This document shows positions 1 through 64,000 of a stretch of DNA of 64,000 nucleotides, piece after piece. The stretch comes from Saccharopolyspora gregorii (GTDB lineage: Bacteria > Actinomycetota > Actinomycetes > Mycobacteriales > Pseudonocardiaceae). The DNA lies in assembly GCF_024734405.1 (NCBI RefSeq), contig NZ_CP059556.1, positions 3,906,001 to 3,970,000 of the forward strand, given 5' to 3'. Below the pieces are notes generated by a model, which was given only the letters and a program-made list of their open reading frames with translations, searched no databases and had not been told where the DNA came from. Position 1 is the stretch's first letter; every line of letters starts with the position of its first letter. The position numbers were made by a program, and so were the translations under genes.

Positions 1-3000
1 GGCCGCCGTCGTCGTAGAGATCGATGTCCACTTTGGTCACGTCCCGGTCGGGGGCGGGCTCGTAGCCCGCGGTGTGGCGCAGGTGTGCCCACATGCGCGC
101 GGTGGTGGGGGTGAAGAGGTCGACGTGCTCCAGCGCGAACGGCAGCGCGGGGGCGCCGCGGCGTTCGGCAAGCGCGCCGGTGGCGTCGCCGTGCAGGCCG
201 ACGACGGCTTGGACGGCGCCGTCCAGCATCGCCGGGTGCAGCGCGAACTCGCCGGGATCACCGGTGTCCGCGGGCAGTTCCAGCCGGGCCAGCACCTCAC
301 CGTCCCCTATGGACAGACCTTGCACGGCGCGCAGCCGGTCGCCGTGCCGGATGCCGACGGCCTCCAGCGCGTCGTGGCACTGCTGCCGGGTGAGGGTGCG
401 GCGGGAGCAGCGGGCGCGCAGCACGTCGAGGGATTCCGGTTGCGCGGCGGCGGGTTCCGCGATGCGCCCCTGGGCGTGCACCTCGGTGCCGTCGCGCAGC
501 ACCCGGAACGCGTCGCCGTCGAGGCGCACCGCCAGTTCCGCGCCGCCGTCGGCGACGGGGAACGGCGCGGGCCACACCACGTCGCGCAGCCGCAGCGGGG
601 CGGTGCGGTCGCCGGTGATGGCGCGGTGCGCGAACTCCAGCGAGAGCACACCCGGCAGCACGGCCCGGCCGTTGACGTGGTGGTCGGCGAGGAAGAACTC
701 GTCGCCGGTGAGCCGGGTGCAGTAGGCGGGGTTCACCGGGGCGGTGACCTCCGCGGTCCGGGCGGTGGCCTGCGCGCTCCGCGGTGCCACGGGCACGGCG
801 ACGGCCCGCTCCGCCGGGGCGGTGGCGGCGGGTGCGCCGAAGCCCGTCGCGGCCGGCCGTTCGATCCAGTACCGCTGCCGCTCGAACGGGTAGGTCGGCA
901 GCGGCATCTGGCGGCGCGCGGCGGACGGGAAGCTCGCGGAGAACCGGTCCACCTCGCCGCGCACGTACGCCCACGCGAGCCCCTGCGGGGCGAGCGCGCG
1001 GTCCCCGTCGGCGGGCCGCGGATCGGCGGCGGTCTCCCCCACCAGCACCTCGGTCCCGGCGGTCCCGTCGAGCCAGCCGCGCAACCGCTCGGCCAGCGCG
1101 GGCAGGTCGGCGGCGGTCGTGGCCAGCCGGTGCGGGAAGTGCGCGCGCCCGGCGGCGAGGCTGTGCGCGACGGCTCCGGCCGGCAGGCCCGGCTCCCGGT
1201 CGAGGTGTGCGAGCAGCCGCCGCACCACCTCGCGCAGCGCGGTCGGAGTGCGCGCCGAGAGCAGGAACGCGTGCTCGCCGGGGGTGACGGCGACCGGTGC
1301 GCCGCGGTGCTCCTCCAGCACCACGTGCGCGTTGGTGCCGCTGGCGCCGAACGAGCTCACCGCGGCGCGGCGCGGCCCTGACGGGGGTTCCGGCCAGTCG
1401 CGGGTGTGCCGGTCGATGCGGAACGGGCCGCCGTCGAGGGCGAGCGCCGCGTTCGGCTCGCCGAAGCCGGGCCAGCCGGGGATCCGCCGGTGCCGCAGCG
1501 CCAGCAGCGACTTCAGCACCCCGGCGATCCCGGCGGCGAACTGGGTGTGGCCCAGGTTGTTCTTGATGGTGCCCAGCGAGGCCGATCCGGCGGGGGCGCC
1601 GGCGAAGGCGCGGGTGAGCGCGCGGAACTCGATGGGGTCGCCGAGCTGGGTGCCGGTACCGTGCGCCTCCACCAGCTGGATGCCGCCGGGTTCGATCCCG
1701 GCCTCGGCGTGCACCTCGCGCAGCAGCCGCTCCTGGGAGGCGGCGCTGGGCGCGGTGAGGCCGTTGGTGGTGCCGTCCTGGTTGATGCCGGTGGCGCGGA
1801 TCAGCCCGTACACGTGGTCGCCGTCGCGTTCGGCGTCGGCGAGCCGCTTCAGCAGCACCGCGCCCGCGCCCTCCCCGGGCACGAACCCGTCGGCGCGGGC
1901 GTCGAAGCCGTGGCAGCGCCCGGTCGGCGACAGCATCCCGGCGCGGCTCGCCGAGCGGTACAGCCGCGGCGTCGTCTGCACGAACACGCCACCGGAGATC
2001 GCCAGGTCGGTCGCGCCGGAGCGCAGGTCCCGGCAGGCCAGGTGCAGCGCCACCAGCGAACTGGAGCAGGAGGTGTCGGTGGTCAGCGCCGGTCCGCGCA
2101 GGTCCAGCTGGTAGGCGATGCGGGAGGCGACGACCGAACCCATCGTGCCCCACAGCGCCTGCGCGGGCGGGGCGTCGTCGAGGTGGTCGTGGTAGTCGCC
2201 GGTGTAGCAGCCGACGTACACGCCGCAGTTGCGCTCGCGCAGCCGTTCGCCGGTGTAGCCGCCGTCTTCGAGGGCGTTCCAGCACTGCTCCAGGAAGATC
2301 CGCTGCTGCGGGTCGGTGTAGGTGGCTTCGACGCCGGACATCGCGAAGAACACCGGGTCGAACCGGTCGATGCCGCGCAGGAAGCTGCCGGAGCGGCAGG
2401 TGATCTCGGGGCCGAGCTGCCAGCGGGTGACGGGTTCGAGCAGGTCCGCGCCCGCGACGAGGTGGTCCCAGAGGGCGTGCGGGTCTTCGGCGTCGGCGTA
2501 GCGGGCGGCCATGCCGACGACGGCGATCGCCTCCTGCTGCCCGGCGGCGGAGTCCGCTGCCGCCGCGGCGGTGCTCCCCGTTCCGGCGGGGGATCCCGGG
2601 CCGGTCGTGGTCTCGTCCCGCTCGGCCCCGGGCGAGCGCAGCGCCGTGCCGTAGGTGTCGAGCAGGTGGGCCCGCAACCGTTCGACGCTGCCGTGGTCGA
2701 ACAGGTCGGTGGTCTCCAGCTCGGTGCCGAAGGCCGCGTTGAGGGTGTGCACCAGGTCGACGCCGAGGATGGAGTCCAGGCCGTGGTCGGCGAACGGGCG
2801 GCGCCGATCGATCTCGGCGACCGGCATGTCCAGTGCCTCGCCGACCGCGTCGAGCAGCACCCGCTCCACCTCGGCGGGCGAGGCCGCGGGCCGCTCGGGA
2901 GTGCTCGCGGCGGTGCCCTGCTCGACGAGGTCTCCCCCGGCGGTGCCGTTCGCCGCGGTGCCCTGCTCAGCGGTGTCGTTCGCAGCGGTGCCCTGCTCAG

Positions 3001-6000
3001 TGAGGTCGTTCGCAGCGGTGGCGTTCGCGGGTGACGAGTTCTCCGCGCGGGCGTCGTCGGCGCCCCCGAGCGGGAACCGGCGCCCCGCGAACGGGTAGGC
3101 CGGCAGATGCACCCGCCGCTCGACCGGCCGCAGCGCGGTCCAGTCCAGCGGCATGCCCTTCGCCCAGAACGCGGCGAGCTCGCCCAGCTCGCCCCGGGCG
3201 ATCCACTCCGCGACGAGCGCGCGCAGTTCTTCCTTGCCCGCCAACGCGTTCAGCGTCTCCCGGGCGGCGCGGACCCGGCCGCGGTGCCACGGCCCGCCGC
3301 CGTCGGGGTCGGCGAGGAAGTCGCGCAGCCGCCCGCGGAACTCGGCAGCGGTGCTCGCGAGGAAGCACACCCGCTCGTCCATCGGCTCACGCCCGAGCTG
3401 CAGGGTCGCGGCGATGGCGGGCAGGTCCGGGTCCGCGGCGGCGTCCAGCCACCCGGCGAGCCGCGCGGCGCGGGCCAGCAGGTCCTCGGTCGTGCGGGCG
3501 GACAGCGGCAGCAGCACCGCGTGCGGCTCGACCGGGCCGACGGGCCCGGTCCGGTGCTCGGCGAGCACCAGGTGCGCGTTGGCACCGCCCGCGCCGAACG
3601 AGGACACCCCCGCGATCCGCGACCGGTCGTCCGCGGCCGGCCAGTCGGCGGCGGTGGTCTGCAGGACGAACGGGGTGGTGGCGAAGTCGATGTCGGGGTT
3701 GGGCCGCTCGGCGTGCAGCGTGGGCGCGAACGCGCCGTGCTCCAGCTGCAGCACGGCCTTGGTGAGCCCGGCGATGCCCGCCGCCGCTTCCAGGTGGCCG
3801 ATGTTGGACTTGGCGGAGCCCAGCGCGCACCGCTCGGCCTGCCCGGCGAACGCCTCGGTCAACCCCTCGACCTCGATCGGATCGCCGAGCCTGGTGCCGG
3901 TGCCGTGCGCCTCCAGGTAACCCACTTCTCCGGCGGAGACGCCCGCGCGGTCCAGCGCCTCGCGCACCACGGCCGCCTGCGCACGCGGATTCGGCACGGT
4001 GTAGCCGTTGCTCCGGCCGCCGTGACCGATGGCGGAGCCGAGCACGATCGCGCGGATCGGGTCGCCGTCGGCCTCCGCCCGCGACAGCGGTTTGAGCAGC
4101 ACCGCCCCGACTCCTTCTCCGGGCACGAAACCGTCGCCGCCGTCGCCGAAGCTGCGGCACGCCGGCCCGGAGGCGAGCATCCGGGAGCGGCACAGCTCCA
4201 CGTAGGTCGACGGGTGCAGGTAGAGGTTCACGCCCCCGGCGATGGCCAGTTCGCAGTCGCCGTGACGCAGGTGCTCACATGCCTCGTGGATCGCGGTCAG
4301 CGAGGACGAGCACATGGTGTCGATCGGCATGCTCGGCCCGCGCAGGTCCAGCAGGTAGGAGACGCGGTTGGCCAGCGAGGCGAACGAGGTCCGCGGCGCC
4401 GCGTCCGTGCGCTGACCGGTCCGGTCGAAGCCGTTCTTGGTGATCCCGGCGAACACGCCGACGCGGCCGCCGTGCCGGTCGGCGAGACGCGCCCGGGTGT
4501 AACCGGCGTCCTCCAGCACCGACCAGGCCGCTTCCACGAACAACCGTTCCTGCGGGTCCACGTCGGCGGCCTCGCGGGGGGCGATGCCGAAGAAGGCGGC
4601 GTCGAAGCGGTCGAAGTCGTCCAGGAACGCGCCCCACTTGCCGTAGCTGGCGCCCCGCTGCACGGCGCGTTGCGCGTCGGGTTCGTGGAAGCCGTCCAGC
4701 GACCAGCGCTCGGCGGGGATCTCGCGGACGCTGTCGCGCCCGGTGCGCAGGTTGTGCCAGAACTCGTCGAGGGTCGGGGCGTCGGGGTAGCGGCCGGTGA
4801 GGCCGATGATCGCGATGGGTTCGGCGGGGTCGAGCGGGCGGGCGGGCCGCGGTTCGGCGCCGGCCGACTCAGTGCTGGCCGGTTCGGCGCGGGCCGACTC
4901 GACGCTGGCCGGACCGGTGCGGGCCGGTACGGCGCTGGTCGACTCGGCTCTGGTCGACTCGGCTCCGGCCGGTTCGGCGCTGGCCGGGCCGGTGTCGGCC
5001 ACCGGCTGCTCGGGCGCGCTGTCCGCGAGCCACCGCCTGCACCCCTCCGGGTCCCGTTCCGCGAGGTGCCCGGCGAGGTCGTGCAGCGTCGGGTGCTGGT
5101 AGAGCAGGGTCTTCGGCAGCGCCCCGAACCAGCGCGCGAAGGCCCGGTTCAGCCGGGTCACGGCCAGCGAGTCGATGCCGAACGAGTCCAGCGGCGCGGC
5201 CGCGTCGAGCTTCGCCGGGTCCAGCCGCACCGTCGCGGCGACCAGCTCCTTCAGCGCGGGCAGCACCGCCGCCCGCAGTTCTCCCGGTCGCTCCGGCACG
5301 TCGCCCTCCTCGTCGATGACCAGCAGTTGGGGTGCTCCGACGGCCAGCGCCTCGCGCAGGGCGCGCAGCGCGGTGCCGGTCGCGAGCGGGTGCCCGAAGC
5401 GGGCGGTGAGCGCCGGGACCTCCTCGGCGGCGACCCGCATCCCGCCGTCCTGCCACAGCGGCCAGCCGATCGAGGTGCTGGTCCCGGAGCGGGTGCCTGC
5501 GGCGACGAGCTCGGCGCGGTGCGCCAGGTGGGCATCCAGGAAGCCGTTCGCGGCGGCGTAGTCGCCCTGCCCGGGGTTGCCGAGCGTCCCGGCGCCGGAG
5601 GAGAACGCGGCGAAGAAGTCCAGCGGCAGGTCGCGGGTGGCCTCGTCCAGGTGCACCAGCCCGGCGACCTTCGGCGCCAGCACCCGCTGCGCCTGCTGGA
5701 AGGACTTGCGGATGAGGTAGTCGTCCTCGACCAGCCCGGCGGCGTGCAGCACGCCGTCGAGCCGGCCGTGCGCGCGCACCACGTCGGCGACGAGTGCGGC
5801 GACGGCGGCGCGGTCGGTGACGTCGAGGCGCCGGTACTCGCCGTGCGGCACCTCCCGCGACTCGGACCGCCCGCACAGCACCAGGTGCGCGCCGGGGGCG
5901 TGCCGGGCGGCGTCGGCGGCGAGCAGCCCGCCGAGACCGCCCGCTCCCCCGGTGAGCAAGTAGACGCCGCCGGACTTCCACGGCACCGGCGCGTCCGGTC

Positions 6001-6535
6001 GCGACACGGGTTCCCAGTCCCGCACCCGGCGGCGGCCGCCGTCGTACCGGACGTGCTCGTCGGCGGATCCGAGCTCGGCGGCCAGCACCCGCGCGAGTTC
6101 CGGCCCGGCGGGGACCCGGTCGAACTCGACGAGCTGCCCGCGCAGCCCCGGGTCCTCCTGGGACGCGGTGCGCAGCAGCCCGACGAGTCCGGCGTACCCG
6201 GTCGCGGTGCCCGCCGGGCACACGACCTGCACGTGGCACGGGCCGCCCGCGGTGAGCACCCGCTGGAGTTCGCCGAGCAGTCGGGTGGCGGCGTGCTCGA
6301 AGCCCGCGGCGGCACCGTCCGCGCGACCGTCCACCTGCGCCACCGACACCGCGGCGGACCGCAGCGCGGCGGCCTCGGTGCCGGGGACGTCGCAGAGCAC
6401 GACGAGCCGCCGGGCGGCGACCGGTTCGGCGCCGGGCCGCGCCGGTGCGTCGCGCCAGATCGGCAGGCGGAGGATCGGTCGACTCACGTGGGGCTCCGTT
6501 CGGGGGCGCGGTGGCGCGGGCTCGTGGTCAGGCAT
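1..6535 (-). CDS. trans-AT type I polyketide synthase 2 (partial, runs off left edge)
   Basis: Second PKS of the operon; the reading frame is open to base 1, so the C-terminus is missing. ATG at 6535 overlaps the PKS 1 stop by 8 bases. Domains in order: KR (nucleotide motif GGVYLLTGGAGG from about residue 189; active-site stretch with S and Y in GNPGQGDYAAAN), ACP (GIDSL, Ser456), KS with Cys742 in IDTMCSSS plus HGTGT and SNIGH histidines, ACP (GLDSI, Ser1255), KS with Cys1490 in TDTSCSSS, then DH with DHHVNGRAVLPG near residue 1952 and the LHPAMLDGAVQ motif. No AT domain follows any KS, only the residual post-KS linker (HLPAYPF), so malonyl units must come from the discrete AT upstream. The N-terminal KR-ACP completes the module whose KS ends PKS 1. 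The next module (KS-ACP) has no reductive domain and should leave a ketone. Linkers at about 2930-3020 and 4870-4990 are repeat-rich. Confidence 0.93.
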   Translation of the reverse strand, partial: MPDHEPAPPRPRTEPHVSRPILRLPIWRDAPARPGAEPVAARRLVVLCDVPGTEAAALRSAAVSVAQVDGRADGAAAGFEHAATRLLGELQRVLTAGGPCHVQVVCPAGTATGYAGLVGLLRTASQEDPGLRGQLVEFDRVPAGPELARVLAAELGSADEHVRYDGGRRRVRDWEPVSRPDAPVPWKSGGVYLLTGGAGGLGGLLAADAARHAPGAHLVLCGRSESREVPHGEYRRLDVTDRAAVAALVADVVRAHGRLDGVLHAAGLVEDDYLIRKSFQQAQRVLAPKVAGLVHLDEATRDLPLDFFAAFSSGAGTLGNPGQGDYAAANGFLDAHLAHRAELVAAGTRSGTSTSIGWPLWQDGGMRVAAEEVPALTARFGHPLATGTALRALREALAVGAPQLLVIDEEGDVPERPGELRAAVLPALKELVAATVRLDPAKLDAAAPLDSFGIDSLAVTRLNRAFARWFGALPKTLLYQHPTLHDLAGHLAERDPEGCRRWLADSAPEQPVADTGPASAEPAGAESTRAESTSAVPARTGPASVESARAEPASTESAGAEPRPARPLDPAEPIAIIGLTGRYPDAPTLDEFWHNLRTGRDSVREIPAERWSLDGFHEPDAQRAVQRGASYGKWGAFLDDFDRFDAAFFGIAPREAADVDPQERLFVEAAWSVLEDAGYTRARLADRHGGRVGVFAGITKNGFDRTGQRTDAAPRTSFASLANRVSYLLDLRGPSMPIDTMCSSSLTAIHEACEHLRHGDCELAIAGGVNLYLHPSTYVELCRSRMLASGPACRSFGDGGDGFVPGEGVGAVLLKPLSRAEADGDPIRAIVLGSAIGHGGRSNGYTVPNPRAQAAVVREALDRAGVSAGEVGYLEAHGTGTRLGDPIEVEGLTEAFAGQAERCALGSAKSNIGHLEAAAGIAGLTKAVLQLEHGAFAPTLHAERPNPDIDFATTPFVLQTTAADWPAADDRSRIAGVSSFGAGGANAHLVLAEHRTGPVGPVEPHAVLLPLSARTTEDLLARAARLAGWLDAAADPDLPAIAATLQLGREPMDERVCFLASTAAEFRGRLRDFLADPDGGGPWHRGRVRAARETLNALAGKEELRALVAEWIARGELGELAAFWAKGMPLDWTALRPVERRVHLPAYPFAGRRFPLGGADDARAENSSPANATAANDLTEQGTAANDTAEQGTAANGTAGGDLVEQGTAASTPERPAASPAEVERVLLDAVGEALDMPVAEIDRRRPFADHGLDSILGVDLVHTLNAAFGTELETTDLFDHGSVERLRAHLLDTYGTALRSPGAERDETTTGPGSPAGTGSTAAAAADSAAGQQEAIAVVGMAARYADAEDPHALWDHLVAGADLLEPVTRWQLGPEITCRSGSFLRGIDRFDPVFFAMSGVEATYTDPQQRIFLEQCWNALEDGGYTGERLRERNCGVYVGCYTGDYHDHLDDAPPAQALWGTMGSVVASRIAYQLDLRGPALTTDTSCSSSLVALHLACRDLRSGATDLAISGGVFVQTTPRLYRSASRAGMLSPTGRCHGFDARADGFVPGEGAGAVLLKRLADAERDGDHVYGLIRATGINQDGTTNGLTAPSAASQERLLREVHAEAGIEPGGIQLVEAHGTGTQLGDPIEFRALTRAFAGAPAGSASLGTIKNNLGHTQFAAGIAGVLKSLLALRHRRIPGWPGFGEPNAALALDGGPFRIDRHTRDWPEPPSGPRRAAVSSFGASGTNAHVVLEEHRGAPVAVTPGEHAFLLSARTPTALREVVRRLLAHLDREPGLPAGAVAHSLAAGRAHFPHRLATTAADLPALAERLRGWLDGTAGTEVLVGETAADPRPADGDRALAPQGLAWAYVRGEVDRFSASFPSAARRQMPLPTYPFERQRYWIERPAATGFGAPAATAPAERAVAVPVAPRSAQATARTAEVTAPVNPAYCTRLTGDEFFLADHHVNGRAVLPGVLSLEFAHRAITGDRTAPLRLRDVVWPAPFPVADGGAELAVRLDGDAFRVLRDGTEVHAQGRIAEPAAAQPESLDVLRARCSRRTLTRQQCHDALEAVGIRHGDRLRAVQGLSIGDGEVLARLELPADTGDPGEFALHPAMLDGAVQAVVGLHGDATGALAERRGAPALPFALEHVDLFTPTTARMWAHLRHTAGYEPAPDRDVTKVDIDLYDDGG

Positions 6536-9500
6536 CGCTGAGGGCGTCCGGTCCGAGGCGGTCGTCGAGGACCGCGTCCAGCAGCGCCGCGTAGGCACCG
6601 GTGTCGAACCCGGCCTCCGGGGATCTCCCGTCCACCACCGCAGTTTCCTCCGCGAGCGCTGCGGTTTTCCGCACAACCGAACCGGTTCCCCGCCGCGCAC
6701 CGGGGTTTTCCCGGTCGTTCCAGTGGTTCCCGGGAGCGGAGTCCGGCACCCGGTACCGCTCCCGGGCGAACGGGTAGCCCGGCAGCCGGACCACGCCGGT
6801 ACCCGCCGGGTGCAGCACCGACCAGTCCACATCGGACCCGTCGCACCACAGCCGCACGACCTCGTCGAGCCGCCCGTCCCGCAGCGCCCTGGCCACCTCC
6901 GGGGAGTGCGCGGTGCCGCGCCGCACCCCGGTGCCGCGGGAGCGCGGGACACCGCCCACGTGCAGCCCGCTGCTGTCCCCGGCCAGGTAGCGGTCCAGGG
7001 CGCCGGCCAGCTGCTCGACGCTGCCGGCGACCAGTCCGAGCCGCCGTTCCATCGCCTCCCGGCCGACCTGCAGGGTGTGCGCGAGCTCCGGTAGCTCGGT
7101 GGCCGGGGCGCCGCGCAGGTGGTCCCGCAGCCGCCGCGCGGCCTCCCGCAGCCGTTCGTCGTCGCGGGCGGACAGCAGCACGGCCTGCGGTCCGCCGTCG
7201 GCCGGGGTGCGCCGCGGTCGCGGCGGTGCTTCGAGGACGACGTGCGCGTTGGCGCCGCCGAAGCCGAAGCTGCTCACCCCGGCCCGCAGCGGCCACGCCC
7301 GACCGTTCGCGTCGGCGCGCGGCTCCCAGACCTGACCGCGGCGCACCACCTCGAACTCGCCGCCGGACAGCGGCAGGTGCGGGTTGAGCCGGTCGCAGTG
7401 CAGCGTCGGCGGGAGCTCCCGGTGCCGCATCGCCAGCAGCACCTTGAGCACCCCGGCCAGGCCCGCGGCCGATTCGGCGTGCCCGATGTTCGTCTTCACC
7501 GAACCCAGTGCCCACGGCCGCCCGTCCGGGCCGGGCCCGCCGAGGTCGCGGTAGGCGGTGGCGAGCGCGTTAACCTCCACCGGGTCGCCGAGGGCGGTGC
7601 CGGTGCCGTGCGCTTCGACGTAGCCGATGCTGCCGGGGTCGAGCTCGCCCATCGCCTCCCGCACCAGCGCGGCCTGCGCCACGCCGTTGGGCGCGGTGAG
7701 CGATCCGGCCCGGCCGCCGTGGTTCTCGGCGCTGCCGCGCACCACGCCCCAGATCGCGTCGCCGTCGCGGACCGCGGCCGCCAGCGGCTTGAGCAGCACC
7801 ACCGCGACGCCTTCGGCGCGCACGTAGCCGTCGGCGTCCGCGGCGAAGGTCTTGCACCGGCCGTCCGGGCTGAGCATCCCGGTCTGCTGGGTGGCGGCGA
7901 AGGTGTCGACGCTGAGCAGCAGGTTCACCCCACCGGCGAGCGCCATCTCGCAGCGCCCGGACCTGATGTCCTGCACCGCCCGGTGCAGCGCCACCAGCGA
8001 ACTGGAGCAGGCCGTGTCGATCGGTTCGCTGGGCCCGTGCACGTCGAGCACGAACGAGATCCGGTTGGCCAGCACCGAGTGCGCGTTCCCGGTGGCGGTG
8101 TAGCCGTCGGGCGCGACGCCGCTGGCGTTGAGCAGCTGGTGGTAGTCGTTGCCGGACACCCCGAAGTAGACGCCGGTGCGTTCCGGCAGCCGCGCCGGCG
8201 CGTACCCGCCGTTCTCCAGCGCCGCCCACGTGGTCTCCAGCGCGAGCCGCTGCTGCGGGTCCATCAGCTCGGCTTCCAGTCGGGACAGGTTGAAGAAGCC
8301 GGCGTCGAACCGGTCCACGTCGGCGAGCTGCCCGGCGAACTTCGGGAAGTCGGTGCGGGCCACGGTGTCCGTGTAGCGCTCGTCGAACCGGTCGCCCGGG
8401 TAGGGGGTGACGAGGTCGTCCCCGGCCCGCAGCCGCTGCCAGAACTCGTCGAGGCAGGCGGCGCCGGGGAACCGCCCGGCGGCGCCCACGACGGCGACCG
8501 CGTCCGAGGCGGACTCGGCTGCGGGAGGCTGCTGCGCCGGGCCGAGCGGAGCCGGGGCCGCGGGAGCGCGCTCCGGAGGCGCCTGCGCTGGTGCCGATGC
8601 GGCCTGCGCGGGTGCCGCCGCGGTCTGCTCGGATGCCGCCGCGCGGTCCGGCCACCGCTCGCGGAGGTGCTCGGCCAGGCTGCGGATGTTCGGGCACTCG
8701 AAGAACACCGCCGGGCTCAGCTCCACGCCGAGCAGGCCGTTGAGCTCGGTGGCGAGCGTGGCGAGGGCGATGGACTCGAACCCGTAGGCGTGGAAGTGGG
8801 TGTCGGCGTCGATCTCGGCGAGGTCGAACTTGAGCTGGTCGGCGACGGTCTCCCGCAACGCTCGGACCAACCGGGACTCATCGTCCGATGTGGACTCGGG
8901 CGCAGCGGCCGAGCTCGGGTCCGCCACCGGCGCGGCGAGCGCCGGAACCACCGCGACCGCGGACCCGCGCACCGATCCGGGCAGCTCCCCGGTCCCGAAC
9001 TCGGCCCGGTCGATCCGGCCCAGCACCCGGCCGCGCTCGTCGGCCAGGTCGATGCGGAACTCGGCGTCGGCGACCCGGTCCAGCACCAGCACCCGGGTGC
9101 GGTCCAGCTCCTCGCCGTGCAGCTCGGCGACCCGCAGCGCGGTCGCGTCGGGGTCGCCGAGCGCGTGCTGCACGCCTTGCAGCACCCCGGCGAGCACCCA
9201 GGCCGGGACGTGCACGTGCCGCTTGTGCGGGTCCTGGCACAGCGCGGGCTCGCCGACGCGCACCAGCAGCCGCCCGTCGCGGAGCCGGGCCACGCCCTCG
9301 ACGCTGCGCGAGTAGGGCCGCGCGTCGAGCCCCGCTGCGCCCAGCGCCGCGTAGAAGCCGTCCTGGTCGAGTTCGTCGGGCACGTCCACCGGGACGTCCG
9401 GAACCCGTTGTCCCGCAACGGCTTCGACGGTGGCGGCGAACCGCGGCGTGCCGTCGGCGTGCCGCAGCTCCACCCGGTGCGCCCCGGACGCGCCGCCGAG

Positions 9501-12500
9501 CCGCCATTCCAGCGTCTCGGTCTCGTCGGCGGGCGCGGGCAGCGCCGCCCACTCGGCGTCGCGGACCCGCAGCGGCCCGTCGATCCCGGCGACCCGGGCG
9601 AAGGCCAGCGCGCCGTCCAGCAGCGCCAGGGTGGCGTACCGCCGCTTGCGGCCCGCGGTGTGCACGTAGTCCAGCAGTTCGTCGCCGCGCGGCTTCAGCT
9701 CGTAGCGCACGCCGTGCAGGTCGGAACGGTTCTCCCCCACCCACGGGTGTGCGCGGCGGGTGAACGCCAGCGGCCGCAGCACGCTGGGCGCGTCGTCGAA
9801 CTCGGGGTACCAGCAGCGGACCCGCTCGAACGGGTAGGCGGGCAGCGAGAGCTTCGCGGGCCGGGTGCCGAGCGGCCACAGCCGGTCCCAGTCGACCGCG
9901 GCGCCCTGCGACCAGTGCCGGGCGAGCGCGGCCAGGTCGCGGTCGGCGACGGCCTGCTCGACGGTGGCGGCGTTCGCCGCGCGGCGCTGCCGCAGCGTGC
10001 TCGCGACGAACTCCACGCCCTCCGGGAGCACCGGAGCATCGGCGGTGAGGTCCACCCCGGACAGCGCGGTGAGCCGCTCCAGCGCGTGCCGCGCGTCGGT
10101 GGCCACGAACGCCAGCCGGCACGGCAGCTCGTTCTTACCGGTCTGCAACCCGTAGGCCAGCGCGTCCAGCCCGGGTCGCGCGGATCCCAGGTGGTCGCGC
10201 AGGTCGCCGAGCACCGTGCGCAACGCCTGCGGGGTCATCGCGGAGAACACCAGCAGCTGCGGCCCGCCGCTGTCCGGGGCGGCGACCACGGTGCCGTCGT
10301 GCTCCTCCACCACCAGGTGGACGTTGATGCCGCCCGCGCCGATCGAGGTGATCCCGGCCCGGCGCGGTACCTGCTCACCGCGCACCACCGGCCGTTCCCA
10401 CGCGGCGCGTTCCCGCTGCACCGCGAACGGCGTCGCGTCGAAGTCGATGGCCGGGCTCAGCGTCTCGGAGTGCAGCGACGGCGCCAAGGTGCGGTGCCGC
10501 AGCTGCAGCAGCACCTTCGTCAGCCCCACCAGCCCGGAGCCGGACAGCAGGTGCGCCACGTTCGACTTCACCGAGCCCAGCGCGCAGAACCCGGTGTCGT
10601 CGGTGTCCCGGCCGAACGCGAGGCTCGCGCCCTTGATCTCGATCGGATCGCCCAGCGAGGTCGCCGAACCGTGCCCCTCCAGGTAGCTGATGGTGCGGGC
10701 GTCCACGTCGGCGTCGTCCAGCGCGCGTTCGACGGCGCGGGCCTGCTGCTGCGGGCTGGGCACGGTGAACCCGTTGCGCACGCCCGCGTTGGTGAGCCCG
10801 CTGCCCTTGATCACGCCGTACACGTGGTCGCCGTCGGCGACGGCCTCGCCGAGCGGTTTGAGCACCACCGCGCCGACGCCCTCGCCGAGGATGGTGCCGT
10901 CCGCGCCGAGCCCGTAGCTGCGCACCACGTCGGCGGACTTGGTGGTGAAGTGCGCCTGCGAGGTGGAGATCAGGTCGTAGGGGTGCAGCATCAGGTTGAT
11001 CCCGCCGACCACCACCATCCGGGTCTCGCCGTCGCGCAGCAGCCGCACCGCCTGGTGCACGCACGCCGCGGACGAGGCGCACATGGTGTCCACGAACACC
11101 GACGGGCCGGTGAACCCGTAGTGGTAGGACAGCATGTTCGCCATCACGCCGACTTCGCTGCCGCTGGTGGTGGTGCCGCGTTGCAGCATGTTCTGGAAGC
11201 CGTAGTAGGCGTAGCTGTTGTTCATCGAGCCGACGAGCACGCCCACGTCGCCGTCGTAGCGGCGGCGCAGCGTCTCCCGCGAGTACCCGGCGTCCTCCAG
11301 CGCGGTCACCCCGGTCTGCAGGAACAGCCGCACCTCCGGGGACATGATCTCGGCATTGCGCTGGGAGATGTTGAAGTAGCGCGGGTCGAACGCGTCCACG
11401 TCGCGCAGGAAGGTGCCGGTGCGCACGACGGTCTTGCCGAGCACGTCGCGCTCGTCGAAGTGGATGTCGCCGTGGCGCCAGCGGGATGCGGGCACGGTCT
11501 CGAAGCTGTGCCTGCCTTCGCTGAGCAGGTCCCAGAACTCCTCCAGGGTGTCCGCTCCGGGGTAGCGCCCGGCCATGCCGACGACGGCGATGTCGTGCCG
11601 GCCGGGGTCGTGGCGGGGGTCGGCGGGGCGCGGGGTCGTGGTGGCGGTGGGGGTCGCGGCGATGGATGAAGTCGTTGCGGCGACCGGACTTCCGGCGGAA
11701 TCCGGAGTCGCGGTAGCCGAAGTTCCGGCGGTGGCTGGAATCGCGGCGGCCGGAGTGGCCGGGATCGTGCTGGTCGTCGCCGCGACGGCCGGCTCCAGCA
11801 CCGGCCTCCCTTGCGGCCCAGCGGCATCAGATCCCGCGGCAGCGCTCTCGTCGCTCGCCTCCACAGTGGACTCGACCGGCGCGACGAGTTCCAGCAGCCG
11901 CTCCCGGTGCTCGGCGACGAAGTACTCCGCCACCCCGCGCAGGTCCACGTGCTCGAAGAACAGCGTCTTCGGCAGCGAGCCGAACGAGTCCTCCAGGGTG
12001 CTGGTGAGGTCGACGATCGCGATGGAGTCGATGCCGTAGTGCTCCAGCTTCTCGTCCGCCAGGATGCCGTCCGGGTCCTGCCGGGTAACCTCCGCGAACA
12101 CCGCGCGCAGGAAGTCCTGGGCGCGTTCGGCCAGCTCCGCGTCGTCGAGCTCGACGGCCGGAGCCGCCGGCCTCGGCATCGGAGCCGCCGGAGCCGGGAC
12201 CGCCGCGACCGGCCGGTCCAGCCCGGCGTACACCCGCAGCTTCGCGCGCTCCCCGTGCAGCACGACCCGCCGCACCGGTGACCCGGTGCGCAGCGCCCGC
12301 TCGATCGCGGCCAGCCCGGCCTCGGTGGGCAGCGGCACGGTGCCGGTGCGCTTGCGCAGGTAGGCGGTGGTGGCGGCGTCCATCCGCATCCCGCCGTCGG
12401 CCCACAGCGGCCAGTCCAGCACGCGGGTCTCGGCGCCGGTGGCCTGCCGCCGCAGCGCGAACGCGTCCAGGTGGGCGTTGGCGGCGGCGTAGTCGGCCTG

Positions 12501-15500
12501 CGCGGCGCCGCCGAAGGCACCCGCGACGGAACCGAACAGCAGCAGGAAGTCCAGGTCGAGGTCCTCGGTGGCGGCCGCCAGGTGCGCGGTGCCGTCGACC
12601 TTCGGGGCGAGCACGGCGGTGGTTCTCGCGAGGGGTTTGGTGGCGAGGTAGCCGTCGTCGAGCACCCCGGCCGCGTGGAACACGCCGTCCAGGCGCCCGT
12701 GCTCGGCGCGGATGGTGCGGACCGCATCCCGGACGCTCGCGGCGTCGGTGACGTCGGCCCGCACGTAGTGCACCCGCTCGTGCGGCGGGGTGGGCGCCTG
12801 CTCGGAGCGGCCGCTGACCACCACGGTCGCGCCGTGCCGGACGCACAGGTGCTCGGCGAGCAGCCGCCCGATGCCCCCGGCGCCGCCGGTGATCCAGTAG
12901 ACGCCGCCGGTGCGCAGCAGGCTCTCCCCCGCCGCTGCGGCCGGGAGCTCGGTGGTCTCGTGGCGCCACCGCCGCCCGTCGCGGGTGTGCGCGACCTCGG
13001 CGTCCTCGGTGGCGGCTTCGGTGTGCACGGCGCGTTCGAAGCGGGCCGCGTCGCGCGGGTCGAAGCCGTCGAGGAGCACCAGCGTGCCGCGGAACGCCGG
13101 GTCCTCCAGCCGCGCGGTCTTGAGCAGCGCCGCCAGCGGCCCGAACACCGGCGAGTCCGGTTCGCCGGGCGCCACCACCAGCACCCGGCCCTTGCCGAGG
13201 CGTTGCAGGTGCGCGTAGCAGCTCTCGAACGCGGCGCGCATCGCGATCGCGTCGGTGGTCCCGGCGGGCACCGGCAGCGGCAGCACCTCCGCGCCGAGCC
13301 GAGCCGCGCTCGCGGGCACCAGGTCGTCGTCCAGGGCGGCGTTGAGCACCACCACCGGCCCCGCCCTTCCCTCCGATGTGGACGGTGCTTCGACCCAGTT
13401 CCCGGTGACCTCCAGCAGGTCGTGGCCGGGTTCCGCGGCCGGTTCGCCGCCGAGGGAGCGGGCGGTGTAGCCGGTGAACCGGACGCACAACCGGCCCGCG
13501 TCGTCGAGCAGGTCCACGTCCACCTTGCCGCGCCCGCGCGCGCCCGCGGCCGGGCGCAGCCACGCGTGCGCGGTGGCGGTGGTCGCGGCGGGCGCGGACA
13601 GCTCGTCCAGCGCGAACGGCACCGCGGGCGCCGACGGTTCCCGCCAGCCGCCGTCCGGGCCGCCGACCGCGAGCGCGGCGAGCAGCGCGCTGTCCAGGAT
13701 CGCGGGATGCAGCCGCGGCCCGGGCGCCGCCGCTGCGGGCAGCCGCAGCTCCGCCAGCACCCCGTCCGGGCCGGTGCGCACCGAGGTCAGCGCGCGCAGC
13801 GCGGGTCCGTGCTCGATGCCGCTGGCCCGCAACGCCGCGTACCCGGCGTCGGCGGCCAGCTCCCGGGGGTGCCGTGCGCGCAGCTCGGCCAGGTCCACCG
13901 ATTCCGTCGCGTCCGCACCGGGTTCGACGCGGCCGCTCGCGTACGGTTCGCCCGCCGCATCGGCGAGCGCGTAGTCGTGCCCGTCGCCGCCGGGGGTCAG
14001 CCGCAGCCGGGCGTCCAGCCCGTCCGGCCCGACGGCCAGCGGGCGGATCCACACCGCGTTGCGCACCCGCGGCGTCCGGTGCCCCGCGGCCCGCGCGGCG
14101 GCCAGCGCCAGGTCCAGCACGGCCACGCCCGGCACGATGCGGGTGCCGCCGACGACGTGGTCGCGCACGTAGCCCTGGGTGTCGTCGAAGCGCACCGGGA
14201 AGGTCCAGTCGTCGCCGGAGCGCTCCCCGGCGCCCAGCGCGGCGGTCTCGGGCGCGGCGGGCTCGGGCACGGCGGTCTCGGACGCGGCGGTCTCGGACGC
14301 GGCGGTCTCGGGCGCGGGGCTCTCGGACACCGCCGGGGCCGGGGCTTCGACGGGCCGCGGGCTCAGGTTCGACGGCGCGGTGGGCGTGAACCAGTGCGGG
14401 GTGCGGGCGAACGCGTAGCCCGGCAGGTGCAGCCGCCGCCCCTGCGCCGGCCACTGCGACCAGTCCACCGGCAGCCCGGTGGCCCAGGCGGCGGCGAACT
14501 TGTCGTACCGCCCCTGCTCCAGCCAGCGCGCGCCGAGCTCACCGAGGTCCTCGGCGTCCAGCCCGGCGGGCACGTCCTCGCCCGCGCGGCCGCGCTCGCA
14601 CCCGGCGGGGCGTTCCCCGACGGCGAGGGATTCCAGCTGGTCCGCCCAGGTCTCCAGGTCGGTGGCGCGGAACGCGGCGCGTTCGGCCATCGGCACCCGG
14701 CCGTCGCGCAGGGTGCGGGCGATGTCCGCGAGCGCGGGCCGCTCGCCCCGCTCGACCCGCCGCCGCACCCAGTCCGCGAGCACCGCGCAGCTCGCCCGCA
14801 GCCGTTGCTCGTCGCGCGCGGACACCGGCAGCCAGTGCTCGCCCGGCCGCTCCGCGTCGGCGGGGACGTCCGCCCCGGATTCGAGCAGCACGTGCGCGTT
14901 GGTGCCGCCGAAGCCGAAGGAGCTCACGCCCGCCCGCAGCGGCCCGGGCGCCTCCCAGTCGGTGAGCTCGGCGACGACGTGCAGCGGGCTGCCCGCGAGC
15001 TTGATCAGCGGGTTGAGCTTGCGGAAGTGCACCGTCCCCGGCAGCTGCCGGTGCCGCATCGCGAGGATCACCTTGAGCATCCCGGCGACGCCGGCGGCAC
15101 CTTCCAGGTGGCCGATGTTGGTCTTCACCGAGCCGACGCCGCAGCGGTGCTCGGCGGGCACCTCCGCACCGCCGCGCAGGTCCGCGAACGCCTTCTTCAG
15201 CCCGCGGATCTCGATCGGATCGCCGACCGGGGTGCCCGGGCCGTGCGTCTCCACGTAGCTCACCGTCTCCGGCGCGACGCCCGCTCGCCGGTAGATGCCG
15301 CTGATCAGCTCGGCCTGCGCGTCCGGGTTGGTGACGGTCAGCGAGCTGGTGCGCCCGCCGTGGTTGCTGCCGATGCCCTTGATCACCGCGTGCACCGGGT
15401 CGCCGTCGCGCCGCGCGTCCGCGGCCCGCTTGAGCAGCACCACGCCGCCGCCCTCGCCGCGCACGTACCCGTTGGCACCGGCGTCGAACGCGCGGCACTT

Positions 15501-16181
15501 CCCGTCCGGGGAGAGCATCCCGGCCTTGGCGAACGCGATGAAGTGCCGCGCCGACCAGGTCAGGTTCACCCCGCCCGCCAGCGCGTACTCGCAGTCCCCC
15601 GTCAGCAGCGCCTGCACGCCCTGCTGCACCGCGACCAGCGAGCTGGCGCAGGCGGTGTCGTTGACGACGCTGGGCCCGCGGAAGTCGAAGTGGTGCGAGA
15701 CGCGGTTCGCGATGATCGCGTAGGCCGCGCCCGTCGGGTAGTAGGCGTCGACCTCGGCGACCTCCTGCTCGACGAGCTCCGCGTAGTCCCAGTGGCACAC
15801 GCCCAGGAACACCCCGGTCGCCGAGCCGGCGAGCCGGTCCGCCCGGTACCCCGCGTCCTCCACCGCGTGCCAGCTGAGTTCGAGGGCCATCCGCTGCTGC
15901 GGGTCCATGGATTGCGCTTCGCGCGGGGAGATCTGGAAGAACTCGGCGTCGAAGCAGTCCACGTCGTCGACGAACCCGCCCCAGGCGCAGCTGGTCTTGT
16001 TGAACTCGCGGCGCGGGTCGCCGAGGTGGTCCTCCTTGCGCCAGCGCCGCTCCGGGACCTCGCTGATCAGCGAGCGTCCCGCGGCCAGGTGTTCCCAGAA
16101 CTCGTCCATCGTCCGCGAGCCGGGCAGGCGCAGCGAGGTGCCGATGATGGCGATGTCGTGGTCATCGGTTCCGTGGTCCAT
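6528..16181 (-). CDS. trans-AT type I polyketide synthase 1 with KS-B branching module
   Basis: A 3217-residue multienzyme. Module 1: KS (Cys178 in NDTACASS, His313 in THGPGTP, TNIGH), DH (HVVGGTRIVPG, His675), KR (GGVYWITGGAGGIG near 1093, LDD motif typical of B-type ketoreductases, YAAAN), ACP (GIDSI near 1384). Module 2: KS (Cys1701 in VDTMCASS, unusual EGHGSATSLGDP), then a roughly 270-residue DH-like region (about 2140-2410) without a normal DH active site, in the place of the branching (B) domain of glutarimide PKSs, then ACP (GFESI near 2471). A third KS (Cys2725 in IDTACSSS, EAHGTGT, KTNIGH) ends the protein; its KR and ACP are on PKS 2. No AT domains are present. Module 1 should give an alpha,beta-unsaturated thioester, which KS-B can attack to close a six-membered imide from a malonamyl starter. 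The domain order is seen; the chemistry is inferred from characterised glutarimide synthases. Confidence 0.95.
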   Translation of the reverse strand: MDHGTDDHDIAIIGTSLRLPGSRTMDEFWEHLAAGRSLISEVPERRWRKEDHLGDPRREFNKTSCAWGGFVDDVDCFDAEFFQISPREAQSMDPQQRMALELSWHAVEDAGYRADRLAGSATGVFLGVCHWDYAELVEQEVAEVDAYYPTGAAYAIIANRVSHHFDFRGPSVVNDTACASSLVAVQQGVQALLTGDCEYALAGGVNLTWSARHFIAFAKAGMLSPDGKCRAFDAGANGYVRGEGGGVVLLKRAADARRDGDPVHAVIKGIGSNHGGRTSSLTVTNPDAQAELISGIYRRAGVAPETVSYVETHGPGTPVGDPIEIRGLKKAFADLRGGAEVPAEHRCGVGSVKTNIGHLEGAAGVAGMLKVILAMRHRQLPGTVHFRKLNPLIKLAGSPLHVVAELTDWEAPGPLRAGVSSFGFGGTNAHVLLESGADVPADAERPGEHWLPVSARDEQRLRASCAVLADWVRRRVERGERPALADIARTLRDGRVPMAERAAFRATDLETWADQLESLAVGERPAGCERGRAGEDVPAGLDAEDLGELGARWLEQGRYDKFAAAWATGLPVDWSQWPAQGRRLHLPGYAFARTPHWFTPTAPSNLSPRPVEAPAPAVSESPAPETAASETAASETAVPEPAAPETAALGAGERSGDDWTFPVRFDDTQGYVRDHVVGGTRIVPGVAVLDLALAAARAAGHRTPRVRNAVWIRPLAVGPDGLDARLRLTPGGDGHDYALADAAGEPYASGRVEPGADATESVDLAELRARHPRELAADAGYAALRASGIEHGPALRALTSVRTGPDGVLAELRLPAAAAPGPRLHPAILDSALLAALAVGGPDGGWREPSAPAVPFALDELSAPAATTATAHAWLRPAAGARGRGKVDVDLLDDAGRLCVRFTGYTARSLGGEPAAEPGHDLLEVTGNWVEAPSTSEGRAGPVVVLNAALDDDLVPASAARLGAEVLPLPVPAGTTDAIAMRAAFESCYAHLQRLGKGRVLVVAPGEPDSPVFGPLAALLKTARLEDPAFRGTLVLLDGFDPRDAARFERAVHTEAATEDAEVAHTRDGRRWRHETTELPAAAAGESLLRTGGVYWITGGAGGIGRLLAEHLCVRHGATVVVSGRSEQAPTPPHERVHYVRADVTDAASVRDAVRTIRAEHGRLDGVFHAAGVLDDGYLATKPLARTTAVLAPKVDGTAHLAAATEDLDLDFLLLFGSVAGAFGGAAQADYAAANAHLDAFALRRQATGAETRVLDWPLWADGGMRMDAATTAYLRKRTGTVPLPTEAGLAAIERALRTGSPVRRVVLHGERAKLRVYAGLDRPVAAVPAPAAPMPRPAAPAVELDDAELAERAQDFLRAVFAEVTRQDPDGILADEKLEHYGIDSIAIVDLTSTLEDSFGSLPKTLFFEHVDLRGVAEYFVAEHRERLLELVAPVESTVEASDESAAAGSDAAGPQGRPVLEPAVAATTSTIPATPAAAIPATAGTSATATPDSAGSPVAATTSSIAATPTATTTPRPADPRHDPGRHDIAVVGMAGRYPGADTLEEFWDLLSEGRHSFETVPASRWRHGDIHFDERDVLGKTVVRTGTFLRDVDAFDPRYFNISQRNAEIMSPEVRLFLQTGVTALEDAGYSRETLRRRYDGDVGVLVGSMNNSYAYYGFQNMLQRGTTTSGSEVGVMANMLSYHYGFTGPSVFVDTMCASSAACVHQAVRLLRDGETRMVVVGGINLMLHPYDLISTSQAHFTTKSADVVRSYGLGADGTILGEGVGAVVLKPLGEAVADGDHVYGVIKGSGLTNAGVRNGFTVPSPQQQARAVERALDDADVDARTISYLEGHGSATSLGDPIEIKGASLAFGRDTDDTGFCALGSVKSNVAHLLSGSGLVGLTKVLLQLRHRTLAPSLHSETLSPAIDFDATPFAVQRERAAWERPVVRGEQVPRRAGITSIGAGGINVHLVVEEHDGTVVAAPDSGGPQLLVFSAMTPQALRTVLGDLRDHLGSARPGLDALAYGLQTGKNELPCRLAFVATDARHALERLTALSGVDLTADAPVLPEGVEFVASTLRQRRAANAATVEQAVADRDLAALARHWSQGAAVDWDRLWPLGTRPAKLSLPAYPFERVRCWYPEFDDAPSVLRPLAFTRRAHPWVGENRSDLHGVRYELKPRGDELLDYVHTAGRKRRYATLALLDGALAFARVAGIDGPLRVRDAEWAALPAPADETETLEWRLGGASGAHRVELRHADGTPRFAATVEAVAGQRVPDVPVDVPDELDQDGFYAALGAAGLDARPYSRSVEGVARLRDGRLLVRVGEPALCQDPHKRHVHVPAWVLAGVLQGVQHALGDPDATALRVAELHGEELDRTRVLVLDRVADAEFRIDLADERGRVLGRIDRAEFGTGELPGSVRGSAVAVVPALAAPVADPSSAAAPESTSDDESRLVRALRETVADQLKFDLAEIDADTHFHAYGFESIALATLATELNGLLGVELSPAVFFECPNIRSLAEHLRERWPDRAAASEQTAAAPAQAASAPAQAPPERAPAAPAPLGPAQQPPAAESASDAVAVVGAAGRFPGAACLDEFWQRLRAGDDLVTPYPGDRFDERYTDTVARTDFPKFAGQLADVDRFDAGFFNLSRLEAELMDPQQRLALETTWAALENGGYAPARLPERTGVYFGVSGNDYHQLLNASGVAPDGYTATGNAHSVLANRISFVLDVHGPSEPIDTACSSSLVALHRAVQDIRSGRCEMALAGGVNLLLSVDTFAATQQTGMLSPDGRCKTFAADADGYVRAEGVAVVLLKPLAAAVRDGDAIWGVVRGSAENHGGRAGSLTAPNGVAQAALVREAMGELDPGSIGYVEAHGTGTALGDPVEVNALATAYRDLGGPGPDGRPWALGSVKTNIGHAESAAGLAGVLKVLLAMRHRELPPTLHCDRLNPHLPLSGGEFEVVRRGQVWEPRADANGRAWPLRAGVSSFGFGGANAHVVLEAPPRPRRTPADGGPQAVLLSARDDERLREAARRLRDHLRGAPATELPELAHTLQVGREAMERRLGLVAGSVEQLAGALDRYLAGDSSGLHVGGVPRSRGTGVRRGTAHSPEVARALRDGRLDEVVRLWCDGSDVDWSVLHPAGTGVVRLPGYPFARERYRVPDSAPGNHWNDRENPGARRGTGSVVRKTAALAEETAVVDGRSPEAGFDTGAYAALLDAVLDDRLGPDALSDA

Positions 16182-16292
16182 CGAAGTCGTCTCCGTCTCA
16201 GCACCGGTGCCGCTGCGGCCCGCGTCGGCTCGTCCGGTCGTGGTCGTGCCCGTCCCGCGCGCCCGACCGGGGCGGCCCGCGGGACTCGGAGG

Positions 16293-18260
16293 TCAGGCGG
16301 CCGCGCAGGTGCGCTCGTCGACGACCCGCAGGGGCACCTTCAGGGGATCGCGGTTCAGACCGTGCCCGCGCACGAACCAGTGGTGCAGCCACACCGTGGA
16401 GGCCAGCAGCACGAACGCCTGGTTCTCCTTGGTGCCGATGCGTTCCGGCGGGGCGTCGTAGACGCGGTTGACGAACTTGCGCACGAACCGCGCGTCCAGG
16501 GCGGGGATCTCGCCGAGCACGTCCGGGTCCAGCAGCAGGTCCCGGTAGTCGGGCCGGGAACGCACGAACACCGCGGAATCCGGCGCGCGGTAGGGGAACT
16601 TGCCCTTCTTCACGATGCGCTCCGGCAGCACGTCCGCGTAGGCCAGCTTCAGCAGGTGCTTCTCGTCGTAGGGGTCGCCGAAGCGCCCGTTGACCGAGTT
16701 CGCGCGGCGCACCACCGCCGGATCCAGGAACGGGCAGCGGTTCTCCACGCCGTGCGCCAGCGCCATCCGCTCGCCCTGGGTGGACAGCAGGTAGCCGGCC
16801 AGCAGGGTGCGGAACTCCAGCCACTGCGCCTTCCGCACCGGGTCCAGTTCGGCGTAGCCGGGTTCCTCGGCGACGAGCCGTTCCACCGCGGCCAGCGGAT
16901 CGCCGGGCTCGGCGAGCAGCCGGGCCGCGAACCGGCCGTTCTGGAACCGCATCTGGTGCGAGAACAGGCCGGGCCGCTGCTCGGTGGAGAACTGCTGGTA
17001 GAGCCCCAGCATCCGGCGCTGCTCGTCGGCGCCGCTGAAGTGCGCCAGGTACGGGTGGAGCCGCCCCATCCGCTCCCGGCGGGTCTCGTCGTCGAGCGCG
17101 TCCCACTCGGACAGCAGCCGGGTGTCCTTGAAGATGCCGTAGCCGAGGAACGCCTCGTCGGCGCCTTCGCCGCTGAGCACCACCTTGATGCCCTCGCGCC
17201 GGACCTGCCGGGACAGCAGGTGCATCGGCACGAACGCGGTGCGGAACGCGGGCACTTCGGCGTGCCGGACGGCGTCGGGGAACGCTTCGGCGACGTCGGC
17301 GTCGGTGACGCGCAGCTTCGAGTGGTGGGTGCCGAGGTGCGCGGTGAGCTCGTCCTGCTCGGCGGACTCGTCGAACTCGGCGTCCTCGAACTCGATCGAG
17401 AACGTCCGAAGTGGACGGTCGGTGCGGCGGGCGGCGAGGTGCGCGATGATCGACGAGTCGAGGCCGCCGGAGGCGTACACCCCGACCTCCACGTCGCTGC
17501 GCAGCCGCACGTCCACCGCGCGTTCCAGGTCGCCGCGCACCAGCTCCACGGCCTCCTGCTCCGACTCCGGCGCCGGGCCGGGGGTCAGGTCCAGCGGTGC
17601 CCACCGGCCGCGCCGCTCCTGGTCACCGCGCACCGACAGGTACTCGCCCATCGGGACCTGCTCGATCCCGCGGTAGCCGCTGTGCGCGGGCAGCGGCGTC
17701 CAGGTCGCGTAGAGCGAGGCCAGCTGGTCCGGGTCGAACTCGAAGCGGAACCCCGGGTACGCCAGGAACGCCTTCATCTCGGAGGCGAACAGCAGGGCGC
17801 CGTCGTGCCGGGCCACGAACAGCGGCCGCTTGCCGTACCGGTCGCGGGCCAGGTGCAGCTCATCGGTGACCGCGTCGTGCACGGCGAACGCGAACGCCCC
17901 GTTGAACTTCGGCAGGCAGTCCGGGCCCCACTCCGCCCACGCGTTCAGCACCACCTCGGTGTCCGACCCGGTGCGGAACGCGGCACCGCGCGCCCGCAGC
18001 TCGGCGCGCAGCTCCCGGTAGTTGTAGAGCTCGCCGTTGTAGCACAACCGGAATCGCCGGTCGGCGCTGAGCACGGGCTGCTGGCCGCCGGCGAGGTCGA
18101 TGATGCTCAGCCGCACCGTGCCCATCGCGATCCGGTCGTCGAGCAGGCAGCCCGCCTCGTCCGGGCCGCGGTGCTCGATCTGGGCGAGCATGTCGTGCAT
18201 CAGGTCCGCGTACTCCCGCGGAGGGCGCGGGCTGCGGTAGAACCCGGCGATGCCGCACAT
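16293..18260 (-). CDS. asparagine synthetase-like amidotransferase (malonamyl-ACP starter formation)
   Basis: Class II glutamine amidotransferase plus ATP-pyrophosphatase, 655 residues, the usual size for AsnB. Start chosen at the MCGIAGFY methionine so that the catalytic cysteine is residue 2; the frame is open 12 codons further upstream but those would bury it. Seen: Cys2, NGELYNY (about 75-81), GSDTEV (about 98-103), and the PP-loop SGGLDSS at 264-270. It begins 4 bases after the ACP stop and lies 111 bases before PKS 1. Enzymes of this family in glutarimide polyketide pathways convert malonyl-ACP to malonamyl-ACP, which primes the first KS; the position next to a free ACP and a trans-AT supports that role here. 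Primary asparagine synthesis is a less likely alternative given the operon. A minor possibility is amidation of the finished chain. Confidence 0.88.
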   Translation of the reverse strand: MCGIAGFYRSPRPPREYADLMHDMLAQIEHRGPDEAGCLLDDRIAMGTVRLSIIDLAGGQQPVLSADRRFRLCYNGELYNYRELRAELRARGAAFRTGSDTEVVLNAWAEWGPDCLPKFNGAFAFAVHDAVTDELHLARDRYGKRPLFVARHDGALLFASEMKAFLAYPGFRFEFDPDQLASLYATWTPLPAHSGYRGIEQVPMGEYLSVRGDQERRGRWAPLDLTPGPAPESEQEAVELVRGDLERAVDVRLRSDVEVGVYASGGLDSSIIAHLAARRTDRPLRTFSIEFEDAEFDESAEQDELTAHLGTHHSKLRVTDADVAEAFPDAVRHAEVPAFRTAFVPMHLLSRQVRREGIKVVLSGEGADEAFLGYGIFKDTRLLSEWDALDDETRRERMGRLHPYLAHFSGADEQRRMLGLYQQFSTEQRPGLFSHQMRFQNGRFAARLLAEPGDPLAAVERLVAEEPGYAELDPVRKAQWLEFRTLLAGYLLSTQGERMALAHGVENRCPFLDPAVVRRANSVNGRFGDPYDEKHLLKLAYADVLPERIVKKGKFPYRAPDSAVFVRSRPDYRDLLLDPDVLGEIPALDARFVRKFVNRVYDAPPERIGTKENQAFVLLASTVWLHHWFVRGHGLNRDPLKVPLRVVDERTCAAA

Positions 18261-18264
18261 GGCG

Positions 18265-18519
18265 TCACCGGCTTTCGAGCGCCCGCTCGCGGGCACCGTC
18301 GACGAAGGCGGCGATGCCGTTGAGCGACACCATGACGTTGCCGAGCAGCTCGTCCTCCTCGAACTGCACGCCGTAGCGCTCCTCGATGTGCGTCATCAGC
18401 GAGATGTAGCCGAAGGAGTCGAGGATCCCGGCCTGGAACAGGTCGGTGTCCTCGGTGGTCTCGGCGTCGAACTCGAACAGGAACTGCTCTTCGAGGTAGT
18501 CCTTCAACTCGTCCTTCAT
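18265..18519 (-). CDS. discrete acyl carrier protein
   Basis: An 84-residue acidic protein with the 4'-phosphopantetheine attachment motif around Ser35 (GILDSFGY) and the expected four-helix ACP length. ATG at 18519 follows a GGAGGAC ribosome binding site. It lies 44 bases after the AT-TE stop and 4 bases before the amidotransferase start, so the three genes are almost certainly co-translated. In ATtrans glutarimide clusters a free ACP is loaded with malonate by the discrete AT, then amidated by the amidotransferase to give the malonamyl starter. LDSFGY rather than the more common DSL is typical of stand-alone carrier proteins. The protein is complete and shows nothing odd. Confidence 0.9.
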   Translation of the reverse strand: MKDELKDYLEEQFLFEFDAETTEDTDLFQAGILDSFGYISLMTHIEERYGVQFEEDELLGNVMVSLNGIAAFVDGARERALESR

Positions 18520-18563
18520 CGCGGTCCTCCGCATCGTCGTCGTGGTCGTCCCGGAACCGGCCG

Positions 18564-20108
18564 CTACGCGGCGAACGCGGAACCGGCGATCCGGGCCAGC
18601 GCGGGCCACTGCTCCCGGATGAAGAAGTGGTCGCCGGGGAACCGGTGGGTGCGCAGCGGCCGGGTGCTCTCCCGCTGCCAAGCGCCGATGTCGTCCCCGG
18701 TGAACCACTCGTCCTCGCCGCTGAGCGCGGTGATGGGCACGTCCAGCGGTGGCACGCGCGGGTGCCGGTAGGCGCCGAGCGCGGTGAAGTCGGCGCGCAG
18801 GATGCGCTCGTAGAACGCCAGCAGGTCCGCGTGCTCGCGCAGTTCGGCGGGCAGTCCGCCGAGGCGGTCCAGGTGCGCCCAGAACTCGGCGGTGGGCAGC
18901 CGCCAGGTGTCGCGCTCCCGGCTGGGGAGGGACGGCCCGCTCTCGCCGGAGACGAGCAGGTGCGCGGGCGCGGGCAGCCCTTCCTCCCGGATCCGGTGGC
19001 ACAGCAGGAAGGCGAGCCGCGCGCCGAGGCTGTGCCCGTACAGCGCGTACGGCCGGTCCAGCCGGTCGCGCAGCTGCGCCAGCAGGTCGTCGACGATGGC
19101 GCCGGGGTCGGTCAGCAGCGGTTCGGAGATCCGGGCGCCGTGCCCGGGCCGTTCCAGCACCGCCACGTCCAGGTCGGTGTGCTCGGCGAGCCCGGCGTAG
19201 GCGCGTTCGTCGCCACCGGCGTAGGCGACGCAGAACAGCCGGGGCCGCGGTTCCGCGGCCTCCGGGGTGGCCTCGATCTGGCGGACCATGCGGGTGAGCA
19301 CCTGGGTGTCGCCGACTTCCCGGCAGTCGTCCAGCCCGGTGTGCCGCAGCAGGTAGCGGACGCTGTCGAGCCAGCGCACCGACCCGGCGATCTGCTCGCT
19401 GAGGGTGGCGGCGAGGTCCCGCTCGGCGTAGGGGCGGGCGGTGAGGTTGGCGATGACGGTGGCGCGCAGCGGCGCGAACCGGAATCCCTTGAGGAACGCG
19501 GCGAACTCGTCGCGGGCGGGTGCCATGTGCCGGGAGTGGAAGGCGGCGGAGACCTTCAGCCGCGCGACCCGCACGTCCTGCTCGCCGAGGACCTGCTGGG
19601 CGCGCTCGATCCGCTCCCGCTCCCCGGAGAGCACCAGCTGCGCATCGGTGTTGATGTTCGCGAGGTCCAGGTCGGTGAGCCCGTGCTCCACGAGCAGCGC
19701 GCGCAGCTCGGCGCGCGAGGTGCCCAGCACGGCGAGCATCGCGCCACCACCGGCGCGGGACATCAGCTCACCGCGCTTGAGCACCAGCTTCAGCCCGGTC
19801 TCGAAGTCGAAGGCACCGGCCGCGTGCAGCGCGTTGTACTCGCCGAGGCTGTGCCCCAGCAGGTAATCCCCTGCCGGCGCACCGCGTTCCAGCGAGTCCA
19901 CGTAGGACAGCGCGTTCACCACGTACAGCGCGGGCTGGGTGCAGCGGGTGTCGTCCAGGCGACCGTCCGGGTTCCGCGCGCACAGCTCGGGCAGGTCGTA
20001 GCCGAGCACGTCGCAGGCGCGGGCGGTGAGCTCGGGGTGCCGCTCGAACAGCTCGGCGCCCATCCCGGGGCGCTGCGAGCCCTGGCCGGGGAACAGCACC
20101 GCGCTCAC
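18564..20108 (-). CDS. discrete trans-acyltransferase fused to a type II thioesterase
   Basis: A 514-residue two-domain protein. Residues 1-about 280 are a FabD-like malonyl-CoA:ACP transacylase: FPGQGSQ at the N-terminus, nucleophile Ser87 in GHSLGEY, catalytic His191 in AAFHSRHM. Residues about 290-514 are an alpha/beta hydrolase of the type II thioesterase family: Ser360 in YGHSLGAR, Asp466 in SGEDEWF, His494 in PGDHFF. All catalytic residues of both halves are present. The AT half should load malonyl units in trans onto every ACP of the AT-less PKS; the TE half probably removes stalled or wrongly primed acyl groups. GTG start at 20108, preceded by GGAGG, overlaps the stop of a short leader ORF. 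First large gene of the PKS operon. AT fused to other enzymes is known in trans-AT systems; which half limits the pathway cannot be told from sequence. Confidence 0.92.
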   Translation of the reverse strand: MSAVLFPGQGSQRPGMGAELFERHPELTARACDVLGYDLPELCARNPDGRLDDTRCTQPALYVVNALSYVDSLERGAPAGDYLLGHSLGEYNALHAAGAFDFETGLKLVLKRGELMSRAGGGAMLAVLGTSRAELRALLVEHGLTDLDLANINTDAQLVLSGERERIERAQQVLGEQDVRVARLKVSAAFHSRHMAPARDEFAAFLKGFRFAPLRATVIANLTARPYAERDLAATLSEQIAGSVRWLDSVRYLLRHTGLDDCREVGDTQVLTRMVRQIEATPEAAEPRPRLFCVAYAGGDERAYAGLAEHTDLDVAVLERPGHGARISEPLLTDPGAIVDDLLAQLRDRLDRPYALYGHSLGARLAFLLCHRIREEGLPAPAHLLVSGESGPSLPSRERDTWRLPTAEFWAHLDRLGGLPAELREHADLLAFYERILRADFTALGAYRHPRVPPLDVPITALSGEDEWFTGDDIGAWQRESTRPLRTHRFPGDHFFIREQWPALARIAGSAFAA

Positions 20109-20155
20109 GCCGCCTCCGCCACGCGGGTCCGGTGCAGCGGCTCGGCTGTTCGCAT
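20105..20155 (-). CDS. 16-codon leader ORF coupled to the trans-AT gene
   Basis: Short ORF starting at ATG 20155 behind a good CAGGAGG ribosome binding site. Its TGA overlaps the GTG start of the AT-TE gene (GTGA). The peptide is rich in Arg and Ala and resembles no domain. It may be a translated leader that sets translation of the operon, or a chance ORF using a ribosome binding site that really belongs to the mRNA leader. Only its signals and overlap support it. Confidence 0.35.
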   Translation of the reverse strand: MRTAEPLHRTRVAEAA

Positions 20156-20206
20156 CACGCGCCTCCTGAATGAGCGATCTCCCCGATCGGGATCAATCTG
20201 GAGACC

Positions 20207-20236
20207 ACGCTAGAGACGGCGCGGAACCGCTCGCAA
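20207..20236 (-). promoter_or_regulatory. probable promoter of the PKS operon
   Basis: On the minus strand, TTGCGA (20236-20231), an 18-base spacer and TAGCGT (20212-20207) resemble the actinobacterial vegetative consensus. Transcription would start about 45-50 bases before the leader ORF. Two activator-like boxes lie just upstream. Confidence 0.4.
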
Positions 20237-20261
20237 TCTTCAGAACCACCATTCCGGCACG

Positions 20262-20302
20262 TCTAAGGAAATCACCAGGCGCACTTCTAGGGAAATCACC
20301 AG
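20262..20302 (-). promoter_or_regulatory. two tandem PAS-LuxR (PimM-type) operator-like boxes
   Basis: Two copies of TCTARGGAAATCACCAG at 20262-20278 and 20286-20302, 24 bases apart and differing at one position. Their 16-base cores match the published PimM consensus CTVGGGAWWTCCCBAG at 14 and 15 of 16 positions. They lie upstream of the -35 of the PKS operon. No PAS-LuxR gene is in the window; it would be expected beyond the left edge. Confidence 0.55.
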
Positions 20303-21147
20303 CAACTCCGCCGAATCGACCGGAGACCACCGGCCGCCCGAGCTTCGCGCCTTCTCGGAGCACCGGGACCGGCGGGGAGCGCCTGCCGCCTCCCGAGCCT
20401 CCGGCGGACGGGCCCGCAGCAGAGGCGACCCCGCTCACCTGCGCCCGTTTCCGCGCGGGACGGCGGAATCCGGTTGCGCACCGCGGTTCCGGCCCACCGC
20501 CCGCGACTCGCGACCCGGAGATCTCCGCCCATTCGGGCCCGCGGCATTCCCGGACCGGGACGAGGTGAGGATCGCACGTTCCGGGTGCGCCGATCCCAGG
20601 AGCGACCGGACTCGATCAGCGGGCGGGCACAATTTCCGGCGAATCGCCCGACCGGCGACGACACCGGCCTTTTCCTCTCTCCAATTCCTTTCCATCCCAG
20701 GACCGGCCGAAACCGGCGGACGAGACCGTCGCACCGAATGGAGCCGTCGCGGACTCGGCCAAACGGCCGCGGCGAACGGGAAAGGAAGATCACAGGAAGA
20801 TCCCGCAGCGAGACCATTCCGTTCCGGTAATCGTGGCCAACGGCCATCGTCGCTGGAAGCGCTTCCGGCGACGCTCGGTCATCCGATGTTCCCGGCACCG
20901 ATCCCCGCGGTCTCCGCAGTTCACGGCGCCGAGAGGGGCGCGTTGGCAGCGCGGTCCGGGCTTGCTACCGTCGATCGAGGTCGCATTCCGGAACGCACTC
21001 AGCGAGGAGTGCACCTGGATTCTCCGCTTCGCCGAGCGGAAAACCGATGGCCCCACCGGTCGCAGGAGCGACGCGTCCCGCGGCACTCCGCTCGCCGATG
21101 GTCCCCCTGACTCCCCGTCGTGCCCCTTCCTGCCCGGAGGACAGCCC
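20303..21147. other. intergenic region without a recognisable gene
   Basis: About 0.85 kb between the PKS promoter and the cas7 locus. No frame shows convincing coding character or a known domain. Around 20797-20812 there is a 16-base match (AGATCCCGCAGCGAGA) to the right arm of the hairpin element found at 40.7 and 53.1 kb, without a matching left arm. I see no trace of cas3, cse1 or cse2. Confidence 0.5.
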
Positions 21148-21363
21148 GTGAGTTCCGGTCCGCCGGACGAGCCGCCGCCCCGATCGGCCGGACCGCCTCC
21201 GGGTGCCGCCGCGCGGGGAACGACGCCCGCCGCCGGAGCCGGTGCACCGCCGGTGCGGGTCGGCGCCACGACCTGCCCGCGCACGCCCGGTGCGCCCGTC
21301 CGACCCGCGCGCAGCGGCCTGCCGCGCTCCCGCGAGCTCACTCCCCGGAGGAACACCACATGA
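21148..21363 (+). CDS. small proline/alanine-rich ORF coupled to cas7
   Basis: A 71-residue ORF with GTG start behind CGGAGGACAG. Its TGA overlaps the cas7 ATG (ATGA). It is low-complexity (Pro, Ala, Arg) and shows no Cas domain. It sits where cse2 would be in a complete type I-E operon, but there is no sequence evidence for Cse2. Kept because of the ribosome binding site and overlap; it could be a chance ORF. Confidence 0.3.
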   Translation: MSSGPPDEPPPRSAGPPPGAAARGTTPAAGAGAPPVRVGATTCPRTPGAPVRPARSGLPRSRELTPRRNTT

Positions 21364-22469
21364 TCGTCGAACTGCACCTGCTCCAGTCCGTCCCGGCCAC
21401 CGAGCTCGGCCGGGACGAGGGGGAAGGGCCGCGGCGCGCGACCTTCGGCAACGTCGCGCGCGAGCAACTCCCCTCCCGGTACCTGCGCCGGTCGGCGCGC
21501 GCCCTGCTGGCCGAGCAGGACCTGGCCCTCGCCTCCGCCGGGGTCTCCACCCGGCGGCTGATCGCCGACGCGGCACGCTGGATCGACGCGGCGAGCTGCG
21601 CCGACGATCCCGGTGCGGACACCGAGGACCTGGTGCGGGAGGCGTTCTACGAACTGGGCCTCGGCCTCGCGAGCGGCGAGCTGACCCCGGCGGTGGTGTT
21701 CACCGCGGACCTGGCGGGTGAGCGCCTCGCCCGGTTCTGCCTGGAGAACCGCGAGGACTACGCCGACCGCGCCACCCGCCGCAAGAAGATCATCGCCAAC
21801 GCGGCGGATCCCGAGCAGGCGCGGCAGGACGAACTGGCGCTGGCGAACGTGAAGACGGCCGCGCAGCAGCGGGAGGCCGCCGAGCGCGTGCTCGCCCCCC
21901 GGCAGGCGATCGACGTGGCGCTGTTCGGCGGCACGATCTCCGACGAGGACGAGTTCACCGCCGAACCCGCCTGCGAAGTCGCCGACGCCCTGTCCACCCA
22001 CGCCGCCGGGACCACCGCGGAGTCCGCGGAGCTCGCGGCGGCCTGCTACTACCGCTACGCCCGCCTGGACCTGGCGAAGCTCACCGCGAACCTCGGCGGG
22101 GACCGCGCCCAGGCCGAGCGGGCCGCGCACGGCTGGCTGCGGGCGCTGGTGCGCGCCGTCCCCGATGCGCGCCCGAACGAGACCGCCGCCCGCACCCTGC
22201 CGGAGGTGGTGTTCGCGGTGGTGCGCGAGCACGGCTCCTGGAACCTGGTCAACGCGTTCCTCGACCCCATCGCCGGCACCGATCCGCTGGCCGGCTCGGC
22301 GCGGCGGCTCGTGGAGTACTTCGGCCAGGTCCGCGCCTTCTACGACACCGGCGAGATCCGCGAGGTCCTCGGCTCCTCGGTCACCGGGGAGCTGCCGCTG
22401 GAACGCACCCGGCAGCCCGCCACCCTCGACGACCTCGCCACCCGAGCCATCGGCGCGGCCCTGGTCTGA
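21360..22469 (+). CDS. cas7: solitary type I-E Cas7/Cse4/CasC-like protein
   Basis: Cas7 is the crRNA-backbone subunit of the type I-E Cascade complex. This 369-residue protein has the family's usual length and order of conserved blocks: N-terminal VELHLLQS, the arginine-rich LPSRYLRRSARALL helix, IDVALFGGTIS, ALSTHA, ACYYRYARLDLAKLTANLGG, and the VVREHGSWNLVNAFLDP block. Start at ATG 21360 is fixed by GGAGGAAC seven bases upstream; longer in-frame starts would add an arginine-rich shadow. No cas3, cse1, cse2, cas5, cas6, cas1 or cas2 lies beside it: a TetR gene follows 4 bases after its stop on the opposite strand. Several blocks are diverged (STHA where STHK is usual; the QNSFAAHNPP stretch is not recognisable). 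It may be a relic, or a repurposed RNA-binding protein. A small decaying type I-E array lies about 9 kb away. Confidence 0.8.
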   Translation: MIVELHLLQSVPATELGRDEGEGPRRATFGNVAREQLPSRYLRRSARALLAEQDLALASAGVSTRRLIADAARWIDAASCADDPGADTEDLVREAFYELGLGLASGELTPAVVFTADLAGERLARFCLENREDYADRATRRKKIIANAADPEQARQDELALANVKTAAQQREAAERVLAPRQAIDVALFGGTISDEDEFTAEPACEVADALSTHAAGTTAESAELAAACYYRYARLDLAKLTANLGGDRAQAERAAHGWLRALVRAVPDARPNETAARTLPEVVFAVVREHGSWNLVNAFLDPIAGTDPLAGSARRLVEYFGQVRAFYDTGEIREVLGSSVTGELPLERTRQPATLDDLATRAIGAALV

Positions 22470-22473
22470 CGGC

Positions 22474-23103
22474 TCACCGCAGCGGGCCGCCGGTGAGGTA
22501 GCGGGTGAGCATCGTGGTCAGCTCGTCCTCGAAGGCGGGGATGTCGATCGGGTCGGCCGACGAGATCAGCTGGTGCACCACGAGTTCCACAGTGGACACG
22601 ACGAGCCGTGCCGCGGTCCGCGGATCGCCGACCCGCACCTCGGAGTACCGCTCGATGAGTTCGCGGGCGCGGGTGACGTGCTCCTGCTCCAGCCGCTCGA
22701 TCTTCTCCAGCAGCTCTCGCGACCGCGGCGCCTGTTCGAGCAGGACGCGCAGCAGCTTCGGGTCGTCCAGGTGGTTCGCGATGGCGGCCCGCACGAACCC
22801 GCGCACCTCTTCCTCGACGGAGGCCGGCCGCTGCGCGGCAAGGTGGGCGCGGGTCGCCGCGATGCCCTCGTCGAGGTGCTTGGTCAGCAGCTCCACCAGG
22901 ATCGCGTCCTTGTTCGGGAAGTACTGGTAGAGCGAGCCGATCGAGATCCGGGCGCGCTCGGCGATCCGATTCGTGGTGCCCGCCGCGTAGCCGTGCTCGG
23001 TGAAAACGTGAGCAGCCGCGGTGAGGATGCGTTCCCTGGTGAGTTCCGCGCGCACCTGGCGCGGTGTCTTCCGAGGTCGCAGCCGTCGTTCTCCCGAGCT
23101 CAC
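22474..23103 (-). CDS. TetR/AcrR family transcriptional regulator
   Basis: A 209-residue regulator. The N-terminal TetR helix-turn-helix (about 20-65) reads RERILTAAAHVFTEHGY...TTNRIAERARISIGSLYQYFPNKDAIL; the C-terminal half is a helical ligand-binding and dimerisation domain. GTG start at 23103 is chosen because GGGAGG precedes it; the frame stays open upstream without another plausible signal. It is transcribed divergently from the PNPOx-like gene with a 111-base spacer, the usual arrangement for a TetR repressor controlling its neighbour and itself. The ligand is unknown. Its 3' end almost touches that of cas7. Confidence 0.9.
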   Translation of the reverse strand: MSSGERRLRPRKTPRQVRAELTRERILTAAAHVFTEHGYAAGTTNRIAERARISIGSLYQYFPNKDAILVELLTKHLDEGIAATRAHLAAQRPASVEEEVRGFVRAAIANHLDDPKLLRVLLEQAPRSRELLEKIERLEQEHVTRARELIERYSEVRVGDPRTAARLVVSTVELVVHQLISSADPIDIPAFEDELTTMLTRYLTGGPLR

Positions 23104-23214
23104 GGAACCTCCCTGACCGGCGCGAAAGCGAGTGGCGCGCGAACCGAACGATTGCTCATAATCGTGCCACGACCTGCGAAGACCTCGCCACCAGCGCTGC
23201 GGAAGGAGCCCCGG

Positions 23215-23847
23215 ATGACGCCCGTCGGCACCCGGCCACGACGAGTACCGATGGCGGAGCTGCGCGCCCGGCTCGGCGAACCCGACGACGTGGTGCGGGC
23301 ACTCAAGTCCGGCGACCGGGTCGACGCGCACGCGCACCGGTTCATCGCGCACTCCCCGTACCTGTCGATGTCGACCTCGGACGCGCGAGGCCGCGCCGAC
23401 TGCTCCCCGCGCGGTGACTACCCCGGGTTCGTGAAGGTCCTCGACGAGCGCACGCTCGCCATCCCGGACCGCCCGGGCAACAAGATCGCGGACTCGTTCC
23501 GCAACCTCGCCGAGAACGACGGCATCGGCCTGCTGTTCCTCGTGCCCGGCGTGGTGGAAGTGCTGCGCATCAACGGGAGCGGCTACCCCACCGACGATCC
23601 GGACGTGCTCGCCCGGATGCGCGTGGCGGGCAAGGAGGCGATGTTCGCGATCATCGTGGAGGTGGAGCAGGTGTTCTTCCACTGCGGCCGCGCCCTGCTG
23701 CGTTCCCGGCTCTGGGACCCGGAGATCCAGTCCCTCGCCGCCGAGATCCCCTCCCCCGGCGAGATCGCCGCCGCCCAGTCCGGCCTCGGCATCGACCCCG
23801 CCCACCTGGAGCACGAACTCCAGGAGGGCTACCGGAAGCTCTACTGA
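23215..23847 (+). CDS. pyridoxamine 5'-phosphate oxidase-like (split beta-barrel) flavoprotein
   Basis: A 210-residue protein of the PNPOx-like split-barrel family, matching the long MSMEG_1061-type group by features such as YLSMSTSDARGRADCSPRGD, the FVKVLDERTLAIPDRPGNKIADSFRNL block and FHCGRALLRSRLW. Members bind FMN (some F420 or heme) and act as small oxidoreductases; the substrate is not predictable here. ATG at 23215 follows GGAAGGAG. It is divergent from a TetR gene and therefore probably repressed by it. It ends before a strong hairpin terminator. Function beyond the family is not known. Confidence 0.85.
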   Translation: MTPVGTRPRRVPMAELRARLGEPDDVVRALKSGDRVDAHAHRFIAHSPYLSMSTSDARGRADCSPRGDYPGFVKVLDERTLAIPDRPGNKIADSFRNLAENDGIGLLFLVPGVVEVLRINGSGYPTDDPDVLARMRVAGKEAMFAIIVEVEQVFFHCGRALLRSRLWDPEIQSLAAEIPSPGEIAAAQSGLGIDPAHLEHELQEGYRKLY

Positions 23848-23855
23848 CCCGGGGT

Positions 23856-23882
23856 GCGGCCCACCCGGGTCGGGTGGGCCGC
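23856..23882. terminator. bidirectional hairpin terminator
   Basis: Perfect 11-base-pair stem (GCGGCCCACCC / GGGTGGGCCGC) with a 5-base loop between the convergent PNPOx-like and NTPase-TPR genes. No clear U-run, as is common in actinomycetes. Confidence 0.7.
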
Positions 23883-23886
23883 TCCG

Positions 23887-26800
23887 CTAGCCGGCGCGGA
23901 GCATCCGGCGTTCGCGCACGGCTTCGGTGACGGGATGGCGCGCGCCGTAGACGCGCTCGTGGTCGGCCAGCACCCAGTCGAGCAGTGCGGCGGCGCCCGC
24001 CGCATCGCCGCTGTCCCCGAGCGAGAGGGCGGCCAGTTCCCTGGTGCGCAGCGCGTCGGGATCGTCGGGTCCGGCGGTCGCGGCCCAGCCGAGCGCGGTC
24101 TCGCGGTACAGCTGTGCTGCGGCCGCCGCCTCCCCACCCCGGGCGCACCAGTAGGCGAGGCGCTCGTGCGCGGCGAGCTCCTGCGCGGTGCGCGGGCACG
24201 GGCGCGGGTACGGCCCGACCGCGATTCCCCGCGCGGCGGCCAGAGACGCGGCGCCTGCCACGTCGCCGCTGTTACCGCGGTGCTCCACGACGACGGACCA
24301 GGCGTCGAGCACCCGCAGGTCCGTCGCCCCGAACAACACGGTGCTCCGCTGCGCCCAGTCTTCGAACGCCTTCACCGCCTCGGCTCGGTCACCGGCGGCA
24401 TCGAGGTTGATCGCGATGGACAGGCAATGGTGCTCGATCTCGTTCGGATCAGGGAAGCTGATCCGCCCCTTCGAGCCGAGGACTCGGCGGTGCACATCGG
24501 CTGCCGCGGCGTGGTTCCCATTGCGGACGTGCCAGCACGCGAGCCGTTCGAGCAAGCGGAGCACGTCCCGGTGATGGGCGCCGAGCGCCTCCTCCGCCAC
24601 CGCGGTCAATTCCAGGAGGGCCGACTCCGCCCCGGCGGGATCCCCGGCCAGTCCGTGCCATTCGGCCGCGACGCCTCGGGCGATCATGGCGGCGGAGTTG
24701 CCCGGGCCGAACTCGACCTCCAGGGCGGCGGCGATCCCGTCGAGCGTGGCGGCCGAGGCGGCAGCGCTGCCAGGGGTCCCGCGGGTTCCCGGTGCGGGCT
24801 CGTCGAGGTCCGGATGGTCCGGACCGAACGCGTCCACCCGGTCCACCGCGAGCCGGTCGAATTCGATCATCGCGCGGTACGGATTGCCGGCCGCGGCCCG
24901 CATCTCCGCCAGGTCCCGGCGCACGCGCAGCGTGTCCGGGTGCGCCGCGCCGAGCACCCGTGTCGCGTCCTGCACGAGCAACTTGAGGTCCGCCACCGCC
25001 GCCGCGGGATCCGCTGCCGCGCCGCAGATCACCCGCCGGTGCCGGACGTCCACTGTCTCCGGGTGGTCCGGGCCCGCGATGCTGCTGAGCCTGATCACCA
25101 GTTCGTCGTACGTGCGCCGGGCCGCGGCGAAGTCACCCGCGGCCGCCCACGACTGCGCGGCCGAGTCCGCGGCCCAGATCGTGCTGGACGCGATCGGGCC
25201 GTGAACCCGCGCGTGGTCGACCGCGAGCGCCGCGTACTGCTCCGCTGCGCCGACGGCATCTCCGTTCGCGCGGCGCCACGTCGCCAGCGCCCCGTCCACG
25301 ACCAGCTTCGTCGGATCGTCGGCGTCGAGTGCGCGCCCGCAGTCCACGGCGAGCTCCTCGGCGAGTTCCACCGCGCCCGCGGCATCCCCGGCCCAGCCGG
25401 TCCAATCCACCAGTGCGTAGCGGGTGCTCAGCACGTCCGGGTGGTCCGCCGCTTGGAACGCGAGCTGTGCGTCCCGCACCCGCCGGTACTCCGCCGCGGC
25501 CGCCGCCGGATCTCCACCCCAGCCGCGGAACTGCGCGAGGCTCAGGTGGTACGGCGTCCGCCGCGGATCGTGTTCGCCGTACGCGGCGCGGACGTCGTCG
25601 AGCAGTGCGGCGCTGGTCCGCACCGCGTCCTCGTACCGGCCCGCGGCGGACTGCCACCAGGCCAGCTCGGCGCGGAGTTCGAACGAGGCCTCCCCCGCCC
25701 AGTCGGCCTCGGCGGCGAGCCGCTCGGCCAGCGCGCTCAACCGGTCCGCCGCGGCGTGCGGGTCGCCGTTCTCCCCGAGCCGCACGGCCGCCTTCCGCTC
25801 GACGTGCACGGTCTGCACGTCCGCGGGGCCGACGGTGCGGGTGAGGTCGAACGCCAGCTGGTCGAGTTCCTGCTGCCCTCCCACCGGATCGCCGCACCAG
25901 CCCCGGAGGTATGCCGCGTGGTCGCGGGCCGCGAACGTCTGGTGGTGTTCCGCGCCGCATTCGCGCTCCAGCTTCCGGACCAACTCCTGCTGTGCGGCGA
26001 GCCCGCCTGCGTGATCACCCGACGTGCACCGCAGCCCCGCGATCTCCTGAGCCGCGAACACCGAGTCGGCGTGCGCCGTGCCCAGTGTGCGGCGCAGCAC
26101 CGGCAGCAGGCCCTCGAGCTCCACCAGCGCGCCGGTGGTGTCGAACACCGACCGGAGCCGGGCGGCGTGCAGCCGAGCTCGCAGCGTGTCGGGGGCCGAG
26201 TGGCCGAGCGCGCGGGTGCGGTCGACGACCACCCGCGTCAGCAGCTCCAGGTTCGCCGCCGGATCTCCTCCCGGCACGCACGCGAGCTCTTCCCGGCAGT
26301 CCGCGGTGACCGGATGTTCCGTGCCGGGTGCCGCTTCCGCTCGGGTGATCAGCTCGCTGAGCTCCGCCCGCGCCCGGTCCGGGTCCCCGTGGGTGAGCAC
26401 GCCGATCCGGTGGCGGTGCACCTGAATTCCGGTCGCTGCCGGTTCATCGGATTCCGGTGCTCGTTCGCTCAGCAGCGCGTCCCATTCGCCCTGCGCCGCC
26501 GCGGCATCGCCCAGCTCGTGCCGACGCCTCGCCACGTCCAGGGATGCGGCGACGGTGTCCGGATGCCCGGGCCCGAGCCGACGTGACCGGGAGTCGCGGG
26601 CGTGCGCGGCGACCTCCACCGCTGCGGCGGCGGCACCGAGTCCGTCGAGGACGTCGAGCAGCGCCTCCCGGCATTCGACGGTCTGGTCGTGGTCCGGTCC
26701 GGGTTCGATGTTCGCTGCGGTCAACGCCGATTCCAGGGCGGCACGAGTGGCTTCCGGATCACGATCTCGTTCCGCGTCGGCCATGGTGCGCAGCAACTTC

Positions 26801-28056
26801 GCCGAGAGGTCGTCGGGGCCGCGCAGGTCGGTGCACCGCGTCGCCATCCGGTGGAGGAAGTCCGCCTGGGCGGCGCCGAGCCCGTGGTCCCCGAGGCTCT
26901 GCACCACTTCCCCGACGGCGTCGTGCACCTCGGGCTGGATCAGGTGGTCGCCGAGGCCGAGCAGGAACGCGATGTTGGCCCGGAACATCCGATGCCCGGC
27001 GGCGTCCGCGTCGGCCACGATCTCGACGAGGCCGTCGGCGATCGTGGTGACGACCGGGCCTCGCTCCGCCTCTGGCAGGTCCTCCCACCGGACGCGGCGC
27101 GTGGCCCGGTGGCACCGGATGATGTCTCCCCTCTCGGTGAGCAGCTCCAGGTCGCGCAGCACGCGGAGTGCCGCCGACACGTCGTTCGGGCTCGGGTCCA
27201 CCTCGGAGTCCTGGCGCAGGTGGCGCAGCACGGGCGAGCTGGTGAGGAGTTCGACCGGGACCCCGTGGTCGTCGCTGGCGGACAGGAGGTCCGCCAGCCG
27301 GCTCGCGAGCGGATTCGTGCGGCTCGCGAGCGCGAGCGCGCTGCGCGCGGGGAAGGCGCTCGGCGAGCCGCCTTCGGCCTGGAACCGCTCGAAGTACTCC
27401 TGGTGGCCGATCGGGTTCTGCCGGAGGTAGGCGGCGATCATCGCGAGCGCGAGCGGGTCGTCGCCCCACGTTCGGGAGACGGCCGACATGTCGTCGCTCG
27501 CACCGCCGGTTCCCCTCGCCGTCAGGTGCCGCTCCGGATCGATCGGCCCGGGCAGCTCGATCGTCGTGACGCCGGGCAGCACCTCGGCGATCCGGTCCGG
27601 TCCGATCCGCGACGTGGCGAGCACTCGACCACCCGCAGGCGGCACCAGTCCTTCGAGGACTTCCGGGCTCGCGATGTCGTGCAACACCACCACCCAGCGG
27701 CGAGTGGATGCCGCCAGGTGCTCCAGGAAGCGCACGGCGTCCCGCTCCGGTCCACGACCGGAGCGCAGCCCCAGTCTCGCCGCCGCCATCGCGTAGGTGG
27801 ACAGGATCGATTCGCGCGATCCGGCCTCCGCCCACACCAGCAGGTCCACCTTGCCGGTTAACCAGGCTCGCTCCACCTGATCGACGATGGTGGCGGTCTT
27901 CCCGAATCCGTCGCCGTGGAACAGCGTCGTCCCCGCGGCCAGGAGTCCCGGCTCGTCCACCGCGACCATCGGCACGTACCCGGCAGCTTCCGGTGGCACC
28001 GTGCCCACCCGCAGCCATTGGTCCACTTCGAAAACACTCGCGCGCGCGTCCATCAT
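23887..28056 (-). CDS. NB-ARC/STAND-like NTPase with long kinesin-light-chain-type TPR array
   Basis: About 1389 residues from the ATG at 28056 (a second ATG follows at once; a more distal in-frame ATG at 28218 would add a basic, unconserved extension). Seen: Walker A HGDGFGKT (48-54), Walker B-like WVVVLHDIAS (about 121-130), then GGRVLATSR (about 142-150) as in NB-ARC domains, followed by a winged-helix-like region. From about residue 430 to the end are many TPRs carrying GxxHPxTxxxR signatures (for example LGPGHPDTVAAS, LGAAHPDTLRVR, AGPDHPETVDVR), the kinesin-light-chain type. STAND ATPases of this build are signal-sensing switches, often in defence or regulation. No N-terminal effector or DNA-binding domain is visible, so the output partner, if any, is a separate protein. 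A short unknown gene is divergent upstream. TTGGCAAGAT occurs twice around the start (28055-28064, 28098-28107). Confidence 0.85.
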   Translation of the reverse strand: MMDARASVFEVDQWLRVGTVPPEAAGYVPMVAVDEPGLLAAGTTLFHGDGFGKTATIVDQVERAWLTGKVDLLVWAEAGSRESILSTYAMAAARLGLRSGRGPERDAVRFLEHLAASTRRWVVVLHDIASPEVLEGLVPPAGGRVLATSRIGPDRIAEVLPGVTTIELPGPIDPERHLTARGTGGASDDMSAVSRTWGDDPLALAMIAAYLRQNPIGHQEYFERFQAEGGSPSAFPARSALALASRTNPLASRLADLLSASDDHGVPVELLTSSPVLRHLRQDSEVDPSPNDVSAALRVLRDLELLTERGDIIRCHRATRRVRWEDLPEAERGPVVTTIADGLVEIVADADAAGHRMFRANIAFLLGLGDHLIQPEVHDAVGEVVQSLGDHGLGAAQADFLHRMATRCTDLRGPDDLSAKLLRTMADAERDRDPEATRAALESALTAANIEPGPDHDQTVECREALLDVLDGLGAAAAAVEVAAHARDSRSRRLGPGHPDTVAASLDVARRRHELGDAAAAQGEWDALLSERAPESDEPAATGIQVHRHRIGVLTHGDPDRARAELSELITRAEAAPGTEHPVTADCREELACVPGGDPAANLELLTRVVVDRTRALGHSAPDTLRARLHAARLRSVFDTTGALVELEGLLPVLRRTLGTAHADSVFAAQEIAGLRCTSGDHAGGLAAQQELVRKLERECGAEHHQTFAARDHAAYLRGWCGDPVGGQQELDQLAFDLTRTVGPADVQTVHVERKAAVRLGENGDPHAAADRLSALAERLAAEADWAGEASFELRAELAWWQSAAGRYEDAVRTSAALLDDVRAAYGEHDPRRTPYHLSLAQFRGWGGDPAAAAAEYRRVRDAQLAFQAADHPDVLSTRYALVDWTGWAGDAAGAVELAEELAVDCGRALDADDPTKLVVDGALATWRRANGDAVGAAEQYAALAVDHARVHGPIASSTIWAADSAAQSWAAAGDFAAARRTYDELVIRLSSIAGPDHPETVDVRHRRVICGAAADPAAAVADLKLLVQDATRVLGAAHPDTLRVRRDLAEMRAAAGNPYRAMIEFDRLAVDRVDAFGPDHPDLDEPAPGTRGTPGSAAASAATLDGIAAALEVEFGPGNSAAMIARGVAAEWHGLAGDPAGAESALLELTAVAEEALGAHHRDVLRLLERLACWHVRNGNHAAAADVHRRVLGSKGRISFPDPNEIEHHCLSIAINLDAAGDRAEAVKAFEDWAQRSTVLFGATDLRVLDAWSVVVEHRGNSGDVAGAASLAAARGIAVGPYPRPCPRTAQELAAHERLAYWCARGGEAAAAAQLYRETALGWAATAGPDDPDALRTRELAALSLGDSGDAAGAAALLDWVLADHERVYGARHPVTEAVRERRMLRAG

Positions 28057-28446
28057 CTTGCCAACACCACACCCACCGGTCGTTCGGAACCCGGTCGATC
28101 TTGCCAATCGGCGCCCCGGCGCGGGGGCGAAGCCGCCCGAGGAGACGCATGCCACGGTGAGATCCGCGGGTCGGCGACTGATCAGCACGTGGTGAAGGCG
28201 GGGTACCGGAACCTGCACTGGTGCGGAGACGTCACCCTGCCGGCGGCCCCGCCCCGCACCCGCGCGGCCTTGCCCGGGCCGGGATCACGCCGGGTGCGGA
28301 CGGTCTCCCACCGGCTCACCCGGCGCCGTCGGGCGGCGCACCCGGTCGGCCCTGTCCTGCCGCACCTGCCGCCGACCATCATTCGAGCGGCACCGCTGGA
28401 CGTCGGGGCCGGCCCGGTCGCAGCGGTCGCACGACGGGGGGGAACG
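28057..28446. other. divergent intergenic region
   Basis: Spacer between the NTPase-TPR gene and the 117-residue gene. Apart from the repeated ATCTTGCCAA (28055-28064 and 28098-28107) I see no gene or strong hairpin in it. Confidence 0.4.
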
Positions 28447-28800
28447 ATGTCGCGGCGCACGCATGACGACGGCTGGTTCGAGGACGAGCTCCAGGACGGA
28501 TCCCCGTTCCGCTACCGGATCCACCTGGAGCCGATCTCCGAGATACATCCGGACGCGCTGAGCGTCCTGACCTTCGCGGCCGGGACCGAGGGCGTGCCGG
28601 TCACCGACTACATCCGCCGCGTCGCCGAGATGCCGAAGCAGGAGCTGCACATCTACCGGGACCAGGTCAAGCGCGGCGAAGGCGGCGACGGGCTGGCCCT
28701 GCGCTACGAGGCGTGGCTGGAAGCGCGCAGGACGGTCCAGGACGACATGCAGTTCCTGTCGAAGGGCGCGAAGCCCGGCGACCCGCCGTTCTGGATCTGA
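28447..28800 (+). CDS. conserved-looking small soluble protein of unknown function
   Basis: A 117-residue acidic protein, not recognised. ATG at 28447 follows a G-rich ribosome binding site (GGGGGGAACG). The composition is that of a genuine soluble protein: mixed alpha/beta N-terminal half (YRIHLEPISEIHPDALSVL), a helix-rich centre (VPVTDYIRRVAEMPKQELHIYRDQVKRG) and a C-terminus ending PPFWI. It has no signal peptide, membrane segment or known motif. It is divergent from the NB-ARC-TPR NTPase, so it could be that protein's effector or sensor partner, but the evidence is position only. No gene follows closely on the same strand. Confidence 0.65.
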   Translation: MSRRTHDDGWFEDELQDGSPFRYRIHLEPISEIHPDALSVLTFAAGTEGVPVTDYIRRVAEMPKQELHIYRDQVKRGEGGDGLALRYEAWLEARRTVQDDMQFLSKGAKPGDPPFWI

Positions 28801-28880
28801 CCACGACCCGCGGGCGAAGATCCGCCCCACGCGCCGGAACGGTGCGGCATGATCCACGGGTGTCGATCGGCGCAGCGGCG

Positions 28881-29042
28881 TCAGAGTTTTCGGAGACCGT
28901 CCAGGACTCGGGCGGGGGTCATCGGCGGCACCAGGTCGTGGTGAATGTTGCCGGTCAGGTGGCGGACGTAGCCGGTACGGCCTGGTGTCGCGAGATCGCC
29001 CGGGCGGGTCCGACCCGGTGCGGCTCGTGGTGGTTCCTTCAT
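28881..29042 (-). CDS. 53-residue protein translationally coupled to the 81-residue gene
   Basis: ATG at 29042 overlaps the stop of the 81-residue ORF (ATGA). The peptide is basic, with a Pro/Arg-rich N-terminus and a helix-like end (MTPARVLDGLRKL). No known domain. The exact stop-start overlap is the main reason to believe it. Transcribed with the upstream ORF. Confidence 0.45.
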   Translation of the reverse strand: MKEPPRAAPGRTRPGDLATPGRTGYVRHLTGNIHHDLVPPMTPARVLDGLRKL

Positions 29043-29284
29043 CCGGGTTCCCTGGATCGGTGGTGGTTTCTGGCCCAGTGGCGGGCTTTTCGCGCTACGT
29101 CGTTGTCGTCGATCCAGGGTTGGGTGACCGCGACGGTGTCGATGAGGGCGTGGTCGCCGCGCTCACCACGCCGGTCGCCGCGGTGCACGGTGAACACCGG
29201 ATCGGGCCGCCCCCACCGCACGGTGACGTCCCGTTCCGGGAGGTAGTGCCAGGCGCAGGGCAGCCCGTAGGACCTGAGCATCAT
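29039..29284 (-). CDS. small hypothetical protein (81 residues)
   Basis: ATG at 29284 (or the adjacent second ATG) follows a GAGGAAT ribosome binding site. The sequence has non-random composition (HYLPERDVTVRWGRPDPVF, VTQPWIDDNDVARKARHW) unlike the arginine-rich shadows around it. No recognised family. It is coupled to a 53-residue ORF and lies divergently upstream of the XRE/DUF5753 regulator. The spacer to that regulator contains two strong inverted repeats. Function unknown. Confidence 0.5.
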   Translation of the reverse strand: MMLRSYGLPCAWHYLPERDVTVRWGRPDPVFTVHRGDRRGERGDHALIDTVAVTQPWIDDNDVARKARHWARNHHRSREPG

Positions 29285-29320
29285 GGGAATTCCTCAGCAG
29301 GTGGAGGGAAATTGGGGAAC

Positions 29321-29363
29321 CCGGCCGCACGATCTCGGGGGAAGGGGTGGATCGTGCGGCCGG
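29321..29363. repeat. perfect inverted repeat upstream of the 81-residue gene
   Basis: Fourteen-base arms CCGGCCGCACGATC and GATCGTGCGGCCGG separated by 15 bases, within about 40-80 bases of the 81-residue gene's start. It may be an RNA hairpin in the 5' leader of that gene, an operator, or a terminator. Confidence 0.55.
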
Positions 29364-29521
29364 GCGTGTCCGGGCGGCGCTCGGGGAAGCACGCCACCCG
29401 GCCCGCGACCGGCGCCCATCGAGGGGCACTAACGGGCACCGGTCCACCCGGCCGGGGTCGGGGCACGACCGGCCGGGATTCTCAACGGATCAGCAGAAGC
29501 CGATCACGCGGAAATTTCCAC

Positions 29522-29574
29522 CAGGTGAATGACCCATCCGCCCAACGAGACTGGGCCGGTGGGCCATTCACCTG
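29522..29574. repeat. long imperfect inverted repeat upstream of the XRE regulator
   Basis: CAGGTGAATGACCCA (29522-29536) pairs with TGGGCCATTCACCTG (29560-29574) with one G-U pair, and inner CCGCCCA / TGGGCCGG segments extend the stem. It sits in the 560-base gap before the XRE/DUF5753 gene. The rest of this gap (29575-29846) is lower in GC and probably holds that gene's promoter, but I cannot fix its boxes. Confidence 0.5.
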
Positions 29575-29846
29575 AGCGCAAACGTGGATCACGCGGTGCG
29601 GAATGCATCGTTTCTCGTCTCCTTCGGGGTGAGATGGGAGCGAGTTCTGCTTCGACGTGGGCGGGGACTCCCGATGGGGCACCGCGCTCAAATCCGCCGA
29701 GCCGGTCGAACTTGATCGAAAGCGTAGAAGTGACTTAGTCAGCTTGGCTAGATCCACTTTCGGGTTAAGGTGCTGGCGGTCCAGCGCGCGGGACGGAGAT
29801 CATCTGGGGCGATCGAGTCGGAATGACGCGCGGAAGGAAATTGCTG

Positions 29847-30704
29847 ATGAGCAACGGCAGCGGATCGATGGTGAGCCGACGGCGACTCGGGATCGAGCTG
29901 CGCCTGCTGCGAGAACGAACGGGGATGAGCGCGGCGGACGCGGCCGACCGGCTCGACGACCTCTCGCAGACCAAGATCTCCCGCCTGGAGCGGGGCAAGG
30001 TCCAGCGTCCCAGGATCGGGGATGTGCGGGCACTTCTGGAGCTCTACGGCGTCACCGGCGACGACTCCGAAGCCCTGCTCGACCTGACCCGCGGTTCACG
30101 CGGCCGCGGCTGGTGGAACTCGTACTCCGACCTGCTGCCGAGCTGGTTCCACGGCTACGTCGGCCTCGAAGCCGAAGCCGCCGAACTCATCAACTTCGAA
30201 CCCCAGCTGATCCCGGGGCTGCTGCAGACGGAGGAGTACGTTCGAGCGCTGGCTCAGACCGCACCAGGGATCGCAGCGGACGACGTCGAGCGGCAGGTCA
30301 AGGTCAGAATGCTGCGGCAGGAAGCGTTGCGGCGGGAAGGCCCGTTCAAATTGTGGGCGATCGTGGACGAAGCCGTGATCCGGCGTCCGTTCGGTGGTCC
30401 GGCCGTGATGCGCGAACAGCTCGAACACCTCTTGGAAGCATCGACCTGGCCGAACGTCGTCCTTCAAGTGCTTCCCTTCGACGCCGGAAGCCACCCGGCG
30501 ATCTCCGGAAGCTTCGCGGTGCTGGGCTTCCCGGACGCCAGCGATACGGACGTCGCCTACCTCGATTCCCACGGAGGCTTGTTCTTGGACCAGGCGAGCG
30601 ACGTAGCCTGGTACCGGAACCTGTTCGACCACCTGCGCGCGCGAGCGGCCGATCCCGACCGAACGCGCGACTTGGTCAAGAAGACGGCGAAGGAGTTCAC
30701 GTGA
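29847..30704 (+). CDS. XRE-family helix-turn-helix regulator with DUF5753 domain
   Basis: A 285-residue protein. N-terminal XRE HTH (about 10-70): LGIELRLLRERTGMSAADAADRLDDLSQTKISRLERGKVQRP. The remainder is DUF5753 (LINFEPQLIPGLLQTEEYVRALAQ, VVLQVLPFDAGSHPAISGSFAVLGFP, FLDQASDVAWYRNLFDHLRARA). This pairing is hugely expanded in Streptomyces and relatives and is usually followed by DUF397 genes, as here; the WhiJ/AbaA-like modules affecting development and secondary metabolism are the best-studied cases. Start set at ATG 29847 behind GGAAGG; an ATG eight codons upstream (29823) lacks a comparable signal. Its stop overlaps the GTG of the first DUF397 gene. Confidence 0.93.
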   Translation: MSNGSGSMVSRRRLGIELRLLRERTGMSAADAADRLDDLSQTKISRLERGKVQRPRIGDVRALLELYGVTGDDSEALLDLTRGSRGRGWWNSYSDLLPSWFHGYVGLEAEAAELINFEPQLIPGLLQTEEYVRALAQTAPGIAADDVERQVKVRMLRQEALRREGPFKLWAIVDEAVIRRPFGGPAVMREQLEHLLEASTWPNVVLQVLPFDAGSHPAISGSFAVLGFPDASDTDVAYLDSHGGLFLDQASDVAWYRNLFDHLRARAADPDRTRDLVKKTAKEFT

Positions 30705-30931
30705 CCCAGCTGAACGGGCGAGCTTCGGATGACTGCGGCTTAGTGAACGCGGCCTGGCGCAAGAGTTCCTACAGCACCCCGAACGGCCAGTGCGTCGAAG
30801 TAGCAGCACTCCCCGACCGCACCGCCGTCCGAGACAGCAAACTCGGCGCCCGCAGCCCGATACTCCCCTTCCCCGCGCAGGCCTGGACCACCTTCCTCAC
30901 CAACCTCAAGACGGGCACCTACGACCGCTGA
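30701..30931 (+). CDS. DUF397 protein
   Basis: A 76-residue DUF397 protein with the family's W-R-K-S-S-Y-S...CVEVA...VRDSK pattern (AAWRKSSYSTPNGQCVEVA, TAVRDSKLG) and C-terminal AWTTFL. GTG start overlaps the regulator's stop (GTGA), indicating translational coupling. DUF397 proteins are partners of XRE/DUF5753 regulators and are thought to modulate or antagonise them; in WhiJ-type systems the small protein relieves repression. Only this conserved pairing supports the role here. Confidence 0.92.
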   Translation: MTQLNGRASDDCGLVNAAWRKSSYSTPNGQCVEVAALPDRTAVRDSKLGARSPILPFPAQAWTTFLTNLKTGTYDR

Positions 30932-30946
30932 CTTAGGGAGCGAAGC

Positions 30947-31156
30947 ATGAACGCCCCGGACTTCAGCCAGGCGACGTGGCGCAAGAGCACGAGGAGCAAC
31001 GGCGGCGGTGCGGCGTGCGTCGAGATCGCCTCGATCCCGGGTCTGACCGGTGTCCGAGACAGCAAACTGGGCGAAACCAGCCCGGTGCTGCCCTTCAGCG
31101 AAAGCACCTGGTCAACGTTCCTCAACTCGCTCAAGACCGGCACCTACGACCGCTGA
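30947..31156 (+). CDS. second DUF397 protein
   Basis: A 69-residue paralogue of the gene 15 bases upstream, with ATWRKSTRSNGGGAACVEIA, GVRDSKLGETSPVLPF and the same C-terminus (LKTGTYDR). ATG follows GGGAGCGAAGC. The identical ends of the two DUF397 proteins suggest a recent tandem duplication. Presumed partner of the same XRE/DUF5753 regulator. The CRISPR leader begins directly after its stop. Confidence 0.9.
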   Translation: MNAPDFSQATWRKSTRSNGGGAACVEIASIPGLTGVRDSKLGETSPVLPFSESTWSTFLNSLKTGTYDR

Positions 31157-31221
31157 CCCCCACACGCCCCCACCAAACGAAAACGAGCACATCGCCACCT
31201 AAACCCCCCAGCTCAAAAAGC

Positions 31222-31431
31222 GTAATCCCCACGCACGCGGGGATGGGCCCTCGACGGCCGACCGCATCGAGGGCGGTGCGGAGTAAGCCCGCGCACGCGG
31301 GGATGGGTCCACCTGCTGGCCCTGCCGGGCGATCGCGGCCCGGTAAGCCTCGCGCACGCGGGGATGGGCCGGGCCGGGGCCGGTTCATGGCTGGATATCC
31401 GTCGTAAGCCCCGCGCACGCAGAAGTGGAGC
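31222..31431 (+). CRISPR. small decaying type I-E CRISPR array (4 repeats, 3 spacers)
   Basis: Repeats start at 31222, 31283, 31343 and 31404 (periods 61, 60, 61). They share the core CGCACGCGGGGATGGG preceded by GTAAK, the type I-E repeat of actinomycetes. Repeat 2 lacks one base; repeat 4 has lost its 3' half, marking the leader-distal end. Repeat 1 also differs from the others at two places. Spacers are about 33, 32 and 33 bases at 31250-31282, 31311-31342 and 31371-31403. The 65 bases upstream (31157-31221) are the least GC-rich stretch nearby and fit a leader. No adaptation or interference genes are adjacent; the only cas gene seen is the solitary cas7 at 21.4 kb. Confidence 0.88.
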
Positions 31432-31436
31432 CCGCC

Positions 31437-31474
31437 CCGTTCACCCCGAAAGGCGGAGCGGGGCTTCGCCTTAT
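31437..31474. terminator. weak hairpin between array and higA
   Basis: AAGGCG (31450-31455) can pair with CGCCTT (31467-31472), overlapping an alternative GCCCCG/CGGGGC stem. It lies just after the higA-like stop and may end that transcript. Confidence 0.3.
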
Positions 31475-31476
31475 CG

Positions 31477-31782
31477 TCAGCAGACGTTGGCGAGCGGCGT
31501 GATCCGGTCGAGTTCTTCCCCGAGCCTGTCCTTCTCGATCTCCAGGTCGTAGTGCTCCTGGAGGTTGAGGAAGAACCTTTCGCCGGTGCCGAGGTAGCGG
31601 GCCAGCCGCAGCGCGGTGTTCGCGGTGATGTCGCGGTCGCCGTGCACGATCTCGTTGATTCGCCGGGCGGGCACGCCGATGTCCTTGGCGAGCCGGTACT
31701 GACTGATGCCGAGGGGCTGCATGAACTCTTCGTTGAGGATCTCGCCGGGGTGGACCGGGTCCACGGTGGTGTCGGTGTTCAT
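31477..31782 (-). CDS. higA: HigA/VapI-type antitoxin without a visible toxin
   Basis: A 101-residue XRE-type antitoxin of the HigA family: N-terminal VHPGEILNEEFMQPLGISQYRLAKDIGVPARRINEIVHGDRDITANTALRLARYLGTGERFFLNLQ is the complete family signature. ATG follows TAGGAGGGTCACG. HigB toxins normally lie directly upstream in the same operon. Here, upstream of the start, only a few codons ending in EIDDDW and a stop remain in one frame and a stop interrupts them, so no toxin is encoded. It may be an orphan antitoxin or simply a regulator. It lies 45 bases from the CRISPR array. Confidence 0.88.
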   Translation of the reverse strand: MNTDTTVDPVHPGEILNEEFMQPLGISQYRLAKDIGVPARRINEIVHGDRDITANTALRLARYLGTGERFFLNLQEHYDLEIEKDRLGEELDRITPLANVC

Positions 31783-32255
31783 CGTGACCCTCCTACCAGT
31801 CGTCGTCGATCTCAGGTCAATTCTCCGCGTCGTTCGATGGCCGGCCCCGCGCGGGGCTTGTTGGGACGCACCGCTGCGTTGAAAATCGGTTTGCCGCGTC
31901 GTGGTGCGCTGTTACGGTCCTTGGCGGTGGCCGGATCGCGGCCCGTTGTGAGGAGTGGTCGACGTGCTGGGTGAGGACGACATCTCCGGGTGAGGCCCGG
32001 TTCGGGACTCGGGTGAACCGTGGTTCGAGGCTCGGGTGAGAAACCCGGTCGGGGCCCGGTTCGAGCCGGAGTGCTCTGCGCCTCCTCCTGCCCTGGTTGG
32101 GGCGGTTCGGAGCGCTTGTCGTCGTACCCCACCACTGTTCGTTCCTCGGGCCGCCGCCCCGCGCTTCCTCTGATTCGCCGGTTCTCCTGCATCGCCGGCG
32201 TTCAGCGATCGGAAGCACGACTGCGGTGCGCCCGCCTGACGCGGGAGAGCTCGCC
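31783..32255. other. region between higA and the ABC-F gene, no gene recognised
   Basis: About 470 bases. An ORF on the minus strand (31812-32192) is arginine/proline-rich and looks like a shadow. CTCGGGTGA occurs twice (32007-32040 area), and a CCCCGCGCGGGG palindrome lies near 31845-31856. No toxin gene is present. Confidence 0.4.
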
Positions 32256-33881
32256 GTGGCCGATGCGTTGATCACCTGTTCCCACCTCACCTTCTCCTGG
32301 CCGGACGACACGCCGGTGTTCGACGACCTGTCGTGCACGGCGGGTCCGGGCCGCACCGGGCTGGTCGCGCCGAACGGCGCGGGCAAGAGCACGTTGCTGC
32401 GGCTCGTCGCCGGGGAGCTCACCCCGCGTTCCGGGTCCGCCACAGCGCATGGCGTGGTCGGGTACCTGCCGCAGACCCTGCCGCTGAACGGTGATCGCAC
32501 GGTCGCGGAGGTGCTGGAGATCGCGCCGGTGCTGCGCGCGCTGCGAGCCATCGAAGCCGGCGACGTGGACGAGGCGCACTTCGCGGTCGTCGGCTCCGAC
32601 TGGGACGTCGAGGAACGCGCCCGCGCCGAACTCGGCCGCCTCGGGCTCGACGAGATCGCGCTGGACCGGCCGCTGCGCACCTGCAGCGGCGGGCAGGCGG
32701 TGGCGATCGGGCTCGCCGCGCAACTGCTCAAGCGGCCGGACGTGCTGCTGCTGGACGAGCCGACGAACAACCTCGACCGGGACGCCCGCGACCGGCTGCA
32801 CCGGGTGCTCGCCGAGTGGAGCGGCTGCCTGCTGCTGGTCAGCCACGACAGGGAGCTGCTGGACCGGATGGATCGCATCGCCGAGCTCGACCGGGGCGAG
32901 ATCCGGTGGTACGGCGGGAACTTCACCGCCTACGAGCAGGCGCGGCTCGCCGAACGCGAGGTGGCCGAACGCAACGTGCGCAACGCCGAACAAGAGCTCA
33001 AGCGGGAGAAGCGGGAACGGCAGCAGGCCCGCGAACGCGCCGACCGGCGGGCGAGCAACGCGGCCCGCAACGCCGATTCCGCCGGGCTGCCGAAGATCCT
33101 CGCCGGAGCCCGCAAACGCCGCGCGCAGGAATCGGCCGGCCGCGCCGACGACACCCACGGGCAGCGCGTCGACGACGCCCGCCGCAGGCTCGACGAGGCG
33201 AACCGGGCGGTGCGCGACGACGACGTGCTCGCGCTGACGCTGCCCGGCACGCGCGTGCCCGCCGGGCGAACCCTGTTCCACGGCACCGGAATCCGGCTCG
33301 ACCTCGGCGGGCGCGCGCTGTTCGGCGACGGCATCGACCTCGCCGTCCGCGGGCCGGAGCGCATCGCGCTCAGCGGCGGCAACGGGTCCGGCAAGTCGAC
33401 GCTGCTGCGGCTGATCAGCGGCGAGCTCGCGCCGGACCACGGGGAGATCACCCGGTTCGACGGGCGGATCGCGACCCTGTCGCAGCGGCTCGACCTGCTC
33501 GGCCTGGACCGCTCCACCGCCGAGAACCTGCGGGACGCGGCCCCGGAACTGCCGCGGTCCGAGTTCATGCACGTGCTGGCGCGGTTCCTGTTCGCCGGCG
33601 ACCGGATGCACCTGCCCGTCCGCGCGCTCTCCGGCGGCGAACGGTTGCGGGCGACGCTGGCGTGCGTGCTGTGCGCGGAACCGGCGCCGCAGCTGCTGCT
33701 GCTCGACGAACCCACCAACAACCTCGACCTGGTCAGCACCGGGCAGCTCGTCGAAGCGCTGAACGCCTACGAAGGGGCGCTGGTCGTCGTCAGCCACGAC
33801 GAACGCTTCCTCTCCGAGGTCGACGTGCCGCGGCGGCTGCACCTGTCCGGCGGCGAACTGCGCGACACCGGCGGGAGATGA
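32256..33881 (+). CDS. ABC-F family ATPase (ribosome-associated)
   Basis: A 541-residue protein with two ABC domains and no membrane segments. First domain: Walker [12 protein letters not shown], signature CSGGQ, Walker [13 protein letters not shown] charged coiled-coil linker (about 230-330; [25 protein letters not shown]) joins the second domain: Walker [12 protein letters not shown], signature [17 protein letters not shown] and the H-loop [13 protein letters not shown] proteins bind the ribosomal E site; some give antibiotic resistance (OptrA, Vga, the macrolide types in producers) and others are housekeeping translation factors. GTG start at 32256 follows GGGAGAG. The neighbourhood (degraded lasso-peptide locus) gives no target. 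It is not the ABC exporter (D protein) of a lasso cluster, because it lacks transmembrane helices. Confidence 0.92.
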
Positions 33882-34271
33882 CCCGCACCGCCCGGCCGGA
33901 GGCGCAGTGGAAATGTCCCGCTGGAATGTCGAAAGCGAAGCAGGGCGGGAAATCACCTCGCCACCCGCGCGAAAGTCACTCTGGAGCAGGAATTTCACTA
34001 CCCGTTGGGGCGTACCCGGATACCGCCGGTTCGCGTAGCGTGGACATAACTGGGAAAGCGACGAATTCCGGACGCGTCGATGGGGAGATGCGCGCTGCCC
34101 GGAATCGCGGAGCACGACGCACCTGACCGACCGCACGGCCGCTCCTAATCGCGGCGAGAACACCCCTGCGAAAGCGGCTCCCGTCCGGCGGGGAATACCG
34201 CGGAGTGCTCGTTGCACTGCGCGGCCGCATCGTGCGAATTCGATGTGCCATGCCGATTCGGAGGAGGAAAG
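33882..34271. other. intergenic region before the lasso-peptide relic
   Basis: About 390 bases with locally lower GC (33960-34070), ending in an AGGAGGAAAG ribosome binding site at 34261. No lasso precursor-like ORF with a leader and a Gly/Cys-start core is visible on the plus strand. The sequence near 34030-34055 could be a promoter, but I cannot assign boxes firmly. Confidence 0.4.
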
Positions 34272-34530
34272 GTGCGGACCAGCGTTTCCGGCGACGAAGC
34301 CACGCGGAATCCGATCGTGCTCATCGCGCACGGCGTCCCCGCCTACCGGTGCGGCCTCGCCCTCGGCTTGCGGAACTCCGCGCCCGACGCGTTCGAGGTG
34401 CGCGAGTCGACCCCGCGTCGAGCAGCGCGATCAGCACGCCGTCCGGCCGGGCGCGGCGGAGCGCGGCGAGGGCGGCGAGGTCGCGGCACGGCACTTCGAC
34501 GAGGCAGGCGTCCCAGCCGGTGCGCTCGGC
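34272..34530 (+). pseudogene. response-regulator receiver fragment broken by an internal inversion
   Basis: GTG at 34272 behind AGGAGGAAAG starts a frame whose first 45 residues resemble the beginning of a LuxR-type receiver domain (NPIVLIAHGVPAYRCGLALG...APDAFEV). After about 34405 the plus frame turns into arginine-rich noise. The opposite strand of about 34400-34530 instead encodes a sensible receiver continuation (AERTGWDACLVEVPCRD, LAALAALRRARPDGVLIALLDAG). Joining the two pieces head to tail restores an N-terminal half of a receiver. The simplest reading is an approximately 130-base inversion in a former regulator of the lasso cluster; the LuxR helix-turn-helix end is gone. Confidence 0.5.
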
Positions 34531-34532
34531 CG

Positions 34533-34953
34533 CGTCCGCCGCCGAAGGCGTCCGGTTGTCCTCGCCGTACCTGGACGACGCCGTGATCGCCGCCTGCGCC
34601 GCGGTCCGGCCGCACGAACGCCGCTCGCCGTGGCGGTACAAGCCGCTGCTGGTGGAGGCGATGCGCGGGCTCGTCCCGGATCGATCGCTGCGGCGGTCCA
34701 CGAAGGCGGAGGGCTCCAACCTGGAGCACAGCGGCATCCGGCGGAACGTCGCCGCGCTCGCCGCGCTGTGCGAGGACTCCCGGCTGGCCGCGCTCGGCTG
34801 ATCGACGCCGACCGGTTGCGGTCGGTGTGCACCGGCCTGCAGCTGCGGCTGTTCACCCCGTACGCGATGTCCACGACGTTCGGCTGCGAGCGCTGGCTGC
34901 GCAATCTCGAAGCGCACACCGCACCGGAGCTCGCCGAGCAGGAGGTGTCCTGA
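34533..34953 (+). pseudogene. 3' remnant of a lasso-peptide cyclase (asparagine synthetase-like C protein)
   Basis: Encodes only the last roughly 140 residues of a lasso macrolactam synthetase: GVRLSSPYLDDAVIAACAAVRP, SPWRYKPLLVEAMRGLVPD, LRRSTKAEGSNLEHSGIRRN, then CEDSRLAALG. A single base is missing at about 34799 (GCGCTCGGCTGATC), which moves the reading frame; the end continues as LIDADRLRSVC...TPYAMSTTFGCERWLRNLE. The N-terminal glutaminase-like and most of the ATP-binding part are absent. Its last stop overlaps the B1 start (TGATG), so the original C-B1-B2 gene order is intact. It cannot make a working cyclase. Read errors could explain the frameshift but not the truncation. Confidence 0.75.
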
Positions 34954-35222
34954 TGGGAGTGCGGTTGCACCACGAGGTGTCGCTGGCGGGCACCGACGAA
35001 GGATCGGTGCTGCCGGACCAGCGGTCCGGGGAGTACTGGCAGCTCAACGGATCAGCGGCGACCGCGCTGCGGATGCTGCTCGACGGCGCCGGGGAGCACG
35101 AGGTCGCGGCGGCGCTGGTCGCCGACAGCCCGCCCGGTGACGTCGGCCTGGACGAGGCGCTGCGCGATGTGCGGGAACTGACCGCACAACTGGCGGCGGC
35201 CCGGTTGGCGGTGCGCTCGTGA
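34953..35222 (+). CDS. lasso-peptide B1 protein (PqqD-like leader-binding RRE)
   Basis: An 89-residue PqqD-fold protein: residues 1-about 80 include VRLHHEVSLAGTDEGSVLPDQRSGEYWQLNGSAATALRMLLDG, the pattern of actinobacterial B1 proteins that bind the precursor's leader peptide and present it to the B2 protease. ATG overlaps the cyclase stop and its own TGA overlaps the B2 GTG, so the cassette is translationally coupled. The gene is complete. With the cyclase broken and no precursor visible, it is probably non-functional in lasso synthesis unless it serves another precursor in trans. Confidence 0.85.
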   Translation: MGVRLHHEVSLAGTDEGSVLPDQRSGEYWQLNGSAATALRMLLDGAGEHEVAAALVADSPPGDVGLDEALRDVRELTAQLAAARLAVRS

Positions 35223-35641
35223 GCACCCCCGAAGCGCTGTTCCGCAGCGCCACCCGCCCGCCGCTGCGGGCCCGGCTGGCGGCACGGCTCGCCGTGGTCG
35301 TCGCGCTGGGCCTGTCCCGGTTGCCGCCGCGCCGGATTCGCGCGGTGCTCGCGGTGATCCGCGGCCGGGCTCGGCCCGCCGAGCACGATCGAGCACTCGC
35401 GATCCGGCAGGCCGTGGTGGCGGTGAGCCTGACCTGCGCTGGCAAGGGCTGCCTGCCGCGGTCGATCGCCATCGCCCTGCTGTGCCGCTGCCGCGGGCAG
35501 TGGCCGACCTGGCGGGTGGGAGCGCGCACCGACCCGTTCGGCGCGCACGCCTGGGTGGAGGCCGACGGCATCGCGGTCGGCGAGAACGCGAGCATCGACT
35601 CGTTCCACCCCCTGCTGACCGTGCCGCCGCTCGCGCGGTGA
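35219..35641 (+). CDS. lasso-peptide B2 protein (transglutaminase-like leader peptidase)
   Basis: A 140-residue protein of the lasso biosynthesis B2 family. It has the cysteine-protease signature of the family: Cys in SLTCAGKGCLPRSIAIALLCR, His in FGAHAWVEADG, and an acidic residue in NASIDSFHPL. The N-terminus is a hydrophobic helix typical of split B2 proteins. GTG start overlaps the B1 stop. With B1 it would cleave the precursor leader. The family's usual length is about 140-150, so it is complete. No D transporter follows; the next gene, TetR, is on the other strand. Confidence 0.87.
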   Translation: MSTPEALFRSATRPPLRARLAARLAVVVALGLSRLPPRRIRAVLAVIRGRARPAEHDRALAIRQAVVAVSLTCAGKGCLPRSIAIALLCRCRGQWPTWRVGARTDPFGAHAWVEADGIAVGENASIDSFHPLLTVPPLAR

Positions 35642-35692
35642 ACTCTCCGGACGTGCGCCGGTGCCCCGACCGCTGCTTCCCGCCACCCTCGG

Positions 35693-36322
35693 TCAGCGTC
35701 GCTCCGGATCGAGCCTGGTCGCGAGGTAGCCGGTGAGCAGCGCGGTGATCTCCTCCACCGCGTCCTCCCGGTCCACCTCGGGCGGGTCCAGCACGTAGCT
35801 GATCGCCAGGTTCTCCACGGTCCGCACCAGCACCCAGGCCACCGCGTCGGCCCGGGCACCGCCGGGGAGGTACCCCAGCAGGGCGGTGGTGGCGAGCTCG
35901 TCGATGCGGTGCTTGAAGTCGGCGCGGCGGGTGTCCGCGTTCGGCGGCAGCTGCTCGTAGAGCACCCGCAGCAGGCCCGCGTTCTCCTCGAACGCGGTGA
36001 TGAGCGCGAGCACGTTGCCGCGCACCGCGTCCGGCAGCGAGCCGCCCGCGAGGTTGGCGACGAACGCGCGCGAAATGCGAGCGCGCAGCCGGTCGGCGCA
36101 GCGGTCCACGACCTCGCCGAGCAGCACGTGCTTGTCCGGGAAGTACTGGTACAGCGACCCGGGGCTGATGCCCGCCGCCGCGGCGATGCGCCCGGTGCTC
36201 GCCCGGTCGTAGCCGTGCGCCAGCAGCACTTCGTACCCGGCGTCGAGGATGCGCCGCACCATCGCGCGGGAGCGCTCCTGGCTGGGCTCACGCCGCATCG
36301 GACGCCGGGTTCGAGCGGCCAC
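35693..36322 (-). CDS. TetR family regulator divergent from the MpaB-type oxygenase
   Basis: A 209-residue TetR protein: HTH in about 18-62 (VRRILDAGYEVLLAHGYDRASTGRIAAAAGISPGSLYQYFPDKHVLL), then a helical ligand-binding domain with LRVLYEQLP and ISYVLDPPEVDREDAVEEI. GTG start at 36322 is preceded by GGAGGT at five bases. It faces the oxygenase gene across only about 30 bases, so the operator must overlap both starts and it most likely represses its neighbour. It resembles the TetR at 22.5 kb in layout but is not a close copy. Confidence 0.9.
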   Translation of the reverse strand: MAARTRRPMRREPSQERSRAMVRRILDAGYEVLLAHGYDRASTGRIAAAAGISPGSLYQYFPDKHVLLGEVVDRCADRLRARISRAFVANLAGGSLPDAVRGNVLALITAFEENAGLLRVLYEQLPPNADTRRADFKHRIDELATTALLGYLPGGARADAVAWVLVRTVENLAISYVLDPPEVDREDAVEEITALLTGYLATRLDPERR

Positions 36323-36353
36323 GGACACCTCCGGAAACGCGAATTGAACGCGA

Positions 36354-37604
36354 ATGAATCTTCGTGTCAGCATCATCGGCATGACCTCACCTGTGACGCA
36401 ACGCACTCCCGGGGCGGTGTACCCGGACCGGTTCTTCGGCGCCCCGGAGCGCTCCCGGCGGATCGGGCGGGTGCTGCGGCTGGCCGCCCGGGTGGACGAG
36501 CTCGACGAAGAGCTGGTGGACCGCATCGGGCGGCGGATGTTCACCCGCGACGAGCCCGGGGCGCGGCTGGTGCGCGCGATGGGCCGCGAGGTCCCCGCCG
36601 AGCAGCGGGTGACGATGGCGCAGTTCGCCCGCGCGCTGGACGACGGGGTGCCGCCGGACGCGCCTGCGGCGTTGCGCGAGTTCTTCGCCGAGGTCGAGCG
36701 GACCCCGGACTGGGTGGACCCCGAGCTGGTGGAGCGCGGGGCGCGCGCCATCCGCCGGATGGGGCGCAACGTGGACGACGTGCTGCTGCAGCTGTCGCTG
36801 ATCGGCGGCTACCGGTTCGGCGGGCCACCGGACCTGCTGGTGGCGACCGGCGGGCTGACCGGGGCGACGGCGATGCGCCGGCTCGGCGAGACGAAGAAGT
36901 GGGCGCTGGCGATCAGCCGCCCCGGCGGAATGCGCCGCGACGGCGAGGGATTCCGGCTGACCGTGCACGTCCGCGCCATGCACGCGCTGATCAACCACCG
37001 CTTCGAGACGAACGGGCGGTGGGACGTGCAGCGCTGGGGGCTGCCGATCAACCAGGCCGACCAGGCGGCGACGCTGGGGCTCTTCAACGGCACGCTGCTG
37101 CTGGGGGTGCGGGCGCTCGGCTGGCTGGTCACCCCGGCGGAATCGCGGGCGATCATGCACGCCTGGAAGTACGTGGGCTGGCTGCTGGGCGTGGACGAGG
37201 ACTTCCTGTTCGACACCGAACGCGAGCAGAACCGGTTCAACTACCACGTGCTGCGCGTGCAGGACGACGTGACACCGGCCGGTGCGGCGCTGTCCGGTGC
37301 GCTGGTCGACGGCCAGCCGACGCTGGGGCGCGGTCCGCTGGCCGGGCGGTACGCGCGGCTGCGGCTGCTGAGCATGCTGCGCTTCTTCCTCGGCAAGCAG
37401 GGCCTGCGGGACCTGGAACTGCCGGTGACGCCGAGCTGGGCGATCCCGCCGATCTGGGCGGCGAACCTGGTGAAGTCCGGGCTCGTCGCGCGCAGCCGGC
37501 GCGGGCGCCGCCACCTGGAACGGGCCGGGGACCGCTTCGCCGACCGAGACCTGCGGCGCACCTTCGCCGGCGCCCGGCCCGAGATCGGCGCGCTGCCCGG
37601 CTGA
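36354..37604 (+). CDS. oxygenase MpaB family (DUF2236, latex-clearing-protein-like)
   Basis: A 416-residue protein with the DUF2236/MpaB-type helical heme fold: ARLVRAMGREVPAEQRVTMAQFARALDDG, a block around RLTVHVRAMHALINHRF, LPINQADQAATLGLFNGTLLLGVRALG and the C-terminal PPIWAANLVKSGL. The family includes the rubber oxygenase Lcp and fungal MpaB, which use a b-type heme for oxidative carbon-carbon cleavage or hydroxylation; the substrate here is unknown. Two starts are possible, 36354 and 36381 (MTSPVTQRTPG); neither has a clear ribosome binding site. Expression is probably controlled by the divergent TetR. No signal peptide is apparent, unlike secreted Lcp. Confidence 0.83.
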   Translation: MNLRVSIIGMTSPVTQRTPGAVYPDRFFGAPERSRRIGRVLRLAARVDELDEELVDRIGRRMFTRDEPGARLVRAMGREVPAEQRVTMAQFARALDDGVPPDAPAALREFFAEVERTPDWVDPELVERGARAIRRMGRNVDDVLLQLSLIGGYRFGGPPDLLVATGGLTGATAMRRLGETKKWALAISRPGGMRRDGEGFRLTVHVRAMHALINHRFETNGRWDVQRWGLPINQADQAATLGLFNGTLLLGVRALGWLVTPAESRAIMHAWKYVGWLLGVDEDFLFDTEREQNRFNYHVLRVQDDVTPAGAALSGALVDGQPTLGRGPLAGRYARLRLLSMLRFFLGKQGLRDLELPVTPSWAIPPIWAANLVKSGLVARSRRGRRHLERAGDRFADRDLRRTFAGARPEIGALPG

Positions 37605-37634
37605 CCCGGCGCCCGATCGTCGCTCAGGACCGGA

Positions 37635-38537
37635 CTACCAGCGGCGGAGGTGGTCGCGGAGCCTCCGGGCCGTGCGGGCCATCAGGAACTCGGCCTCCGG
37701 CTGGGTGGCGGCGGGCACCCGGGACTCGGTGAGCGCGGCGATCGCGAACCGGTGCCCGTCGTCGTGCTCGACGACGCCGACCTCGTGCCGCAGGTTCAGC
37801 AGCGTGCCCGTCTTCGACGACCAGGTCGTCGCGTCCGAGCTGAAGTCCGGGGCCAGCCGGTGCCGCAGCAGGTTCGCACCCAGCAGCTCCCGAGTCCGCT
37901 CGGCGACCGGTTCGGCGATGCGGTCGGGCCGCCACAACTCCTGCAGCAGGTCCACGAAATCCCGTGCCGACCCGGAATTCGCGCGCGTCACGTCGAGCTG
38001 CGCGAGCGGATGCCCGCGATCCGCGGTGCGGGCGCCGATGGCCAGCGCGTGAGCCAGGTGCACGTCGGCGGCGGCGAAGCGCTCGGCGGGCGTCTCCGAC
38101 AGGTCGCCGACCAGGTGGCGGGCGGTGATGCCGCGCAGCCCCCACTCCCGCAGCATCCGGGTGACCTCGGCCGGCGAGGTGAGCGCGAACAGCGCGTCGG
38201 CCGCCACGTTGTCGCTGAGCGCCACCGCCAGGTACATCAGGTCGTCCAGCGCCACCCGCGCCGGATGCCGGAACCGGCTCAGCCCGGTCGGTCCGGGCTT
38301 GGTGATGGCGCCGGGTCGCACCAGCACCTCGGCGGCGCCGTCCAGTTCGCCGCGGCGGACGCGTTCCAGGGTCGCCGCCACCAGCGGGATCTTGATCAGG
38401 GAGGCGACGGGGTGGGCGACGTCCGGCTCGATGCCGATCTCGCGCCCGGAATCGAGGTCCCGCACCAGGAACGAGCCGCGCAGCCCGCCGTCGTCGAGTT
38501 CGGCGAGCAGCTCGCCGATCAGTGCTTCCGCGTTCAC
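37635..38537 (-). CDS. blaB: BlaB-like penicillin-recognising serine protein (beta-lactamase induction)
   Basis: A 300-residue protein of the class A beta-lactamase fold with SLIK (46-49), SDN (108-110) and KTG (242-244). It lacks a signal peptide and a clear Glu166 motif, unlike the secreted enzyme 1 kb away. Its GTG start overlaps the stop of the LysR gene (GTGA). In Streptomyces cacaoi, blaA (LysR) and blaB lie divergently from the beta-lactamase blaL and both are needed for its induction; BlaB has active-site motifs but no measured lactamase activity. Gene order, coupling and motifs here match. The alternative is a cytoplasmic beta-lactamase-like esterase. Confidence 0.82.
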   Translation of the reverse strand: MNAEALIGELLAELDDGGLRGSFLVRDLDSGREIGIEPDVAHPVASLIKIPLVAATLERVRRGELDGAAEVLVRPGAITKPGPTGLSRFRHPARVALDDLMYLAVALSDNVAADALFALTSPAEVTRMLREWGLRGITARHLVGDLSETPAERFAAADVHLAHALAIGARTADRGHPLAQLDVTRANSGSARDFVDLLQELWRPDRIAEPVAERTRELLGANLLRHRLAPDFSSDATTWSSKTGTLLNLRHEVGVVEHDDGHRFAIAALTESRVPAATQPEAEFLMARTARRLRDHLRRW

Positions 38538-39427
38538 CCGTTCTCCAGTCCGGTTCCGTCCACCGCGCCGAGGCAGCAGGCGACGTCCGCCCGCAGCGCC
38601 GTCCGCAGCAGGTCCGCGTCGTACCCGGCCTCCGCGGTGATCCCGTAGCCGCGCGCCAGCGGCAGTTCCGCGACCGGGTGCCACAAGAACCCGAACTCGA
38701 CGGCCTGCTCGGCCGAGCACAGCAGCAGGTCCGCCGACCCGAGTGCCTCGGCGGCGCCCGCGCTCAGCGACTCTGCCACAGCGACCTGCGCGGGCCGGAG
38801 CCCCACCGCGTCGCGCACCCGCAGCAACCGGTCCCGCACGTGCGGGACGTCGTCCTCCGGCTGGATCCACACCCGGCGCCGCGGCGATCGCTCGGCGCGG
38901 CCGGCGCGCAACGAATCCAGGTGCACCGGCCCGCGGTGCCGCTCGGTCGTGCCGGCGACGCCGAGCGGCACCGACCACTCGGCCTCGTCCGCGGGCACCG
39001 CCACCAGCGCGGCCCGCACGTCGAGGGTGCGCACCAGGTCCACCCGTTCGGCCGGGTCGGCGCGCCGGAACTCCAGGAACAGCTCGTGGGTGCGCGCCGC
39101 CGCGTCCAGCTCGGCCAGCGCGCGGGTGGTGCAGGTCGCGGGTACCGCCAGCCGCACCGGCCGCAGCCGGGCCCGCTTCGCGTCCTGCTCCAGGGCGTCG
39201 GCCGAGCGCACCAGCTGCCGGGCCCGCGGCAGCAGGTCCCGGCCGAACGGGGTCAGCAGCACGCGCCGCGCCGAGCGGTCGAACAGCCGCTCCCCGAGGT
39301 GCCGCTCCAGCGCGGCGATGCGGCGGCTCGCCACCGGTTGCGGGATGCCCGCGGCGGCCGAACCGCCGGTGAAGCTGCCCACTTCGCTGACGCTGACGAA
39401 CGCCCGGCACGCACCCACCAAGTCCAC
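38534..39427 (-). CDS. blaA: LysR family regulator of the beta-lactamase (BlaA/AmpR-like)
   Basis: A 297-residue LysR protein. HTH in about 1-60 (FVSVSEVGSFTGGSAAAGIPQPVASRRIAALERHLGERLFDRSARRVLLTPFG), then the periplasmic-binding-like effector domain. GTG at 39427. It is divergent from the class A beta-lactamase and coupled to the BlaB-like gene, the arrangement of blaA in Streptomyces cacaoi, where the protein activates blaL in response to beta-lactams. A LysR-type box lies in the 129-base spacer. The effector domain is less typical than in AmpR, so the inducing signal is inferred from synteny. Confidence 0.85.
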   Translation of the reverse strand: MDLVGACRAFVSVSEVGSFTGGSAAAGIPQPVASRRIAALERHLGERLFDRSARRVLLTPFGRDLLPRARQLVRSADALEQDAKRARLRPVRLAVPATCTTRALAELDAAARTHELFLEFRRADPAERVDLVRTLDVRAALVAVPADEAEWSVPLGVAGTTERHRGPVHLDSLRAGRAERSPRRRVWIQPEDDVPHVRDRLLRVRDAVGLRPAQVAVAESLSAGAAEALGSADLLLCSAEQAVEFGFLWHPVAELPLARGYGITAEAGYDADLLRTALRADVACCLGAVDGTGLENG

Positions 39428-39438
39428 GACCGCAGTGT

Positions 39439-39453
39439 ATGCCGGACCCGCAT
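39439..39453. promoter_or_regulatory. LysR box between blaA-like and bla genes
   Basis: ATGC-N7-GCAT dyad that contains the T-N11-A signature (T39440, A39452). It lies 12 bases upstream of the LysR start and about 100 bases before the beta-lactamase, where a LysR protein would control both. Confidence 0.5.
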
Positions 39454-39556
39454 GAGAACCTCTGTTTCCGTCTTGGACAGCATGGCCGCGGGGTGGTGAG
39501 ACTGGTCGCGCCGACGGCCGCACCGGCTCGTCGGGCAGTGACGAAAGGGAAGACCC

Positions 39557-40465
39557 GTGCTCAAGCAGCGTTTCCACCAGGTCGCGGTCGCCGCGCTGGC
39601 CGCGCTCACCCTCGCGGGGTGCACCGGCGGCGTGAGCGCCGTGCCCGCCACCTCGGCCGCCGTTCCCCCCGCGTCCGCCGCCACCGCGCGGCAGGCCGAG
39701 TTCGACGAGCTGGAGCGGCGGTTCGACGCGCGCCTCGGGGTGTACGCGCTGGACACCGGGACCGGCCGGGAGGTCGTGCACCGCGCCGACGAGCGGTTCG
39801 CGTTCGCCTCCACGCACAAGGCGCTGTCCTCCGGCGAGGTGCTGCGGCGCAACTCCCCCGCCGACCTGGACCGCCGCATCACCTACTCGCAGGCCGACCT
39901 GGTCGAGAACTCGCCGGTCACCGAGCAGCACGTGGCCGACGGCCTCACCCTGCGCGAGGTGATCGACGCCGCGATCCGCTACAGCGACAACACCGCGGCG
40001 AACCTGATGTTCCGCGAACTCGGCGGACCGGCCGAAATGACCGCCGCGCTGCGCGGGCTGGGCGACACCACGACCCGCTTCGACCGGACCGAGACCGACC
40101 TGAACCTGACCTCCCCCGGCGACCCGCGGGACACCAGCACGCCGCGCGCGCTCGCCACGAGCCTGCGCGCCTACACCACCGGTGACGTGCTGGCGCCGGA
40201 GCAGCGGGCGCTGCTCAACGAGATGATGGGCGCCAACACGCTCACCACCGACCTCATCCCGGCCGGGGTGCCCGCGGGCTGGCGCGTCGGCGACAAGTCC
40301 GGTGCCGCGAACCACGGCACCCGCAACGACATCGCGGTGATCTACCCGCCGAACCGGGCGCCGATCATGCTCTCGGTGCTGTCGGACCGGGCGGCGGTGG
40401 ACGCCGAGTACGACGACGCGCTGATCGTCGAAGCCACGAAGATCGCCACCAGCGCCCTGAACTGA
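39557..40465 (+). CDS. bla: class A beta-lactamase, lipoprotein-type signal
   Basis: A 302-residue serine beta-lactamase: S85-T-H-K88, SDN 143-145, ETDLN (Glu179, the Glu166 equivalent) and KSG 247-249. The N-terminal signal carries a lipobox (LAG before Cys22), so the enzyme is probably lipid-anchored outside the membrane. ATG at 39557 follows GAAAGGGAAG. All residues for penicillin hydrolysis are present. Divergent blaA-like and blaB-like genes suggest induction by beta-lactams. It ends before a convergent intergenic region holding a large hairpin element. Confidence 0.94.
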
Positions 40466-40592
40466 CAAGTCCACACCGGACCACACCCGAGAGCGCTCCC
40501 TCCCCCACCAGCCAGAGGGAGCGTTCCTCGGGCCACCGCGGAAGAACTCGTCCGCTACCCGCCCAGGCCCGGCGCGGCAGGTCGTGTCGTTT

Positions 40593-40751
40593 GCCGGTCA
40601 GCGGCGAAGCCGCTGAGCAGCGACCCAGCACGCAACCGGACCACCCGCGGGTTCTCAGCGGGATTCTCGCGAGGACAGCTTTTTCCCTCGTGGCGGAGCC
40701 ACTCGGGAAAAAGATCCCGCAGCGAGAATCCCGCTGAGGTTCCGCCACCCG
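40593..40751. repeat. dispersed hairpin element, copy 1
   Basis: A roughly 160-base element between the convergent bla and fgd genes. Outer arms of 17 bases (40654-40670 and 40722-40738) are perfectly complementary, and inside them TTTTTCCC and GGGAAAAA form a second stem. It shares flanking blocks (CGGTCAGCGGCGAAGCCG, TTCTCAGCGG, CGCGAGGAC, CCCGCAGCGAG, TCCGCCACCCG) with the element at 53.1 kb. Probably acts as a bidirectional terminator; could also be a small non-autonomous mobile element. Confidence 0.75.
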
Positions 40752-40776
40752 ACCACTGAAGCAGCCGGACCGGAAC

Positions 40777-41784
40777 TCAACCGGCCAGTTCGCGGATTCG
40801 GGGCGCTACGTCCGCGCCGAAGGACTCCAGGAACCGCGTCTGGTCCGATCCGGGGGCGTGGAAGACAAGGTGGTCGAAGCCCGCGTCGAGGTAGGCCTTC
40901 ACCTCGGCGAGCACCTCCTCCGGGTCGGAGGCCACGATCCAGCGGGTCGCGACCTGCTCGATCGGCAGCTCCTCGCCCGCCTTCTCCATCTCCTCCGGGT
41001 CCGCCAGGCTGTGCTTCACCTCGGCGGGCAGCGACAGCGGCGCCCAGAACCGGGTGTTCTGCAGAGCGCGCTCGCGGTCCGGGTCGTAGGAGAGCTTGAT
41101 CTCGATCATCTTCTCCAGGTCGGCGGCGTTCTTGCCGCCGGCCTCCGCACCGGCCTCCACCGCGGGCAGCAGCTTGTCGGTGTAGAGCTCCATGCCCTTG
41201 CCGCTGGTGCAGATGAAGCCGTCGCCGACGCGGCCCGCGTACTTGGCGACCATCGGCCCGCCCGCGGCCACGTAGATCGGCACCCCGCCCTCGGGGCGGT
41301 CGTAGATGGTGGCGTTGGAGGTGCGGTAGTACTCGCCCTCGTAGCTGACCCGGTCCTCCCGCCACAGGGTGCGGATGAGGTCGATGGCCTCGCGGAAGCG
41401 GCGGAACCGCTCCTTGAACTCGGGCCACTCGCGGGCGGTCACCGCGGTCTCGTTCAGCGCCTCACCGGTGCCGACGCCGAGCATGACCCGGCCCGGGTAC
41501 AGCGACCCGAGCGTGCCGAACGCCTGCGCCACCACGGCGGGCTCGTAGCGGAACGTCGGGGTGAGCACGCTGGTGCCCAGCTGGACGCGCGAGGTGCGCT
41601 CGCCGACGGCGCTCATCCAGGACAGGGCGAACGGCGCGTGGCCCTGGTTGTGCCGCCACGGCTGGAAGTGGTCGGAGACCATCACGCTGTCCAAGCCGTT
41701 CTCCTCGGCCTGCACCGCGAACTCCACCAGATCGCGCGGGGCGAACTGCTCGGCGGAGGCCTTGTACCCGATCTTGATGCTCAT
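40777..41784 (-). CDS. fgd: F420-dependent glucose-6-phosphate dehydrogenase
   Basis: A 335-residue luciferase-like (LLM) TIM barrel that closely follows mycobacterial Fgd1: [87 protein letters not shown] and the C-terminal [15 protein letters not shown]. It oxidises glucose 6-phosphate to 6-phosphogluconolactone while reducing coenzyme F420, supplying F420H2 to cytosolic reductases. ATG at 41784. It stands alone, convergent with the beta-lactamase gene. The long stretches shared with Fgd1 make the assignment firmer than a general LLM call. Confidence 0.93.
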
Positions 41785-42463
41785 GCTGGTTCGCTTACCT
41801 CACCCATCGCCACGGTCACGGGAACTTCGTGGCACTCGTCGTTGAACGCCGCGGGTCGGAGCGCCGACGCGCGGGTCCTCGCAGCGCCGTGCGGGCGCGA
41901 CGACCTCGAACGCGTCGGAACCGGCGCCGACCGGTCCGCTGCGGCGGACCTCCGGCGCGGATCGGTCGATGCGGCACGACACCGACCACATCACTCCGCA
42001 ACCGCTTCGCCGCGCACCCTATTCCGCGCGGGTCCGGGCGTGGCGGCCACCGGGGCTCCGGCCGTCCGGGCGGCGCGCGGGGGTGCCGCGGTTCGGTCGA
42101 CGGGCGGGAACCGGGTCATGGTGGCCTTTCAGCGGCGCCGGATGCGCTCGTTCGGACAGTCCCACAGGGTGTCACGAGCGGCGGCGCGCCCGGGCGGCGA
42201 GCACGGCCGCGTGCTGTGGAACCGATCACAGCGCCGCCGCGGTGCTCACTGTCCGCGCTCGCGCGACGACGGCAGGTGCGGCCCCGGCACCCGTTGCGGT
42301 GGAACGGATCCGCTCCGCGACCGGATGGCCGGCGGCTCCTCCGCGCGGACCGCGGTGCCCGGCGCGCGGCCGAGCAACGCGGTCGTACCGGCGCGAGGCA
42401 CCGGAGGGGCCGCCGGCATCCCCGGCTCGGCCCGAGCGCGCGGGACGAGCCGAGCTCCCGGGC
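41785..42463. other. 680-base region without a recognised gene
   Basis: Lies upstream of fgd and downstream of the transporter gene. ORFs on both strands are arginine-rich or short with no ribosome binding site. GCTCGGC and GCCGAGC near 42420-42460 could form a weak hairpin ending the transporter transcript. I see no promoter I can place with confidence. Confidence 0.4.
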
Positions 42464-43798
42464 TCAGCGGTACCGGGGAAGCCGCCGAGCCAGCACGATC
42501 CCGAGCACCGTGAGCACCCCGCACAGCACCAGGGTCAACGACAGCGGCACCGAGGAACCGCCGGACGAACCGACCAGCGCCAGCGCGCCGATCGGCAGCA
42601 GCCCGCCCGCGACGGCCGTGCCGAACGAGATGCACAGACCGGTGCCGGTGTAGCGAGCGTCCACCGGGAACAGCTCGGACAGCAGCGACGGCACCGCACC
42701 GTTGAACGCCGCGTAGCAGAGGGTGCCGACGAGCATCGCCAGCAGCATCGCACCGAACCCGCCGCCGTCGATCAGCCAGAACGCCGGGAAGGCCCACAGC
42801 ACCAGCACGATCCCGGACCCCGCGGTGAGCCGTTCCCGGCCCCACCGGTCCGCGTACACCGCGAACACCACCGTCAGCACGACCAGCAGCAGCGAGGCGA
42901 GCACCAGGCCCAGCTGCACGTCCACCGCGCTGAGCGCGGGCACGTACTGCTTCGTGTACGCCACCAGCCCGGTCATCAGCACGTACAGGAAGGAGCAGGA
43001 CGCCGACCACATCAGCGATCCGGCCAGCAGCGCGAGCCCGTGGTCGCGGAACACCGCGCGCACCGTGGGCCGGGCGCTGCGCTGCCCGCTCTCCCGCTCG
43101 GCGAGTTCCGCGAGGAACGCGGGGGTCTCCTCCAGACGCCTGCGCAGCACCAGGCCGAGCGCGATGAGCAGCGCGCTGGCCAGGAACGGCAGCCGCCACG
43201 CCCAGGACAGGAACGCGTCCTCGCTGACCCACAGGTTCACCACCAGGATCACCGAGCTGGCCAGCCCGATGCCGAGCACCGTGCCCAGCTGCACGAACGC
43301 GCCGTAGAGCGACTTCCGCTTCGCCGGGGCGTGTTCGACGGCGACGAGCACCGCGCCACCCCACTCGCCGCCGACGGCGAGGCCCTGCAGCAGGCGGCAG
43401 ACGACCAGCAGCACCGGCGCCCAGAACCCGGCGACCGCGAACGGTGGCAGCAGTCCGATGGCGACGGTCGAGCCGCCCATCACGAGCATCGAGGTCAGCA
43501 GCGCGGTGCGCCTGCCGCGGCTGTCGCCGAGCTTGCCGAACAGCAGCGCGCCCAGCGGGCGCATCCCGAACGCGACGGCGTGCGTGGCGAGCGCGGCGAG
43601 CGTGCCCATCCACGGGGAGGCGCCGGGGAAGAACAGCGGCCCGAACACCAGCGCCGCCATGAACGAGTAGATGATGAAGTCGAAGATCTCGATGAGCGTG
43701 CCGAGCAGCGACGACCCGGCGATGCGGGCCGCCGACAGCGGGCGTCCTGCGGTGGCGGGTCTGTTCGCGCGCGCGGGTTCCGCGGCCGTTCCGGACAT
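42464..43798 (-). CDS. MHS-type MFS transporter (dicarboxylate:H+ symporter-like)
   Basis: A 444-residue 12-helix major facilitator. Diagnostic metabolite:H+ symporter (KgtP/ShiA/ProP-like) features: LIEIFDFIIYSFMAALVFGPLFFP in helix 1, GMRPLGALLFGKLGDSRGRRTALL after helix 2, LLQGLAVGGEWGGAVLVAVEH and the RLEETPAF cytoplasmic loop. ATG at 43798. It follows the PrpD-like gene by 34 bases, in the same frame as that gene's frameshifted tail. In this locus an itaconate, mesaconate or related C5-dicarboxylate substrate is likely, by context only. Probably controlled by the GntR protein upstream. Confidence 0.88.
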   Translation of the reverse strand: MSGTAAEPARANRPATAGRPLSAARIAGSSLLGTLIEIFDFIIYSFMAALVFGPLFFPGASPWMGTLAALATHAVAFGMRPLGALLFGKLGDSRGRRTALLTSMLVMGGSTVAIGLLPPFAVAGFWAPVLLVVCRLLQGLAVGGEWGGAVLVAVEHAPAKRKSLYGAFVQLGTVLGIGLASSVILVVNLWVSEDAFLSWAWRLPFLASALLIALGLVLRRRLEETPAFLAELAERESGQRSARPTVRAVFRDHGLALLAGSLMWSASCSFLYVLMTGLVAYTKQYVPALSAVDVQLGLVLASLLLVVLTVVFAVYADRWGRERLTAGSGIVLVLWAFPAFWLIDGGGFGAMLLAMLVGTLCYAAFNGAVPSLLSELFPVDARYTGTGLCISFGTAVAGGLLPIGALALVGSSGGSSVPLSLTLVLCGVLTVLGIVLARRLPRYR

Positions 43799-43832
43799 GG
43801 GGGTACCGCCTAGGGGTGAGGGGTGGGGAGGG

Positions 43833-45190
43833 TCAGGCCGCGCGCAGGGCTTCGGCGAAGTCGGCCGCGCTGCCCGCGCCGCCGAGCGCCAGCACGTGGT
43901 CCATCGTGGACCGGGCGTCGCCCCGAGGTTGGCGGCGAACTTCGCGCGGATGTCCGCATCGGAGAGCGGGCGTTCGGTGTGCCCGCGGTTGACGTCCTCG
44001 CGGCGGTGCAGCCTGCGGCCGTCGGTGAGCACGATCTCCACTTCGGCCGAGTATGCCTGCGGGAAGCGGCTGTTCGGGTCGTCGGCGATCTCCACGCGCT
44101 GCGCGAGGCGCAGGATCTCCTGGTCCGCCAACGCTTCGTCGGTGAACTCGGCGAGGGTGAGCCGGTCGCGGGCCAGGCAGGCCCCGGCGATGAACGGGAG
44201 GCTGAACTTGGCGTCGTAGTCGTCCTGCGGGGCGCGCTTGCGCTCGATCGGCTCGCACACGGCGGCGGCGGGCGTCTCGTGGATGCGGCAGCGCACCACG
44301 TCGACCTCGGCGGCGGTGAAGCCCTCGGCCTGCTTCAGGTGCAGGATCGCGTCGGCGAACGCGTGGGTGAAGTGGCAGCTCGGGTACGGCTTCACCGCGG
44401 TGGCCAGCAATTCCCAGCGTTCGCCGAGCCCGTCGAGCGCTTCGGTGGCGTCCCAGCCGTCCGCGCCGAGGTGCGTGGCGTAGAGCCCGTAGCGCCCCTC
44501 GTAGACCTGCTCGGGACCGGGCCAGCCGACGGCGGCGAAGGTGGCGGCGGTGAGCGCGCTGGTCGCCGCCCACCCGGGGTGCAGCCGCTTGGTCCACGCG
44601 CCGTCGGCGAGGAATTCGAGGATGCCCGAGGCCATCGAGCCGACGATCCGCTGCGATTCGGCGATGCCGCCGGCGTCCAGCCCGGCCAGCTTCGCCGCGC
44701 TCACCGCGGAACCGAAGGCCCCGGCGAGTCCGGTGGGGTGGAAGCCGCCCGCGTGGAAACCGCCGTGCGCGACGGTGCCCACCCGCGCGGTGATCTCGAT
44801 GCCGAGCACGTAGGCCAGCAGCAGGTCCTCGGCGGAGCGCTCGTGCTTGATGGCGGCGGCGATGCTGGTCGGCAGCGCGCTGGCCGAGACGTGGGTGACC
44901 GCGGGCAGGTGCGTGTCGTCGAAGTCGAGGCCGTGCACCAGGACCGCGTTGAGCAGGGCGGCTTCGCGGGGGGCGAGCCGGTCCGGGAGCCCGATGACCG
45001 GCTGGTCGCCGGGGCCGAGTTCGGCGGCGGCGCGGCGGGCGCGGTGGGTGAACTCCTGGTCGGCCGCGGCGAAGGCGACGCCGACGGAGTCCAGTGCGAG
45101 GTGCCGTGCGCGGCGCAGCACTTCGTCGGGTACGTCCCGCAGCGTGGTGCGCGCGGCGAATTCCCCGAGCACGTCCGCGATGGCAGGCAT
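43833..45190 (-). pseudogene. MmgE/PrpD family protein, frameshifted near its 3' end
   Basis: ATG at 45190 follows GAGGAGG. The frame encodes about 420 residues of MmgE/PrpD (2-methylcitrate dehydratase / aconitate decarboxylase-like family): LDSVGVAFAAADQEF, NAVLVHGLDFDDTH, GGFHAGGFHPTGLAGAFGSA, KPYPSCHFTHAFADAILHL. At 43921-43924 the coding strand reads CTCGGGGCGACGCC with four G where five would keep frame. The expected ending (DARSTMDHVLALGGAGSAADFAEALRAA, stop at 43833) is intact in the next frame. As written, the ribosome would instead continue without a stop into the transporter. A one-base deletion or a homopolymer read error explains this equally well. The family member in itaconate operons has an accessory, poorly defined role. 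Confidence 0.8.
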
Positions 45191-45285
45191 GGGCGCCTCC
45201 TCGGCCTCGTCATTGATGACCCGGCGGATGCGCGGCCGCATCCGGCCCGCACAGTGTGCAACCACCCACCGCGCCACCACAAGAC

Positions 45286-45303
45286 AAAAGTCTGACGTTT
45301 TCG
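45286..45303. promoter_or_regulatory. candidate GntR operator upstream of the PrpD-transporter genes
   Basis: AAAAGTCTGACGTTTTC contains GTCTGACGT (45290-45298), which recurs at 46170-46178 in front of the MaoC operon. Two divergently arranged promoters of the locus sharing the motif suggests the GntR protein between them binds both. Confidence 0.45.
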
Positions 45304-45332
45304 CCGAGGCGGTTCGAGGAGTCCTCGGAGGA

Positions 45333-46073
45333 CTAGTCCTCCATGCGTTCGTAGAGGGGCTTGAGGCCCAGGAGGTGTTCGCGCACCAGGGTTTCGGCGA
45401 TGTCGGCCTCGCCACCGGCGACCGCCTCGTAGATCTTCACGTGGTCCTCGTCGATGCCGTCCCAGGCCGGGCGCGAGATCCGGTCCCGGTGCATCCGGCC
45501 GCGCAGCACCGCGTTGATCGGGCTGCACATCACGTGCAGCAGCGGGTTCCCGCTGATGGACACCAGCGTGGTGTGGAAGTCCCAGTGCACGGTGAAGCCC
45601 TCGTCGGGATCCAGGTGCCCGGTGCCTTCGACGGTCCGCCGCAGTTCCGCGAGGTCCTGCTCGCAGGCCCGGTCGGCGGCCAGCCGCGCGGCGTGCGGCT
45701 CCAGCAGCAGCCGCGCCTCGATGAGGTTGTCCACCGACATGCCGCGCGAGTTGACCAGCAATCCGAGGCTGCCGCCGAGGTTGTCGGCGATGCGCCCGGC
45801 ATCCGGGGCGGCCACGAAGCTGCCGCCGGTGACGCCGCGGGTGGTGTCGATCAGGTGCTGGCTGGCGAGCTGGCGCAGCGCCTCGCGCACGGTGCTGCGG
45901 CTGACGCCGAACATGCTCCCGAGCTCGGTCTCGCTGGGCAGCCGCGACCCGGAGGGCAGCGCGCCGCTGACGATCTGGTCGCGCAGCTGCTCGGCGACCT
46001 GCCGGTACGCCGCCTGCACCGGGCGCACCCGCAGCTTCGCGGATTCGCCGCCTCCTGGCCGGGTGGCCGCCAT
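45333..46073 (-). CDS. GntR family regulator (FadR/FCD subfamily)
   Basis: A 246-residue regulator. N-terminal GntR winged helix (YRQVAEQLRDQIVSGALPSGSRLPSETELGSMFGVSRSTVREALRQLASQHLIDTTRG), then an FCD ligand-binding domain with DFHTTLVSISGNPLLHVM and EAVAGGEADIAETLVREHL. ATG at 46073; a longer start at 46139 lacks a signal. It sits between the PrpD-transporter pair and the divergent MaoC-CaiB-ACAD-CitE operon and probably represses both until a pathway acid or its CoA ester binds. Shared GTCTGACGT motifs lie in both promoter regions. A CTCGGAG palindrome follows its stop. Confidence 0.92.
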   Translation of the reverse strand: MAATRPGGGESAKLRVRPVQAAYRQVAEQLRDQIVSGALPSGSRLPSETELGSMFGVSRSTVREALRQLASQHLIDTTRGVTGGSFVAAPDAGRIADNLGGSLGLLVNSRGMSVDNLIEARLLLEPHAARLAADRACEQDLAELRRTVEGTGHLDPDEGFTVHWDFHTTLVSISGNPLLHVMCSPINAVLRGRMHRDRISRPAWDGIDEDHVKIYEAVAGGEADIAETLVREHLLGLKPLYERMED

Positions 46074-46164
46074 GATGCCTCGCTCCTCCTCGCGCCGGAC
46101 CGGGTTCCGGCCGCTCCCGGTCAGCGTACGGGACCGCACCGGACCGGCCGGAACACTGGGAACT

Positions 46165-46183
46165 CAATTGTCTGACGTATTGC
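46165..46183. promoter_or_regulatory. candidate GntR operator upstream of the MaoC operon
   Basis: AATTGTCTGACGTATT with the GTCTGACGT core at 46170-46178, between the GntR gene and the hydratase gene. Same core as at 45290-45298. Confidence 0.45.
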
Positions 46184-46280
46184 GCGGCGGCGCTCGGCGG
46201 TCGCATACTCCGAGGCGTTCCCGGCGCGGCGGCCGACCCCCGGACCGCGTCCGCGACAGGCACGAACAGGAGGTGCGGCG

Positions 46281-46820
46281 GTGGCCGTGCACGGAGGTCA
46301 GCAAGGGCGCTACTTCGAGGACTTCGTCGTCGGAGACATCTACCGGCACCCGCTGGGGCGCACCATCAGCGAGGCGGACAACACCTGGTTCACCCTGCTC
46401 ACGATGAACACGCACCCGGCGCACTTCGACGCGCACTACGCGTCGAAGACGCCGTTCGAGAAGGTGCTGGTCAACTCGGGCCTGACCATCGCGATGCTGC
46501 TGGGCCAGAGCGTCAGCGACATCAGCCAGCGGGCGGTGGCGAACCTGGCGATGAACAACATCCAGCTCACCCACCCCGTCTACGTCGGCGACACCCTCTA
46601 CGGGGAGTCGATCTGCACCGGCAAACGGGAATCGAAGTCGCGCCCGTACGCGGGCCTGGTCAACGTGCACACCCGCGCGCTCAACGCCGAGGGCGACGAG
46701 TGCCTGTCGTTCGACCGCACCGTGCTGATCTACAAGCGGGACCAGGCCGAGGCCATCGACTCCTTCCCCACCGCCAAGAACGGCCCGCTGTCGCTGGACG
46801 ACGACGGAGGTGCGCGGTGA
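46281..46820 (+). CDS. ich: MaoC-type enoyl hydratase, probable itaconyl-CoA/mesaconyl-CoA hydratase
   Basis: A 179-residue hot-dog-fold hydratase: GRTISEADNTWFTLLTMNTHPAHFDAHYA carries the Asp and His of the MaoC active site, followed by NSGLTIAMLLGQSVSDISQ and LTHPVYVGDTLYGES. It should add water across the double bond of a branched C5 enoyl-CoA. GTG start at 46281 follows AGGAGGTG. First gene of a four-gene operon: its stop overlaps the CoA-transferase start by 4 bases. Ich (itaconyl-CoA hydratase) of Pseudomonas and RipB of Yersinia belong to this family and act with the two partner types found here, which is the basis for the substrate call. Confidence 0.8.
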   Translation: MAVHGGQQGRYFEDFVVGDIYRHPLGRTISEADNTWFTLLTMNTHPAHFDAHYASKTPFEKVLVNSGLTIAMLLGQSVSDISQRAVANLAMNNIQLTHPVYVGDTLYGESICTGKRESKSRPYAGLVNVHTRALNAEGDECLSFDRTVLIYKRDQAEAIDSFPTAKNGPLSLDDDGGAR

Positions 46821-48046
46821 ACCGGCTCCCGCTGGCCGACGTGCGGATACTCGCCGTCGAGCAGTACGGGGCGGGCCCGTTCGGCTCGGTGCACCTGGCC
46901 GACCTGGGCGCGGAGGTCATCAAGATCGAGGACCCGCGGTTCGGCGGCGACGTCGGACGGCTCACCCCGCCGTACGCCGAGGACGGCGATTCGCTGTTCT
47001 TCGAGGCGTTCAACCGCAACAAGCGCTCCGTCGTGCTCGACCTCACCAGCCCGGCCGGCCGCGAGGTCTTCGAGAAGCTGGTTGGCGTCAGCGACGCGGT
47101 GTACTCGAACCTGCGCGGTGACGTGCCCGCGAAGATGGGCATCCGCTACGACGACCTCAAGCACCTGAACCCGGCGATCGTGTGCTGCTCGCTGTCCGGC
47201 TACGGCATGACCGGGCCGCGCGCGAAGCAACCCGGCTACGACTACATGCTGCAGGGCCTGGCCGGCTGGATGTCGGTGACCGGCGAGCCGGACGGACCGC
47301 CCACCAAGTCCGGACTGTCCATGGTGGACTACTCGGGCGGCCTGGTGGCCGCGATCTCGCTGCTGTCGGCGATCCACGGCGCGCGGCGCGACGGCGTCGG
47401 CTCGGACTGCGACGTGAGCCTGTACGACACGGCGATCGGCATGCTCACCTACCTCGCCACCTGGCACCTCAACGCCGAGTTCGAACCGAAGCGCACGCAC
47501 CACTCGGCGCACCCGAGCCTGGTGCCGTTCCAGAACTTCCCCACCGCCGACTCGTGGATCGTGATCGGCTGCGCGAAGCAGAAGTTCTGGGAGAAGTTCG
47601 TCGACGTGCTCGGCTCCCCCGCCTGGGCCGCCGAAGCGCGGTTCGCCACCACCTCGGACCGCTACGCGCACTCCGCGGACTGCGTGCGGCTGATCGAGCA
47701 GGAGCTGGCGCGGCGCGGCACCGCCGAGTGGCTGGGGCTGCTGGAGGCCGCCGGTGTCCCGTGCGCGCCGATCAACACGATCCCGCAGGCGCTGCGGGAG
47801 GAGCACACCGAAGCCCGCGGCATGGTCGTCACCACCGAGCACCCGCGGTTCGGGGAGGTCAAGCAGGTCGCCTCCCCGGTGCGCGCGGGCGAGCCCAGGA
47901 CCGACCACCAGCGCGCGCCGTTCCTCGGCGAGCACACCTCGTCCACATTGGACGATTTGCTCGGGCTGGACGCGGCGGAGTTCCAGCGGTTGGCCGGCGA
48001 AGGTGCTTTCGGAGCGAATGGAGACGCGCCGTGGATTTCGAGCTGA
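46817..48046 (+). CDS. ict: CaiB/BaiF family CoA-transferase, probable itaconate CoA-transferase
   Basis: A 409-residue class III CoA-transferase. Catalytic Asp171 in SMVDYSGG aligns with Asp169 of formyl-CoA transferase; LADLGAEVIKIEDP, NRNKRSVVLDL and DYMLQGLAGWMSVTG are family blocks. It would transfer CoA from succinyl-CoA or another donor to a dicarboxylic acid, forming an aspartyl-CoA thioester intermediate. GTG start at 46817 with GGAGG upstream, overlapping the hydratase stop. Its end overlaps the acyl-CoA dehydrogenase by 16 bases. Combined with a MaoC hydratase and a CitE-like lyase this matches itaconate activation (Ict); the exact acid is inferred. Confidence 0.82.
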   Translation: MNRLPLADVRILAVEQYGAGPFGSVHLADLGAEVIKIEDPRFGGDVGRLTPPYAEDGDSLFFEAFNRNKRSVVLDLTSPAGREVFEKLVGVSDAVYSNLRGDVPAKMGIRYDDLKHLNPAIVCCSLSGYGMTGPRAKQPGYDYMLQGLAGWMSVTGEPDGPPTKSGLSMVDYSGGLVAAISLLSAIHGARRDGVGSDCDVSLYDTAIGMLTYLATWHLNAEFEPKRTHHSAHPSLVPFQNFPTADSWIVIGCAKQKFWEKFVDVLGSPAWAAEARFATTSDRYAHSADCVRLIEQELARRGTAEWLGLLEAAGVPCAPINTIPQALREEHTEARGMVVTTEHPRFGEVKQVASPVRAGEPRTDHQRAPFLGEHTSSTLDDLLGLDAAEFQRLAGEGAFGANGDAPWISS

Positions 48047-49197
48047 ACGAGGACCAGGCCCAGTTCCAGCAGGTCCTGCGGGACTTCGTGGACTCGGAGA
48101 TCGTGCCGGTCGCGCAGGAGTGGGAGCACGCGGGCCGCTACCCCACCGAGATCGTGGCGAAGATGGCGGAACTCGGCCTGTTCGGCCTGCTCATCCCCGA
48201 GGAGTACGGCGGGGTGGACGCGGACTTCGTCACCTTCACCCTCGTGTTCGAGGAGATCGCGCGTGGCTGGATGGGCGTCGCTGGCATCCTCGGCAGCCAC
48301 TCGGTGTCCACCTGGATGATCAACCGGCACGGCACCGAGGAGCAGAAACGCACGTACCTGCCCGAGCTGGCGACCGGCGCGCGCCGCACCGGCATCGCGC
48401 TGACCGAACCGGACGCGGGCACCGACCTGCAGGGCATCCGCACCACCGCCGAGCGCGACGGCGACCACTACGTCATCAACGGCAGCAAGATGTGGATCAC
48501 CAACGCCCGCTACGCGGACCCGCTGCCGGTGCTGGTGAAGACCGACCGCACCGCCTCACCCGCGCACAAGGGCATGAGCGTGCTGCTCGTCGACGCGGGC
48601 ACCCCCGGGTTCACCGTCACCAAGGACATCCCGAAGCTCGGCTACAAGGGCACCGAGTCCTGCGAGGTCGTGTTCGAGGACGTGCGGGTGCCCGCGGCGA
48701 ACCTGCTCGGCGGCGTCGAAGGGCGCGGGATGCAGCAGGTGCTCTCGGCGCTGGAGACCGGTCGGCTCAACATCGCCGGACGCAGCCTCGGCATCGCGCA
48801 GCGCTCCTACGACGAAGCGCTGTCCTACGCGGGCGAGCGCAAGGCCTTCGGCAAGCCCATCGCCGAGTTCCAGGCCATCCAGATCCGCATCGCCGAGATG
48901 GCCACCCAGCTGCAGGCCGCGCGGCTGCTGTCCTACTGGTCGGCGAGCAAGCTCGACCGCGGGGAACGCGCCGACCTGGAGACGGGGATGGCGAAGCTGT
49001 TCGCCTCCGAGGTCGCACTGCAGGCCGCGCAGGACTCGATGCGGGTGCACGGCGGCTACGGCTACTCGGCGGAGTTCGAGATCGAACGGCTCTACCGCGA
49101 CTCGATCCTGATGACCATCGGTGAGGGCACCAGCGACATCATGCGCACCGTCATCGCGAAATCCCTCTCCGCCGGGAAGGGGAAGGTCGGATGGTGA
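48031..49197 (+). CDS. acyl-CoA dehydrogenase
   Basis: A 388-residue flavoprotein of the acyl-CoA dehydrogenase family: GIALTEPDAGTDLQGIRTTA (FAD site), WITNARYADPLPVLVKT, RSYDEALSYAGERKAFGKPI, and the C-terminal MRVHGGYGYSAEFEIERLYRDSILMTIGEGTSDI with the catalytic Glu in GEGT. GTG start at 48031 inside the end of the CoA-transferase gene. An acyl-CoA dehydrogenase also occurs in the Pseudomonas itaconate operon, where it is thought to feed (methyl)succinyl-CoA-type substrates to the hydratase; here the substrate is open. Its TGA overlaps the lyase ATG by 7 bases. Confidence 0.9.
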   Translation: MDFELNEDQAQFQQVLRDFVDSEIVPVAQEWEHAGRYPTEIVAKMAELGLFGLLIPEEYGGVDADFVTFTLVFEEIARGWMGVAGILGSHSVSTWMINRHGTEEQKRTYLPELATGARRTGIALTEPDAGTDLQGIRTTAERDGDHYVINGSKMWITNARYADPLPVLVKTDRTASPAHKGMSVLLVDAGTPGFTVTKDIPKLGYKGTESCEVVFEDVRVPAANLLGGVEGRGMQQVLSALETGRLNIAGRSLGIAQRSYDEALSYAGERKAFGKPIAEFQAIQIRIAEMATQLQAARLLSYWSASKLDRGERADLETGMAKLFASEVALQAAQDSMRVHGGYGYSAEFEIERLYRDSILMTIGEGTSDIMRTVIAKSLSAGKGKVGW

Positions 49198-50027
49198 GCC
49201 CGCGCAGCTGGCTGTTCTGCCCCGCCGACCGGCCCGACCGGCTGCGCGGGGCCGCCGACGCCGCCGACGCGGCCGTCGCCGACCTGGAGGACGCGGTGCA
49301 CGTCGACGGCAAGGCCGCCGCCCGCGAGCAGCTCGTCCCGGTGCTGCGCGAGGACCCGGTGCGCGCCTGCCGGATCTGGGTGCGGGTCAACGGCGACGAG
49401 CACCTGGCCGCCGACCTCGCCGCGCTCGCCGGACTGCCGGTCGCGGGGATCGTGGTGCCCAAGGCCGAGCCGGAGCTGCTGCGGGCCGTCGCCGAACGGG
49501 TGGACGTCCCGCTGCTGGCGCTCGTCGAGACCGCGGACGGCCTGTGGCGGGTGCGGGAATCGGCCGCGGTGCCGCAGGTGCGGGCGCTGACCCTCGGCGA
49601 GTACGACCTGGCCGACGACCTCGGCACCTGCTCCCCGGAGGTGGACGCGGAACCGCTGCGGTGGGCGCGCTCCCGCGTCGTGGCGGCCGCGGCCGCCGCC
49701 GGGCTCGACCCGCCGCCCGCGCCGGTGTCCGCGGACCTCGCCGACCTCGACTCGTACGCGACCGAAACCGGACGGTTGCAGCACTTCGGGTTCTTCGGCC
49801 GGATGTGCGTCCACCCGAAGCAGGTGGCGCGGGTGCACGCCGCGCTGCGCCCCGCCGCCGACGAGGTGGACCGGGCGCGGAAGGTGGTGCTGGCCGCCGA
49901 CGCCGCCGAACGCGACGGCCGGGCCGTGCTCGTGGTGGACGGCCGCATGATCGACGCACCGGTGGTGCGCCGCGCGCGGCGCGTCCTCGACCTGGCCACC
50001 GCCGACCTGGCGACCGGTCACGGGTAG
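49191..50027 (+). CDS. ccl: CitE-like (HpcH/HpaI) lyase, probable citramalyl-CoA lyase
   Basis: A 278-residue CitE-like TIM barrel: RSWLFCPADRPDRL, the metal-binding DLEDAVH, VPKAE, ALVETADGLW, LTLGEYDLADDLG and the C-terminal GFFGRMCVHPKQV typical of citramalyl/malyl-CoA lyases. It should split citramalyl-CoA to pyruvate and acetyl-CoA, the last step of itaconate breakdown. ATG overlaps the preceding gene's stop. Its 3' end overlaps that of the convergent Lrp gene by 10 bases. Malyl-CoA lyase activity is the main alternative. Confidence 0.85.
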   Translation: MVSPRSWLFCPADRPDRLRGAADAADAAVADLEDAVHVDGKAAAREQLVPVLREDPVRACRIWVRVNGDEHLAADLAALAGLPVAGIVVPKAEPELLRAVAERVDVPLLALVETADGLWRVRESAAVPQVRALTLGEYDLADDLGTCSPEVDAEPLRWARSRVVAAAAAAGLDPPPAPVSADLADLDSYATETGRLQHFGFFGRMCVHPKQVARVHAALRPAADEVDRARKVVLAADAAERDGRAVLVVDGRMIDAPVVRRARRVLDLATADLATGHG

Positions 50028-50497
50028 GCGCGGCGTTCCAGCAGCGGCGTGAGCCGGTGGTCCACGAGGTCGCGCATCACCAGCGCCGTGTCGGTGCGCT
50101 CCACGCCGGGGATCGCGAGCACCTGCCCGGCGATCCGGTACAGGTCATCGGTGTCGCGGGCGACGACCTGCACGAACAGGTCGGCGGGGCCGCTGATCCC
50201 CGCCACCTCCAGCACCTCGGGGATGGCGCGCAGCTCCGCGGCCACCGGACCCAGCAGGCTCTGCGTGACCTGCACCGTCATCAGCGCGCGCAGCGGGTAG
50301 CCGAGGGCGCGGGGGTCGACGCGGCGCTCGAACGAGCCGAGCACGCCCCGCTCCTCCAACCTGCTCACCCGGCTCTGCACCGTGTTGCGGGACAGGCCGG
50401 TCTCCGCGGCGAGCGCGCTGATCGTGGCGCGCGGGGCGCGGGACAGCGCCAGCAGCAGCCGGGCGTCCACGGCGTCGACCGAGTCCTGACTTGGCAC
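50018..50497 (-). CDS. Lrp/AsnC family regulator
   Basis: A 159-residue feast/famine regulator. HTH: VDARLLLALSRAPRATISALAAETGLSRNTVQSRVSRLEERGVLGSFERRVD; then a RAM domain with ALMTVQVTQSLLGPVAAELRAIPEVLEVAGISGPADLFVQVVARDTDDLYRI. Start taken as GTG 50497 behind GGAAGGAG; the open frame extends to 50602 without a signal. Divergent from the AceE-like gene, which it probably controls in response to an amino or keto acid. A TTCTGC/GCAGAA dyad lies in the spacer. Confidence 0.9.
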   Translation of the reverse strand: MPSQDSVDAVDARLLLALSRAPRATISALAAETGLSRNTVQSRVSRLEERGVLGSFERRVDPRALGYPLRALMTVQVTQSLLGPVAAELRAIPEVLEVAGISGPADLFVQVVARDTDDLYRIAGQVLAIPGVERTDTALVMRDLVDHRLTPLLERRAYP

Positions 50498-50539
50498 CTT
50501 GCTCAGCTCCTTCCGGACGATCACGGGCGGACTTGAGCA

Positions 50540-50574
50540 TTCTGCTGCATCACGCCGCGCTGACTTGTGCAGAA
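50540..50574. promoter_or_regulatory. dyad in the Lrp / AceE-like spacer
   Basis: TTCTGC (50540-50545) and GCAGAA (50569-50574) are inverted half-sites about 29 bases centre to centre, with TGCTGCA adjoining the left one. Position and symmetry fit an Lrp-type operator. Confidence 0.4.
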
Positions 50575-50652
50575 AACGAAGTGTTGGTGGAGTTCCCACC
50601 ATTCATGCCCAGCGGTGGCCGCGGGTCACCCGGTTCGTGAGGAGTTCGACCG

Positions 50653-52977
50653 ATGGCCGACGACGCAGTCGCCCAGCACAGCGGTACGCGCGAGCAGGAG
50701 GCGCTCGCCGAGATCGAACGGCGGGTGCTGTGGCTGTCCACCGCGATCATCCACGAGGCGAACCGGAACCGGCCGAACCCCTCGGGTCTGAAGGTCGGCG
50801 GGCACCAGGCGTCCTGCGCCTCGATGGTGTCGATCATGACGGCGCTGTGGTTCCACGAGCTCGGCCCCGACGACCGGGTGTCGGTGAAACCGCACGCCTC
50901 CCCCGTGCTGCACGCCATCAACTACCTCATCGGCGAGCTCGACGAGCGCTACCTGCCGACGCTGCGCGAGTTCGGCGGCCTGCAGAGCTATCCGAGCCGT
51001 TCCAAGGACCCCGACCCGGTCGACTACTCCACCGGGTCCGTCGGCATCGGCGCCACCGCCCCGATCTGGGGTGCGCTGGCGCGCCGCTACGTGCGCTCCA
51101 CCACCGGGGGCGGCGGCACCGGGCGGCAGTTCTCCCTCGTCGGCGACGCCGAACTGGACGAGGGCGCCGTGTGGGAGGCGCTGCTGGACCCGGCCGTCGC
51201 CGAGCTCGGCGAGCTGGTGTGGGTCGTCGACCTCAACCGGCAGTCCCTGGACCGGGTGGTGCCGAACATCGCCGCCGGGCGGCTGCGCGGCATGTTCGCC
51301 GCCGCGGGCTGGCAGACGCTGGAGCTCAAGTACGGGCGGCTGCTGGAGGAGCTGTTCGCCCGCCCCGGCGGCGACGCGCTGCGGGACCGCATCGACACCA
51401 TGACGAACCCGGAGTACCAGCGGCTGCTGCGCTGCGACGCCGCGCAGCTGCGGGACCGGCTGCCCGGTGACGGCCCGGCGCGCGAGGCCATCGATGCCCT
51501 GATCGCCGAGCTGGACGACGCGACGCTGCTGGCCGCGATCCGCAACCTCGGCGGCCACGACCTGGGCGCGCTCGGCGAGGTGTTCGGCGAGATCGACGAC
51601 ACCCGGCCCACGGTGATCTTCGCCTACACCGTGAAGGGGCACGGGCTGCCCACCGAGGGGCACCCGCAGAACCACTCCTCGCTGCTCACCCACGAGCAGT
51701 TCGCCGAACTCGCGCCCCGGCTCGGCGCCGACGTGGACCGGCCGTGGCAGCGGTTCGACGCCGGCACCGACGCCGGCCGGTTGTGCGCCGAGGCGGGGGC
51801 CCGGCTGCGCCGCGAACCGGTGCCGGCCACCGCGCCGCCCGCGCTGCCGCTCGACATCGGCCGCACCCCCACCGGCACCGCCACCACGCAGGCCGCGCTG
51901 GGACGGGTGCTGCTGGACCTCACCCGGCAGTCCCCGGAGGCGGCGCGGCGCGTCGTGACCGTGTGCCCGGACGTCAGCTCCACCACGAACCTCGGCGGCT
52001 GGGTGAACAAGGTCGGGGTGTGGTCCTCGCGGCAGCGCCGGGACTGGTTCGCCGACGACGCCGAGACCATCCTGCACTGGCGGGAACAACCCACCGGCCA
52101 GCACGTGGAACTGGGCATCGCCGAGACGAACCTGGTGGGGCTGCTGGGCGAGCTCGGCTCGACCTGGAGCAGGTGGGGCGAGCCGCTGCTGCCGATCGGC
52201 GTGCTCTACGACCCGTTCGTGGAACGCGCGCTGGAGCCGTGGGCGTTCGGCATCTACAGCGGCGGTCAGTCCATCCTCGTCGGCACGCCCTCCGGGGTGA
52301 GCCTGGCGCCGGAAGGCGGCGCGCACCAGTCCGTGAAGACCCCGTCCATCGGGCTCGAACAACCCGGCTGCACCAGCTACGAACCGGCGTTCGCGCAGGA
52401 CGTGGAGTGGGCGCTGCTCGCCTCGCTGGCGCAGCTCGGCAAGCCGGGCGGCACCTCCGCCTACCTGCGGTTGTCGACCCGGCCGCTGGACCAGAACCTC
52501 GCCGCGGTCCCGGCCGATCCGGCGGCGCGGGAACGCCGCAGGCGGCAGGTCGTCGCCGGGGCGTACCCGCTGCGCAGCACCCCGGACCCGAAGCTCACCA
52601 TCGCCGCGATGGGCGTGACCGTGCCGGAGGCGCTGGCCGCCGCCGACCGCCTCGGCCAGGCCGGGGTGGACACCGACGTGGTGTGCGTGACCAGCCCCGA
52701 CCTGCTGTTCCGCGCGCTGCGGGCGCGGCAGGGGCGCCAGGACGGGTCGAGCTGGATCTTGGACCAGGCGTTCCCCGCGCACCGGGCGGCACCGCTGGTG
52801 ACGATCGGCGACGGGCACCCGCACACCCTCGCGTTCCTGGCGACGGTGAACCGGGTGCCGAGCACCACCCTCGGCGTCACCGACTTCGGCCAGTCCGGTT
52901 CCCCGGAGGACGTCTACCGCCACCACGGCCTGGACACCGACACCATCGTCCGAGCCGGGCTCGACCTGCTGGCCTGA
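50653..52977 (+). CDS. AceE-like (transketolase family) 2-oxo acid dehydrogenase E1
   Basis: A 774-residue thiamine-diphosphate enzyme related to homodimeric pyruvate dehydrogenase E1. ThDP/Mg motif GDAELDEG near residue 163 with VVDLNRQS near 195; KVGGHQASCASM and HASPVLHAINYL near the N-terminus; central ELGIAETNLVGLLGELG; C-terminal transketolase-like domain. It is about 100 residues shorter than E. coli AceE. Such AceE paralogues next to an Lrp gene occur in actinomycetes, and may act on branched or aromatic 2-oxo acids rather than pyruvate. No E2 or E3 gene is adjacent. ATG at 50653 follows GAGGAG. Confidence 0.8.
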   Translation: MADDAVAQHSGTREQEALAEIERRVLWLSTAIIHEANRNRPNPSGLKVGGHQASCASMVSIMTALWFHELGPDDRVSVKPHASPVLHAINYLIGELDERYLPTLREFGGLQSYPSRSKDPDPVDYSTGSVGIGATAPIWGALARRYVRSTTGGGGTGRQFSLVGDAELDEGAVWEALLDPAVAELGELVWVVDLNRQSLDRVVPNIAAGRLRGMFAAAGWQTLELKYGRLLEELFARPGGDALRDRIDTMTNPEYQRLLRCDAAQLRDRLPGDGPAREAIDALIAELDDATLLAAIRNLGGHDLGALGEVFGEIDDTRPTVIFAYTVKGHGLPTEGHPQNHSSLLTHEQFAELAPRLGADVDRPWQRFDAGTDAGRLCAEAGARLRREPVPATAPPALPLDIGRTPTGTATTQAALGRVLLDLTRQSPEAARRVVTVCPDVSSTTNLGGWVNKVGVWSSRQRRDWFADDAETILHWREQPTGQHVELGIAETNLVGLLGELGSTWSRWGEPLLPIGVLYDPFVERALEPWAFGIYSGGQSILVGTPSGVSLAPEGGAHQSVKTPSIGLEQPGCTSYEPAFAQDVEWALLASLAQLGKPGGTSAYLRLSTRPLDQNLAAVPADPAARERRRRQVVAGAYPLRSTPDPKLTIAAMGVTVPEALAAADRLGQAGVDTDVVCVTSPDLLFRALRARQGRQDGSSWILDQAFPAHRAAPLVTIGDGHPHTLAFLATVNRVPSTTLGVTDFGQSGSPEDVYRHHGLDTDTIVRAGLDLLA

Positions 52978-53042
52978 TCCACGTCGGCCAGGCCGAATCC
53001 ACAGCGGAGGGAACCCGGTCCCCGAACTCGTCCCGCCGGTTC

Positions 53043-53189
53043 CCGGTCAGCGGCGAAGCCGTCGAGCCGCCGACCACCGGGCCCCCGCGAGTTCTCAGCG
53101 GTTCCCCCGCGAGGACGGCGATGTCGCCGCGGTGCTGCACGAGGAATGGGTCCCGCAGCGAGGGAACCGCTGAGAAGTCCGCCACCCGG
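53043..53189. repeat. dispersed hairpin element, copy 2
   Basis: Between the convergent AceE-like and RICIN-like genes. Arms TTCTCAGCGGTTCCC (53092-53106) and GGGAACCGCTGAGAA (53162-53176) are perfectly complementary. The element aligns with copy 1 at 40.6-40.75 kb over nearly its full length, and where the stems differ both arms have changed together. Likely bidirectional terminator or REP/MITE-like element. Confidence 0.75.
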
Positions 53190-53219
53190 CCCCCGGGGGC
53201 AACCGAGCGGCGGGGTCAC

Positions 53220-53738
53220 TCATGCGGCGTCGATGAGCCACCAGTTCTTGTCCTGGTCGCTGTTCGGCTCCAAGACGACGACCTCGTTGAGCGCGTTGCC
53301 GTAGTACGGCGCCACGACCTGTTCGGTCGACCGGGACACGATCTTGTACTCGTTTCCGCCGAACGACCTGCTCGGCAGGGACCACTGGAACTCGGGGACG
53401 TGCCTGCACTCGCCCTGGGTCAGCGCGGTCTTCCCGTAGTACTGGCCGCCCGGCTTGAGGCACTTCCCGGTCTTGTCGTTGCGGATCAGGTAGTAACCGC
53501 CGGAGTTCTCCACCGACCAGCGGTCACCGTCGGCGGTGCTCGCCGAATTCCACGCGTACATCCAGATTCCGTCGTTCGAGTTGTTCCCGTAGTTCTGCGG
53601 GAGCAGGCTCCCATCGGTGGCCGAGTTGATGATGCGCAATTCCGCGGACGCCGCACCGGCCGCACCGGTGAGCATTCCGGACAGCGCGGTCAGCACCGCG
53701 GCCGCGAGGACGCCGAACCGGACGAGAACACGTTGCAT
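53220..53738 (-). CDS. secreted RICIN-type beta-trefoil protein
   Basis: A 172-residue exported protein. Residues 1-about 32 are a Sec signal peptide (VLVRFGVLAAAVLTALSGML...AGAASA). The mature part is a single beta-trefoil resembling ricin-B lectin domains: LRIINSATDGSLLPQ, YYLIRNDKTGKCLKPGG, FQWSLPS, YKIVSRSTEQVVAP and a final NWWLIDA. Such stand-alone modules bind carbohydrate or act as small secreted lectins; no catalytic domain is attached. ATG at 53738 follows AAAGGTG. The region upstream to 54022 contains no other gene that I recognise. Confidence 0.8.
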   Translation of the reverse strand: MQRVLVRFGVLAAAVLTALSGMLTGAAGAASAELRIINSATDGSLLPQNYGNNSNDGIWMYAWNSASTADGDRWSVENSGGYYLIRNDKTGKCLKPGGQYYGKTALTQGECRHVPEFQWSLPSRSFGGNEYKIVSRSTEQVVAPYYGNALNEVVVLEPNSDQDKNWWLIDAA

Positions 53739-54022
53739 GGCACACCTTTCCCAGAAGTAGGCGAGCCGATCCGGCCGCCACCATCTTGATCGGCGACCGG
53801 CAACCGGAACTCGATCACACGAACGGGCGGACGATTCGATTTCCGGAGCCGTTCGACAATGGAAATGAACACTTCGAATTCCGCATCGGGGAGGACCCAT
53901 CTGTTCCGCAGCTGGCGGCCATCGAGAACGGTCGTTGGACCGGGGCGGACATCGGCCGAACACTCGGAGCGAGCGCACCGGACGCGTTCCGGAGCGCCGG
54001 CACCCCCGAGAGGAATCCCGAC

Positions 54023-54298
54023 ATGCCTTCGAGCGATCTGGCCCGGTTGATGCGCTGCTTCGCCGCGCGGGCGCTGCTGCTCGCGCTCGCGCTGGGGCTC
54101 GCGGGCGCGCAGCTGCTCGCCCTGCTGGCGCTGCTGGCGGCGACCGGCCTGCTGGCCTGGTCCGGTGCTCCCGCGCTCACCACCCGTCGTTGCACCTGCG
54201 CGGCGGGTCGTGGTTCTTCCTGCGCCGCAACGGAAGTCGAGGGACCGGCCGTCAGCCGACGAGATGCGCGAGCAGCGCCCGAGCCGCCGGGTTGGTGA
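54023..54298 (+). CDS. possible small membrane protein
   Basis: A 91-residue ORF. ATG follows GAGAGGAATC. Residues about 13-45 form one long hydrophobic stretch (LLLALALGLAGAQLLALLALL) that could be one or two membrane helices; the rest is polar with several cysteines. Its 3' end overlaps the convergent LysR gene by 47 bases, which weakens the case. Not recognised. Confidence 0.35.
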   Translation: MPSSDLARLMRCFAARALLLALALGLAGAQLLALLALLAATGLLAWSGAPALTTRRCTCAAGRGSSCAATEVEGPAVSRRDARAAPEPPGW

Positions 54299-55115
54299 GC
54301 TCCGCGGAGCGCCCGACCAGGCGGATCGGCCGGACCAGCGCCGGTTCCGCCAGCCGCGCGTGCGGCAGGCCGGAGCGCTCGGCGACGACGTCCGGCACGA
54401 TGCTCACCCCGAGCCCCGCCGCCACCAGGGCGATCAGCAGCGGGACGTGCGTGGCCTCGCAGACCCGGTTGAGCCGCACCCCGGCGTCGGCGAACCCGCG
54501 CGCGATCATCGCTTGCAGGCTGCTGCCGAGGAATTCGACGAACGGCTCGTCTCCGCACTCGGCCAGCCGCACCCGGTCGCGACCGGCCAGCGGATGCCCG
54601 GGGTGGCAGACCAACGCCATGCGCTGGGTCCACTCGCCGAAGCGGACGAGCTCCGCGTCGAACGGGCCCTCCCCGGCCACGTACGCCAGGTCCAGCTCAC
54701 CGGCCACCACCGCGTTCGCCAGGTCCGGCATGATCCCTTCGCGCACGTGGATGCGCACCCCCGGGTACCGCGCCCGGAACTCGCCGAGCTCGGCGGGCAG
54801 GTCGAGCACCGTCAACGTCTGGATGGTGCCGATCGACACCCGCCCCCGCGACAGGCCCTGCACCGCGGCCACCTCGCCGCGGGCCGCGACCACGTCGGCG
54901 GTGATCCGCCGCGCCGTCGGCAGCAGCGCGCGGCCCGCCTCGGTGAGCAGCACCTTGCGGCTGGTGCGCTCGAACAGCGCGGAGCCCAGCTCCACTTCGA
55001 GCTTGCGGACGGACGCGCTCAGCGCGGACTGCACGACGTGCACCTCGCGCGCCGCCCCGGTGAAGCTGCCGTGCCGCGCGACCGCGAGGAAGTGCTCCAA
55101 CTGCCGCAGCTCCAT
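54252..55115 (-). CDS. LysR family regulator
   Basis: A 287-residue LysR protein: HTH in LRQLEHFLAVARHGSFTGAAREVHVVQSALSASVRKLEVELGSALFERTSRKVLLTEAG, and an effector-binding domain with VRIHVREGIMPDLANAVVAGELDLAYV, MALVCHPGHPLAGRDRV and AAGLGVSIVPDVV. ATG at 55115. It is divergent from the secreted lipase gene but with a 380-base spacer, so regulation of the lipase is possible but not indicated by a clear box. No other likely target adjoins it. Confidence 0.9.
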   Translation of the reverse strand: MELRQLEHFLAVARHGSFTGAAREVHVVQSALSASVRKLEVELGSALFERTSRKVLLTEAGRALLPTARRITADVVAARGEVAAVQGLSRGRVSIGTIQTLTVLDLPAELGEFRARYPGVRIHVREGIMPDLANAVVAGELDLAYVAGEGPFDAELVRFGEWTQRMALVCHPGHPLAGRDRVRLAECGDEPFVEFLGSSLQAMIARGFADAGVRLNRVCEATHVPLLIALVAAGLGVSIVPDVVAERSGLPHARLAEPALVRPIRLVGRSAELTNPAARALLAHLVG

Positions 55116-55497
55116 CGGCCCACGGTAGCGCCACCCGCCGGGACGAACGCCGAGATGGTGGTCACGGCGGGGCGTTCCTCGACCGCCGCCGGCCCGTCCT
55201 TCGTGGACCTTCCGGGAAGCCGCCGCGGGCGAACGCCTGCGACGTCCGGTTCGATCCCGGTGGCGCGGCCGGCTGCCGTGCGAGGACGCGCTCGCCGCTC
55301 CCCGTTGCTCCAGGTGGCGCAATTCGGCGCGTTCGGCCACGTGGGCGCGGGTTCGGGGATTAGCGTGCCGGGCCCGACCTCGCGGCCGATCGCCGTGGGG
55401 GCGCGACGGCCCGCCGGTGCGGGCGGCCCGCGAGGTCGGGAGCGACGCGGGGAACGCCTGGGGCCCGCGTCGACCTCGATCGGAAGGAGCACCACCC
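55116..55497. other. intergenic region upstream of the lipase
   Basis: No gene recognised. An antisense ORF covering much of it is the arginine-rich upstream extension of the LysR frame. GGAAGGAG at the right end is the lipase ribosome binding site. Confidence 0.4.
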
Positions 55498-56490
55498 ATG
55501 GTCAGCCGACGATGGCGCGGAGCGGCCGCGGCACTCGCCGCCGGACTGGTCCTGAGCATCCCGGCCACCGCGCAGGCGGTCGACGACCTCGGCGCCGCAC
55601 CCGCGGCCGAGCAGCCGACGATGCTGCTGGTGCACGGGTTCAACTCCGACCCGCCGACGTCCTGCAACAGCTCGACCTGGAAGACCGCGCTGGAGTACTA
55701 CCAGGACGCGGGCGGCCGGGATCGCGGCTCGCTGCGGACGATCGGCTACTACGCGGGCGATTCCGCGCACTGCGACGACGTGATCGGCGATGGGAAGGCC
55801 ACCAAGAACCGGCCCATCCAGGAGATCGCGAAGGACTTCGCCAACCACATCCACGCGAACTACACGGCGAAGGGGAAGCAGGTCGACATCGTCGCGCACT
55901 CGATGGGCGGGTTGATCACCCGCGTCGCGATCCTCGGTGCCCGGGAGGGCTGGAGCGGGTTCCCGTCGGAGGTGGACGTGCGCAACGTCGTCACCCTCGG
56001 CACCCCGCACCAGGGATTGCGCGACGGCTGCACCGAGGACGAGTTCGAGGCGAAGAAGTGCAGCAGGCAATGGCACCAGATGACGCCGACGAAGGACGGC
56101 GGCTCCGGGTTCATCGACAAGCTGCACGAATCCGCGAAGGGGAAGGCCGACCGCGGTCTGGACGACCCGTGGGCGAAGGGCATCGACTGGAGCCTCGCCG
56201 GGTCCACTGAGGACGGAACCGTCTCGTACCACTCCGCGATCGACAAGGGGTACTTCGCGCACCAGAAGTACGGCTTCGACGAGGACCTCGACGGCGACGG
56301 GTCGAACGAGTGCTCCGACCCGGAGATCAGCCACGGCGCGCTGCGCTCCACCAAGGGAGCCGGCGGGTTCTGCCTGCGCTACTGGCACCACGGTGCCGGC
56401 GGCGGGCCGCACACCACGGAGAACGGCTGGTCCCCGCTGAAGGTGGCGTTCAAGGCCGCCACGCACATCGGTGACGACCTGCCGAAGTGA
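55498..56490 (+). CDS. secreted triacylglycerol lipase / alpha-beta hydrolase
   Basis: A 330-residue exported hydrolase. Signal peptide about 1-27 ending AQA. Oxyanion-hole HG at 46-47 (LLVHGFNSD) and nucleophile Ser135 in VAHSMGG; a His-containing C-terminal part (DPEISHGALRS) probably supplies the third catalytic residue. Four or more cysteines in the mature protein suggest disulfides. It resembles actinobacterial extracellular lipases; a DEDLDGDGSNECSDPE stretch could bind calcium. ATG follows GGAAGGAG. Transcription ends at a strong hairpin. Confidence 0.85.
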   Translation: MVSRRWRGAAAALAAGLVLSIPATAQAVDDLGAAPAAEQPTMLLVHGFNSDPPTSCNSSTWKTALEYYQDAGGRDRGSLRTIGYYAGDSAHCDDVIGDGKATKNRPIQEIAKDFANHIHANYTAKGKQVDIVAHSMGGLITRVAILGAREGWSGFPSEVDVRNVVTLGTPHQGLRDGCTEDEFEAKKCSRQWHQMTPTKDGGSGFIDKLHESAKGKADRGLDDPWAKGIDWSLAGSTEDGTVSYHSAIDKGYFAHQKYGFDEDLDGDGSNECSDPEISHGALRSTKGAGGFCLRYWHHGAGGGPHTTENGWSPLKVAFKAATHIGDDLPK

Positions 56491-56492
56491 CT

Positions 56493-56535
56493 CCCGGGCC
56501 GTGGCGCGGACTCGATCTCCGCGCCACGGCCGGGA
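56493..56535. terminator. bidirectional hairpin terminator
   Basis: CCCGGGCCGTGGCGCGGA pairs with TCCGCGCCACGGCCGGG (17 pairs, one bulged G) around a 7-base loop, between the convergent lipase and helicase genes. Confidence 0.75.
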
Positions 56536-56560
56536 TTCCGGGTGCTCGCGCCGGGCGGCG

Positions 56561-59500
56561 TCACCGCACCGGGGCCCGGTGGTCGGCCGCGCGCAGCCCC
56601 AGCAGGTCGTCGGTGTCGCCGAGGTCGTGCAGCCGCCACACCGGCATCCGCACCGCTGAGCGCACCCCCGGTTCGGGGTCCAGCAGCTCGCGGCGGCGCA
56701 ACATCCGGTGCAGGTGCTCGGCCGGATCGACCCCGCCCTCCGGCCCCCGGTCCAGCAGCACCGACAGCGGCACCCCGCCGTCGGAGATCGACGCGTCCAC
56801 CCGGTGGCCGTTCAGCACCTGGTCCAGCTGCACCGACATCCCCGGCAGCAGCTCGTGCAGCCGCCGCTGGTGGACGTCCGGTTCGGGCGCGCGGTGCCCG
56901 CGGCGCGCGGCCGCGAGCAGATTCGCGCCGATGCCGTGGCGCCCTTCCCAGAACGTCGCGTCCCCGACCACCACGAGCTGCGAGCGCGCCCGGGTGATCG
57001 CCACGTGCCACAGGTCGCAGCGCCGGTCCAGCCAGCGCGCCGCGCCCTCCGCGACGCCGGGCGCCGCGACCGGGGAGAGCACCACCGCGTCGCACTCCCC
57101 GCCTTGGAAGTCGTGCACGGTGCCGATGCGCACCCGCGGATCACCGGCGAGCCGCTGCTCCAGCAACCGGCTCTGCGGGCCGAACAGCGCGATCACGCCG
57201 ATCGTGGCGTGCTCCGGCAACGAGCGGCGCAGCGCCGCCACCACCCGGGCGACCACGGCGGCCTCCTCCGGGTTGTGCCAGCTGCCGCCCCGCTCCGGCG
57301 CGCACGCGCGGCCGGGCACGTCCCGCCACTCCAAGGCGGGTCGTTCCATGGCGGGCCTGCCGCGGATGTCGGTGAGCACGACCTGCGCCTCGCCGGGGAA
57401 CAGGGCGGCGGCGGTGTCGGCGATCCGCGGGTGGCAGCGGTGGTGCTCGTCGAGCCGGATCGCGCCGCCGGTGGCGCGTTCGGCCGCGTGCCAGGCGCTG
57501 TGCCGCCGGAAGCTCAGCGCCCGCTCCTCCAGCCAGTCGGCCGGGATCCGCAGGTCCCGGCGGATCCGCGACTCGGCCGCCGGGTCGAGGTGCGTGACGT
57601 GCGCGAGCTGCCCGGCGTCGCCGAGGACGACGGCGCGGCGGGCGCGGAACAGCAGCGGCAGCAGCGCGGCGATGCCGCAGTGCGCGGCCTCGTCGACGAC
57701 GACCAGGTCGAACAGGGCGGGCACCAGCGGCAGCCGCGCCGCCTCCTCGCAGGTCACGGCCCGGCTGCGCACCGCGGGGTCGCCGTCGTCCTGCTGCCGG
57801 ACCGAGGCGAGCAGCACCTGTTCGGCCGCGGTGCGGGCCGCGTCCTGCGCGCTGCGCAGCGCGTCGGCGAGCCGCTGGTCGTCGGGGCGCTCCCGCAGCA
57901 GCGCCCGCTGCTCGCGCCACGTGTGCTCGGCCGCGGCGAACTCGGCGACGGCCCGGCAGATCGCCCGCGGGTTCCGGTCCGCGCAGTCCCCCGGTTCGAT
58001 GCCGAGGGCGCGCTGCACGCTCGCACGCCGCCAGCGGGTGAAGATCCAGGCGTCGGCGGCCCCGCCGGCCCGTCGCGCCCACCGGCGCGGGCGCGGGCCG
58101 ATCCGGTCGGCGAGTTCGACGGCGGTGCGGCCCAGCGACTCGGCGGCGGTGCGCCGGCGCCGGCCGGCCGCGCGCAGCGCAGCGTCGATGCGGCCGATCG
58201 CGCCGAGGTCCAGGCGGGCCCGGACCGCGCGTCCTTCGGCCGCGGTGAGTTCGGCGAACGCCGCCGCCAGGTCGGGTGCCGGGCCGGGCCGCCCCGCCGG
58301 TTCGGCGCCGGTGCGCACCAGTGCGCCGGGCACCGCCGCGCAACGCCGCCACACCTCGTGCACCGCGCGGTCGTCGGCGGCGGCCACCAGCACCCGCTGC
58401 CCGGTGCTGACGGCGGTCGCGACGAGGTTCGCGACCAACGCGGTCTTGCCGCTGCCGGGCGGACCGGTGACGGTGCTGAGCCGCCTGCTCATCGCCGCGC
58501 GCACCGCCTGCCGCTGCGATTCGTCGGCGGGCCACGGCAGCACCGGTCGCGGCGGTTCGCCGACCTCGGCGGTGTCGCCGTCGAGCAGCGCGCCCAGCGC
58601 GGTGCCCGCGACCCGGCCGGGTTGTTCGGCGATGCCCGCCAGGTCGTCGAAGGCACCCGGGCTGATCAGCCGCGGCTGCTCGGCGAACAGCACCGCCACG
58701 TTGCGGGCGCCGTCGCCGCGACCGTCGAGGGATTCGTCCAGGGCGTCCGGCTCCGGTGGCGCGCCGCCCGGCAACCGGTAGGTGCCGTGCAGCAGGTCGT
58801 GCACGTCGGCGGCCATCCGCGCGCGCCGCCCGCCGCGCCAGCCCGGCGCGAACCAGGCGGCGAGGGCGTCGGTGCCCTCCACGCCGAGCCGCCGCCGCGC
58901 CAGCCCGCGGTGCGGCAGCACCGGCCCGACGGGGCGGAGCCTGCGCCCCGCACCGGAACCGACGGGTTCGACGCGGCGCACCAGCAGCGGCGCGAACTCG
59001 GCGGCGGCACCGGCGCGGCCGGGCAGCAGCACCGCCGGGTAGCCCGCCCACAGCGGGCGTCCGCGCCGCTCGGCCTCGTCGAGGAACGCGGCCGCGCCGG
59101 GCGGCACCGGTGCGCAGCCGTCGTCGTCGAGGTCGCCGGACAGCAGCCGTTCCCGGCCGGGCAGCACGACGTACCGCTCACCGGCGGCGCGCACCGGGAT
59201 CAGCCCGGAGTGCGGTTCCTCGGCCAGCAGGCAGCGCCGGTAGTAGCCGAGGACCGCGGCCAGGTCCGGGTCGTCCCGGCCCGAGTCGTCCCGCTCCGGT
59301 GCGGGACCCGGTGCCCGCCGCGCGCGGAAGGAGAGCGCGATCGCGTCGTCCACGTCGACCGCGGACCGCACCGGTGGTCGCTCGCCCGCGGCCCGCAGCC
59401 GCCGGTCGAGGTGCTCGAACAGCGCGTCGGCGGTGAGCTCCGCCCCGCCGCGCCCCGCGGTGCGCCACGCCTCGGCGAGCCGCTCGGCGAACGCGCCGGT

Positions 59501-59923
59501 CCCGGCGAGCACGTAGGTGCCGCGCGCGGTCAGCGGGCAGCTCCGCACGGACGTTTCTCCTCGCTGCGGCGGCGAATCCACGATCGCGACCGCGTGCGCG
59601 GCGCGGCACGCTTCGAGCTGCTCGTCGACGAACCCGGCGTGCACCCCGGTGCCCGCGAGGTCGTCCGGATCGGTGTCGGCGGCGAGGAACACGTGCTCGC
59701 CGCCGGGCCCGATCGCCCCGGGTGCGGCGAGGTGCAGCAGGGCGAGCTCGTCCGGCGCGCAGCCGTCGAGGAACTCGGCGATCTCGGCGCGCAGCCGGGC
59801 CGCCGACGGGTCCCGCACCACGCGCACCGGCCGGTAGCCGTCCGCCGTGAGCCGCCGGACGCCCGCCGCGTGGTCCCGGCCGACGCCGATCAGCAGCGCC
59901 CGGCCGCGGCGCGGCCGGGTCAC
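56561..59923 (-). CDS. degenerate caspase-like domain fused to an SF1 helicase
   Basis: A 1120-residue protein; GTG at 59923 overlaps the stop of the EACC1-like gene (GTGA). Residues about 5-180 have the order of a bacterial caspase (peptidase C14) fold: ALLIGVGRDH, ELALLHLAAPGA (59-70) where YxSGHG should be, HVFLAADTDPDDL, AVAIVDSPP (111-119) where DxCxSG should be, and LTADALFEHLDRRL. Both catalytic His and Cys are therefore missing. A middle region of unknown fold is followed by an Upf1/Dna2-type SF1 helicase: Walker A TGPPGSGKTAL (about 482-492), Walker B VVVDEAAHCG (about 740), VHDFQGGECDAVVLS (about 940) and VAITRARSQLVVVGD (about 975). Likely a nucleic-acid-sensing component of a defence or cell-death system, with the caspase part reduced to a docking role. 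General DNA repair is the alternative. Confidence 0.82.
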   Translation of the reverse strand: MTRPRRGRALLIGVGRDHAAGVRRLTADGYRPVRVVRDPSAARLRAEIAEFLDGCAPDELALLHLAAPGAIGPGGEHVFLAADTDPDDLAGTGVHAGFVDEQLEACRAAHAVAIVDSPPQRGETSVRSCPLTARGTYVLAGTGAFAERLAEAWRTAGRGGAELTADALFEHLDRRLRAAGERPPVRSAVDVDDAIALSFRARRAPGPAPERDDSGRDDPDLAAVLGYYRRCLLAEEPHSGLIPVRAAGERYVVLPGRERLLSGDLDDDGCAPVPPGAAAFLDEAERRGRPLWAGYPAVLLPGRAGAAAEFAPLLVRRVEPVGSGAGRRLRPVGPVLPHRGLARRRLGVEGTDALAAWFAPGWRGGRRARMAADVHDLLHGTYRLPGGAPPEPDALDESLDGRGDGARNVAVLFAEQPRLISPGAFDDLAGIAEQPGRVAGTALGALLDGDTAEVGEPPRPVLPWPADESQRQAVRAAMSRRLSTVTGPPGSGKTALVANLVATAVSTGQRVLVAAADDRAVHEVWRRCAAVPGALVRTGAEPAGRPGPAPDLAAAFAELTAAEGRAVRARLDLGAIGRIDAALRAAGRRRRTAAESLGRTAVELADRIGPRPRRWARRAGGAADAWIFTRWRRASVQRALGIEPGDCADRNPRAICRAVAEFAAAEHTWREQRALLRERPDDQRLADALRSAQDAARTAAEQVLLASVRQQDDGDPAVRSRAVTCEEAARLPLVPALFDLVVVDEAAHCGIAALLPLLFRARRAVVLGDAGQLAHVTHLDPAAESRIRRDLRIPADWLEERALSFRRHSAWHAAERATGGAIRLDEHHRCHPRIADTAAALFPGEAQVVLTDIRGRPAMERPALEWRDVPGRACAPERGGSWHNPEEAAVVARVVAALRRSLPEHATIGVIALFGPQSRLLEQRLAGDPRVRIGTVHDFQGGECDAVVLSPVAAPGVAEGAARWLDRRCDLWHVAITRARSQLVVVGDATFWEGRHGIGANLLAAARRGHRAPEPDVHQRRLHELLPGMSVQLDQVLNGHRVDASISDGGVPLSVLLDRGPEGGVDPAEHLHRMLRRRELLDPEPGVRSAVRMPVWRLHDLGDTDDLLGLRAADHRAPVR

Positions 59924-60273
59924 GCGTCGGCCCGCAGGTCGCGCGGGAGCGCCCGGACCAGTTCGGGGCATTCGTTCGGCCGGCCGGACAGCCATATCGA
60001 CCGCCCGCCGAGCACCAGCTCCACCTCGTGGGAGGCGTCGCGGGCGCACCACTCGCTGATCGCGCAGAGCAGCGCCGGTGCGGTCACCGCGCCGGAGGAT
60101 CCCAGCGACGCCCACAGCAGCGGGCCGGGGGCGTCCTGCTCGGTGGCGAGCGAGACCTGGATGCCCAGGGCGTCGCGGAGCTCGTCGCGCAACGATCGCA
60201 CCAGCCGTCCGCCGCGGTGCGGATCACCGCCGACCGCGACCCTGATCCAGAAGACCGTCGAGCCGTCCGCCAT
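59920..60273 (-). CDS. EACC1-like protein (effector-associated constant component)
   Basis: A 117-residue protein matching the EACC1 pattern described for prokaryotic conflict systems: N-terminal beta strand, RLVRSLRDELRDALG helix, a strand, the glycine/alanine-rich LGSSGAVTAPALLCAISEWCAR helix and the final VELVLGGRSIWLSG hairpin. EACC1 proteins are found next to caspase-like, trypsin-like or other effectors and are thought to be shared adaptors. It is translationally coupled to the caspase-helicase gene, which strengthens both calls. ATG at 60273 follows GGAGAGGG. I assign the family from pattern, not from a search. Confidence 0.7.
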   Translation of the reverse strand: MADGSTVFWIRVAVGGDPHRGGRLVRSLRDELRDALGIQVSLATEQDAPGPLLWASLGSSGAVTAPALLCAISEWCARDASHEVELVLGGRSIWLSGRPNECPELVRALPRDLRADA

Positions 60274-60310
60274 GCCGCCCTCTCCAGCTGAATCCGCTCA
60301 GATCGCCGCA

Positions 60311-60390
60311 GATCTTAGAAGATCACCGGCTCGATCCGGTCGAATTTCCGGAGATGGCACCCCGACAGCGCAGAACTGAGATGATCTCAG
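60311..60390. promoter_or_regulatory. two short palindromes upstream of the EACC1-helicase operon
   Basis: GATCTTAGAAGATC (60311-60324) and CTGAGATGATCTCAG (60376-60390) lie in the 152-base spacer between the EACC1-like gene and the methyltransferase. Either could be an operator; the second also lies just after the methyltransferase stop. Confidence 0.35.
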
Positions 60391-60425
60391 CACGGTCCGC
60401 CGGGTGATCCCGCAGCCGCGCGGGT

Positions 60426-61169
60426 TCAGGCCGCCGTTCGGGGGCGCGCGGTGCGCAGGTGGAACGCGGCGCTGGACGGGTGCGCGTATTCCGGCAGCAG
60501 GTGGTCCAGCCGCTCCCCCGCGTCGAACCCCGCCGCCCGCAGCAGTTCCCCGGTCTTCGCGGCGGTGAGCCCGCTCCAGTTCGGCGTGGCCCGCCCGATC
60601 TTCCGGTAGTCCCGGAGCACCTTGGGCAGGTAGCCGTGGTCCGCGCCGGGCCGCAGCGAGGCCAGCACCCGGCGCGCGTCGTGCCGCCAGCCGTGCCACA
60701 CGCCGTCGGCCAGCAGCAGCGCGCCGCCCGGGGCCAGCACCTGTCGCCACACCCGCAGCGCCCGCACCGGGTCCGGCAGGGTCCACAGCACGTAGCGGGC
60801 GCTGACCAGGTCGAAGCCGTCGCCCACCACCTCGCCGACGTCGTGCCCGCCGCACTCGGCGAACCGGACGTCCACGTCGCGGCGCCGCGCCTCCTCCCGG
60901 GCGTAGCCGAGCATCGCCGGGGACGGGTCGACCGCGGTGACCTCGTGGCCGAGCTCGGCCAGCAGCGTGCTCAGGAAACCGGTGCCGGTGCCCACGTCCA
61001 GCACCCGCAGCGGCGCGGTGCGCTCCGGGAACGCCGCGTGCACGGCCTTGTCGCACACCGCGCGCCACGCCTCGCGCTTGTCCTGCGCGTAGCGCTCGTA
61101 GAAGTCGTTGTAGGCCGCGGCCCGCTGGGTCCAGTTGTCGCGGACGGCTTCGATGGCGCGGTCGGTCAC
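60426..61169 (-). CDS. class I SAM-dependent methyltransferase
   Basis: A 247-residue methyltransferase: motif I VLDVGTGTGFLSTLLAELG (about 56-74), acidic loop VTAVDPSPAML, motif II/III FDLVSARYVLWTLPDPVRAL and the post-III LAPGGALLLADG. The Methyltransf_11/25 type acts on small molecules such as quinones or secondary metabolites; the substrate is unknown. GTG at 61169 follows AAAGGA. It stands alone between the conflict-system operon and a divergent gene, far from the PKS, so a role in the polyketide is not indicated. Confidence 0.88.
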   Translation of the reverse strand: MTDRAIEAVRDNWTQRAAAYNDFYERYAQDKREAWRAVCDKAVHAAFPERTAPLRVLDVGTGTGFLSTLLAELGHEVTAVDPSPAMLGYAREEARRRDVDVRFAECGGHDVGEVVGDGFDLVSARYVLWTLPDPVRALRVWRQVLAPGGALLLADGVWHGWRHDARRVLASLRPGADHGYLPKVLRDYRKIGRATPNWSGLTAAKTGELLRAAGFDAGERLDHLLPEYAHPSSAAFHLRTARPRTAA

Positions 61170-61363
61170 GGGTGGGTCCTTTCGCCTGGGTCACCTCACC
61201 CTGAGCGTTGTCGCAACCGATGTGCAACAGCCTCGTCCGCACGGGAACGCACGTCACATCCCGGCCGTTCGCGGCCACCTTGCCCCGAGTTCTGCCCGAT
61301 CGGACCTTCCACCGGACCGATCAACCACGGAGAGTAATGATCAATACCGATCGGAGGGCGTTC

Positions 61364-62884
61364 ATGCGAGTACCACGCGCACGCGGTGTACCCGGCCAGG
61401 ACCGACCCCGCCCGATGACCCACCCGCGGCCGGACCCCGCGCCCGCAGCTCCGATGTCCAGCACCGGCGTGGTGCACCTGCAGCGCACCGCGGGCAACCA
61501 GGCGGTGGCCCGTTCGCTGCAACGGGCGCCGGAGCAGGAGTCGTCAACGGCGCCCGGCTTCCTGCGGCAACCCGGCGGCGGGTTCCACGCACTGGTCCCC
61601 GACTCGATCGAAGCGCTCTCGGTGAAGGACAAGCTCCTGGACCGCCTCGTGGAAGGGCCGGTGTTCAGCGACTCCGAGATCGCCGACCTCGAGCGGCAGG
61701 ACCCGAAGTGGCTGCGGGCGATCGGCACCGGGAGCTACGCGGAAGCGGTGGCGTACGCGACAGAGGGCACCTACTACGACTGGCTGCGCCTGGCACCGGG
61801 GAAGCGGCTGCTGATCGCCACCGTCGAATGGCGGAAACGCCTCGGCCGCACGGAGAAAAGCCCGGCCTTCACCCTGGGCAGGCACCTGGACCTGCGCGGC
61901 GACGCCGTGCCCGCGGCGGACCGCGAGCGGGTCATCGCGGAACGCGACGAGCAGATCAAGGACGCGTTCGTCCGGACCTTGGCGCCCGCGTTCGAGGACG
62001 ACCCGCTGGTGTCCGCCGACGACGCGAAGCGGAACGTGCGCGCGAACACGATCCTGAGCCGGATCTTCCTGATCCTGCAGAACGGTCTGAAGGTCTACGA
62101 CGACGCCGCCGCCGACCACGTCGACTACGTCGACGGCGACGTGGCCAGGGCCTTGGCGCACGGGGGCCGGGTCAACATCCGCATCCCGGCGCTGGGCGCG
62201 GACGGACCCCCGCCGACCGCCCTGCTGGATTGGCTCGGCGTCACGGAGAACGGCGTGAACGCGCGGGAGAAGGAGGAGAAGCGGGACTACGCCACCCACC
62301 ACATGGACATCCGCGGGACCGACGAGTTCGTGGAACGCGGCGGCATGGCCGCATCGGCCTCCAACGTGCTCTCCCGCCTCAGCGACGAACAGGTCCGCAT
62401 GTGGGGCCTGCCCCTCGCCGCCGACGGGATGGGCGGGCACGACTTCAACGGTGACGTGATCCTCCCGGACAACTCGCACGGGCACCTGCTGCTGATCTTC
62501 ACCCCGCCGCAGCAGGACCAGGACGGGGCGTTGCAGGTCGGCATCGAGACGATCGGCCCCGGCGGCAAGAGCCCCGTCGGCTACCGGCACAACGCCCTGT
62601 CCACGGAGGCCACCGCGAACCCGGAATCCAGCTTCTACGGCCACAAGAAGGACAAGATCGGCGGTGGCCGGCTCAAGGACAACCAGCGCTACGTGCCGCT
62701 GGCGGAGCTGCCGCTGGGCTGGGTCCGGTTCCTGGACGAGGTGAAGGAAGACTGGCAGGACCGCCTGTTCGAGGCGGGAGACGACCTCCGCTCCCGCCGA
62801 GCGCTCTACGGCGAGCTGGTGGGCAGGCGCACGGGCCGGTTCGCACCCAGCACGCTGGGCGAGCGCTCCTTCCTGCTCACCTAG
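61364..62884 (+). CDS. unknown protein with LQRTAGN motif (possible eCIS cargo-type protein)
   Basis: A 506-residue protein. Start set at ATG 61364 behind CGGAGGG; an in-frame ATG at 61337 lacks a signal. A proline/arginine-rich disordered N-terminus is followed at about 38-54 by VVHLQRTAGNQAVARSLQR, the LQR-x2-GN-x-AV motif common at the N-termini of actinobacterial proteins such as DUF4157 proteins found with extracellular contractile injection systems. The remaining 440 residues are globular and unrecognised, including a conserved-looking His/Asp-rich stretch (RDYATHHMDIRG, GMGGHDFNGDVILPDNSHGHLLLIF). It has no signal peptide. It might be an injected or motif-sorted effector; no injection-system genes are in the window. 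Its stop overlaps the convergent acyltransferase end. Confidence 0.65.
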   Translation: MRVPRARGVPGQDRPRPMTHPRPDPAPAAPMSSTGVVHLQRTAGNQAVARSLQRAPEQESSTAPGFLRQPGGGFHALVPDSIEALSVKDKLLDRLVEGPVFSDSEIADLERQDPKWLRAIGTGSYAEAVAYATEGTYYDWLRLAPGKRLLIATVEWRKRLGRTEKSPAFTLGRHLDLRGDAVPAADRERVIAERDEQIKDAFVRTLAPAFEDDPLVSADDAKRNVRANTILSRIFLILQNGLKVYDDAAADHVDYVDGDVARALAHGGRVNIRIPALGADGPPPTALLDWLGVTENGVNAREKEEKRDYATHHMDIRGTDEFVERGGMAASASNVLSRLSDEQVRMWGLPLAADGMGGHDFNGDVILPDNSHGHLLLIFTPPQQDQDGALQVGIETIGPGGKSPVGYRHNALSTEATANPESSFYGHKKDKIGGGRLKDNQRYVPLAELPLGWVRFLDEVKEDWQDRLFEAGDDLRSRRALYGELVGRRTGRFAPSTLGERSFLLT

Positions 62885-63605
62885 CCGGCTCCGCCGACCT
62901 GATCTCGGCGAGCTGCGCGGTGATCGCGGCCATGATGCGGTCGGTAGCCTCCCGCAGGACGGCCGCGGTGAGCGGCAGGCCGATCAGGTCGTCCAGCGGC
63001 ACCGGTGGTCCGGCGGCCAGCTCGACCGCGGTGCGCCGGAACAACCGGGGCGGGCGGCGGCGCGGCAGCAGGCGGTGCGTGCCCCAGTTCGCCAGCGGCA
63101 CCACCGGAACCCCGGTGCTCAGCGCGACGCGGGCGATGCCGGTGCGCCCGCGCGCGGGCCAGTGCGCGGGATCGTCGGAGAAGGTGCCCTCCGGGAAGAA
63201 CACCACGCATTCGCCGTCCGCGGCGGCCCGCACCGCGTCCCGGTAGGCGTCCTGGGCGCGGGCCGTGCCGCGGTGCACCGGGATGTGCCCTCCCGAGCGC
63301 ATCACGTTTCCCACCAGCGGAATCCGCCACAGGTCGGCGCGCGCCAGGTAGCGCGGGACGCGCCCGGCGGCGAGGCAGAACGCGGTGGCGGTGATCGGAT
63401 CGGCGAAGGACAGGTGGTTCGTGGCCACCAGCACCCCGCCCGCGGGCAGGCCCCCGCGCAGCCGCAACCGGGAGCTCAACGCCAGCACCGGCCACACCAG
63501 GTCGATGGCCAGCCCGAACCAGGGACCCCGGCCGCGGCGGGGGAAGCGCCGCCCGAGCCGGACGGCGTCGCGCAGGCGTTCCGAGATCAGTCGCACGAGG
63601 TCCAT
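62877..63605 (-). CDS. 1-acylglycerol-3-phosphate O-acyltransferase (PlsC-like)
   Basis: A 242-residue membrane-associated acyltransferase of phospholipid or related lipid synthesis: catalytic NHLSFAD (HX4D), the VMRSGGHIPVHRG block, FFPEGTFSDDP and VPVVPLANWG. A hydrophobic N-terminal stretch (FGLAIDLVWPVLAL) can anchor it. Start taken at ATG 63605; an ATG at 63680 would add a basic 25-residue extension, and neither start has a strong ribosome binding site. It transfers a fatty acyl group to lysophosphatidic acid or a similar acceptor. Convergent with the LQRTAGN gene, with an 8-base overlap. Confidence 0.85.
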   Translation of the reverse strand: MDLVRLISERLRDAVRLGRRFPRRGRGPWFGLAIDLVWPVLALSSRLRLRGGLPAGGVLVATNHLSFADPITATAFCLAAGRVPRYLARADLWRIPLVGNVMRSGGHIPVHRGTARAQDAYRDAVRAAADGECVVFFPEGTFSDDPAHWPARGRTGIARVALSTGVPVVPLANWGTHRLLPRRRPPRLFRRTAVELAAGPPVPLDDLIGLPLTAAVLREATDRIMAAITAQLAEIRSAEPAR

Positions 63606-63718
63606 TCGTAGCCGACGCCGTACCGGACTGGTCGGCCGGCCCGGCGCGCGGGTGCTCTGGTGGACTGCCGTCCCGGGCATCCGGTGGCCAGGGCATGCGG
63701 GGGCACCGGCGCGCGAAG

Positions 63719-63749
63719 GCCCCGCCCGGCCCGGTCGGCCGGACGGGGC
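63719..63749. terminator. hairpin terminator after the 2Fe-2S subunit gene
   Basis: GCCCCGCCCGGCC and GGCCGGACGGGGC form a 13-base stem with one mismatch and a 5-base loop, 20 bases after the stop. Confidence 0.6.
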
Positions 63750-63768
63750 GTCCGCACCCCGCGCCGGG

Positions 63769-64000
63769 TCACATCTGCTGCGCGCCCGCCTTGATGGCCT
63801 TGCGGATGCGGGTGTAGGTGCCGCAGCGGCAGATGTTGCGGATCTCGTCCAAGTCGGCCTCGGTGATGTCGCGACCTTCTTCAGTGACCTGCCGGACCTT
63901 CGCGACCGCCGCCATGATCTGCCCGGGCTGGCAGTAGCCGCACTGGGCGACGTCCTCGTCCAGCCACGCCTCCTGCATCGGGTGCAGGTCGCGGCCGACG
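63769..64000 (-). CDS. 2Fe-2S subunit of a xanthine dehydrogenase-family oxidoreductase (partial)
   Basis: Only the last about 76 residues are in the window; the frame is open to base 64000. It shows the C-terminal [2Fe-2S]-binding domain of molybdenum hydroxylase small subunits: QCGYCQPGQIMAA and NICRCGTYTRIRKAIK supply the four cysteines of the second cluster. The IorA/isoquinoline-oxidoreductase type fits best. The molybdopterin-binding large subunit usually follows directly downstream, but here a terminator and a PlsC-like gene follow instead, so it must be upstream of the window or elsewhere. Confidence 0.9.
   Translation of the reverse strand, partial: VGRDLHPMQEAWLDEDVAQCGYCQPGQIMAAVAKVRQVTEEGRDITEADLDEIRNICRCGTYTRIRKAIKAGAQQM

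Follow-up and report, generated by a model that had tools for sequence, protein, structure and literature searches.

The question raised by this locus is which member of the glutarimide polyketide family it encodes. The original prediction, drawn from the left part of the window (the whole 64,000-nucleotide stretch of DNA analysed, G000:C1:3906001-3970000, in a genome of one 6.34-Mb contig), proposed a cycloheximide-like product and a host outside Streptomyces. The latter is borne out by 16S comparison, the host scoring 95.3% to Saccharopolyspora ipomoeae, 91.0% to Streptomyces sioyaensis, 89.7% to S. griseus, 89.6% to Kitasatospora and 88.5% to Nocardiopsis. By these values the host belongs probably to the Pseudonocardiaceae. 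An intact and real glutarimide trans-AT polyketide synthase (PKS) cluster is found in the window and to its left. It covers ~50 kb (genome 3875942-3926108, minus strand), ~20 kb of which lie in the window (1-20108, minus strand), and the leftward extension that had been asked for completes it to ten genes with ten KS domains. Transcription in the window runs from an AT-TEII gene via a free ACP, an amidotransferase (AMT) and PKS1 to PKS2, which crosses the left edge (Table 1). Beyond that edge lie the remainder of PKS2, PKS3 (2003 aa) and an AT-ER gene (814 aa; PfaD-family ER, 593 bits vs a cut-off of 449) and then, in this order, genes of the MDR oxidoreductase, SAM methyltransferase and P450 families. 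The genes beyond, which code for a SNF2 helicase and a periplasmic binding protein, do not appear to belong to the cluster.

All elements of the predicted series (AT, ACP, amidotransferase, KS-DH-KR-ACP, KS-B-ACP, KS/KR-ACP, KS-ACP, KS-DH) were recovered on the minus strand. Two of them need amendment: the AT is present, though as part of an AT-TEII fusion and not simply discrete, and the last KS-DH belongs to a module running on with KR, MT and ACP outside the window. Pfam E-values of the domains named in the window extend from 1.4e-6 (free ACP) to 6e-246 (KS), so chance is excluded. AT, free ACP and asparagine-synthetase-like AMT all adjoin the PKS, the arrangement by which a glutarimide trans-AT PKS is recognised. 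PKS2 as a whole reads KR-ACP, KS4-ACP, KS5-DH-KR-MT-ACP, KS6-KR-MT-ACP, KS7-ACP, KS8-DH-KR-ACP-ACP, KS9-DH, and PKS3 reads ACP, KS10-DH-KR-ACP-TE, the TE forming its C-terminal end. Ten KS domains (modules being counted as KS domains) and a terminal TE are the make-up of the lactimidomycin/iso-migrastatin subfamily.

Table 1. Features of the cluster part that lies in the window (window coordinates)
Feature	Position	Strand	Evidence or remark
AT-TEII didomain (LtmB/MgsB-like)	18564-20108	-	AT ~19254-20108, thioesterase ~18588-19241
Free-standing ACP, 84 aa, starter carrier	18265-18519	-	PP-binding 1.4e-6
Amidotransferase (AMT), glutamine-dependent	16293-18260	-	Asn_synthase 1.2e-70, GATase_7 7.8e-43; N-terminal MCGIAG, SGGLDSS motif
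PKS1, 3217 aa	6528-16181	-	KS1-DH-KR-ACP-KS2-B-ACP-KS3
KS1	14892-16166	-	Cys and both His present
DH, first module	13422-14261	-	HxxxGxxxxP present
KR, first module	12372-12926	-	domain match and alignment
ACP, first module	11919-12110	-	GIDS motif
KS2 (branching KS)	10317-11597	-	best stretch of two RhiE chains falls here
B (branching) domain	8937-9776	-	RhiE-preferring profile; Asn at aligned DH catalytic His position
ACP after B	8652-8873	-	Pfam
KS3, first half of module 2 (split across PKS1/PKS2)	7242-8498	-	83% to PDB 4QYR, 406 columns
PKS2, window part	1-6487	-	whole gene 8175 aa, genome 3887960-3912487; start candidates GTG 6487 or ATG 6535
KR, module 2	5426-5977	-	domain match and alignment
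ACP, module 2	5054-5263	-	GIDS motif
KS4 (module 3, KS-ACP)	3572-4819	-	4ZDN match, 928 bits
ACP, module 3	2657-2863	-	GLDS motif
KS5 (module 4)	1325-2530	-	Pfam and alignment
DH, module 4, cut by window edge	2-733	-	PKS_DH_N 7.6e-13, PS-DH 5.4e-18

The cluster is very probably of the iso-migrastatin/lactimidomycin type, presumably making iso-migrastatin or a near congener. The first indication comes from the AT. Its reading frame matches Pfam Acyl_transf_1 (6.5e-30) and exceeds the cut-off of the FabD equivalog model, and residues 290-507 match Pfam Thioesterase (2.1e-38), so that the protein is a fusion of an AT with a type II thioesterase. The latter probably clears stalled acyl chains. The distribution of this fusion was surveyed in 29 of at least 80 loci (L035-L062 and L076; L064, L067 and L069, with AMT-like matches of 40-43%, were left out). 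Among the loci listed, a TEII match occurs in all eight with an AMT identity of at least 72% (S. sioyaensis, S. acidicola, S. nanshensis, Nocardiopsis, S. chattanoogensis, Saccharothrix coeruleofusca, S. ruber and Amycolatopsis rifamycinica) and in none of the 18 with an AMT identity of 54-60%, of which L043 and L056 also gave no AT match. L043, from a record titled uncultured Cyclobacteriaceae, carries a glutarimide-type block with ACP, AMT (54%), KS-DH-KR, KS-B and KS3. In PMC11775670, the AT-TEII of LtmB/MgsB is called the only known example.

The same assignment is suggested by the KS domains. PDB entry 4QYR is the top match for KS3, while for KS4 and KS6 the entries 4ZDN and 4TKT are second to 7ZMA only, whose total adds up two KS domains, neither of them above 577 bits (KS4 comparison). 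We take 4QYR to be KS3 of the iso-migrastatin protein MgsE, and 4ZDN and 4TKT to be KS4 and KS6 of MgsF; if so, the three entries match the cluster at collinear positions. The link to iso-migrastatin would run via these PDB entries rather than via named mgs or ltm sequences. KS3 was compared with the 4QYR fragment (411 residues) for 19 of the 26 loci with a KS3 match, plus the congener G001. Identities were 97.3% for S. sioyaensis, 95.0% for S. chattanoogensis, 87.6% for S. acidicola, 84.7% for G001, 83.4% for Nocardiopsis, 82.8% for the window, 82.0% for S. ruber and 78% for Saccharothrix and Amycolatopsis; the KS3s of eleven TEII-less actinomycete clusters reached 61-68%, and that of L043 60%. 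Within the TEII clade the window KS3 is no nearer to 4QYR than those of S. ruber or Nocardiopsis.

Beyond single domains, G001 and S. sioyaensis have all ten genes in collinear order (protein identity 76-90% and 63-80%, respectively), and the domain order is identical in the three clusters; two S. sioyaensis ACPs fell below threshold, namely one without the phosphopantetheine Ser (recovered in a later alignment) and the one before the TE. The free ACP is 88% identical in G001 and 70% in S. sioyaensis; the P450, oxidoreductase and methyltransferase reach 76%, 71% and 64%, respectively, in the latter. Ma et al. in 2013 and Seo et al. in 2014 are said to have defined the tailoring set of oxidoreductase, O-methyltransferase and P450 as MgsI, J and K. 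Genes of these three kinds (MDR oxidoreductase, SAM methyltransferase, P450) stand here in the MgsI-MgsJ-MgsK order; they are placed by family and not by an mgs reference sequence, and none reaches an NCBIfam cut-off.

It is on these tailoring genes that the strongest alternative turns, a lactimidomycin-type pathway in which the same PKS would be followed by a desaturating P450 and the product would carry no methoxy group. Neither the PKS alone nor KS3 similarity tells lactimidomycin from iso-migrastatin: the KS3 of S. chattanoogensis is 95.0% identical to the 4QYR fragment, in a genome without a methyltransferase match at E 1e-60. P450 matches (60% and 59%) but no methyltransferase at that threshold were also obtained for two members of the clade, S. 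nanshensis and A. rifamycinica. The AT-TEII, too, is shared with LtmB (PMC11775670). Against this stand the methyltransferase and MDR oxidoreductase located between AT-ER and P450, in an order kept in S. sioyaensis and G001, LtmK being the only known ltm tailoring enzyme. Overall, a lactimidomycin-type pathway appears unlikely, and iso-migrastatin or a near congener remains the favoured product.

The methyltransferase was searched in eight whole genomes, S. coeruleofusca (L040) being excluded. Four of them gave a match of E 1e-60 or below (G001, S. sioyaensis, Nocardiopsis and, interrupted by a single stop, S. acidicola), and in each carrier it adjoins the best P450 match (72-90%); in Nocardiopsis the pair lies on a 22-kb contig separate from the AMT contig. 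At this threshold no match was seen in S. nanshensis, S. chattanoogensis, S. ruber and A. rifamycinica, an absence that is no proof because some of the genomes are drafts. A more far-reaching reading is that the product is an undescribed iso-migrastatin congener, and that the cluster is one of several unrecognised iso-migrastatin-type clusters (Nocardiopsis, Saccharothrix, Amycolatopsis, Saccharopolyspora) in which gain or loss of the O-methyltransferase switches between migrastatin-like and lactimidomycin-like products. This reading is prompted by the divergence of the tailoring enzymes from their S. sioyaensis orthologues (24-36%) and by the new host lineage; we offer it tentatively and regard it as rather unlikely.

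The cycloheximide-like product originally proposed has to be given up on account of module count and AT-TEII. First modules and AMT are indeed shared with cycloheximide or 9-methylstreptimidone-like pathways, and the congener G003 carries a different glutarimide-type locus (AMT 58%, AT without TEII match); in a survey of the genus, AMT matches above 55% identity occurred in three of six members, the window genome included. Conversely, ten KS domains are found vs the five-module core of the cycloheximide/9-methylstreptimidone type (PMC4853412), an AT-TEII is present, and the AMT is just 54-60% identical to those of TEII-less loci. A pathway of this type is highly improbable, and AT-TEII, ten KS, TE, AT-ER, methyltransferase and P450 together point to the lactimidomycin/iso-migrastatin line.

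The glutarimide machinery itself had been predicted from the starter genes and the KS-B module, and here B profile and AMT phylogeny agree with the prediction. A profile built from 26 B regions (the window and 25 of the 29 surveyed loci, a B match being absent in the other four) retrieved two RhiE chains first (91 bits, 1.1e-24, positions 1-294 of 297). The next solved chain follows at 52 bits (6e-13), with 26 further chains from 52 bits down; among those 26, the RzxB and CurK chains are presumably DH domains. With the window B sequence alone, the two RhiE chains were the sole matches at 0.01 (1.2e-6, 82 residues). Pfam DH gave no stretch over the B region at 1e-5, and Asn is invariant in all 26 regions at the aligned DH His position. 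By sequence, the kinship of the B domain is with RhiE B and not with DH. In the AMT tree (99 sequences of at least 450 aa with no stop, midpoint-rooted), the window groups with AT-TEII loci in a clade of ten tips (support 1.0), which in turn lies inside a glutarimide clade of 29 tips, also with support 1.0. The remaining 70 tips, among which primary AsnB is not marked out, fall outside, and the intervening nodes are weak (0.22-0.67). An ordinary DH after KS2 combined with a primary AsnB, which would yield no glutarimide ring, draws on the AMT scoring above the cut-off of the general asparagine synthase model TIGR01536 and is scarcely conceivable, both parts being rejected: the DH on the 39-bit lead of RhiE over the next chain and on the invariant Asn, the primary AsnB on the position of the window within the glutarimide clade. 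The first PKS block, KS-DH-KR-ACP-KS-B-ACP by Pfam and alignment, comprises seven domains; seven conserved domains are likewise given for the glutarimide first block in PMC7756379, from which the order is not taken.

From genes, domains, active-site residues, collinearity and phylogeny we infer the following route to an iso-migrastatin-type product. Malonate would be loaded onto the free ACP by the AT-TEII or by the AT of the AT-ER. Malonyl loading is assigned to LtmH/MgsH in the two nearest systems (PMC7756379); the AT-ER is taken to be their counterpart here by position. The AMT, judged from its sequence, would turn malonyl-ACP into the malonamide, forming malonamyl-ACP, and extension by KS1-DH-KR would give an unsaturated amide thioester. 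To this, KS2 and the B domain may join another malonyl unit in a vinylogous Michael addition, upon which the amide nitrogen would close the glutarimide ring. A scheme from malonyl-ACP to malonamyl-ACP, extension, Michael-type branching and cyclisation is described in PMC7756379 and PMC4853412. Module 2 (KS3, with its KR on the next protein) would provide a hydroxyl and module 3 (KS-ACP) would leave a ketone; KS3 with a KR-ACP, followed by KS4-ACP without KR, is consistent with the product start glutarimide-CH2-CH(OH)-CH2-C(=O)- that had been proposed. Eight further units would be added by KS3/KR, KS4, KS5-DH-KR-MT, KS6-KR-MT, KS7, KS8-DH-KR, KS9-DH and KS10-DH-KR, before the TE releases the chain, most likely as a 12-membered macrolactone. 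Enoyl reduction may be supplied by the AT-ER and the MDR oxidoreductase, with the P450 oxidising and the methyltransferase methylating the ring. Iso-migrastatin has three methyl branches and a C1-C18 chain; the second MT found here, in module 5, fits the former, and the nine C2 units after KS1 fit the latter. In DMSO-water, iso-migrastatin is converted to migrastatin (PMC12843350). In the Streptomyces lines, methylation in both module 3 and module 4 seems to be the work of a single MT, located in module 4 (PMC7756379).

Of the active-site residues, Cys and two His are kept in ten of ten KS (KS1 and KS2 read by eye), and Lys, Ser and Tyr in all six KR, the usual Asn being absent from the two KR in MT modules (alignment reading). 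The first of the two ACPs of module 7 reads GFDR and lacks the phosphopantetheine Ser; the same ACP is Ser-less in G001 (GFDR) and S. sioyaensis (GFDP), so that a sequence error is improbable. The last DH of PKS2 was at first taken as dead for its missing HxxxG pattern, a reading that was rejected as His (DDHRVRD) and Asp are present; an insertion between the two is common to the three clusters. Domain searches found no KR or DH in module 6 and no DH in module 5. As several modules lack domains that the product would need, the collinear product prediction is loose, which is also stated for glutarimide lines in PMC7756379.

Several features outside the cluster should be noted. A solitary Cas7e-like gene (PF09344; 21120-22469, plus strand) is divergent to the AT-TEII gene, the Cse1 and another Cas7 of the genome being ~1.27 Mb away. 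It stands beside the same cluster in G001 (63%) and was not found in the 26 named loci examined, whose sequence extends no further than 10 kb upstream of the AMT. About 150 bases upstream of the AT-TEII gene lies a 24-nt repeat unit (1.9 copies, 90% match; 20257-20302), possibly a regulator site. Three CRISPR-like repeats of 28 nt with spacings of 60 and 61 (31222-31370) lie in a lower-GC 4-kb stretch, and a beta-lactamase enzyme family protein (PF13354, 4.6e-43) is encoded at 39557-40465 (plus strand). Further PKS loci are located at 1.83-1.91 Mb, 2.60 Mb and 4.49 Mb of G000:C1; 19 of 29 KS-linker matches fall outside the cluster, mostly at 1.83-1.91 Mb.

Among known systems, mgs of Streptomyces platensis NRRL 18993 is the closest counterpart, sharing AT-TEII, ACP, AMT, three PKS genes, AT-ER and, by family, oxidoreductase, methyltransferase and P450. 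We take the mgs order B to K to be the one matched here; an mgsA equivalent was not identified in the window cluster. KS3 is 83% identical to the 4QYR fragment, taken to be from mgs. The differences are the host genus and the 63-80% protein identity to S. sioyaensis orthologues, which stand in for mgs. The ltm cluster of Streptomyces amphibiosporus shares AT-TEII (LtmB), AMT, the long PKS and the P450, and presumably has no counterpart of the methyltransferase and MDR oxidoreductase. For chx (cycloheximide) and smd (9-methylstreptimidone), the loci of S. griseus and S. himastatinicus served as stand-ins; these have an AT without TEII and AMTs 58% and 57% identical. According to PMC7756379 and PMC4853412, respectively, chx and smd resemble the window cluster in AT/ACP/AMT and first modules and differ in having fewer modules. 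Gladiostatin/gladiofungin of Burkholderia gladioli has the glutarimide starter block and a trans-AT PKS as well (PMC7756379), but an AfsA-like release instead of a TE, and an AH-AT-ER tri-domain. The partly available literature searched yielded no complete iso-migrastatin cluster from a host other than Streptomyces, which may still be in print; the nearest published case there comes from Pseudomonas syringae, whose secimide is migrastatin-like but truncated, its PKS equalling the first six migrastatin modules without the final four (PMC7930024). Iso-migrastatin belongs to a class of molecules that stop protein synthesis in eukaryotes. On the eukaryotic ribosome, glutarimides block the E site, and some of them inhibit the migration of tumour cells (PMC7756379). 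Compound class and assembly logic have already been described, and the cluster is a well-predicted further example. Intact, with ten KS, and located in a one-contig genome of a host other than Streptomyces, it represents a new source strain and, together with the eight relatives in which the methyltransferase was looked for, forms a natural series for asking how macrolactone tailoring switches.
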